Virus record (IMG/VR): IMGVR_UViG_3300029448_000264
Coordinates: 1 to 30,046 of that record
Source of the DNA: a virus
Length of the DNA stretch: 30,046 nt
Direction: 5' to 3' (one strand)
Position numbers and translations under genes: made by a program
Part shown: positions 1 through 30,046 of the stretch, one piece after another
Numbering within the stretch: the first letter of the stretch is position 1
Layout: every line of letters starts with the position of its first letter
Notes under the pieces: model-generated
Databases searched by the model: none
Seen by the model: only the letters and a program-made list of their open reading frames with translations
What the model was told of the DNA's origin: nothing

Positions 1-77
1 ATACTTAAAAAGTTTAAGGTAAATGAAAAAGTATCGGTAGGTATTAATTTAAGGGGTAATGAATACAACGGTAAATA
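1..77. repeat. 77-bp direct repeat, left copy (circular join)
   Basis: Bases 1-77 are identical to 29970-30046. The repeat lies inside a coding gene and keeps its frame, which fits the overlap left when an assembler linearises a circular or circularly permuted molecule. A length of 77 equals a common assembly k-mer size. Confidence 0.95.
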
Positions 78-183
78 TTATAATAATATAGTTGGTTGGA
101 AAGTTGCACAAATACTAAACAATGAAGTAACTAACTTGCAACAAAACCCTGAAAGAGAAACAACGGTTGATTTACCATTTTAA
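1..183 (+). CDS. SSB-like OB-fold protein (DUF3127 type), 3' part of a gene split by the window ends
   Basis: This is the C-terminal 60 residues of a 109-residue protein that starts at 29823 and runs through the circular join. The reading frame is continuous because bases 1-77 repeat the last 77 bases. The pattern of an alternating beta-rich core, a GNEYNGKYYNNI stretch and a tail ending in DLPF resembles the small DUF3127 OB-fold proteins of Bacteroidota, whose acidic DLPF tip is like that of bacterial SSB and recruits replication partners. The likely role is binding single-stranded DNA during phage replication or recombination. A terminator follows 6 bases after the stop. The family call rests on remembered similarity; the tail and frame are seen directly. 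Confidence 0.75.
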   Translation: MLKKFKVNEKVSVGINLRGNEYNGKYYNNIVGWKVAQILNNEVTNLQQNPERETTVDLPF

Positions 184-189
184 TTAAGA

Positions 190-211
190 GGGGGTTTCGA
201 CCCCCTTTTTT
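190..211 (+). terminator. Intrinsic terminator after the SSB-like gene
   Basis: GGGGGT (190-195), loop TTCG (196-199), ACCCCC (200-205), then six T. The UUCG tetraloop is an especially stable loop. The stem can extend outward with A/G-U pairs. It separates the SSB gene from the gene starting at 219. Confidence 0.9.
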
Positions 212-218
212 AATCTTT

Positions 219-374
219 ATGTCTTTAAAAAAAATAAAGCAAGGGGATAAATTTCCTAGTGATTTTTGGAATTATAATATAAACCCTATATTGGGGTATG
301 AATACAAAGAAGAACTTCGTAGTATTCCAAAAGAAAAAATAAAATACAAACTTCAAACAAACCAAGTAAGATGA
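219..374 (+). CDS. Small protein of unknown function, 51 aa
   Basis: An ATG at 219, eight bases after the terminator T-run, opens a 51-codon frame that ends TGA at 372-374 and overlaps the helicase ATG by ATGA. That coupling is the main argument that it is real. The protein is Lys-rich with an aromatic core (FPSDFWNYN) and no motif I recognise. It heads the helicase gene string although no promoter is evident between it and the terminator, so it may depend on terminator read-through. Confidence 0.6.
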   Translation: MSLKKIKQGDKFPSDFWNYNINPILGYEYKEELRSIPKEKIKYKLQTNQVR

Positions 375-1285
375 TAGCACAAAGCAATAAAATAAAAGAT
401 AGGATATTTGATATAAAACACGGTAGAATAAAAGAAGGGTTAAAAATAGGAATACCCGAAATAGACGAATATTTAAGATTAAAACATAATGAAGGAAGTT
501 TAAATTTAGCGATTGGACATAGTAACGTAGGTAAGACTACGGTCTTAGTTTATTTATTTACATTATGGGCAATAAAACACAATCTTAGGTTTTTAATATT
601 TAGTAGTGAAAACACACCGCAAAGTATTGTGCGTAAAATTATAGAGTTTAAAATGGGAAAACCAATACACACGGCAAGCGAAGAATTAATAACTAAATCA
701 ATAAATTGGGCGGATAATCATTTTAAAGTAATTGATGCTGACAAAATATATACATATGTTGAATTATTAAAAGAAGCTAAAGCAATAAAAGACGCATGGG
801 ATTATCAAGGTTTACTTATAGACCCTTATAATAGTTTAGCTAGGGATTCAAGATTAGCGAAACAATACAACGGTTACGAATACAATTACTATTGCCTTAC
901 CGAACTTAGATTATTTTCAAGACAAGAAAAGATTGCAATATGGGTAAATTGTCATGGTGTTACGGATGCGATGCGTAAGGTGTATGCAAGTGGACATGAA
1001 TACGAGGGAATGGTAAGACCTTTAAATATGTCGGATGTTGAAGGAGGTGGTGCTTTTGGTAACCGAGCTGACGATGTAATTTGTATTCACAGGATGACAA
1101 GTCACCCGAATGAATGGATGTTTAGCCACATAAACGTATTAAAGATAAAAGAAACAGAAACTGGTGGGAGATGTTCGCCTTACGAACAACCTATTAAATT
1201 ACGAATGGCATTAAATAATGTTGGGTTTGAATTTATGGGTAAAGATATAATACATGAAAAACCTTTAGAAAAAATTAAATTTTAA
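371..1285 (+). CDS. DnaB-type RecA-fold ATPase, probable replicative helicase domain
   Basis: A 304-residue protein with Walker A at residues 49-57 (GHSNVGKTT), a following helix, the SSEN segment typical of DnaB-C proteins, and Walker B LLIDP ending near D151. The region before Walker A (IGIPEIDEYL) matches the lead-in of the DnaB C-terminal domain. It is much shorter than full DnaB (about 450 aa) and lacks the N-terminal primase-binding domain, so it is either a minimal helicase or a DNA-bound RecA-like ATPase. It lies among replication and recombination genes. The phage has no DNA polymerase or primase that I can see, so the host replisome is probably used. Confidence 0.72.
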   Translation: MIAQSNKIKDRIFDIKHGRIKEGLKIGIPEIDEYLRLKHNEGSLNLAIGHSNVGKTTVLVYLFTLWAIKHNLRFLIFSSENTPQSIVRKIIEFKMGKPIHTASEELITKSINWADNHFKVIDADKIYTYVELLKEAKAIKDAWDYQGLLIDPYNSLARDSRLAKQYNGYEYNYYCLTELRLFSRQEKIAIWVNCHGVTDAMRKVYASGHEYEGMVRPLNMSDVEGGGAFGNRADDVICIHRMTSHPNEWMFSHINVLKIKETETGGRCSPYEQPIKLRMALNNVGFEFMGKDIIHEKPLEKIKF

Positions 1286-1545
1286 TGGACGCAACTTTAT
1301 TATTATCACACCCGATTATACAATTATTTACTATGCTTATGCTTTTAGGCTTTTTATTTGTAATAATAGGCTTATCGGTAAACGCCGAAATAATATTAAG
1401 TCCCATCAAGGGATTTATGGCGGGTGCTTTAGTACACAACGAAACATACATAAACGAAGAAAATGAAGAAGTAACAGAATATACGTTACAATGTTTAATC
1501 TTTTTTATTAGCGTAAATGTGTTGTGGGAGAAGCGGGGTGGTTAA
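1285..1545 (+). CDS. Small membrane protein, unknown function, 86 aa
   Basis: The start codon overlaps the helicase stop (TAATG). Residues about 10-33 form a strongly hydrophobic segment (LFTMLMLLGFLFVIIGL), and about 69-82 form a second, shorter one (LIFFISVNVLW) after an acidic stretch (NEENEEVTEY). One or two membrane passes are likely. I do not recognise the family. It sits in the early block, away from the lysis genes, so a holin role is not suggested by context. Confidence 0.6.
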   Translation: MDATLLLSHPIIQLFTMLMLLGFLFVIIGLSVNAEIILSPIKGFMAGALVHNETYINEENEEVTEYTLQCLIFFISVNVLWEKRGG

Positions 1546-2069
1546 GTAAGGTAGCTAAGCGACATAATGAATGGATACAAATAGTGCGTTCATTTGGCGA
1601 ATATGATTACGCCGAAGATATAGTACAACAGATGTACGAAGTTTTATATAAGTATGCTAATGAAACAAAAATTATTGATAACGGTGTTGTTAGTCGGGGG
1701 TATGTTTATTTTACTTTACGTAGTATTTTTTTACAATATTGCAACGCTAAAAATAAAGTCAAAAAGGTTAGACTTGACGATGAAGAAGATTACACGCAAA
1801 TTGCAGACGATTCGGAAATGGATGAACAAATAGGATACAATAAAATATCTACATTAATAGATGACCATATAGACAAATGGCGATGGTATGATAAAACACT
1901 TTTTAGATTGTATAGGGATACGGATATGAGTATTAGAAAAATAGCCAATGAAACGAACATAAGTTGGGTAAGTATATTTAACACATTAAAAAAGTGTAAA
2001 CAAGAATTAAAAGAATTATTTAAGGAAGATTACGAGGATTTTAAAAACAACGATTATGACAGAATTTAA
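1524..2069 (+). CDS. Sigma-70/ECF-like RNA polymerase sigma factor
   Basis: 181 residues starting at GTG 1524, the first start after an in-frame stop at 1509, overlapping the membrane gene by 22 bases. Residues about 15-80 resemble sigma region 2 (FGEYDYAEDIVQQMYEVLYK, then YVYFTLRSIFLQY), followed by an acidic linker (about 84-104). Residues about 121-165 resemble region 4, a helix-turn-helix with MSIRKIANETNISWVSI. It has the short two-domain layout of ECF sigma factors. Proteins of this kind occur in Bacteroidota phages. It is the best candidate to recognise the AACAAA-N12-TATTG motif found before the structural genes; that link is inference. Confidence 0.68.
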   Translation: MGEAGWLSKVAKRHNEWIQIVRSFGEYDYAEDIVQQMYEVLYKYANETKIIDNGVVSRGYVYFTLRSIFLQYCNAKNKVKKVRLDDEEDYTQIADDSEMDEQIGYNKISTLIDDHIDKWRWYDKTLFRLYRDTDMSIRKIANETNISWVSIFNTLKKCKQELKELFKEDYEDFKNNDYDRI

Positions 2070-2472
2070 AGGGGACAAAAGAAGCAAAGAGTATAAGGCA
2101 TGGAAAAAAAACCATGAACAAGCGAGTAAAGGTGTTGGCGATACGGTTGAAAAAATAACCAAGGCAACGGGTATTAAAAAAGCGGTTAAGTTTTTAGCAG
2201 GCGAGGACTGCGGTTGTGATGAACGTAGGGACAAGCTTAATTACTTATTTCCTTACGAAAGACCTTTATGCTTAACGGAAGATGAATTTAATTATTTATC
2301 AAAAGTATTTAAAAGTAAAAAGAATCAAATTACACCTATTGAACAAACCGAATTATTAGATATCTACAATAGGGTATTTAAAGACAAAAGGGAATTAACT
2401 AGTTGCGGGTCATGTTTTCTTAATGGAGTGTTTAAAAGATTAGAACGTATTTACAAAGAATATCTTGGATAG
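2056..2472 (+). CDS. Conserved-looking phage protein with paired cysteines, unknown function
   Basis: 138 residues, overlapping the sigma gene by 14 bases. A Lys-rich, probably helical N-terminus (1-45) is followed by CGC at residues 52-54 with DERRDKLN, another Cys at 72, and CGSC at 117-120. These cysteines could hold a metal ion. I have a general memory of similar proteins with a CGCDERR-like segment in flavobacterial phages, without a known function. Its place between a sigma factor and a nuclease suggests a nucleic-acid role, but nothing in the sequence proves it. Confidence 0.6.
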   Translation: MTEFKGDKRSKEYKAWKKNHEQASKGVGDTVEKITKATGIKKAVKFLAGEDCGCDERRDKLNYLFPYERPLCLTEDEFNYLSKVFKSKKNQITPIEQTELLDIYNRVFKDKRELTSCGSCFLNGVFKRLERIYKEYLG

Positions 2473-2860
2473 TTTAATAAGAAATAGAAACCAAATAAAA
2501 CAAGTTATAGATTTTACGGGTGTACAAAATGGTAAAATGCACCCATCGGATGTTGATTTTGTTTTAGAGTTTGATAATAAAGTTTTAATACTTGGCGAAG
2601 TAAAAAGAAAGTATAACAAAATACCAACGGGACAAAAGCTAATATTAGAAAGAATAATAGATAAATGGGGCGAAGGTGGTATTGCTTTAAAAGTAGAACA
2701 CGAATACAAAGACGACAAGACTAATATACCATTAGAAAAGTGTTTTGTGTCCGCTAGATATTACAAAGGAAATTGGACTTATTTTAAAAAACCAAAAAAT
2801 TTTATATCTTACATCAATGAAATAGGAAAATACTTTAATTGTTCTAAATGTAAATTCTAA
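2465..2860 (+). CDS. PD-(D/E)XK superfamily nuclease, small
   Basis: 131 residues from a TTG start that overlaps the preceding stop by 8 bases. The fold signature is HPSDVDFVLEF (acidic residues D29 and D31) followed by a beta strand ending EVK at 45-47, then a conserved-type Gln (Q57) in a helix, which is the D...ExK plus Q pattern of this superfamily. The C-terminus ends CSKC, a possible half of a metal site. It may be a Holliday-junction resolvase or VRR-NUC-like enzyme acting in recombination, but the subfamily is not determinable by eye. Confidence 0.6.
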   Translation: MDSLIRNRNQIKQVIDFTGVQNGKMHPSDVDFVLEFDNKVLILGEVKRKYNKIPTGQKLILERIIDKWGEGGIALKVEHEYKDDKTNIPLEKCFVSARYYKGNWTYFKKPKNFISYINEIGKYFNCSKCKF

Positions 2861-3174
2861 TGAATAAAAAAGCACACAACTTAAAACATATAAACTACTT
2901 AAACAACTTTGACATAATAGCTAATACTTTGCTCGACTGGCAAAAGAAAAAGCGAACCGATGTCGTTAATGATTTAATGGGTACGCTAATAGATATTAAT
3001 TACTATGTTACGGAAATATATACAAATGAACTATATTTTAATCACACGGTAAACGAATATCGAGCAGACAAACTTCGTGCAATCCAAAGGGCAATGAACG
3101 CCGAAAAAAAGATTAACGAACTAGAAAAAGAAATACTTAAATTAAAAAATAAAATAGAAGTCTATGGGGGATAG
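2860..3174 (+). CDS. Hypothetical protein with C-terminal coiled coil, 104 aa
   Basis: Starts with a TAATG overlap on the nuclease gene and ends 11 bases inside the next gene. The N-terminal two-thirds is mixed, with aromatics; residues about 70-100 are a charged helix with heptad spacing (INELEKEILKLKNKI), likely to oligomerise. The next protein has a similar coiled coil, so the two may pair. No family recognised. Confidence 0.55.
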   Translation: MNKKAHNLKHINYLNNFDIIANTLLDWQKKKRTDVVNDLMGTLIDINYYVTEIYTNELYFNHTVNEYRADKLRAIQRAMNAEKKINELEKEILKLKNKIEVYGG

Positions 3175-3352
3175 TGTAAGTAAATATTACGAAAATTTAG
3201 ATAGATATACAACAACAACTACGAACATGAAAGAAAGTAAATTAATTAAAATGCAAAACGATTTAAAGATTGCACAACAAGCTTTAGTGGTTGCATTAGA
3301 CAAAATAGAAAAGCTAGAAAAAAAAGTTTTTAAAAAAGAAGATGTTAATTAA
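3164..3352 (+). CDS. Small coiled-coil protein, 62 aa
   Basis: ATG at 3164 overlaps the preceding gene by 11 bases. A polar N-terminus with a run of threonines (TTTTT, about residues 16-20) leads to a helix from about 27 to 56 with heptad-like hydrophobics (LKIAQQALVVALDKIEKLEKKV). No known function; it probably self-associates or binds the neighbouring coiled-coil protein. Confidence 0.5.
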   Translation: MGDSVSKYYENLDRYTTTTTNMKESKLIKMQNDLKIAQQALVVALDKIEKLEKKVFKKEDVN

Positions 3353-3389
3353 ATATTAATAAGTATATTCGTAACATAAAACAAAATAT

Positions 3390-3545
3390 ATGCACAGTTA
3401 CGAAGAACTATTTTACAAGAGTTACACTACACAAGAACTAATCAACATTAGTAATAATCCTAAACATCTTAATTCTTTTCGGGCAAGGTGCAAAATAGAA
3501 TTGCAACGTAGGGAGGACGACGATTTAGAAATGATTGGGATATGA
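3390..3545 (+). CDS. Small protein, 51 aa, unknown function
   Basis: ATG 3390 opens 51 codons ending TGA at 3543-3545, with an ATGA overlap onto the exonuclease gene. The protein is polar, with an N-terminal helix (YEELFYKSYTTQELINI), an Asn/Pro turn and a basic then acidic end (RCKIELQRREDDDLE). The coupling suggests co-expression with the exonuclease. The 37 bases before it contain TATATTCG (3364-3371), which is near the TAnnTTTG element, but no good upstream element accompanies it. Confidence 0.55.
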   Translation: MHSYEELFYKSYTTQELINISNNPKHLNSFRARCKIELQRREDDDLEMIGI

Positions 3546-4306
3546 TAACACTACTAAACGGCGAACATTGGGGAAAAGAAGAAATACTTACCCAAATGGT
3601 TTCGGATGAATTCTACTATGGACATCTTAACAAACACGCATTAAGTAGTAGTAGCATAAAGACACTTCTTAAAAGTCCTAAGACATATAGAAACATAATG
3701 ACTTACGGTAATAATCTTGATACGCCAGCGTTACGTCAAGGCAAGCTTTTACATTGGATGGTATTAGAACCGCATAAGATTGATAAGATACACTTTTTAG
3801 ATATTGCATCTAAGAATAGCAAAGTTTATAAAGAAGCACTTAGCGAACACGGTGAGGTTTATTTAGAAAAAGAAAAGCAACAAGCCGAAAGACTAACGGA
3901 CGCTTTACTTAGGAATGAAGCTGCGATTAAACTATTGAATAAATCGGAGTTTGAGGTTCCCGCAATAGAAATGATTGAAGGTTTTGCGGTAAGGGGTAAG
4001 GCGGACATTTTAAAAGGCGACCACTTAATAGACCTAAAAACATCTAGCGAACTATCTTCTTTTAGATATAGTGCCGACAAATACGGTTATGACCTACAAG
4101 CCTACATATATAAAAACTTATTTAAAGCCAGTAAGGTGACGTTCCTTGTTATAGATAAAGGAAGTTGTGACATAGGAATATTTGAAGCAAGTGATGAATT
4201 TATAGAAAGGGGCAAAGATAAATTTAGACAAGGTATTGATTTATACAAATACTTTTTTGTAGAAGATAACGACATTGACCAATACGTAATGCGTGGTATA
4301 TTATAA
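3542..4306 (+). CDS. RecE/YqaJ-type PD-(D/E)XK exonuclease (DUF3799-like)
   Basis: 254 residues. An early SSSSIKTLLKSPKTY helix and a LRQGKLLHWMVLEP segment match phage RecE/DUF3799-type nucleases. The catalytic core reads GKADIL with D155, then IDLKTS with D164 and K166, then YDLQAYIY with Q186 and Y188, the RecB-family helix. It should degrade dsDNA 5' to 3' for recombination. No RecT, Erf or Redβ annealing partner is evident nearby, although the SSB-like and NinG-like proteins are encoded elsewhere on the circle. A 48-base gap follows. Confidence 0.75.
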   Translation: MITLLNGEHWGKEEILTQMVSDEFYYGHLNKHALSSSSIKTLLKSPKTYRNIMTYGNNLDTPALRQGKLLHWMVLEPHKIDKIHFLDIASKNSKVYKEALSEHGEVYLEKEKQQAERLTDALLRNEAAIKLLNKSEFEVPAIEMIEGFAVRGKADILKGDHLIDLKTSSELSSFRYSADKYGYDLQAYIYKNLFKASKVTFLVIDKGSCDIGIFEASDEFIERGKDKFRQGIDLYKYFFVEDNDIDQYVMRGIL

Positions 4307-4354
4307 GGGGTAGCCGAAAACCTTAAAGAGTAGGCAACACATAAAATTAATATT

Positions 4355-5119
4355 ATGAATAAAACAGATTTAAAAGTGGGTACGTTTAACTTAAATTATC
4401 CAATTAACAAAATTAAATTTTCTAACGTTAATAGAGATATAGTTGAAAAACATTCAGATAGTTTTAAAAATAAAATTACTGAATTTGGTTGGTTAGTTCC
4501 AATTATCATTGATGACAAAGGCAACTTGTTAGAGGGGCATCACAGAGTTTTGCAAGCGACAAAGATGGGAATAGAAACGCTACCAGCTTATATAATCGAT
4601 TGGGTTGATACAACTAACTTTGACGAATACCAAAAATATGTAATGACTATTAACAACAACAATAGAAAATGGGGTGCTTATGACTATTTAAAAAGCTATT
4701 CACAGACGAGAAAAGACTATGCTTATGTTTATAAAAAATACTTAGATACAAAAGATGTGTTTTCGGTTGGTAATGTATTAAATATTTATTTTAATAATGG
4801 TTGCAATGAAATGTTTAAAACAGGTAATTCAATAATTAGAAATAGAGTATTTAGCGAGTATCTTTTTAAAAGGTTTTACGATTTAAAAAAGGAATATGGC
4901 GGAGTAAAAATACAAGCCTTTACAATTAACAGGGTTTGTGGTATTGCACATTCTAATTGTAAGGGAAATACAAAAGAAATGAATTTTATTTTTAATCAAC
5001 TAGAAACATGGGCAGAACAAGACAACCCGATTCTTTCTTCGGTTGAGTGGATAAAACCCGAAGTAAAAAAACAAATTAGTTTTTACAGGGAAATACAAAA
5101 TGATAAAGTTACACAATAA
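4355..5119 (+). CDS. ParB/sulfiredoxin-fold N-terminal domain protein
   Basis: 254 residues. Residues 10-80 contain the ParB-N pattern: VPIIIDDKGNLLEGHHRVLQA, with EGHHR at 60-64, followed by LPAYIIDW. The remaining 170 residues are unfamiliar and rich in Tyr and Asn. Phages often carry such proteins next to a DNA methyltransferase, and here the methyltransferase start lies 20 bases inside this gene. The role may be DNA binding, nicking or nucleotide-dependent modification. The gene pair uses ACAGG where the surrounding genome prefers ACGGG, suggesting later acquisition. Confidence 0.7.
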   Translation: MNKTDLKVGTFNLNYPINKIKFSNVNRDIVEKHSDSFKNKITEFGWLVPIIIDDKGNLLEGHHRVLQATKMGIETLPAYIIDWVDTTNFDEYQKYVMTINNNNRKWGAYDYLKSYSQTRKDYAYVYKKYLDTKDVFSVGNVLNIYFNNGCNEMFKTGNSIIRNRVFSEYLFKRFYDLKKEYGGVKIQAFTINRVCGIAHSNCKGNTKEMNFIFNQLETWAEQDNPILSSVEWIKPEVKKQISFYREIQNDKVTQ

Positions 5120-5726
5120 GGATTGTATGGCTGCGATGGCAGGGTTTAGCGATAATCAGTTTGACCTTGCTATTGTTGACCCACCTTATGGAATAAACTT
5201 TGCAAAAACACATACAGGTAAAGGCTGGATTGTTAGAGATAATAAAGAATGGGATAAAGAAATACCTAAGCCAAAATATTATAAAGAATTATTTAGAGTT
5301 TCAAAAAATCAAATTATATGGGGGGCAAATTATATGGTGCACAATATACCACCATCTATGGGTTGGATATTTTGGGATAAAGGACAAAGGAATTTTTCTT
5401 TAGCGGATGGTGAATTAGCGTTTACATCTTTTAATCGTGCTTTAAGAGTTTTTGATATGCCAAGAGGTACACAAAAGGCACAAGATGATAAAACAGGGGG
5501 CAAAATACATCCCACACAAAAGCCTGTTAAACTTTACGAATGGCTTTTAATGAACTACGCAAAAGAAGGGGATAAAATATTAGACACTCATTTGGGTTCA
5601 GGCAGCATAGCAATAGCTTGTCATAATTTAGGATATGATTTAACAGGATATGAAATAGATAAAGAATATTACGAAGCAGCAATAAAACGATTAAAACAAC
5701 ATCAATCACAATTAAAAATGTTTTGA
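5100..5726 (+). CDS. DNA N4/N6 methyltransferase, beta class
   Basis: 208 residues. The catalytic DPPYG begins at D27; the conserved IHPTQKP segment leads to LDTHLGSGSIAIACHNLG (LGSGS at 165-169), the S-adenosylmethionine-binding loop. Motif IV before motif I is the order of the beta class (N6_N4_Mtase family). The length is near the minimum for a complete enzyme. With no restriction endonuclease beside it, it probably protects phage DNA from host restriction. The target sequence cannot be told from the sequence. Confidence 0.85.
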   Translation: MIKLHNKDCMAAMAGFSDNQFDLAIVDPPYGINFAKTHTGKGWIVRDNKEWDKEIPKPKYYKELFRVSKNQIIWGANYMVHNIPPSMGWIFWDKGQRNFSLADGELAFTSFNRALRVFDMPRGTQKAQDDKTGGKIHPTQKPVKLYEWLLMNYAKEGDKILDTHLGSGSIAIACHNLGYDLTGYEIDKEYYEAAIKRLKQHQSQLKMF

Positions 5727-5896
5727 ACAAAAAAACAGTAAGGGAATTTTATTTACTTGCACTTATAGATTTTCAACATGGGGTGAGTATGCAAGAAATG
5801 AAAGAAACGTTAAGAATGTACGAAGATATAGAAGATTATGAAGCGTGTCAAGGAATACAAAAAGCAATAAAAGAATATGAAAATACAAGAAATTAA
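5723..5896 (+). CDS. Small protein, 57 aa, unknown function
   Basis: TTG 5723 overlaps the methyltransferase TGA (TTGA), and the frame ends TAA at 5894-5896, 20 bases inside the DnaA-like gene. The product is largely helical and acidic (VREFYLLALIDFQHG, then METLRMYEDIEDYE-like repeats). An internal ATG at about residue 23 could be used instead. Overlaps on both sides support translation. Confidence 0.5.
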   Translation: MNKKTVREFYLLALIDFQHGVSMQEMKETLRMYEDIEDYEACQGIQKAIKEYENTRN

Positions 5897-6299
5897 AGAA
5901 CTAGTAGAAAATAAAACCAAACTTAAATTAACTACAAATAGTAGAAAGCAACACTTTGTTTATACAAGGGCGGTTTTGTTTACGTTATGTAAAAAATATA
6001 CTACGGCAACGCTTTACGAAATAGGTAATATGGCGGGTCGTGACCATGCTTCGGTAATACACGGTATAAAACTTTACAACGAAGTGTTAACAAGATACGA
6101 CGACCAATATAAAGAACTATATAACGAAATAGAATTTAAAATAAGAATCAAGTTAAAACTAGCACTTAAACATAAAGACCTAAATTACTACAAACACAAA
6201 TTTAGTAAGATATTAGTAGAACATAGACAAGCGTTACTAGAAAACCGAACCCTATATAATTACATAAATAAGGACTTACAAGAAAAAGTAAATGTATAA
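5877..6299 (+). CDS. DnaA domain IV-like DNA-binding protein
   Basis: 140 residues. Residues about 20-75 match the C-terminal DNA-binding domain of the bacterial initiator DnaA, including the signature GRDHASVIHG at 54-63 and a preceding helix (YTTATLYEIGNMA). The AAA+ ATPase domain is absent. The tail (75-140) is a basic, helical extension. It may bind DnaA boxes to mark a phage origin or to titrate or redirect host initiation. It lies at the end of the early block, just before the packaging genes. Confidence 0.75.
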   Translation: MKIQEIKELVENKTKLKLTTNSRKQHFVYTRAVLFTLCKKYTTATLYEIGNMAGRDHASVIHGIKLYNEVLTRYDDQYKELYNEIEFKIRIKLKLALKHKDLNYYKHKFSKILVEHRQALLENRTLYNYINKDLQEKVNV

Positions 6300-6310
6300 A
6301 TCTTTTTTTG

Positions 6311-6388
6311 ATGTCTGAAGTATTTGCATTTATATATCTTAGTGGTATTGTTACTTTATTAATAGCTTTGTATTTTAACAAAGAATAG
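6311..6388 (+). CDS. Possible single-pass membrane peptide, 25 aa
   Basis: ATG 6311 opens 25 codons ending TAG at 6386-6388. Residues 4-22 are hydrophobic (VFAFIYLSGIVTLLIALYF), flanked by Glu and Lys. It fills the gap between the DnaA-like gene and the packaging promoter. Such a short frame could arise by chance; the membrane-helix composition is the only support. Confidence 0.35.
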   Translation: MSEVFAFIYLSGIVTLLIALYFNKE

Positions 6389-6400
6389 TTTTTTTTATTG
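6377..6400 (+). promoter_or_regulatory. Late-type motif AACAAA-N12-TTATTG upstream of terS
   Basis: AACAAA at 6377-6382, twelve bases, TTATTG at 6395-6400, then TATATAT. It overlaps the end of the 25-codon frame and lies 28 bases before the TerS ATG. Same element and spacing as five others in the structural half. Confidence 0.6.
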
Positions 6401-6405
6401 TATAT

Positions 6406-6432
6406 ATGAATAATCAAGTTTTATCAAGATGA
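6406..6432 (+). CDS. Possible 8-codon leader peptide before terS
   Basis: ATG 6406 starts 5 bases after the TATTG element and encodes MNNQVLSR, ending in TGA that overlaps the TerS start as ATGA. If transcription begins just downstream of the motif, this would be the first start codon, and TerS would be translated by coupling. It is very short and may be chance. Confidence 0.3.
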   Translation: MNNQVLSR

Positions 6433-6659
6433 AACACGGTGGCAAAAGAAACGGTGCGGGACGTAAGTCTAAAGCCGACGAAATAAACCTTATAGAAAAA
6501 CTATCGCCATTAGAGGATTCGGCATTTATGGCATTAAAAGATGGTGTTGAAAAAGGCGATTTTAAATACGTTCAATTATTTTACAATTACTACGCAGGAA
6601 AACCAAGGGAAACAAGGGATATTACAATCAACGAGGACATTCCGTTGTTTGTAGATTAG
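6429..6659 (+). CDS. terS: Terminase small subunit-like protein
   Basis: 76 residues beginning MKHGGKRNGAGRKS, the basic glycine-rich N-terminal signature of many small terminase-type DNA-binding proteins. A helical middle follows (SPLEDSAFMALKDGVEKGDFKYVQLFYNYY). It lies one base before TerL. The usual length is 100-200 residues, so this is a short version; it would recognise phage DNA and deliver it to TerL. Confidence 0.7.
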   Translation: MKHGGKRNGAGRKSKADEINLIEKLSPLEDSAFMALKDGVEKGDFKYVQLFYNYYAGKPRETRDITINEDIPLFVD

Positions 6660-6660
6660 T

Positions 6661-7827
6661 ATGCACGTAAAAAAAACAAAAGCACTTACTACATTACGAC
6701 AACTAAAGAACCGAACACGCATAGTACGTGGTGGCACATCGGCGGGTAAGACTATTTGTATTCTAACTATATTAATAGATTATGCAATTATGTACAAAGG
6801 TAAGGAAGTAAGCGTAGTATCCGAAAGCATACCGCACTTGCGTAGGGGTGCATTAAAGGACTTCTTAGGCATCTTAAAGGGTTTGCATAGGTATAAGGAT
6901 AGTCAATTCAATAAAAGCACCTTAAAATACACCTTTACAAATGGAAGTTATATTGAGTTCTTTAGTACAGACCAACCCGATAAACTAAGAGGTGCTAGGC
7001 GTACCGATATATTTATTAATGAGTGTAACAATATACCCTTCGATTCTTACCAACAATTAGCAATAAGAACATCGGGAAATATATGGTTAGACTATAATCC
7101 TACTAATTTATTTTGGGTAGATAAAGAACTAATAGGGCAACCCGACACGGATTTTGTTACACTTACTTATAAAGACAACGATAGCTTACCACAAAGCATA
7201 GTAAAGGAATTACTAAAAGCAAGGGACAAAGGAAAGACATCTACCTATTGGAAAAATTGGTGCCGTGTTTACCTTGATGGCGAAATTGGAAGTTTAGAGG
7301 GGGTGTGTATACCCGATTGGAAAGAAATAGATACAATACCACAAGACGCAAGGCTGTTAGCTTATGGCATGGACTTTGGATATACCGACCCAACAACTAT
7401 AATTGGATTATATAAATACAACGATGCTTATATATTCGATGAAGTGTTTTATAAATCTAATACCGTATTAAGGGACGTAAGTTTATTTCTAAGACACAAT
7501 AACATAAAAGAAAACATAATAGCAGACCAAGCCGAACCAAAGTCTATTGAAACGTTAAGACGTGATGGACATAATATATACCCATGTACAAAAGGTCGTG
7601 ATAGTGTAAACTTTGGAATTAACCTAATAAATCAAAACGAAATATACATTACAAGTAAAAGCCGAAACCTAAAAAGGGAATTACAAGGTTATGTATGGGC
7701 AAAGGATAAAGATGGTAACACATTACCAAAACCAACGGGCGAACATCCCGATTGCATAGATGCTTGTCGATATGTATTAACCGACACACTAGATAATCAA
7801 CATAGGGGCGAATATCATATTTATTAA
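6661..7827 (+). CDS. terL: Terminase large subunit
   Basis: 388 residues. ATPase domain: Walker A GGTSAGKT at 24-31, an SxxxPHLRRGA segment, and Walker B DIFINE at 116-121. Nuclease domain: GMDFGYTDPTT with D238, then later acidic positions including the HPDCIDACRY segment (D364, D367) near the end. The motor packages DNA into the prohead and cuts it. The portal, usually the next gene, is about 13 kb away here. Confidence 0.93.
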   Translation: MHVKKTKALTTLRQLKNRTRIVRGGTSAGKTICILTILIDYAIMYKGKEVSVVSESIPHLRRGALKDFLGILKGLHRYKDSQFNKSTLKYTFTNGSYIEFFSTDQPDKLRGARRTDIFINECNNIPFDSYQQLAIRTSGNIWLDYNPTNLFWVDKELIGQPDTDFVTLTYKDNDSLPQSIVKELLKARDKGKTSTYWKNWCRVYLDGEIGSLEGVCIPDWKEIDTIPQDARLLAYGMDFGYTDPTTIIGLYKYNDAYIFDEVFYKSNTVLRDVSLFLRHNNIKENIIADQAEPKSIETLRRDGHNIYPCTKGRDSVNFGINLINQNEIYITSKSRNLKRELQGYVWAKDKDGNTLPKPTGEHPDCIDACRYVLTDTLDNQHRGEYHIY

Positions 7828-7844
7828 AAATATTTTGTTTATTA

Positions 7845-7875
7845 TTTGTTAATTAAAAAAAAGGTTATATATTTA
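7845..7875 (+). promoter_or_regulatory. Host-type (Bacteroidota sigma-A) promoter
   Basis: TTTG at 7845-7848, 19 bases, then TATATTTA at 7868-7875, matching TTTG-N19-TAnnTTTG with one mismatch. Start of transcription would be near 7880, about 20 bases before the ATG at 7902. It is unlike the AACAAA motif used around it. Confidence 0.6.
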
Positions 7876-7901
7876 CATCATAAACATTAAAACAATAAAA
7901 A

Positions 7902-8057
7902 ATGCAAAGATTAAAAAATGAATTATCCAACAACATTTACGGAAAAAAATACTTCCAACTTGATGAATATGAACAAGATGGCATCAATGAAGAATTAAAA
8001 GGAATTAGGGAATTGATGAATGAAATGTTTCCAAAAATTACATTATATAATAAATAA
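7902..8057 (+). CDS. Small protein with its own promoter and terminator, 51 aa
   Basis: ATG 7902 opens 51 codons ending TAA at 8055-8057, between a host-type promoter and an intrinsic terminator, so it is a one-gene transcription unit. The product has a basic N-terminus and an acidic helix (DEYEQDGINEELKGIRELMNEMF). No family recognised. Independent expression from a host promoter inside the late region suggests an early host-interaction role, which is inference. Confidence 0.6.
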   Translation: MQRLKNELSNNIYGKKYFQLDEYEQDGINEELKGIRELMNEMFPKITLYNK

Positions 8058-8065
8058 ACTAACAG

Positions 8066-8086
8066 GGGGTAGCAATACCCCTTTTT
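8066..8086 (+). terminator. Intrinsic terminator after the 7902 gene
   Basis: GGGGTA (8066-8071), loop GCAA of the GNRA type (8072-8075), TACCCC (8076-8081), then five T. Confidence 0.85.
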
Positions 8087-8099
8087 AAATACACAAAAC

Positions 8100-8252
8100 A
8101 TGAAAGACAAACACCACCCTTTTGAGAATGAAATATTTACTCATTTTAGAAAAGAACAAGTTGAAATAGATAAAGCCATATCTTTATTAAAAAAGAATGG
8201 ATATATTATTTATGAAAAAGAAAAAACAAAAAATAGTTACACACCTATTTAA
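8100..8252 (+). CDS. Small protein, 50 aa, unknown function
   Basis: ATG 8100 opens 50 codons ending TAA at 8250-8252. The N-terminus holds HHPFENEIFTHFRKE; a helix (VEIDKAISLLKKNGYIIYEKE) follows, ending basic. The ATG is 13 bases after the terminator's T-run, with an A-rich lead. No promoter is obvious, so expression may rely on read-through. Second gene of the small-gene island. Confidence 0.5.
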   Translation: MKDKHHPFENEIFTHFRKEQVEIDKAISLLKKNGYIIYEKEKTKNSYTPI

Positions 8253-8263
8253 AAACAAAAAAC

Positions 8264-8419
8264 ATGAAAAAAGACTTTATAATTATTTGGAAAGATATGA
8301 CCGCAAAGGAAAATCGTAAAACAATACTTAAAGTTGCAAAAGACTTTAGTTTATTTCTAATGGGTATCTACATAGGTATCTTTGTATTTGTTAAAGTATT
8401 ATTTTGGATATGGTATTAA
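8264..8419 (+). CDS. Small membrane protein, 51 aa
   Basis: ATG 8264 opens 51 codons ending TAA at 8417-8419. Residues 1-27 are charged and helical; residues about 28-50 form a strong membrane segment (FSLFLMGIYIGIFVFVKVLF, then WIWY). Cytoplasmic N-terminus with Lys/Arg is likely. It overlaps the next gene by about 10 bases. A role in blocking superinfection or in altering the host membrane is possible but unproven. Confidence 0.55.
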   Translation: MKKDFIIIWKDMTAKENRKTILKVAKDFSLFLMGIYIGIFVFVKVLFWIWY

Positions 8420-8655
8420 ATAAAGAATTTGTACAACCGCATACTAAAAGACAATGGTGTTGGGATAATAACATATTTGTTAATCCTTATGTCATGCAAC
8501 GTAAACGTAAATCCGATATTAAAATAGAAATAGACATTGACGGAAATAAGCAGTTGGGCGAAGAAGTATATAAACAAAGCAAAGCGGGTCAATTAAAATA
8601 CTCGAAAAAAGTACAAGAACTATACGATTATTTGTATATTGCATTAAAGAAATAA
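8410..8655 (+). CDS. Hypothetical protein, 81 aa
   Basis: I chose ATG 8410, which overlaps the preceding stop, over a TTG two codons earlier. The protein begins with aromatic/basic residues (KEFVQPHTKRQWCWDNNIF), has a Lys/Arg patch (MQRKRKSDIKIEIDIDG) and ends in a helix (KVQELYDYLYIALKK). No family recognised. A terminator follows 25 bases after the stop, closing the small-gene island. Confidence 0.6.
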   Translation: MVLNKEFVQPHTKRQWCWDNNIFVNPYVMQRKRKSDIKIEIDIDGNKQLGEEVYKQSKAGQLKYSKKVQELYDYLYIALKK

Positions 8656-8680
8656 TTTTTCGTTTGATTGTTTGGTTAAG

Positions 8681-8706
8681 GGGTAGCAGAGATGTTACCC
8701 TTTTTT
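8681..8706 (+). terminator. Intrinsic terminator closing the small-gene island
   Basis: GGGTAGCA (8681-8688), loop GAGA of the GNRA type (8689-8692), TGTTACCC (8693-8700) with one G-U pair, then six T. It precedes the promoter motif of the tail block. Confidence 0.9.
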
Positions 8707-8710
8707 GTTA

Positions 8711-8734
8711 TACATAATCTAATAAATTTTATTG
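8711..8734 (+). promoter_or_regulatory. Late-type motif (TACATA-N12-TTATTG) before the tail block
   Basis: TACATA (8711-8716, four of six matches to AACAAA), twelve bases, TTATTG (8729-8734), then seven bases and the ATG at 8742. Starts right after a terminator, as expected of a promoter. Confidence 0.5.
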
Positions 8735-8741
8735 TATTAAT

Positions 8742-9404
8742 ATGAAAGTAAACATTTACGTACCCGAAAGCTTATCGGATATTACATTAGAACAATATCA
8801 AAAGTTTGCAAAGTTAAATACGGAAGAAAACAACAACAGTAATTTCCTTTTGCATAAGATGGTAGAGATATTTTGCAACCTTGACTTAAAAGATATTGCA
8901 AGAATCAAATTTACGGACGTACAAGCCATTATAAACGACCTTAACGGGATGTTTAATCAAAAGACACCCCTTATACCCATCTTTAAATTAAAGGGCGTAG
9001 AATACGGCTTTATACCAAAGCTTGACGATATTAGTTTAGGCGAATATATAGACCTTGATAATACTTTGTCCGATTGGGAAACAATGCATAAGGCAATGAG
9101 TGTTCTTTATAGACCGATTACAATACAAAAGAACCATAGGTATCAAATAGAAGATTACACAAACCAAGACAAAGCCGACACGTTTAAAGATATGCCTTTA
9201 GATGTTGTTATGGGAGGTCTTGTTTTTTTTTGGAATTTAAGCAACGAATTACTACAAACTACCCTGAATTATTTGAGCAAAGAGATGGGGGAGAACCTGA
9301 CTACGGAGCAACGGCTAATTTTGGAACAAAGTGGGGTTGGTATCAGTCAATTTACGGAATCGCTAAAGGGGATATTACCAAGTTCGATGAGGTTACCAAA
9401 TTAA
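8742..9404 (+). CDS. Tail assembly chaperone, short (G-like) form
   Basis: 220 residues beginning MKVNIYVPESLSDITLEQYQKF, an opening I associate with tail chaperone-type proteins of Bacteroidota phages. The 0 frame goes on past a nine-T run at 9223-9231 with GGLVFFWNLSNELLQTTLNYL. A second frame (9230-9484) overlaps it by 175 bases and carries a separate conserved-looking domain, the arrangement of lambda G and GT, where the two forms coat the tape measure protein during tail assembly. It heads the tail block. The family call is by layout plus memory; the frame overlap is seen directly. Confidence 0.65.
   Translation: MKVNIYVPESLSDITLEQYQKFAKLNTEENNNSNFLLHKMVEIFCNLDLKDIARIKFTDVQAIINDLNGMFNQKTPLIPIFKLKGVEYGFIPKLDDISLGEYIDLDNTLSDWETMHKAMSVLYRPITIQKNHRYQIEDYTNQDKADTFKDMPLDVVMGGLVFFWNLSNELLQTTLNYLSKEMGENLTTEQRLILEQSGVGISQFTESLKGILPSSMRLPN
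9223..9231 (+). promoter_or_regulatory. Slippery site for -1 ribosomal frameshift
   Basis: Nine T followed by GG; in the 0 frame this reads GTT TTT TTT TGG. A T TTT TTT heptamer (9224-9230) allows both tRNAs to re-pair after a one-base backward slip, moving into the frame that continues to 9484. Confidence 0.6.
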
Positions 9405-9484
9405 ACGTACATAAGTCTTTAATGTTTTTAGCATTTGAAAAAGAAAAGTTAGAACTAGAAAAAAAACTAATTAAAAGGAAATGA
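9230..9484 (+). CDS. Frameshift extension of the tail assembly chaperone (GT-like T domain)
   Basis: An 84-codon frame, -1 relative to the chaperone, with no good start: its first possible codon is a TTG inside the T-run. It encodes YPELFEQRDGGEPDYG, then FGTKWGWYQSIYGIAKGDITKFDEV and a charged helix ending LEKKLIKRK. A slip at 9224-9230 would join 163 residues of the chaperone to these 84, giving 247 residues. The next gene starts 4 bases before its stop, so this frame, not the 0 frame, runs to the gene boundary, which argues that it is translated. Confidence 0.65.
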   Translation: MEFKQRITTNYPELFEQRDGGEPDYGATANFGTKWGWYQSIYGIAKGDITKFDEVTKLNVHKSLMFLAFEKEKLELEKKLIKRK

Positions 9485-9939
9485 AAGGGTTTTACAACGT
9501 AACGGATAAATTAAAAACAAAACTACAAGAAGAACCTTTTGTTAATACGGTTTCTTTCGGTTCAATAGACGATGTTGATTTAGATAAACAAAGCATATTC
9601 CCGCTTGCCCATGTGATAGTAAACAACGCTATCGTAGGAACTAAAACAACAACATTTAATATATCTATTCTTGCAATGGATGTAGTTGATATATCTAACG
9701 ATAAGGTTACCGATGTGTATGTCGGAAACGACAACGAACAAGACGTATTAAACACACAACTAGCTTTACTTACAAGGGTAATAAACGATTTACAAAGGGG
9801 CGACTTATATACGGAAATGTATCAAGTGCAAAGCGATGTAAGTTGTGAACCGTTTGTGGATAGGTTCGAAAACAAGCTAGCAGGTTGGACAGCTTCCTTT
9901 GATGTAGTTATACAAAACGATATGACAATTTGCGACTAA
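9481..9939 (+). CDS. Probable tail terminator/completion protein
   Basis: 152 residues, starting with an ATGA overlap on the frameshift domain. The pattern of LKTKLQEEPFVNTVSFG, IFPLAHVIVNNA, FNISILAMDVVDIS and DNEQDVLNTQLALLTRVINDL is typical of a small tail terminator or minor tail protein in flavobacterial siphoviruses as I remember them. It would cap the tail tube and join it to the head. No membrane or enzyme motifs. Family assignment by memory of similar proteins, not by a catalytic motif. Confidence 0.5.
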   Translation: MKGFYNVTDKLKTKLQEEPFVNTVSFGSIDDVDLDKQSIFPLAHVIVNNAIVGTKTTTFNISILAMDVVDISNDKVTDVYVGNDNEQDVLNTQLALLTRVINDLQRGDLYTEMYQVQSDVSCEPFVDRFENKLAGWTASFDVVIQNDMTICD

Positions 9940-10451
9940 TGACATTTGAACAAACAAAACAAGCTTTAGAAATATTTGCTAAATCCGTTATTAAGCAATC
10001 AAAGGGTAACTTACGTAGACACCGAAAAAACAAGTTTATTACGGGTTCGTCTAGTGGGGACTTAGAGGGAAGCTTGGGATATGATTTAAACGTAAGTCCA
10101 AATAGTTTTAGTTTAGAATTTTATATGGCAGATTACGGTATTTATCAAGACGAAGGTGTTAAGGGTGCGGTAAGCACTTACGATAAAAGTCGCAATAGTA
10201 GATTCCAATATAAAAAGATGCCACTTAATACACAAGCTAAAGGGTCGATACAAAAGTGGATAAAAGAAAAAGGATTAAAAGGAAATATAAATAGCCTTAC
10301 TTATGTTATTGCAAGAAGTATATATAGGAAAGGATTAAGGGCAAGTTTCTTTTTTACTAAACCGTTCGAAGATAATTACTTAAAAATGCCCGATGAACTT
10401 ATAGAAAAGTTTGCATTAGATATTGATAACTTTTTAGATTATACAACGTGA
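9939..10451 (+). CDS. Probable head-tail/neck protein (HK97 gp10-like)
   Basis: 170 residues from ATG 9939, which overlaps the previous stop (TAATG); a TTG three codons upstream is less likely. The basic N-terminus (KGNLRRHRKNK) and the YMADYGIYQDEGVKG segment recall HK97 gp10-type completion proteins, which have a similar DYGxxxxxG segment. The end is helical (FEDNYLKMPDELIEKFALDIDNFL). Context between two tail proteins agrees. Confidence 0.5.
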   Translation: MTFEQTKQALEIFAKSVIKQSKGNLRRHRKNKFITGSSSGDLEGSLGYDLNVSPNSFSLEFYMADYGIYQDEGVKGAVSTYDKSRNSRFQYKKMPLNTQAKGSIQKWIKEKGLKGNINSLTYVIARSIYRKGLRASFFFTKPFEDNYLKMPDELIEKFALDIDNFLDYTT

Positions 10452-10996
10452 TACGAGCAAGAAGCCCTTTTTTTATAGAACATGAAGAGTCGTCAGCACC
10501 TACGGTACTACCAAGGTTTACTTGTCACGATACTTCTATAACGGGATTGTCGATTGCAGCAAACGGAACTATAACAAACCCATCGGTAAGCGTTGGAACA
10601 TTACATAGCGTAGAACCAACAAGCTTTGGTACGGTAAGCACCGCAACTATAAGAAACGTGTTGGTTTATGTAACATATGATTCAAGCAACTTTAGACCAC
10701 CAACCGATTCAAGTAATCAAATAGCTTGCCCTGTTCAATTTACACAACCTGCGACAACGGTAGCAGCATCACAAAAGAAATTTAGAGTAACAAACAATAG
10801 CACCACCCAAACGGCTTTATTACAATATGTAGCGTTTAATGGTAGTGTTCAAATTAATCACACTATGCAACCTTTGGAAACCGTTGATATATGTGTTGCC
10901 CCTTTTGATTCGGAAACCGCAGGTTATCCAACGGTCATTGGGGATGCTACATATTTCGATATGTTAGAATATTGCACAACAGATACACTTAGTTAA
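10448..10996 (+). CDS. Structural protein with Ig-like beta domain
   Basis: 182 residues from GTG 10448, overlapping the previous stop (GTGA). The N-terminus MIRARSPFFIEHE is a signature I associate with a family of flavobacterial phage tail proteins. Residues about 25-105 form a beta-rich domain (ITGLSIAANGTITNPSVSVGT ... FTQPATT) that recurs twice in the gene at 16932. The rest (108-182) is also beta-rich (FRVTNNSTTQTALLQYVAFNG). Probably a surface-exposed tail or virion-decorating protein. Confidence 0.55.
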   Translation: MIRARSPFFIEHEESSAPTVLPRFTCHDTSITGLSIAANGTITNPSVSVGTLHSVEPTSFGTVSTATIRNVLVYVTYDSSNFRPPTDSSNQIACPVQFTQPATTVAASQKKFRVTNNSTTQTALLQYVAFNGSVQINHTMQPLETVDICVAPFDSETAGYPTVIGDATYFDMLEYCTTDTLS

Positions 10997-10998
10997 TT

Positions 10999-11049
10999 AT
11001 GAGAATATACGCAAGAAGTCCATTTTTTTTACAATTTAATAGCACTTAA
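10999..11049 (+). CDS. 16-codon frame repeating the ARSPFF N-terminal signature
   Basis: Encodes MRIYARSPFFLQFNST. Its ARSPFF and the underlying DNA (GCAAGAAG.CC.TTTTTTTA) repeat the start of the previous gene. Slipping in the eight-T run does not join it to the gene at 11052, since both other frames meet stops. It may be a remnant of an N-terminal module split from the next gene, or a real micro-peptide. Confidence 0.35.
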   Translation: MRIYARSPFFLQFNST

Positions 11050-11051
11050 TT

Positions 11052-12041
11052 ATGCCCGTATTAGATAGAGCCGAATTACAATTATATATTTACGATGGAA
11101 CGTCGGGGGGTTACGTAGATAGCGACCTTAAATATACATTATCAAAGTCAAGAATTTCATCGCAAGACAATATCCTATTTGAGATAAGCGAACTTGTAAG
11201 GGATTATATTGACCAAACTTTTAACAATGACTATTTAAGTAAGACTAAATGGGTATCCTCAATCACAAGATTATACGATTCGGATGGTACGGAATTTGCT
11301 ACGGGTAGTCCCGTTACAAATCACTATTTAGCTTTAGATGGGTATGGATATTTTGAAGATGGTATAAACCCGCAACTATCCGATAACCTATTAATGAGTA
11401 ATACACGTATTTACTTACCCGAAAACACGGCGGGTAAATTACCGATTCTTGCAGCGGGTGTTGGTAAGGTTATAATAGATAGTTCAACAACACAAGTTAC
11501 CGATAATGGAAATTCAAATCAAAAAATACAATACTTAACAATTCCCGCTAATAGTAGCACAATACTTGTTTACGATACAGATGACGCTACTTTACTTGCA
11601 ACGGTAAATGTTGAAAACGTATGCGAACCCAAATTTACACCCTATAAGGTTACTTTCGTAAATAAGCACGGGGCTTACCAAGATGTGTATATGTTTAAAA
11701 AGAGTGTTGAGAACATGAATGTAAGCGACGAAGTTTATAAAGCTAATATTATAAATACATCTTCACTTACCTACGCAACATATAAAGGGCAACAAGAAAG
11801 ATACAATGTAAGTGCAACTAAATCTTTACAAATGAATACGGGGTTTGTGAATGAGGACTTTAACCAAGCTATTGAAGAACTTTTACTTTCCGAAAACGTT
11901 TGGATTAGATGGGAAGGTAAAACACTACCCGTCCTTGTTAAGACTAAAGACATGACTTACAAAACTTCATTAAACGATAAATTAATAAACCATACGTTAC
12001 AGTTTGAATTTGCATTTAGCAAGATTAACAACATTAAATAA
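11052..12041 (+). CDS. Tail structural protein, 329 aa
   Basis: Starts MPVLDRAELQLYIYDGTSGG and contains FEISELVRDYIDQTF, a combination I recall from tail proteins of Bacteroidota phages. Mostly beta strands, with a middle section (TIPANSSTILVYDTDDATLLATV) like a small beta sandwich and a C-terminal part (EDFNQAIEELLLSENVWIRWEGKTLPVLVKTKDM) that recalls baseplate or distal-tail proteins. It is directly followed by the 713-residue tail protein (TAATG overlap) and likely works with it at the tail tip. Confidence 0.55.
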   Translation: MPVLDRAELQLYIYDGTSGGYVDSDLKYTLSKSRISSQDNILFEISELVRDYIDQTFNNDYLSKTKWVSSITRLYDSDGTEFATGSPVTNHYLALDGYGYFEDGINPQLSDNLLMSNTRIYLPENTAGKLPILAAGVGKVIIDSSTTQVTDNGNSNQKIQYLTIPANSSTILVYDTDDATLLATVNVENVCEPKFTPYKVTFVNKHGAYQDVYMFKKSVENMNVSDEVYKANIINTSSLTYATYKGQQERYNVSATKSLQMNTGFVNEDFNQAIEELLLSENVWIRWEGKTLPVLVKTKDMTYKTSLNDKLINHTLQFEFAFSKINNIK

Positions 12042-14182
12042 TGCTAAACCTACAACTTTACATAGAGGGTACGGAAGTAGAATTGTTTAAGGATGAAAGC
12101 GTAAGTCTTACCCAAACACTACAAAACGTAAAAGACATTAGTAAGATATTCACGGATTTTACTAAAACCTTTAACGTACCCGCAAGTAAAACCAACAACA
12201 TTCTATTTAAACACTTTTACAATTACGATATTGAGGGTTATGTATCGGGAACTAAAAAGACCGCAGAGTTGTTTTTAAACCATCAAGTATTTAAGAAAGG
12301 TAAGATAAGACTTGAAGGCGTAAGTGTAAAACAAGGTAAAGCACACACATATAGATTAACCTTTATAGGCGACACGGTAAACATGAAAGACTTACTTGGC
12401 GAAAGTAAGCTAGGTGCGTTGGATAACATTTATGGAATAGAGTTCCAATATAATGCCGACAATGTTGTTACCTATATGCAAGACGGATTAGACGCAACGG
12501 TTGATGGTGTTACATACGAAGATGCTATTGTCATGCCTTTAATTACACATACACAAAGGCTTTATTATAATAGTACATTACCCGTGTCACAAAGTGGTAA
12601 CCTTGCTTATGACGGTTCAACTATTCAAGGGGTTAAATACGAACAACTAAAACCCGCTATAAGGGTTTACGCTTTGATTAAGGCAATAGAGGATAAGTAT
12701 AACCTAGAATTTAGTGGCGACTTTTTTAATAAAACAAATCCAACGTTTTACAATCTTTATTTATGGTTACATAGAAAGGAAGGTGGTATATTGGAAGAAA
12801 GTGCAATAAGGGCAAGCACTAGTTTTTGTTGTATTACAGGAAATGCTGCCGATAAAAACTTATGGCGACCTTTTATTAAGAGTGACCGCTTTATATTTAG
12901 ACAACCCGATAATACTAATAACGTAAGATTACAATATAGAATAGACATAAAAACTTCGGCACAAAATTATACGGTAATCGTAGAAAGGGATGGCGAAGAA
13001 AGGGAAAAGCACGAAGGTGTAAACGGAAACTTAACACTAGGTGGTATTGATAAAAACCATAGATTTCCCGCTGGTACTTATAGAATATTCTTTGAGAGTG
13101 AGTCGGCAGCAAGTTTTGAACTTGATATATACTTAAACGAATTTCAAAAAAAGTTCTTAGGTGGTAACAATCAAAAAGTACAATTACAAGGAACCGCAAG
13201 TATTGAAACGATAGCCGATGTTAATGCTGCCTTACAATTACCCGATATTAAGATAATAGACTTTATTACGGGGATATTTAAGATGTTTAATTTGACGGCT
13301 TTTCAAGACACGAACGGGGTTGTACAAGTTAAGCCATTAAATGAATTTTACGAACAAAGCAAAAACACTTACGATATTACCGAATTTTTAGACACAACAC
13401 AATCTTCGGTAGATGCATTAATGCCTTACAAAAGAATCAAGTTTGGTTATAAAGGAACGGAAAGCTTTTTTAGTGAAAGTCACAAAGAATTATTTAACGT
13501 TACATGGGCGGAAGAAAACTATGAAGACTTTTACAATACCGAAGGAAGTACGTTTGAATTACAAATACCTTTTGAACACCACAAGTTTGAAAGACTAAGA
13601 GATAATAACGGTACAGCAACAACGGCACAATGGGGTTGGTCGGTAGATATAAAACAAGAGACGTATTTAGGCGACCCATTATTATTTTATGCAAAAAAAA
13701 TAACAAGTGGCACACAAATAAGCGTTGTTAAGAGTTCATCGGTACGGGTAGGTATTACGGATTACTACATACCATCTAATAGTATAGATATTACCGATAG
13801 TCAAAACTTAAACTTTAAAGCGGAATTTAATGAGTATTCGGGTACGGTGTTTGAACAAACATTATTTGAAACGTTTTATAGTAATTACATAAGCGATACG
13901 TTTGACCAAAAAAGAAGGTTGAGTAAATTTAAAGCTTATTTACCTATAAGGATATTGCTTAATTTGACGTTAGCGGATAGGCTTGTAATATTTGATAGGC
14001 TTTACAAAATAAATCAAATGACAACAAACCTTGCAACGGGTTTAAGTGATTTAGAATTAATAAACGAAGTAAAAGACTTTGTGATTGAAAACCAAGATAA
14101 GTTCTTTGCGGAATCGGTAGACCAAAGATTTATTACTTGTGATAATACAAATGTAACAGTAGATTGGAACGGAACGGTATGA
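12041..14182 (+). CDS. Large tail-tip/baseplate-like protein, 713 aa
   Basis: The N-terminus (LQLYIEGTEVELFKDESVSLTQTL, then DFTKTFNVPASKTNN) and the C-terminus (LPIRILLNLTLADRLVIFDRLYKINQMTTNL, then LELINEV) are features of large tail proteins in Bacteroidota phages, probably equivalent to a tail-associated or baseplate hub protein. The body is beta-rich with aromatic patches (residues about 240-420 could be a carbohydrate-binding insert). No lytic-enzyme motif seen. The following gene overlaps by ATGA. Confidence 0.55.
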   Translation: MLNLQLYIEGTEVELFKDESVSLTQTLQNVKDISKIFTDFTKTFNVPASKTNNILFKHFYNYDIEGYVSGTKKTAELFLNHQVFKKGKIRLEGVSVKQGKAHTYRLTFIGDTVNMKDLLGESKLGALDNIYGIEFQYNADNVVTYMQDGLDATVDGVTYEDAIVMPLITHTQRLYYNSTLPVSQSGNLAYDGSTIQGVKYEQLKPAIRVYALIKAIEDKYNLEFSGDFFNKTNPTFYNLYLWLHRKEGGILEESAIRASTSFCCITGNAADKNLWRPFIKSDRFIFRQPDNTNNVRLQYRIDIKTSAQNYTVIVERDGEEREKHEGVNGNLTLGGIDKNHRFPAGTYRIFFESESAASFELDIYLNEFQKKFLGGNNQKVQLQGTASIETIADVNAALQLPDIKIIDFITGIFKMFNLTAFQDTNGVVQVKPLNEFYEQSKNTYDITEFLDTTQSSVDALMPYKRIKFGYKGTESFFSESHKELFNVTWAEENYEDFYNTEGSTFELQIPFEHHKFERLRDNNGTATTAQWGWSVDIKQETYLGDPLLFYAKKITSGTQISVVKSSSVRVGITDYYIPSNSIDITDSQNLNFKAEFNEYSGTVFEQTLFETFYSNYISDTFDQKRRLSKFKAYLPIRILLNLTLADRLVIFDRLYKINQMTTNLATGLSDLELINEVKDFVIENQDKFFAESVDQRFITCDNTNVTVDWNGTV

Positions 14183-14334
14183 TAGAAAATATATTAAATT
14201 TATTAGAGATAGCAAAAAGAACTAAACAAACGGGGGAATTTACATCCATAGCATTAGGCAAAAACAAATTACCCAATAGTTTAAAGGAAGCGTATCACAT
14301 ATTTAAGCAAGAGTTATGGCAAGAAAAGAAGTAG
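14179..14334 (+). CDS. Small helical protein overlapping tape measure start, 51 aa
   Basis: ATG 14179 overlaps the previous stop (ATGA); the frame ends TAG at 14332-14334, 19 bases inside the tape measure gene. The product is helical (IENILNLLEIAKRTKQTGEF ... LKEAYHIFKQELWQEKK). Overlap on both sides supports translation. Function unknown; possibly a tail assembly partner. Confidence 0.5.
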   Translation: MIENILNLLEIAKRTKQTGEFTSIALGKNKLPNSLKEAYHIFKQELWQEKK

Positions 14335-15866
14335 TATTAGAGTTAAAGGCGGAAACGGGTGCAACGAAAAAAGATTTAAAAGAAGTAGCAAACGGATTAG
14401 AAAAAGTACAAGACGCTGCGGAAGAAACATCTGAAGAAACAAAAAAGTTAGGCAATGACTTTTCGGAAATGGGTGGACAACTTGACACCGTTACAGGCGG
14501 TGCTATAACTAAATTTAAAGGTTTACTAGGTGGTGTTAAAAATGTAACAAAAGGATTTAGAACATTAAAAGGTGCAATTCTATCAACGGGGATTGGTGCT
14601 TTAGTTATCGCTATTGGTTCTTTAACCGCAGCGTTTACGTCTAGTGAAGCGGGACAAGATAGGTTTCAAAAGATACTAGGTCAACTTGGTGTTATAGCGG
14701 GTAACGTTGGCGATATATTTACAAGTTTAGGGAATGTTATTTTAGAAACTTTAAGTGGAAACTTTGATGCTGCGGGCGATGCCTTTGACCTTTTAAAAGA
14801 AAGGGTTTTAAACTTTGGAAAAGAAACGAGAAGGGAGATTCAACTTTCGGGCGAGTTAGCGGACAAAACATCGGAAGCGAATAAATTAGAAAGAACATTA
14901 ATAAATGAGCGTGTAAAAGCTAACATTAAAATTAATCAATTAAAAACAAAAGCTGCCGAAGTTGATAAATTTACTAATGCCGAAAGAATAAAGTTTTTAC
15001 AAGAAGCAGCGGCGGAAGAAGATAAGATTACGGGTCGTGAAGTTAAGCTTGCAAAGTTAAGAAGGGATATTAAGATACAGGAAAACACGTTAAGCGAATC
15101 AACTAGAGAAGATTTAGATGAAGAAGCACGGCTTACTGCAAATGTTTTACAACTTGAAGAACAAAGAATATTAAAAAACAAAGAATTACTTGGTGTCGCT
15201 GCGGGATTGCGTAAAATGGAAGCGGATGCAAAAGCAGCGGAAAGAGCAACGGAATTAGCAGCGACACAAAAGCAAAGCGATGACATAAACCTAATACAAG
15301 CCAAGGGGATTGACCAACAAAAAATCCAAGTTGCAGATTTAAGTTTATTAAAAAAGAAAGTAGCTAAAGAAGATGTAGAGGTTGATAAGCTTACGACAGG
15401 TCAAAAGCTAGATTTAGCATCGAATGCTATGGGTAATTTAGCAAGTATGTTAGGCGAAGAAAGTAAAGCAGGTAAAGCAGCAGCAATAGCACAAACAACA
15501 ATAGAAACATATAAAGGTGCAACTTCAGCATTTGCTTCTTTAGCGGGTATTCCAATAGTTGGCCCCGTTCTTGGTGCCATAGCAGCAGCGGCGGCGGTTT
15601 CAGCAGGTATTGCTAATGTTAAAAGAATAACGAGTGTAGGCCCAGCGGTTTCGGGAGGAAGCAGTAGTGCGGGGAGTAGAGGTGCGTCTGTACCATCAAC
15701 ACCAACACCACCAGCATTTAACGTTGTAGGTGCTGCCCCCGAAAGTCAACTTGCACAAACGATTGGGGAAAAAGAAGATAAACCCGTTAAAGCTTTTGTA
15801 GTAAGTAACGATGTAACAACCGCACAAAGTTTAGATAGAAACATTATTGAAAGTGCGTCAATATAA
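14316..15866 (+). CDS. Tape measure protein
   Basis: 516 residues. N-terminal coiled coil (1-50), hydrophobic glycine-rich segment near 85-110 (STGIGALVIAIGSLTAAFTS), a long Lys/Glu/Ala-rich helical region (about 175-370), and a second hydrophobic Ala-rich stretch (IPIVGPVLGAIAAAAAVSAGIAN, about 410-435), ending in a Ser/Pro-rich tail. This is the composition of tape measure proteins. It is short for the family, implying a tail of modest length. It lies after, not before, the large tail-tip genes. Confidence 0.82.
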   Translation: MARKEVVLELKAETGATKKDLKEVANGLEKVQDAAEETSEETKKLGNDFSEMGGQLDTVTGGAITKFKGLLGGVKNVTKGFRTLKGAILSTGIGALVIAIGSLTAAFTSSEAGQDRFQKILGQLGVIAGNVGDIFTSLGNVILETLSGNFDAAGDAFDLLKERVLNFGKETRREIQLSGELADKTSEANKLERTLINERVKANIKINQLKTKAAEVDKFTNAERIKFLQEAAAEEDKITGREVKLAKLRRDIKIQENTLSESTREDLDEEARLTANVLQLEEQRILKNKELLGVAAGLRKMEADAKAAERATELAATQKQSDDINLIQAKGIDQQKIQVADLSLLKKKVAKEDVEVDKLTTGQKLDLASNAMGNLASMLGEESKAGKAAAIAQTTIETYKGATSAFASLAGIPIVGPVLGAIAAAAAVSAGIANVKRITSVGPAVSGGSSSAGSRGASVPSTPTPPAFNVVGAAPESQLAQTIGEKEDKPVKAFVVSNDVTTAQSLDRNIIESASI

Positions 15867-15890
15867 AACAAAAAGTAAAAATTAATATTG
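15867..15890 (+). promoter_or_regulatory. Late-type motif AACAAA-N12-ATATTG before the protease gene
   Basis: AACAAA (15867-15872), twelve bases, ATATTG (15885-15890), then TTATAAT and the ATG at 15898, again seven bases after the element. Confidence 0.65.
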
Positions 15891-15897
15891 TTATAAT

Positions 15898-16935
15898 ATG
15901 AATATAGTAGAACTTGTTATAGACGAAGATGAGGACATTTCGGGAATCGAAGCAATTAGCGTTGTTGAAAACCCTGCCATCGAAGAAGATTTTATTGCAT
16001 TAAAAAACCAAGAGTTTAAACTTGCAGAAGTAGATAAGGAAAAGCGTATCCTAATGGGCGCTGCTTTAGTTCCTAACAAACCTATTTATAGACGTAGTGG
16101 CGAATCGGAATATTATATATACTTTTCAAAAGACACGGTACGTAAAGCAAGTGAATTGTTTTTTATAAATGGTAATCAAAATAATTCTACATTAGAACAC
16201 AACATACCACTAACGGGAATGTCGGCGGTTGAAAGTTGGATAGTAGAAAGTGAACAAGATAAAAGTCGTATGTACGATTTAAATGTGCCTATGGGTACTT
16301 GGATGGTTTCAATGAAAGTATTAAACGACGATATTTGGAAAAAAGTCAAAGACGGTGAACTAAAAGGCTTTTCTATTGAAGGATATTTTGCGGATAAGTT
16401 AGAAAGACCACAAGACAAGTCTATAAAAGACGACCTTGCAAAAATAGAAGAAGAAGAAGCGGAATACTTATTAAAAGAAGTACGTGCTATTATAAAAAAA
16501 GACAAAAGGGCGAAAGGCGATAAAAGGATTGAAATGGAATCTTATTCCGATTATCCCGATGCGGTTTCTAGTAACGCTAAGAAAGGAATTGAACTAAACA
16601 AAAAAGTAAACAATAAATGTGCAACACAAGTTGGCAAAGTACGAGCATCACAATTAGCACAAGGCAAACCAATAAGTGTTGAAACTATAAAAAGAATGTT
16701 TAGTTACTTATCAAGGGCGGGTGAATACTACGACGAGGGTAACAAGGAAGCTTGTGGAACCATATCTTACTTATTATGGGGTGGTAAAGCTGGACTTAGA
16801 TGGTCGGGTGCAAAACTTAAAGAACTTGACTTGTTAGAAGCTAGTCTTAAAAAACCATGTTATGCGGGTTATGAAATGATAGGGTTTAAAATGAAAAACG
16901 GTAAACGAGTACCTAATTGCGTGCCAATTAAATGA
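15898..16935 (+). CDS. XkdF-like prohead protease with C-terminal extension
   Basis: 345 residues. The N-terminal part (DISGIEAISVVENPAIEEDFIAL, then MGAALVPNKPIYR) matches XkdF/peptidase S78_2 phage head proteases. Candidate catalytic residues are H101 (STLEHNIPL) and S159 (KGFSIEGYF). Residues about 215-345 are an extra region: SDYPDAVSSNAKKGIELN, CATQVGKVRASQLAQG, ISYLLWGGKAG, then a tail KMKNGKRVPNCVPIK. Such extensions are common in phages of this group; their role is unknown. It should trim scaffold and capsid proteins. It begins the head block. Confidence 0.8.
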   Translation: MNIVELVIDEDEDISGIEAISVVENPAIEEDFIALKNQEFKLAEVDKEKRILMGAALVPNKPIYRRSGESEYYIYFSKDTVRKASELFFINGNQNNSTLEHNIPLTGMSAVESWIVESEQDKSRMYDLNVPMGTWMVSMKVLNDDIWKKVKDGELKGFSIEGYFADKLERPQDKSIKDDLAKIEEEEAEYLLKEVRAIIKKDKRAKGDKRIEMESYSDYPDAVSSNAKKGIELNKKVNNKCATQVGKVRASQLAQGKPISVETIKRMFSYLSRAGEYYDEGNKEACGTISYLLWGGKAGLRWSGAKLKELDLLEASLKKPCYAGYEMIGFKMKNGKRVPNCVPIK

Positions 16936-18143
16936 GGGATTACAAAGATAGATATGCGGTTCCCCAAGACGATAGTCGGGGTTGCTTATGTTGGGATAGT
17001 AATACTTATTCTAGGGAGTGTTGCGATGACGATTACCATGCACAAGGTATTGGTAATATAACGGGTCTAGCGTTAAGTCAAAGTTTAGTAACTATTGCAA
17101 GTTTAAGTGTTTCACAAGGTGGGGGTGTTTCAACGCCAACCGCAAACTATAAAGGTGCTGACTTAGGCACGGTTACGGTTACACCAACAACATTTGCACC
17201 CGTAGTAACGGACACACCTAGGTCTATAACATCTAGTTTAGTAGTACCCGAAAGTGTTGTTGTAAATTCGGAAGAGGTTAAGTTTTCTAATAAAGGCGAT
17301 ACGGTAAGTAAAACCGAAACAATCACACAACCCGCTAATGTGTCGGTCGCCCTTTCGTGTTCGGATATTACCTTTACGGGTTTTGCGGTTTCACAAGCGG
17401 GTGTAATTACACAACCAACAATAGATATAGGAACTACATCAAGCACAACACCATTAAGCTTTGCTTTAGTAAGTACCGAAACAACTAGAACATTAAATGT
17501 AAATATAACCGTGCCATCGGGTTACACAAATGCGGGTGCAACATTAGCTTGTACAACAACCGCAACACAACCGATTGCAACATTATCAAACCCCGTTACA
17601 ACCAACCCATATAAGTATCTATTTACGGGTTACCCTACGGGAATCGTTATTTATAGATTTGCTTATAATACTGCGGGAGATTTCATAGACATAAAAGGAA
17701 TAAAAGGCGAATTAGGGCAATCGTCGGGTATAACTATTTCATCTTTTAGTAAACCCGAAATAGTAGACGGAAACACAAGCGGTTTAACTATGACGGAAAC
17801 CGAAGATGCATCTTTAGCTTTAGCGGGTGCGGTAATGGCTAATAGTGGAACCGATATACAATACTTTTCTAGTTCATTATTTACAACACAACAAACGGGT
17901 ACGCCTAATGTAAGCACGGTTTCTTATACTAACAACGCAAATAACGTTGCAAGCAATTACGGATTATATGATTCAACTAATAGCATTGGCATAGGCGTTT
18001 ATACAAATACACTTGCAAGCATACCCGTTAGTGATGCGACTTTACTTAATCAAGCATTAGCCGACGGATACTATACGGGATACAACAATCCAAAGCAAGT
18101 AAGAATTGAAGATGGTGTAATACAAGAAGTATTAGACATTTAA
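16932..18143 (+). CDS. Structural protein with two Ig-like beta repeats and cysteine-rich head
   Basis: 403 residues, ATGA overlap with the protease gene. The N-terminus contains GCLCWDSNTYSRECC (Cys at 18, 20, 30, 31), a possible metal or disulfide knot that I associate with flavobacterial phage virion proteins. Two repeats follow, about 44-138 and 139-220, each with a TG.A.SQ start and a TQPA/TQPI end. The C-terminal 180 residues are beta-rich. The repeat also occurs in the gene at 10448. Position before the scaffold suggests a virion surface protein. Confidence 0.55.
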   Translation: MRDYKDRYAVPQDDSRGCLCWDSNTYSRECCDDDYHAQGIGNITGLALSQSLVTIASLSVSQGGGVSTPTANYKGADLGTVTVTPTTFAPVVTDTPRSITSSLVVPESVVVNSEEVKFSNKGDTVSKTETITQPANVSVALSCSDITFTGFAVSQAGVITQPTIDIGTTSSTTPLSFALVSTETTRTLNVNITVPSGYTNAGATLACTTTATQPIATLSNPVTTNPYKYLFTGYPTGIVIYRFAYNTAGDFIDIKGIKGELGQSSGITISSFSKPEIVDGNTSGLTMTETEDASLALAGAVMANSGTDIQYFSSSLFTTQQTGTPNVSTVSYTNNANNVASNYGLYDSTNSIGIGVYTNTLASIPVSDATLLNQALADGYYTGYNNPKQVRIEDGVIQEVLDI

Positions 18144-18149
18144 AAATAT

Positions 18150-18173
18150 AACAAACGATATTAATAATTATTG
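18150..18173 (+). promoter_or_regulatory. Late-type motif AACAAA-N12-TTATTG before scaffold and capsid genes
   Basis: AACAAA (18150-18155), twelve bases, TTATTG (18168-18173), then TATATAT. Here no ATG follows at seven bases; the scaffold ATG is at 18194, leaving a short leader. This copy shows the motif does not need an adjacent start codon. Confidence 0.65.
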
Positions 18174-18193
18174 TATATATATAAATTAAATTT

Positions 18194-18784
18194 ATGAAAG
18201 CGACAGATATGTTAAACAAAGTAAAAGAACTTGTTGGGGTGGAAGCATCCGAAGAAGTAAAATTAGCACAAGCGACTTTGGAGAACGGTGCTGTTATAGA
18301 AAGTGAGGATTTCGCTGCTGGTAGTGAAGTGTTTATTGTAACAGACGACGAAAAGGTGGCACTACCTGTTGGCGAGTATACTTTAGAGGATGGCGAAACT
18401 CTTGTAGTTGAAGAAGAAGGCATTATTGCATCAATCGGAAAACAAGAAGAAGCACCCGCTGAAGAAGAAGCGTCAAAGGAAGAAAATCTTGAAGAAGAAG
18501 AAATGGCTTACGCTACAAAAGAAGAACTTGCCGAGGTTAAAACTATGATTGAAGAAATCAAGGCGATGATTGAAAAGAAAGAAGAAATGTCGGAAGAAGT
18601 TCAAGAAGAAGTAAAAGAAGACGTTAAGGAAGAACTTTCAAAGGTTGAGGAAAAAGTAGAACTTGAAAAAGTAACACACAATCCCGAAGCTGAACCAAAA
18701 AAAGAAATGAAATTATACGGACAGAAAAGACCTGAAACAACAATGGATAGGGTATTTTCTAAAATTGCTAATATTAAAAAATAA
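18194..18784 (+). CDS. Capsid scaffold-like protein
   Basis: 196 residues. The first 90 form a beta-rich acidic domain (LAQATLENGAVIESEDFAAG ... VGEYTLEDGETLVVEEEG); residues about 90-165 are an extremely Glu-rich coiled coil (EEIKAMIEKKEEMSEEVQEE); the C-terminus is basic (RVFSKIANIKK), as in scaffolds that dock onto capsid protein. It directly precedes the major capsid gene by 7 bases. Expected to be removed by the protease. Confidence 0.75.
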   Translation: MKATDMLNKVKELVGVEASEEVKLAQATLENGAVIESEDFAAGSEVFIVTDDEKVALPVGEYTLEDGETLVVEEEGIIASIGKQEEAPAEEEASKEENLEEEEMAYATKEELAEVKTMIEEIKAMIEKKEEMSEEVQEEVKEDVKEELSKVEEKVELEKVTHNPEAEPKKEMKLYGQKRPETTMDRVFSKIANIKK

Positions 18785-18791
18785 ATAAAAA

Positions 18792-19745
18792 ATGGCTACT
18801 ACAACAAGTATTACAAGCACATACGCTGGCGAATTTGCGGGGGAATACATTTCCGCAGCTTTACTTAGCGGTGCAACTATTGACAACGGTGGGATAACTG
18901 TAAAACCTAACGTTAAATTTAAAGAAGTAATTAAAAAGATTGCAACGGACGGAATCGTGAAGGATGCCACCTGTGATTTTTCGGCTACTTCTACAATCAC
19001 GCTTACTGAAAAAATATTACAACCTGAACTTCAACAAGTCAATTTGCAATTGTGCAAAAAAGATTTTGTGTCAGATTGGGAAGCAATTCAAATGGGAATG
19101 TCGGCTCACCATGACTTACCATCAAGCTTTAGCGATTTCCTTATAGGACACGTTGCTGCAAAGGTTGCACAAAAAACCGAACAAAGCATTTGGGACGGAA
19201 ATACAAGTAACAATGGACAGTTTGACGGTTTATCAAAACTAGTATCTTTGGATGCTGCTTTACCATCGGGTCAAGAAGTTGCGGGTACTACGGTAGATTC
19301 ATCAAACGTAATTGCACAACTTGGTTCAATCGTTGATGCGGTTCCATCCGCACTTTACGGAAGTGAAGATTTATTTATCTACGTTTCGCAAAACATTGCA
19401 AGAGCCTATGTGAGAGCATTAGGAGGATTTGGTGCAAGTGGTTTAGGTGCTGCGGGTACAAACGCACAAGGAACACAATGGTGGAATAACGGAAGCTTAT
19501 CATTTGATGGCGTAAAGATATTTGTCGCTAATGGTCTTGCTGACAATAAAGCAATAGCTGCTGAAAAATCAAACTTATTCTTTGGAACGGGTCTACTAGC
19601 TGACCACAACGAGGTTAAAGTTTTGGATATGTCAGACCTTGACGGTTCGGACAACGTAAGAGTTGTGATGAGATTTAGTGCTGGAGTACAATATGGGATT
19701 ATCGAGGATATAACTACCTACGGTATCACAAACTCCGCTAACTAA
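18792..19745 (+). CDS. Major capsid protein
   Basis: 317 residues in the usual place after the scaffold and before a strong terminator. It contains an acidic/hydrophobic helix region (DFLIGHVAAKVAQKTEQSIWDG), the P-domain-like IYVSQNIARAYVRALGG, WWNNGSLSFDGVKIFVANG and MRFSAGVQYGIIEDITTYG, which is like HK97-fold capsid proteins of Bacteroidota phages. The terminator 22 bases downstream would let capsid protein be made from a short, abundant mRNA. Confidence 0.8.
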   Translation: MATTTSITSTYAGEFAGEYISAALLSGATIDNGGITVKPNVKFKEVIKKIATDGIVKDATCDFSATSTITLTEKILQPELQQVNLQLCKKDFVSDWEAIQMGMSAHHDLPSSFSDFLIGHVAAKVAQKTEQSIWDGNTSNNGQFDGLSKLVSLDAALPSGQEVAGTTVDSSNVIAQLGSIVDAVPSALYGSEDLFIYVSQNIARAYVRALGGFGASGLGAAGTNAQGTQWWNNGSLSFDGVKIFVANGLADNKAIAAEKSNLFFGTGLLADHNEVKVLDMSDLDGSDNVRVVMRFSAGVQYGIIEDITTYGITNSAN

Positions 19746-19767
19746 TAATTAATTAAATAACATAAAG

Positions 19768-19801
19768 GGGTGGGTGGTTTATTATCTACCTACCCTTTTT
19801 T
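19768..19801 (+). terminator. Intrinsic terminator after the capsid gene
   Basis: Ten-pair stem GGGTGGGTGG (19768-19777) with CTACCTACCC (19786-19795), including two G-U pairs, 8-base loop, then six T. Confidence 0.9.
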
Positions 19802-19814
19802 AATATAAAAAAAG

Positions 19815-20366
19815 ATGGCGTGTAACTTAACAGCGGGTAGAAAAGAACCATGTAAGGACGTAGTTGGAGGAATTAGAAAAGTCTATTTTACGGACTTTGG
19901 TGGATACGGAACGGTAACACAATCTAACGACGACGAGATTACTGACATGAGTGGTACTTTTACTGCCTTTGAATATGAACTAAAAGGGACAAGTAGCTTT
20001 GAGCAAACTATCACTTCATCAAGGGAAAATGGAACAACTTTCTTTGAACAAACTTTAAATATTACACTTAAAAAACTAACTAAAGAAGACAACAAAGAAT
20101 TGAAACTTCTCGCTTATGGAAGACCACACGTTGCAGTTGAAGATTACAACGGTAATGTCTTTGTTATGGGATTAGAACATGGAGCGGATGTTTCAGGCGG
20201 TACTATTGTGACGGGGTCAGGACTTGGAGAACTTTCAGGTTATACCTTAACGCTAACATCACAAGAAGTGTTGCCCGCAAACTTTGTATCAGCACCAACC
20301 GCTGCCAATCCATTTGGCGGTATGTCAAGTGCAACGGTAACAGTGACGGAGGGAACTAATTCGTAA
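19815..20366 (+). CDS. Probable major tail tube protein
   Basis: 183 residues, starting 13 bases after the terminator T-run. Sequence ACNLTAGRKEPCKDVVGG opens a beta-rich protein with FEYELKGTSSFEQTITSSRENGTTFFEQTLNITLKKL, a strand pattern like tail tube subunits, and a conserved-looking DYNGNVFVMGLEHGADVSGG. Flanked by terminators on both sides, so it is expressed either by read-through or from an unseen promoter. Could instead be a head decoration protein. Confidence 0.55.
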   Translation: MACNLTAGRKEPCKDVVGGIRKVYFTDFGGYGTVTQSNDDEITDMSGTFTAFEYELKGTSSFEQTITSSRENGTTFFEQTLNITLKKLTKEDNKELKLLAYGRPHVAVEDYNGNVFVMGLEHGADVSGGTIVTGSGLGELSGYTLTLTSQEVLPANFVSAPTAANPFGGMSSATVTVTEGTNS

Positions 20367-20390
20367 TTAGTAATGTTGATTGATTAGGAA

Positions 20391-20416
20391 GGGTGGCATT
20401 TGCTGCCCTTTTTTTT
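20391..20416 (+). terminator. Intrinsic terminator after the tail-tube-like gene
   Basis: GGGTGGC (20391-20397), loop ATTT, GCTGCCC (20402-20408) with two G-U pairs, then eight T. Confidence 0.9.
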
Positions 20417-20427
20417 GCTTTATAAAT

Positions 20428-20451
20428 AACAAATTTTAAGTTTTCTTATTG
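20428..20451 (+). promoter_or_regulatory. Late-type motif AACAAA-N12-TTATTG before the portal operon
   Basis: AACAAA (20428-20433), twelve bases, TTATTG (20446-20451), seven bases, ATG at 20459. A host-type match (TTTG 20414-20417, 19 bases, TAAGTTTT 20437-20444) overlaps it, so which element is active cannot be settled by eye. Confidence 0.6.
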
Positions 20452-20458
20452 TATATAT

Positions 20459-20800
20459 ATGACAATATTACAAGAAAGTGCGTCGGCACAAAACTTGGAT
20501 TTTATCCCAAGAAGTTTTACAAGCGGAAACACTTATAACGTTACGATAGTAAACGAACAAACTAATACTGAAATTTACAATCAAGACGTTACATCTATTA
20601 GCGAAAACTTATATTACAATAGACTAAATGCTATCTTTGGCGTAAAGCAAGATAACTTTTACATGGTTACGATTAAATCGGGTACTAATGTAATATTTAA
20701 GGACAAGATATTTTGCACAAATCAAACTATTGCCGATTACACGATTAACAATAGTCAATATACGGAACAAAGTTCTACAAATGAATTTATATTTATATAA
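20459..20800 (+). CDS. Small beta-rich structural protein, 113 aa
   Basis: First gene of the portal operon; its ATG is 7 bases after the TATTG element, implying a leaderless or nearly leaderless mRNA. The protein (FIPRSFTSGNTYNVTIVNEQTNTEIYNQDVTSI ... FYMVTIKSGTNVIFKDKIFC) looks like a single beta sandwich. The ending overlaps the portal start (TAATG). Likely a minor virion component; family not recognised with certainty. Confidence 0.55.
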   Translation: MTILQESASAQNLDFIPRSFTSGNTYNVTIVNEQTNTEIYNQDVTSISENLYYNRLNAIFGVKQDNFYMVTIKSGTNVIFKDKIFCTNQTIADYTINNSQYTEQSSTNEFIFI

Positions 20801-22704
20801 TGGATAACTTACATATAGTTAACTTATCGTCTTATAACAGACCTAAAATCAAAGAAGACAAAAAGCGTGATTGGGTAAACTACGGTGACGACAACAATTT
20901 TTATAGTTACTTAATAGACCTTTACATTGAATCGACAACTAACAACGCAATTATTAATGGTGTAAGTCAAATGATTTACGGTAAGGGACTAGATGCTTTA
21001 GATAGTTCAACAAAAACAAACGAATACGCAGCACTTAGGGGTATATTTAACGATTCTTGTCTTAGAAAAATAAGTTTTGATTTAAAATTACTAGGAGAAG
21101 CTAGTTTCCAAGTGCTTTACAAAGATGCTAGGGTTGCTAAAGCCGAACACTTCCCACGACAAACATTAAGGGCGGAAAAAACAAACGAAGATGGTAAAAT
21201 AGAAGCTTACTATTATTTTCATGATTGGTCAAAAATAAAACCAAAAGACAAACCATTACGTATCGCAGCGTTTGGATATGGTAACGGTAGCGAACCCGAA
21301 ATTAAAATAGTAAAAAGGTATTTATCGGGTTACGACTATTATTGCCCACCCGACTACATGGGGGGTATTGCCTATGCGGAATTAGAAAGCGAAGTGGCGG
21401 ATTACTTAATTAACGATGTTCAAAATGGATTTAGTGGTACCAAAGTAGTAAACTTTAACAACGGAGTACCTGACCGAGAGAAACAACTACAAATTAAATC
21501 CGATGTAATGCGTAAGCTTACGGGTTCAAGGGGCGAAAAAGTAATTATTGCTTTTAATAATAACGCTGAAAGCAAAACAACGGTCGACGATATACCGCTA
21601 ACCGATGCCCCACAACATTACGAATACTTATCAAATGAATGTATTGGTAAGTTAATGGTAGCACATAGGATTACATCGCCTTTACTATTAGGTATTAGGG
21701 ATAGCAATAATGGACTTGGTAATAATGCGGACGAAATAAAAACCGCTTCCTTACTATTCCACAACACAACTATAAGACCATACCAAGATTTAATCATTGA
21801 CGCAATGGACGACATTTTGGCGGTAAACGGTATTGCATTAAAACTTTATTTTAAGACCCTACAACCGCTTGAATTTATTGAAACCGACAATGCTATAACT
21901 AACGAAGCGAGGGAGGAAGAAACGGGCGTTAAAATGGCTTCACAAGTAATAAATAACGAAACCGCAATAATAGACGATAGACTAGCTTATTCAACACAAG
22001 AAAAAGCAGAAGAAATGGCTAAAGATTTAGGTTGTAAAGGTTATCACACCCACGACTTAGATGGTAGGACTTGGTATATGCCTTGTGAAGAACACAAGTT
22101 ATCTAAACAAGCACCCGAATTTGACGATAACAAGATGTTTGATTTGTTAGATGAATTTGGCGAAGATGAAAATTTAGACGAATGGGAACTTGTTGACGAA
22201 CGTCAAGTGGATTATGAACAAGAAGACGCATTGGATAAAATGATAGGGTTGGCAAGCACGGGAAGTGCAAGGCCAAAAGCGGGTAGTGAACAAGATGGCG
22301 AAAATAAAGATGGCGTGCAATTTAAAGTAAGATACCAATATGCCCCTTTAAAAACACAATCTAATAGCAGGGAGTTTTGTAAAAAAATGGTAAGTGCTAA
22401 AAAGATTTACCGTAAAGAGGATATAATGCAAATGAGCCAATTAGCCGTAAATGCGGGTTGGGGATTAAGTGGTGCTGACACCTACGATATATGGTTATAT
22501 AAAGGCGGAGGTGCTTGTCATCACTTTTGGATGCGTAAGACGTATAAGGCGAAAGCCGAGGGGATTAAACCTGATGTTGGAAACCCCAATGCTGAAGTAA
22601 GTGTAAACCAAGCAAGAAAAGACGGTTTTAAACCCGAAACAAACGACAAAAAAGTGGCTATGCGACCAAAGGATATGCCAAATCAAGGATTCGTAAACAA
22701 ATAA
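20800..22704 (+). CDS. Portal protein with long C-terminal extension
   Basis: 634 residues. Residues 1-395 have portal features: YGDDNNFYSYLIDLYIESTTNNAIINGVSQMIYGKGL, an internal GEASFQVLY strand, and the helical stem/crown region around SNECIGKLMVAHRITSPLLLGI. The remaining 235 residues are not part of a usual portal: a possible metal site GCKGYHTHDLDGRTWYMPCEEH (C-x3-H-x-H-x10-C-x2-H, from about 408), an acidic linker, and SREFCKKMVSAKKIYRKEDI to GGGACHHFWMRKTY (about 521-575). I associate these modules with XkdF-type proteins of related phages. Confidence 0.78.
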   Translation: MDNLHIVNLSSYNRPKIKEDKKRDWVNYGDDNNFYSYLIDLYIESTTNNAIINGVSQMIYGKGLDALDSSTKTNEYAALRGIFNDSCLRKISFDLKLLGEASFQVLYKDARVAKAEHFPRQTLRAEKTNEDGKIEAYYYFHDWSKIKPKDKPLRIAAFGYGNGSEPEIKIVKRYLSGYDYYCPPDYMGGIAYAELESEVADYLINDVQNGFSGTKVVNFNNGVPDREKQLQIKSDVMRKLTGSRGEKVIIAFNNNAESKTTVDDIPLTDAPQHYEYLSNECIGKLMVAHRITSPLLLGIRDSNNGLGNNADEIKTASLLFHNTTIRPYQDLIIDAMDDILAVNGIALKLYFKTLQPLEFIETDNAITNEAREEETGVKMASQVINNETAIIDDRLAYSTQEKAEEMAKDLGCKGYHTHDLDGRTWYMPCEEHKLSKQAPEFDDNKMFDLLDEFGEDENLDEWELVDERQVDYEQEDALDKMIGLASTGSARPKAGSEQDGENKDGVQFKVRYQYAPLKTQSNSREFCKKMVSAKKIYRKEDIMQMSQLAVNAGWGLSGADTYDIWLYKGGGACHHFWMRKTYKAKAEGIKPDVGNPNAEVSVNQARKDGFKPETNDKKVAMRPKDMPNQGFVNK

Positions 22705-22707
22705 CAA

Positions 22708-23211
22708 ATGGCTGAAGGATTATTTATTACACGAAAAGATTTAGTTAAGTTTACTTCCGTAAATGGGAACGTAGATAGTGACAAGTTTTTGCAATACATA
22801 AAGATTGCACAAGATATACACGTAAGAAACTATTTAGGTTCAGACTTATTTAATAAGATACAAGACGATATAGAAGCAAGTACCTTGGCGGGAGATTACC
22901 TTACACTTGTTACGGATTACGTAAAACCTATGATTATACACTGGGCAATGGTTGAGTATTTACCTTTTGCAGCTTATACGATAGCAAACAAAGGGGTGTT
23001 TAAACATGGTAGCGAAAACGCTTCTAATGTAGAAAAAGAAGAAGTTGATTTTTTAATAGAAAAAGAACGGGATATTGCACAATATTATACGGATAGATTT
23101 ATAGATTATATGTCTTTCAACGCTAGTAGTAAGTACCCCGAATATTATAGTAATTCAAACGAAGATGTATACCCTGACAAAAACGCAAATTTTGAAGGAT
23201 GGGTTTTGTAA
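22708..23211 (+). CDS. Head-tail connector protein (DUF6712-like)
   Basis: 167 residues, 3 bases after the portal stop. Largely helical with DSDKFLQYIKIAQDIHVRNYLGSDLFNKIQDDI and DYVKPMIIHWAMVEYLPFAAYTIANKG, a pattern of the head-tail connector (adaptor) proteins that bind beneath the portal ring. A tail of charged and aromatic residues follows. Position right after portal agrees. Confidence 0.65.
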   Translation: MAEGLFITRKDLVKFTSVNGNVDSDKFLQYIKIAQDIHVRNYLGSDLFNKIQDDIEASTLAGDYLTLVTDYVKPMIIHWAMVEYLPFAAYTIANKGVFKHGSENASNVEKEEVDFLIEKERDIAQYYTDRFIDYMSFNASSKYPEYYSNSNEDVYPDKNANFEGWVL

Positions 23212-23303
23212 GAAACGACTATAAACCAAAAGAAGTAAACATAGAAAGGTTAAAACAATATTTGCAAAAAGCATATATAACAAAAACCAAAAAAAAGTAT
23301 TGA
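23199..23303 (+). CDS. Small basic protein, 34 aa
   Basis: ATG 23199 overlaps the connector gene by 13 bases and ends TGA at 23301-23303, inside the next promoter motif. The product is basic and helical (MGFVRNDYKPKEVNIERLKQ ... TKTKKKY). Coupled position suggests it is real; function unknown. Confidence 0.45.
   Translation: MGFVRNDYKPKEVNIERLKQYLQKAYITKTKKKY
23279..23302 (+). promoter_or_regulatory. Late-type motif AACAAA-N12-GTATTG before the fibre genes
   Basis: AACAAA (23279-23284), twelve bases, GTATTG (23297-23302), then ATATAAT and the ATG at 23310, seven bases after the element. Confidence 0.65.
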
Positions 23304-23309
23304 TATAAT

Positions 23310-23501
23310 ATGGCAAATACAATAAATTGGGGAAAAATATACTGTTCGTCTTATTGGGGTGATACCGCTAATACAACAGATGCAATTCCCGTGTTTTCCG
23401 CACCGCTTTGTTGGACGGAAGATATACTAGAGTTGTCATGTGATAGCACAAGTTTTAGTGTTGATAGCACTTCAATAACGGTTGACCAAACAAGGATTTA
23501 A
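23310..23501 (+). CDS. Small virion-type protein, 63 aa
   Basis: MANTINWGKIYCSSYWGD opens a short protein that ends in Ser/Thr/Asp repeats (STSFSVDSTSITVDQT). The NWGKIYC start is one I remember from small proteins encoded before fibre genes in Bacteroidota phages. Its ATG is 7 bases after the TATTG element. Function unknown. Confidence 0.55.
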   Translation: MANTINWGKIYCSSYWGDTANTTDAIPVFSAPLCWTEDILELSCDSTSFSVDSTSITVDQTRI

Positions 23502-23528
23502 AAAAGAATATAAAATAAAATATAAGAA

Positions 23529-23963
23529 ATGGCAAGAATAGCAATAGGAGTAGGTTCAGCACCGAACGACGGAACGGGAAGTACCCTCCGTGATTCCATG
23601 GTGTCTATAAACTCAATGACCGCTGACATTTACGGACAAAGTGGAACGGGCGATAGTTTACGTGGTTCAACCGCACTTACCGCAGCCGCTGATGTAGATG
23701 TAGATTTTGACACCGCAGCGGTTTTTACAATGACATCTAGTATTACCGTAGATTTAAACTTTACAAACGCATCAATAGGCGATGTTAAAGATATTATTGT
23801 TACGGATTCGGGCGGAACGTCCGCTTTAACTTTTGACACGGGGTCAAACACCGTCACAACAATATCGGGTACTTATAGTGCTAGTTCGGGTGCGGTTAAC
23901 TTTATACAAGTAGTTTGCACCGCTGCCAATACATTTTTCTTATCAATTTCACAAAGCGTATAA
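23529..23963 (+). CDS. Fibre/decoration-like protein, 144 aa
   Basis: The N-terminus IAIGVGSAPNDGTGSTLRDSMVSINSM is the NDGTG..LRD.M..IN motif found at the start of many phage tail-fibre and neck-appendage proteins. The remainder is Thr/Ser/Asp-rich and beta-strand-like. Probably an attachment or adaptor part of the fibre. Confidence 0.6.
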   Translation: MARIAIGVGSAPNDGTGSTLRDSMVSINSMTADIYGQSGTGDSLRGSTALTAAADVDVDFDTAAVFTMTSSITVDLNFTNASIGDVKDIIVTDSGGTSALTFDTGSNTVTTISGTYSASSGAVNFIQVVCTAANTFFLSISQSV

Positions 23964-23965
23964 TT

Positions 23966-24520
23966 ATGAAGGCATTAATAGAAAAAGACAAAATAGTTAC
24001 AATTTACCCAACACTACCTAATAGTTTTAAGGTTGGAACTACTTATATTCTTGGTGGTTCACAAAATTTATCGGATAAAAAACTTAAAGAATTAGGCATT
24101 TACGATGTTTTGCAACCTAGCTATAACCCACAAACACAAAACAAAGGCGGGTTATACTTTGATAAAAAGAAAAAGGTTGTTACTTACGAAATTACCGACA
24201 TTGATTTTTCCAAGACTTACGAAGTAGTAGATGAAGAAGGTAAAAAAACAGGCGAGGTTAAAAACACTTACAATGTAGCAGATAAAAAAACAAAACTTAT
24301 AGAAATCTTAAAAGGTAACGCTAATAAACTTTTATCATCAACAGATTGGCAAGTTGTAAGAAAGGCAGAGAGGGATATTGCTATTGATGACGATGTAAAA
24401 ACTAAAAGAGCTGAAATAATAGCTGAATATGATAAAAAGAAAAAAGAGGTAAATGCTAAAAAGAAATATGAGAATCTTTTAAGTTACGATACTACTTTTT
24501 TCCCTGTAAAACTTGATTAA
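23966..24520 (+). CDS. Probable tail fibre assembly/accessory protein, 184 aa
   Basis: I chose ATG 23966, three bases after the previous stop, over an upstream in-frame start that lies inside the preceding gene. The middle is charged (KKKKVVTYEITDIDFSKTYEVVDEEGKKTGEVK). The C-terminal LLSSTDWQVVRKAERDIAIDDDVKTKRAEII resembles the DW...R..E...KR domain of fibre assembly proteins. It overlaps the receptor-binding gene (TAATG). Confidence 0.5.
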   Translation: MKALIEKDKIVTIYPTLPNSFKVGTTYILGGSQNLSDKKLKELGIYDVLQPSYNPQTQNKGGLYFDKKKKVVTYEITDIDFSKTYEVVDEEGKKTGEVKNTYNVADKKTKLIEILKGNANKLLSSTDWQVVRKAERDIAIDDDVKTKRAEIIAEYDKKKKEVNAKKKYENLLSYDTTFFPVKLD

Positions 24521-26931
24521 TGGCTTTAGGCAAAAGACTAATACAAACAGGAGGGGCAGCAGCTTGTAATACTGAAACAACTGACATATTTGGCGATTCA
24601 AGTGGTAAGGCATTATACAGCCTTGATTATGACTCTTTTGATACAAGTGGCACCTTTAATGGTGAGCCTTACAATGGAGTTAATTTCGGCGTTTCAGGTA
24701 AAATAAACACAGGTGCAAGATTTAATGGCACGAATCAATTTATAAAATTAGGTACTGATGTTTTTAAATACACAGATGTAACTATTTCGGCTTTTATAAA
24801 TCCAAACCTATCAGATACAAATGTCAAAACAATTTTTGCAAATACAAGTTATATTAGTGGTCAAGCATTTCACGGAATTATAATAAGTGTGAGGAATGAT
24901 GGTAGTTCTGATAAAATATATGTTCAACACTACCCGTCAAGCACAGCTGTTTATTCAACAGCATCAATATCGTTAAATACTTTTACTCACATTGCTGTTT
25001 CTTATACAGGTTCACAAACAAAAATATACATAAATGGTACGTTAGATTCCACGCATTCAGCTACATTAAGTTATAGTGCAAGTCAAACGCTTACAGCTTC
25101 GTTAGGTGCTTATATTTTGCACGATTACACTTCAAATACTACCTATGACGAATTTAGTGGAACTATTGACCAAGTAAGGGTGTTTTCATCTATACTTGAT
25201 GGAACTCAAATTAGCACTTTAGCAGCAGAACAAGCTTGTGTCCATACATCTACAACTGATATAGTAGATTTCCCTGTTACAAATGCTGCTTATTACAAAT
25301 TAGACAATTCAGCAGAGGATGAAAAAGGAACTTCAAGCAGCGAAACTGACATTGAATATCGTTTTGGACGTTATGGTCAAGCTGCAATCTTTGATGGTGC
25401 AAATAGTGTTATTACAAATTCTTCTGTTGGAACTGCATTAAATGTTTCAGCTTTTACTTTTTCACTTTGGTTTAAAACTAATGTAAATGATTCGACAGAT
25501 AGAATATTAATAAGTTCATTTGATGGTAGTGGAAATGCAAGATTTTATGTTTCAGTAGTTAATAGTGGTTTAAGTGTTGTTATTTATGGTTCATCTTCTA
25601 CATATATACAAAACTTTACAAGTACAGTTGGAATTGGAAATTGGTATCACTTAGCAGTAACTCACACAGGCACAACAACAACTGTATATTTAAATGGTAC
25701 AGCAATAACACCAAGTGGCACTTCAGGTTCAGCAGTTGCTATAAAAATAGCAAGTTCTCCACAACCTTTAACATTTGGTCAACTACAAGGCAATATTGGA
25801 ACTTATCCTTTAAATGGTTCTATCGACCAAGTAAGAATATTCACATCTTCTTTAAGTGCTGCAAATGTTTTAAAACTTGCCGAAGAAAAGCCTGAAACAG
25901 ATACAAGTAATTTTAAGGCTGTATTGTATACAGGAAATGGTGCAACTCAATTTATTTCTAATGTAGGAATGGACTTGGAAACAAGTGGAGGTTTAGTTTG
26001 GGTAAAAAATAGAAGTGCAACAGGTAACCATTCTTTAATTGATAATGTAAGGGGAGTAAGCAAACCTTTAAATTCTAATGCAACAAATGCAGAACAAAAT
26101 TATGCAAATTTTACTTTAACATCATTTGAAAAAAATGGATTTTTTGTAACTGACGATTCAAATGGTCTTTATGGATGGAACGGAGCAGCTGGTGGCACTT
26201 ATGGTGGTACTACAGGTGGCTATGTTGGCTGGGTTTGGAAAGGTGGAGGGACGGCAGTTTCAAATGGTAATGGAAGTATCACAAGTTCTGTAAGTGCAAA
26301 TACTGCTGCTGGATTTTCTATTGTATCTTATACAGGTACAGGTGCAAACGCTACAATAGGTCACGGATTAACTTCAGCAGCCCCTGAACTTATTATATTT
26401 AAAAATAGAGATTCTGTTTCACATTGGGACACTTATAGCTTAGCAATTGGAGCTACTAAAAGACTACAATTAAGTGATTCAGGAGCTGCTTCAGCAAGTA
26501 ATTCAATATTCTTTAATAATACAGACCCTACTACATCTGTTTTTTCGGTTGGTTCAGGGTTACACACAAACGGAAGTGGAGATGGAATGGTTGCTTATTG
26601 TTTCCACAGCGTTTCAGGTTATCAAAAAATTTCAACTTACAGTGCTGGTTCGGTAGGTTTAAGAATTTACACTACAGATGATGGAACTTCGTCAGGCTCA
26701 AATGGGTTTAGACCAAGTTTTGTAATGATAAAAAATACAACAATTGGAAGCACAAATTGGGTTATTGTAGACAGCAAACGGCCTGATAAATGGATTTATG
26801 CAAATGAATCTGATGCTGATGCAACTGTTGCCGGTGGTGTGGTTTTACAAGACGATGGGTTTTCACTTGGTAACCAAGGAAGTTATATAAATGCATCAGG
26901 CAGCACTTACTTATATATGGCAATCAAATGA
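24520..26931 (+). CDS. Tail fibre/receptor-binding protein with two LamG domains
   Basis: 803 residues. Two concanavalin-like LamG domains at about 50-240 (HIAVSYTGSQTKIYINGTL, SGTIDQVRVFSSIL) and about 265-460 (WYHLAVTHTGTTTTVYLNGT, NGSIDQVRIFTSSL). Residues about 468-803 resemble the DUF7483-type C-terminal fibre domain of marine phages: GNGATQFISNVG, LVWVKNRSATGNHSLIDNVRG, GYVGWVWKGGG, and a GHGLTSAAPELIIFKNR repeat. It likely binds host surface glycan. Base use differs from the head and tail genes (no ACGGG), suggesting exchange. Confidence 0.8.
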   Translation: MALGKRLIQTGGAAACNTETTDIFGDSSGKALYSLDYDSFDTSGTFNGEPYNGVNFGVSGKINTGARFNGTNQFIKLGTDVFKYTDVTISAFINPNLSDTNVKTIFANTSYISGQAFHGIIISVRNDGSSDKIYVQHYPSSTAVYSTASISLNTFTHIAVSYTGSQTKIYINGTLDSTHSATLSYSASQTLTASLGAYILHDYTSNTTYDEFSGTIDQVRVFSSILDGTQISTLAAEQACVHTSTTDIVDFPVTNAAYYKLDNSAEDEKGTSSSETDIEYRFGRYGQAAIFDGANSVITNSSVGTALNVSAFTFSLWFKTNVNDSTDRILISSFDGSGNARFYVSVVNSGLSVVIYGSSSTYIQNFTSTVGIGNWYHLAVTHTGTTTTVYLNGTAITPSGTSGSAVAIKIASSPQPLTFGQLQGNIGTYPLNGSIDQVRIFTSSLSAANVLKLAEEKPETDTSNFKAVLYTGNGATQFISNVGMDLETSGGLVWVKNRSATGNHSLIDNVRGVSKPLNSNATNAEQNYANFTLTSFEKNGFFVTDDSNGLYGWNGAAGGTYGGTTGGYVGWVWKGGGTAVSNGNGSITSSVSANTAAGFSIVSYTGTGANATIGHGLTSAAPELIIFKNRDSVSHWDTYSLAIGATKRLQLSDSGAASASNSIFFNNTDPTTSVFSVGSGLHTNGSGDGMVAYCFHSVSGYQKISTYSAGSVGLRIYTTDDGTSSGSNGFRPSFVMIKNTTIGSTNWVIVDSKRPDKWIYANESDADATVAGGVVLQDDGFSLGNQGSYINASGSTYLYMAIK

Positions 26932-26932
26932 T

Positions 26933-27088
26933 ATGGATGACGGAATGAAAATATTTGGATTGTACTCAGCAAACATATTTGCTTTGGCTTTTAGTGTGTC
27001 AGAAGTAAATGGATTTTTACAAATGCTTGTTATGTCTGCTACTTTAATTTTTACAGTTATTCAAATTTATAAAGCAATAAAAAAGTAA
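26933..27088 (+). CDS. Small membrane protein of the lysis region, 51 aa
   Basis: ATG 26933 lies two bases after the receptor-binding stop codon. The protein begins MDDGMKIFGLYSANIFALAF and has one or two hydrophobic segments (8-22 and 27-46). It may be an extra holin or antiholin, or a membrane anchor. Function is inferred from position only. Confidence 0.5.
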   Translation: MDDGMKIFGLYSANIFALAFSVSEVNGFLQMLVMSATLIFTVIQIYKAIKK

Positions 27089-27090
27089 TT

Positions 27091-27204
27091 ATGTTTTTTG
27101 GTATATCATTTCGACAAAATCAAATACAAGGCATCAGAATGAATCGCATTAAAGAACGATTAGCTGCTTATTATAGACCAATCTCAAAACCTTACGACAA
27201 ATGA
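27091..27204 (+). CDS. Small basic protein, 37 aa
   Basis: ATG 27091 opens 37 codons ending TGA at 27202-27204 with an ATGA overlap onto the next gene. The product is [11 protein letters not shown] followed by a basic amphipathic helix ([22 protein letters not shown]). No family recognised; overlap and spacing support it. Confidence 0.45.
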
Positions 27205-27611
27205 AACTACCTACCAATGGAGTGGCTAAAGATATAAGACATTTTGCAGGAAGCCTTTTAGTATTCTTCTTGGTTGTTTTAATATTGTTATATCTATCTA
27301 AATATCAAATTCCTCAAGAAAATGCACAGATAGTAAATACACTTATTGGAATGATTGCTGCATCAATCGCAATGGTCATAGCGAGTATCACAGGTAGAAA
27401 CCCTGATGACCTTGATGCTGCAAAGAAAAAAATAAGCAACTTAGAAACAAAAATTGATATGTTGGTTGCTTCAAAAGATATGCTTGAAGGTATGCTTATC
27501 AAAGTACAAGATGACACAATAGATAGATTGCTGCTTAAATCTACGTTAGACCACGATGACTGCAAAAGCGGAAAGTGTGGATGTAAAAACAAATGCAAAG
27601 ATGAGTCTTAA
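27201..27611 (+). CDS. Membrane protein with coiled coil and cysteine-rich tail
   Basis: 136 residues: a basic N-terminus, a membrane segment at 17-33 ([15 protein letters not shown]), a second at 44-64 ([21 protein letters not shown]), a coiled coil at about 70-115 and a tail with C123, C128, C130 and C134 ([11 protein letters not shown]). It ends 11 bases inside the M15 peptidase gene. It may be a holin or a spanin-like part of the lysis set; the Cys tail could bind metal. Confidence 0.55.
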
Positions 27612-27981
27612 ACACTTTCAATATGAAGAATTTGACTCTCCAGATTTGCCTAACTCTGGTGCTACTAATATGGATAGGAACTTCCTTTCGATGCTCGATG
27701 ATGCAAGAGGGATTGCTGGTATACCCTTCAAGATTTCTTCTGGATACCGAACAGATAAATACAATCAATCGCTTAGTGCAAGAGGATATTCAGCGAGTCC
27801 AAACTCAAGCCATCTTAAAGGAGAGGCAGCAGATATTGTCTGCAAAAACTCAGCAGATAGATGGACTATCCTTACAGCCTTACAAAAAGCAGGGCTCCGT
27901 AGGATTGGGATTGCCTCCTCATTTATCCATGTCGACTCAAGCGACTTATGGAAATCTTCGCCTGTTATATGGACTTACTAA
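27601..27981 (+). CDS. Peptidase M15-family endolysin
   Basis: 126 residues from ATG 27601. Zinc and catalytic motifs: SGYRTDKYN (47-55), [11 protein letters not shown] with H71 and D78, and FIHVDSS with H110 and D112, the pattern of peptidase M15_3 (D-Ala-D-Ala type peptidases). It should cut peptide bonds in peptidoglycan for host lysis. No signal peptide is visible, so a holin would let it reach the wall; a 3TM holin gene follows. Confidence 0.87.
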
Positions 27982-28007
27982 AACTGATACAGTAGGAAGC
28001 ACTCTCA

Positions 28008-28385
28008 ATGATTAAAACAATACTCAGCTTACTCACAGGAAGAAATAAAGGCAAGTCAGCTATTGGAGGTCTTGCAATAGAACTAAGAGAAGCTATAAAA
28101 GGAAAAGAACTTGACCCAAATGCAATACTTGAAATACAAGCTAAGATTAATGAAATTGAAGCACAACACAGAAACTTATTTGTTAGTGGTTGGCGTCCTT
28201 CTGTTGGGTGGGTATGCTCTCTTGCATTTGCTTATCACTTTGTTGCCTTTCCAATTATTAAAACTATATATCCAGATACTGAATTTCCTGTATTAGAAAC
28301 AGAACCTTTATTTACTGTTCTAATGGGTATGTTAGGTTTAGGTGGTCTAAGGACTTATGAGAAAATAAAAGATAAAACAAAATGA
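28008..28385 (+). CDS. Holin, 3TM family
   Basis: 125 residues. A helical N-terminal half (LAIELREAIKGKELDPNAILEIQAKINEIEAQ) precedes the GWRPSVGW signature (61-68), then hydrophobic segments at about 67-87 (VCSLAFAYHFVAFPIIKTIY) and 98-113 (LETEPLFTVLMGMLGLGG), ending in a basic tail. This is the layout of the 3TM holins. It controls access of the M15 endolysin to the wall and the time of lysis. Confidence 0.82.
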   Translation: MIKTILSLLTGRNKGKSAIGGLAIELREAIKGKELDPNAILEIQAKINEIEAQHRNLFVSGWRPSVGWVCSLAFAYHFVAFPIIKTIYPDTEFPVLETEPLFTVLMGMLGLGGLRTYEKIKDKTK

Positions 28386-28459
28386 TTTGTCCACATTGCG
28401 TAGCGGTTTGTTTAGTTGGTTGTGTTGTATTAGCTAAAAAGTTATGGCAAAACAAATAA
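28382..28459 (+). CDS. Tiny CxxC membrane peptide, 25 aa
   Basis: ATG 28382 overlaps the holin stop (ATGA) and encodes MICPHCVAVCLVGCVVLAKK with a CPHC motif and a hydrophobic core, ending TAA at 28457-28459. It overlaps the next gene by 16 bases. It might be a redox or metal-binding membrane peptide, or chance; the coupling favours expression. Confidence 0.4.
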   Translation: MICPHCVAVCLVGCVVLAKKLWQNK

Positions 28460-28581
28460 TAGCTAATTATTACAAAAAGCCGAAAAGAAAGCGTAAAGGC
28501 ATACACGCTAAAAGTAAATCAAGTATGCTAAAATCAAGTAAATTATACAAAAAGAAATATAACGGACAAGGTAAAAATTAG
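28444..28581 (+). CDS. Small very basic protein, 45 aa
   Basis: ATG 28444 opens 45 codons ending TAG at 28579-28581. The product, with KKPKRKRKGIHAKSKSS and KLYKKKYNGQGK, resembles a small basic protein I remember from several flavobacterial phages. Its charge suggests nucleic-acid binding. It is the last gene before the early promoter. Confidence 0.55.
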   Translation: MAKQIIANYYKKPKRKRKGIHAKSKSSMLKSSKLYKKKYNGQGKN

Positions 28582-28597
28582 TAGTTTTTAACTAAAA

Positions 28598-28629
28598 CTT
28601 GAAATTGTCTAAAAAAAAAACTACCTTTG
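28598..28629 (+). promoter_or_regulatory. Early host-type promoter
   Basis: CTTG at 28598-28601, 20 bases, then TACCTTTG at 28622-28629, a full match to TAnnTTTG. Transcription would start near 28635 and lead into the gene at 28673. The 91-base gap also holds a short A/T hairpin without a T-run. Confidence 0.7.
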
Positions 28630-28672
28630 GCGGGTTAGTGGGATATAATGTTTAACTATTAATTATTTTACT

Positions 28673-28915
28673 ATGAATGAAGATTTAACTATAAGAAATT
28701 TAGCACAAAAAATTGCTAAAGATTTTGCACTAAGTATTAAAGAACGTACCGATTTATTACTAGAACTAGATGCAAACCAATATACTAATTTAGGTATAGA
28801 TTCTACAAAAACCGAAAAAACTAAAGTTAAGTCTGATAGTAAATTCTTGTATAAGCAAATAAAAGGTATTGATGAACGTACGGGTAAAATGCTATTGAAC
28901 CACATGGACATATAA
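28673..28915 (+). CDS. Hypothetical early protein, 80 aa
   Basis: First gene after the early promoter. Helical and charged: LTIRNLAQKIAKDFALSIKERTDLLLEL, then a Lys-rich middle (KTEKTKVKSDSKFLYKQIKG). No family recognised; the N-terminal helices could form a small DNA-binding or adaptor domain. As first early gene it may act on the host; that is inference. Confidence 0.6.
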   Translation: MNEDLTIRNLAQKIAKDFALSIKERTDLLLELDANQYTNLGIDSTKTEKTKVKSDSKFLYKQIKGIDERTGKMLLNHMDI

Positions 28916-28919
28916 TCCA

Positions 28920-29312
28920 ATGCCTAAAACTGCAAAAAAACCAACACGTAGTAAATTAATTAAAAAGCTAGACGTAGTATTTAGTCAATATATAAGATTA
29001 AGTAATGCGGATAGTAAAGGTATGTGTACGTGTGTTACTTGCAATAAACAATTTCATTGGAAAAACATACAAGCGGGTCATTTTATGTCACGTAAACACT
29101 ATTCGACTAGGTGGAACGAAAACAACGTAAAACCACAGTGTGTTGGTTGCAATATGTTCAAAAGCGGTGAGCAATATAAATATTCACTTTTTCTTGGTTC
29201 GGAACTTGCAAATGATTTATATTTGAAAAGTAAGGAATTAGTTAAGTTTACTAGTCAAGACATACAGGATATGATTGACAATTACAATTCTAAACTTAAA
29301 TTACTTATTTGA
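28920..29312 (+). CDS. ninG: NinG/Rap-like recombination nuclease
   Basis: 130 residues. Cysteines C38-x2-C41 and C74-x2-C77 with AGHFMSRKHYSTRWNENNV (H54, H60) and a CNMFKSGEQYKY segment form the zinc-HNH fold typical of lambda NinG/Rap proteins. These enzymes cut branched DNA in recombination with RecE/Red-type exonucleases. It is shorter than lambda NinG (about 200 aa) and lies 4 bases after the preceding gene. A terminator follows. Confidence 0.78.
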   Translation: MPKTAKKPTRSKLIKKLDVVFSQYIRLSNADSKGMCTCVTCNKQFHWKNIQAGHFMSRKHYSTRWNENNVKPQCVGCNMFKSGEQYKYSLFLGSELANDLYLKSKELVKFTSQDIQDMIDNYNSKLKLLI

Positions 29313-29337
29313 AGTTTTATTGTTTTATGTGTGTAAA

Positions 29338-29363
29338 GGGTGGTTTCGGCTACCCTTTTTTTT
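29338..29363 (+). terminator. Intrinsic terminator after the NinG-like gene
   Basis: GGGTGGT (29338-29344), loop TTCG (29345-29348), GCTACCC (29349-29355), including G-U pairs, then eight T. Same UUCG loop type as the terminator at 190. Confidence 0.9.
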
Positions 29364-29388
29364 GTTAAATATTTTTTTATTAACTTAG
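29357..29388 (+). promoter_or_regulatory. Weak host-type promoter candidate
   Basis: TTTT (29357-29360), 20 bases, TAACTTAG (29381-29388, one mismatch to TAnnTTTG), just before the ATG at 29393. It overlaps the terminator T-run, and the upstream element is poor, so this is tentative. Confidence 0.3.
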
Positions 29389-29392
29389 TCGC

Positions 29393-29524
29393 ATGAAACA
29401 CAATACAATAGTAGAACTTCAGGGCGAGGTCTTGGAACTACAAGAGGAAAACAGACAACTTAAAAATCAATTAAACATTCAAAACGGTATTCGATATGGA
29501 CAAGACACAACTTTACATAATTAG
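29393..29524 (+). CDS. Small coiled-coil protein, 43 aa
   Basis: ATG 29393 opens 43 codons ending TAG at 29522-29524. The first 30 residues form a leucine-zipper-like heptad series (VELQGEVLELQEENRQLKNQL). It overlaps the next gene by 29 bases. Probably an oligomerising or regulatory peptide. Confidence 0.5.
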   Translation: MKHNTIVELQGEVLELQEENRQLKNQLNIQNGIRYGQDTTLHN

Positions 29525-29819
29525 ACAAAGTTCCCTTAATAGGGCAACGGACTTGTATTCTAAAAAGGACGCTTGGAACGAAGAACAAATTATTGAAACC
29601 GCAAAGGTGTTTGAACAATATGTATTAGGTGGCGAACAATTAAATAGTTTACCCGAAATACCAAAGGTTGCAGACCCTGACAAAAAGTGGCTAAATAAAA
29701 ATACACCCGACTTTAACGTAGCAATAGAATTTATAAAAAAAGGTTATGCGGTTAAGGATATAAGAAACAAATACAAAGTGAGTAAAGAGGTAGAACAAGA
29801 ATTAAATAAGATAAATTAA
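29496..29819 (+). CDS. Hypothetical protein upstream of the SSB-like gene, 107 aa
   Basis: The N-terminus MDKTQLYIIRQSSLNRATDLY and EEQIIETAKVFEQYVLGG recall a protein found before SSB-like genes in flavobacterial phages. Residues about 75-107 (AIEFIKKGYAVKDIRNKYKVSKEVEQELN) look like a helix-turn-helix. It ends 3 bases before the SSB ATG, so the two are co-expressed. Function unknown. Confidence 0.6.
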   Translation: MDKTQLYIIRQSSLNRATDLYSKKDAWNEEQIIETAKVFEQYVLGGEQLNSLPEIPKVADPDKKWLNKNTPDFNVAIEFIKKGYAVKDIRNKYKVSKEVEQELNKIN

Positions 29820-29822
29820 GAT

Positions 29823-30046
29823 ATGGATTTACAAGGAACTATTAAACACATTATTGACCCCGTAAAAGTAAGCGATAAGCTAACTAAACAACAAATGGTA
29901 TTGACGATTGACGAAGATACCAAATACCCACAAAACATTGCAATAGAATTTTTAAATGATAAAATAGATATACTTAAAAAGTTTAAGGTAAATGAAAAAG
30001 TATCGGTAGGTATTAATTTAAGGGGTAATGAATACAACGGTAAATA
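29823..30046 (+). CDS. SSB-like OB-fold protein (DUF3127 type), 5' part
   Basis: ATG 29823 begins MDLQGTIKHIIDPVKVSDKL, followed by an alternating strand pattern (KQQMVLTIDEDTKYPQNIAIEF) typical of DUF3127 OB folds. The frame passes unbroken into bases 1-183 when the 77-bp repeat is collapsed, giving 109 residues in total. Its place next to recombination genes agrees with ssDNA binding. Confidence 0.75.
   Translation, partial: MDLQGTIKHIIDPVKVSDKLTKQQMVLTIDEDTKYPQNIAIEFLNDKIDILKKFKVNEKVSVGINLRGNEYNGK
29970..30046. repeat. 77-bp direct repeat, right copy (circular join)
   Basis: Identical to bases 1-77; see the left copy. Collapsing the two gives a 29,969-bp circle. Confidence 0.95.

Follow-up and report, generated by a model that had tools for sequence, protein, structure and literature searches.

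Bipartite promoter-like elements before the packaging and structural genes of a virus of marine Bacteroidota, and an ECF-like sigma factor that may read them

What reads the six similar elements that are spread through the packaging and structural half of this virus genome? The DNA analysed here (the window) comprises positions 1 to 30,046 of IMG/VR virus record IMGVR_UViG_3300029448_000264, which looks complete and has a direct terminal repeat of 77 bp. A sequence-only reading had described the elements as AACAAA-N12-NTATTG with invariant spacing and had proposed a phage-specific class of late promoters. We put at roughly nine in ten the probability that they are late promoters read by host core RNA polymerase together with the phage's own small sigma factor. 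The virus is one of marine Bacteroidota bacteria and very probably makes its own sigma factor for its late genes. The same pairing, with covarying sequences, is seen again in dozens of related phages.

All six sites were found where they had been reported, five with the exact sequence and the one at 8711 as a TACATA variant (Table 1). The invariant spacing is confirmed as well, the N12-N of the original description being equal to 13 nucleotides between AACAAA and TATTG. In the window, all five exact copies are on the + strand, the - strand having none, whereas 1,000 sequences from a third-order Markov model contain 0.136 copies each on average and 2 at most, so the concern that shuffled DNA might give a similar number does not hold. 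With any other spacer from 5 to 29 nucleotides there are no matches on the + strand of the window and a single one (N16) on the - strand. When two mismatches are allowed the window shows no excess (47 versus 40.9 in shuffles), and the signal therefore rests on the exact matches and on conservation. For such 2-mismatch counts, and for whole-locus counts of loose dyads per sigma residue class, the AT-rich background was too high, a problem that was solved by restriction to gene-upstream regions.

Table 1. Positions of the elements and related features in the window.
Feature	Position	Strand	Sequence	Remarks
Probable phage ECF-like sigma factor	1524..2069	+		early block; GTG start, 181 aa; proposed recogniser of the six promoters
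Putative late promoter 1	6377..6400	+	AACAAA-N13-TATTG	28 nt before ATG 6429
Putative late promoter 2	8711..8734	+	TACATA-N13-TATTG (variant)	exactly 7 nt before ATG 8742
Putative late promoter 3	15867..15890	+	AACAAA-N13-TATTG (exact)	exactly 7 nt before ATG 15898
Putative late promoter 4	18150..18173	+	AACAAA-N13-TATTG (exact)	20 nt before ATG 18194
Putative late promoter 5	20428..20451	+	AACAAA-N13-TATTG (exact)	exactly 7 nt before ATG 20459
Putative late promoter 6	23279..23302	+	AACAAA-N13-TATTG (exact)	exactly 7 nt before ATG 23310
Intrinsic-terminator-like hairpin	8678-8703	+		directly 5' of putative late promoter 2
Intrinsic-terminator-like hairpin	20386-20413	+		directly 5' of putative late promoter 5
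Host-type (Bacteroidota) early promoter	28599..28629	+	TTG-N20-TACCTTTG	upstream of early block

The gene at 6429, just ahead of TerL (6661-7827), occupies the position of a small terminase gene, that at 15898 encodes an XkdF-like protease (PF14550), that at 18194, of unknown function, is part of the structural block, and that at 20459 directly precedes the portal gene (20800-22704). The copies at 8711 and 20428 do lie just after terminator-like hairpins, as had been noticed; over the window as a whole such sites are no commoner than in shuffles, and counts from generic sigma-70 promoter scans also equal those of shuffles. The early block of the window is free of copies, again as claimed, and is preceded by a host-type promoter whose -7 box and following GGTGGGTTAGTGGG are conserved in most orthologous upstream regions. 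The -7 box of the Bacteroidota primary sigma factor, TAnnTTTG, is found in none of the six elements, and neither of their boxes resembles TTTG or TAnnTTTG, which bears out the proposed difference from the host promoter. Their layout, with an AAC-containing -35 box, N16 and a short -10 box (AAC-N16-TATTG), is that of an ECF-type promoter.

Conservation was examined in related viral contigs, from which 221 partly overlapping loci were taken. In these loci the exact element with a 13-nucleotide spacer occurs 137 times in the forward and once in the reverse orientation, and most of the other spacers tried give 2-10 forward matches, with 19 at N18. Orthologues of 48 window genes were then mapped and the element, with at most one mismatch, was sought within 70 bp upstream. 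It precedes 39 of the 57 orthologues of the gene at 6429, 28 of 55 at 15898, 18 of 33 at 18194, 23 of 39 at 20459 and 10 of 25 at 23310. At 8742 the figure is 7 of 57, and most of the others carry the TACATA form, the orthologues of this gene mostly having TACATA, TACAAA or TACAGA-N13-TATTG, usually 7 nt before the ATG. The remaining 42 genes tested have 0 to 2 upstream occurrences, and controls with shifted spacers are near zero. Among 68 distinct copies from the clade, AACAAA, TATTR and the flank of the -10 box carry the information, while most of the spacer varies. Relatives thus keep the motif at the same places, and its absence there can no longer be held against it. Conserved position, spacing and gene context, together with an early block that lacks the element and has a host-type promoter in its stead, support a phage-specific class of late promoters as the best reading of the six elements.

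The candidate for their recognition is the protein encoded by ORF 1524-2069, which consists of a region 2 (residues ~14-78), a flexible linker (79-97) and a region 4 (~99-165). It matches a PHROG sigma-factor family with E = 6.6e-5, and the window protein itself gives an above-threshold match to a YlxM-like HTH (PF04297). The window protein alone has no match to Pfam Sigma70_r2, which is found in 12 of its 28 homologues (best E = 1.1e-4), and Sigma70_r4_2 is found in 15 of the 28; the E-D-x-V-Q signature of region 2 is nearly invariant among the homologues. The AlphaFold model has two helical domains separated by a low-confidence (disordered) linker at residues 79-97. A Foldseek comparison of this model with solved structures places ECF sigma factors first, namely Mtb SigL (E = 3.8e-4), followed by RpoE (sigma-E), SigH, AlgU and SigW, with TM-scores that are low (0.3) owing to domain placement. 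A single-sequence search of solved structures matched no sigma factor, its matches to Cas12i and antibodies being spurious, and a profile search of the same structures gave weak sigma matches only. Profile alignment to a cellular ECF-like sigma factor by hhalign gave E = 2.7e-11. With region 2 homology, a helix-turn-helix in region 4 and a build of these two regions only, joined by a flexible linker within the 160-200 residues or so that are usual for ECF (group 4) factors (181 here), the protein is probably a diverged ECF-type sigma factor, ECF-like in build. Among the matches listed from a scan of bacterial genomes there is one weak cellular ECF-like relative, and on that sample the family looks phage-restricted. 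No anti-sigma factor was seen in the phage.

Thirteen contigs with a length of 25 kb or more were selected on the basis of terminase or capsid, regardless of sigma, and the sigma gene is present in every one of them. An unbiased dyad search, covering all combinations of a 4-mer, a spacer and a 5-mer upstream of genes and pooled per sigma clade, returned AACA-N15-TATTG for the clade of the window (k = 38, expected 1.35, p = 4e-41; this and the following p values are uncorrected for the number of combinations tried). Another sigma clade gave CAAA-N15-CGTTA (k = 19, p = 2e-26), the clade of phage P12024L AACA-N16-CGTTA (k = 11, p = 7e-17), and further clades AAAC-N15-CGTTA and AAC-N16-AGTTA, with AAC-N16-CGTTT and AAC-N16-TGTTT in single contigs. 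The -10 half therefore varies with the sigma clade (TATTR, CGTTA/T, RGTTA, TGTTT); in some contigs its class is assigned from one or two promoters. The -35 half mostly remains of the AAC type, two clades using a TGCA-type -35. P12024L, a cultured Nonlabens phage, encodes a sigma homologue (profile E = 1.1e-7) that is annotated with Sigma-70 region 2, and has five promoters of the form AAC-N16/17-CGTTA, all of them 7 nt upstream of an ATG. Since tblastn of the window sigma factor against annotated phages gave no match, this phage was reached only via a distant clade member. No such promoters were found in seven cultured Bacteroidota phages that have a homologous TerL and, with whole records searched, no sigma gene; the promoter scan covered the whole or nearly the whole of four of these controls and 50-60% of the other three.

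These comparisons bear on the possibility that it is a host sigma factor that reads the late promoters, either a host ECF factor or the primary sigma factor with a phage activator bound at AACAAA, and that the sigma-like protein of the phage does something else. Flavobacteria do possess several ECF sigma factors, for one of which a regulon with CGT in the -10 box has been inferred (PMC9723704), and the early block does use host-type promoters, but this explanation is improbable given that the -10 box shifts with the clade of the phage sigma factor, that TATTG misfits the -7 box of the host primary sigma factor and that no such promoters were found in the scanned parts of the seven phages without the sigma gene.

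If the phage sigma factor reads the elements, its specificity for the -10 box may reside in region 2.4, where two positions three residues apart covary with that box: Q..N goes with TATTR, D..R with CGTTA/T, D..K with RGTTA and T..K with TGTTT, the exceptions being two Q..K contigs inside the TATTR clade. In the profile alignment the cellular ECF-like sigma factor carries D..R at these two positions, as do the CGTT clades, in contrast to Q..N in the clade of the window. When region 2.4 is left out of the sigma tree, the four classes can be accounted for by 5 changes, compared with 23.6 for shuffled labels, a result that is one of clustering with descent and not of causation, the covariation being confounded by common descent with about five class changes. 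The same spacing is found in region 2.4 of sigma-70, where Q437 and T440 contact the -12 base pair. In sigma-L, on the other hand, the residues that set specificity at -12/-11 are His54 and Asp60 (PMC6372665), and for this reason, and because independent changes are few, we keep the two-residue code as a hypothesis.

The sequence-only reading had also placed a TATA-like heptamer after TATTG. The length holds before the genes at 8742, 15898, 20459 and 23310, where the gap to the ATG is exactly 7 nt, and fails at 6429 and 18194, where it is 28 and 20 nt; as a TATA-like -10 element the heptamer is less convincing, and is better read as positions -7 to -1 of a near-leaderless transcript. In 44 of 71 copies from the clade, exactly 7 nt separate the -10 pentamer from the ATG. 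This arrangement, in bacteria that do not use Shine-Dalgarno sequences, is what would be expected if the element were a signal for translation initiation or in the mRNA leader and not a promoter. Such a role is highly improbable, since the distance to the ATG can be as short as 5 nt or as long as 59 nt (at the terminase it is 28-53 nt) and yet the internal spacing of 13 bp is constant, and since the element is confined to the first genes of groups and two copies directly follow terminator-like hairpins. The probability that we are dealing with a chance product of AT-rich DNA, conserved through close kinship, is practically nil: the lack of excess in the window at two mismatches speaks for it, but it is already refuted by the exact-match statistics with their strand and spacing specificity, by near-zero counts at 42 other genes and by column-wise conservation of the boxes only, spacer and flanks being variable.

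Taking the elements as promoters, we used the numbering of the sigma-L structure, in which the -10 box begins at -12 (PMC6372665). TATTG then occupies -12 to -8, and with exactly 7 nt to the ATG the +1 position would fall on the A of the ATG in four of the six late genes. The mRNAs of these four genes are accordingly predicted to start at or within 1-2 nt of that A and to be leaderless, a prediction that the 7-nt gap extends to the 44 of 71 copies in the clade. For comparison, transcripts of phage 7-11 start 6-9 bp from the promoter element (PMC8948821), and only about 5.5% of mRNAs in F. psychrophilum are leaderless (PMC9723704). It is possible, though we offer it tentatively, that phage-restricted, diversifying ECF-like sigma factors run the late genes of Bacteroidota phages via leaderless mRNAs, with specificity re-set at two region 2.4 positions one helical turn apart, and so form a natural series of sigma-promoter pairs.

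The early block extends over the circular junction as far as the sigma gene. The gene order and the placement of the promoters fit an early sigma gene and sigma-dependent promoters for late genes only, of the 7-11 or phiEco32 kind; the timing is inferred, as is the binding of the sigma factor to the promoters. On the most economical model, a host sigma factor would start early transcription at 28599-28629, and the early transcript would cross the junction of the circle and yield the phage sigma factor. Together with host core RNA polymerase, this would redirect transcription to the six late promoters, whose design would be ECF-type and bipartite, with AACAAA as the -35 box, a 13-bp spacer (AAC-N16) and TATTG as the -10 box.

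Phage late sigma factors with bipartite promoters are already known. Salmonella phage 7-11 has a late sigma factor, SaPh711_gp47, with late promoters GTAAtg-(16)-aCTA (PMC8948821, PMC4331800). In that phage, as in the present ones, the sigma factor includes region 4, the late promoter is bipartite with 16 bp between its halves and occurs in several copies before late genes, and the early promoters are those of the host sigma factor. What differs here is the host phylum (Bacteroidota, with phage genomes of about 30-39 kb), the sequence classes (an AAC-type -35 with TATTR, CGTTW and RGTTA -10 boxes), the many promoters that abut the ATG, for which leaderless starts are predicted, and the broad series of promoters and sigma factors. 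Phage 7-11 also has a feedback promoter, whereas no late-type promoter was found upstream of the orthologues of the sigma gene here (0/61). The sigma factor gp36 of phiEco32 likewise reprograms the host polymerase for middle and late genes, as we suppose for the present protein, but lacks region 4 homology and uses the single-element promoter tAATGTAtA (PMC8948821), whereas the present system has both boxes and a region-4 domain. With bacterial ECF (group 4) sigma factors such as Mtb sigma-L, E. coli sigma-E and B. subtilis sigma-W the protein shares regions 2 and 4 and the flexible linker, and the promoters share an AAC-containing -35, a spacing of about 16 bp and, in sister phage clades, a CGT-type -10; it differs from them in being phage-borne and in having no anti-sigma factor in view. 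For its early block the phage uses the Bacteroidota primary-sigma promoter (TTTG / TAnnTTTG).

In the literature searched, with subscription journals mostly outside its scope, no earlier description in flavophages was found, and how these Bacteroidota phages switch on their late genes seems to be undescribed there. The published expectation of more unlike phage sigma-promoter pairs (PMC8948821) is borne out. In 50-odd near-complete genomes the sequence reveals both the sigma factor and its promoters, and at least four promoter classes track the sigma clades, so that the evolution of promoter specificity in ECF-like sigma factors becomes directly testable, and the pairs are candidates for orthogonal sigma-promoter pairs in Bacteroidota.

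Since the record carries a 77-bp direct repeat at its two termini, it probably represents a complete genome that is circular or circularly permuted. The early genes are closed by one encoding a DnaA domain-IV-like helix-turn-helix protein, and the first late promoter follows directly after it. Further upstream, a gene weakly resembling ParB_N overlaps its neighbor, which on visual inspection resembles a DNA methyltransferase gene.

Coordinates of features in the window and in related phages.
Feature	Source	Position	Match or annotation
Direct terminal repeat	window	1-77; 29970-30046	
ParB_N-like gene	window	4355-5119	weak, E = 0.17
Putative DNA methyltransferase gene	window	5100-5726	
DnaA domain-IV-like gene	window	5877-6299	PF08299, E = 2.5e-12
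gp35	Nonlabens phage P12024L (L292)	19989-20468	deposited as hypothetical, Sigma-70 region 2 note
Second sigma homologue	L275 (G033)	ORF from ~3069	
Second sigma homologue	G003	ORF at one contig end	
Small genes with upstream inverted elements	L289-L290 (G040)	from ~23386, contig reverse-complemented	

Among the related phages, G040 is otherwise AT-rich, but several of its small genes are preceded by recurring inverted elements rich in GC (ACGGGCCC...GGGCCCA). Two related contigs encode a second, more distant homologue of the sigma factor, and in the cultured phage P12024L the late sigma factor is very probably gp35.
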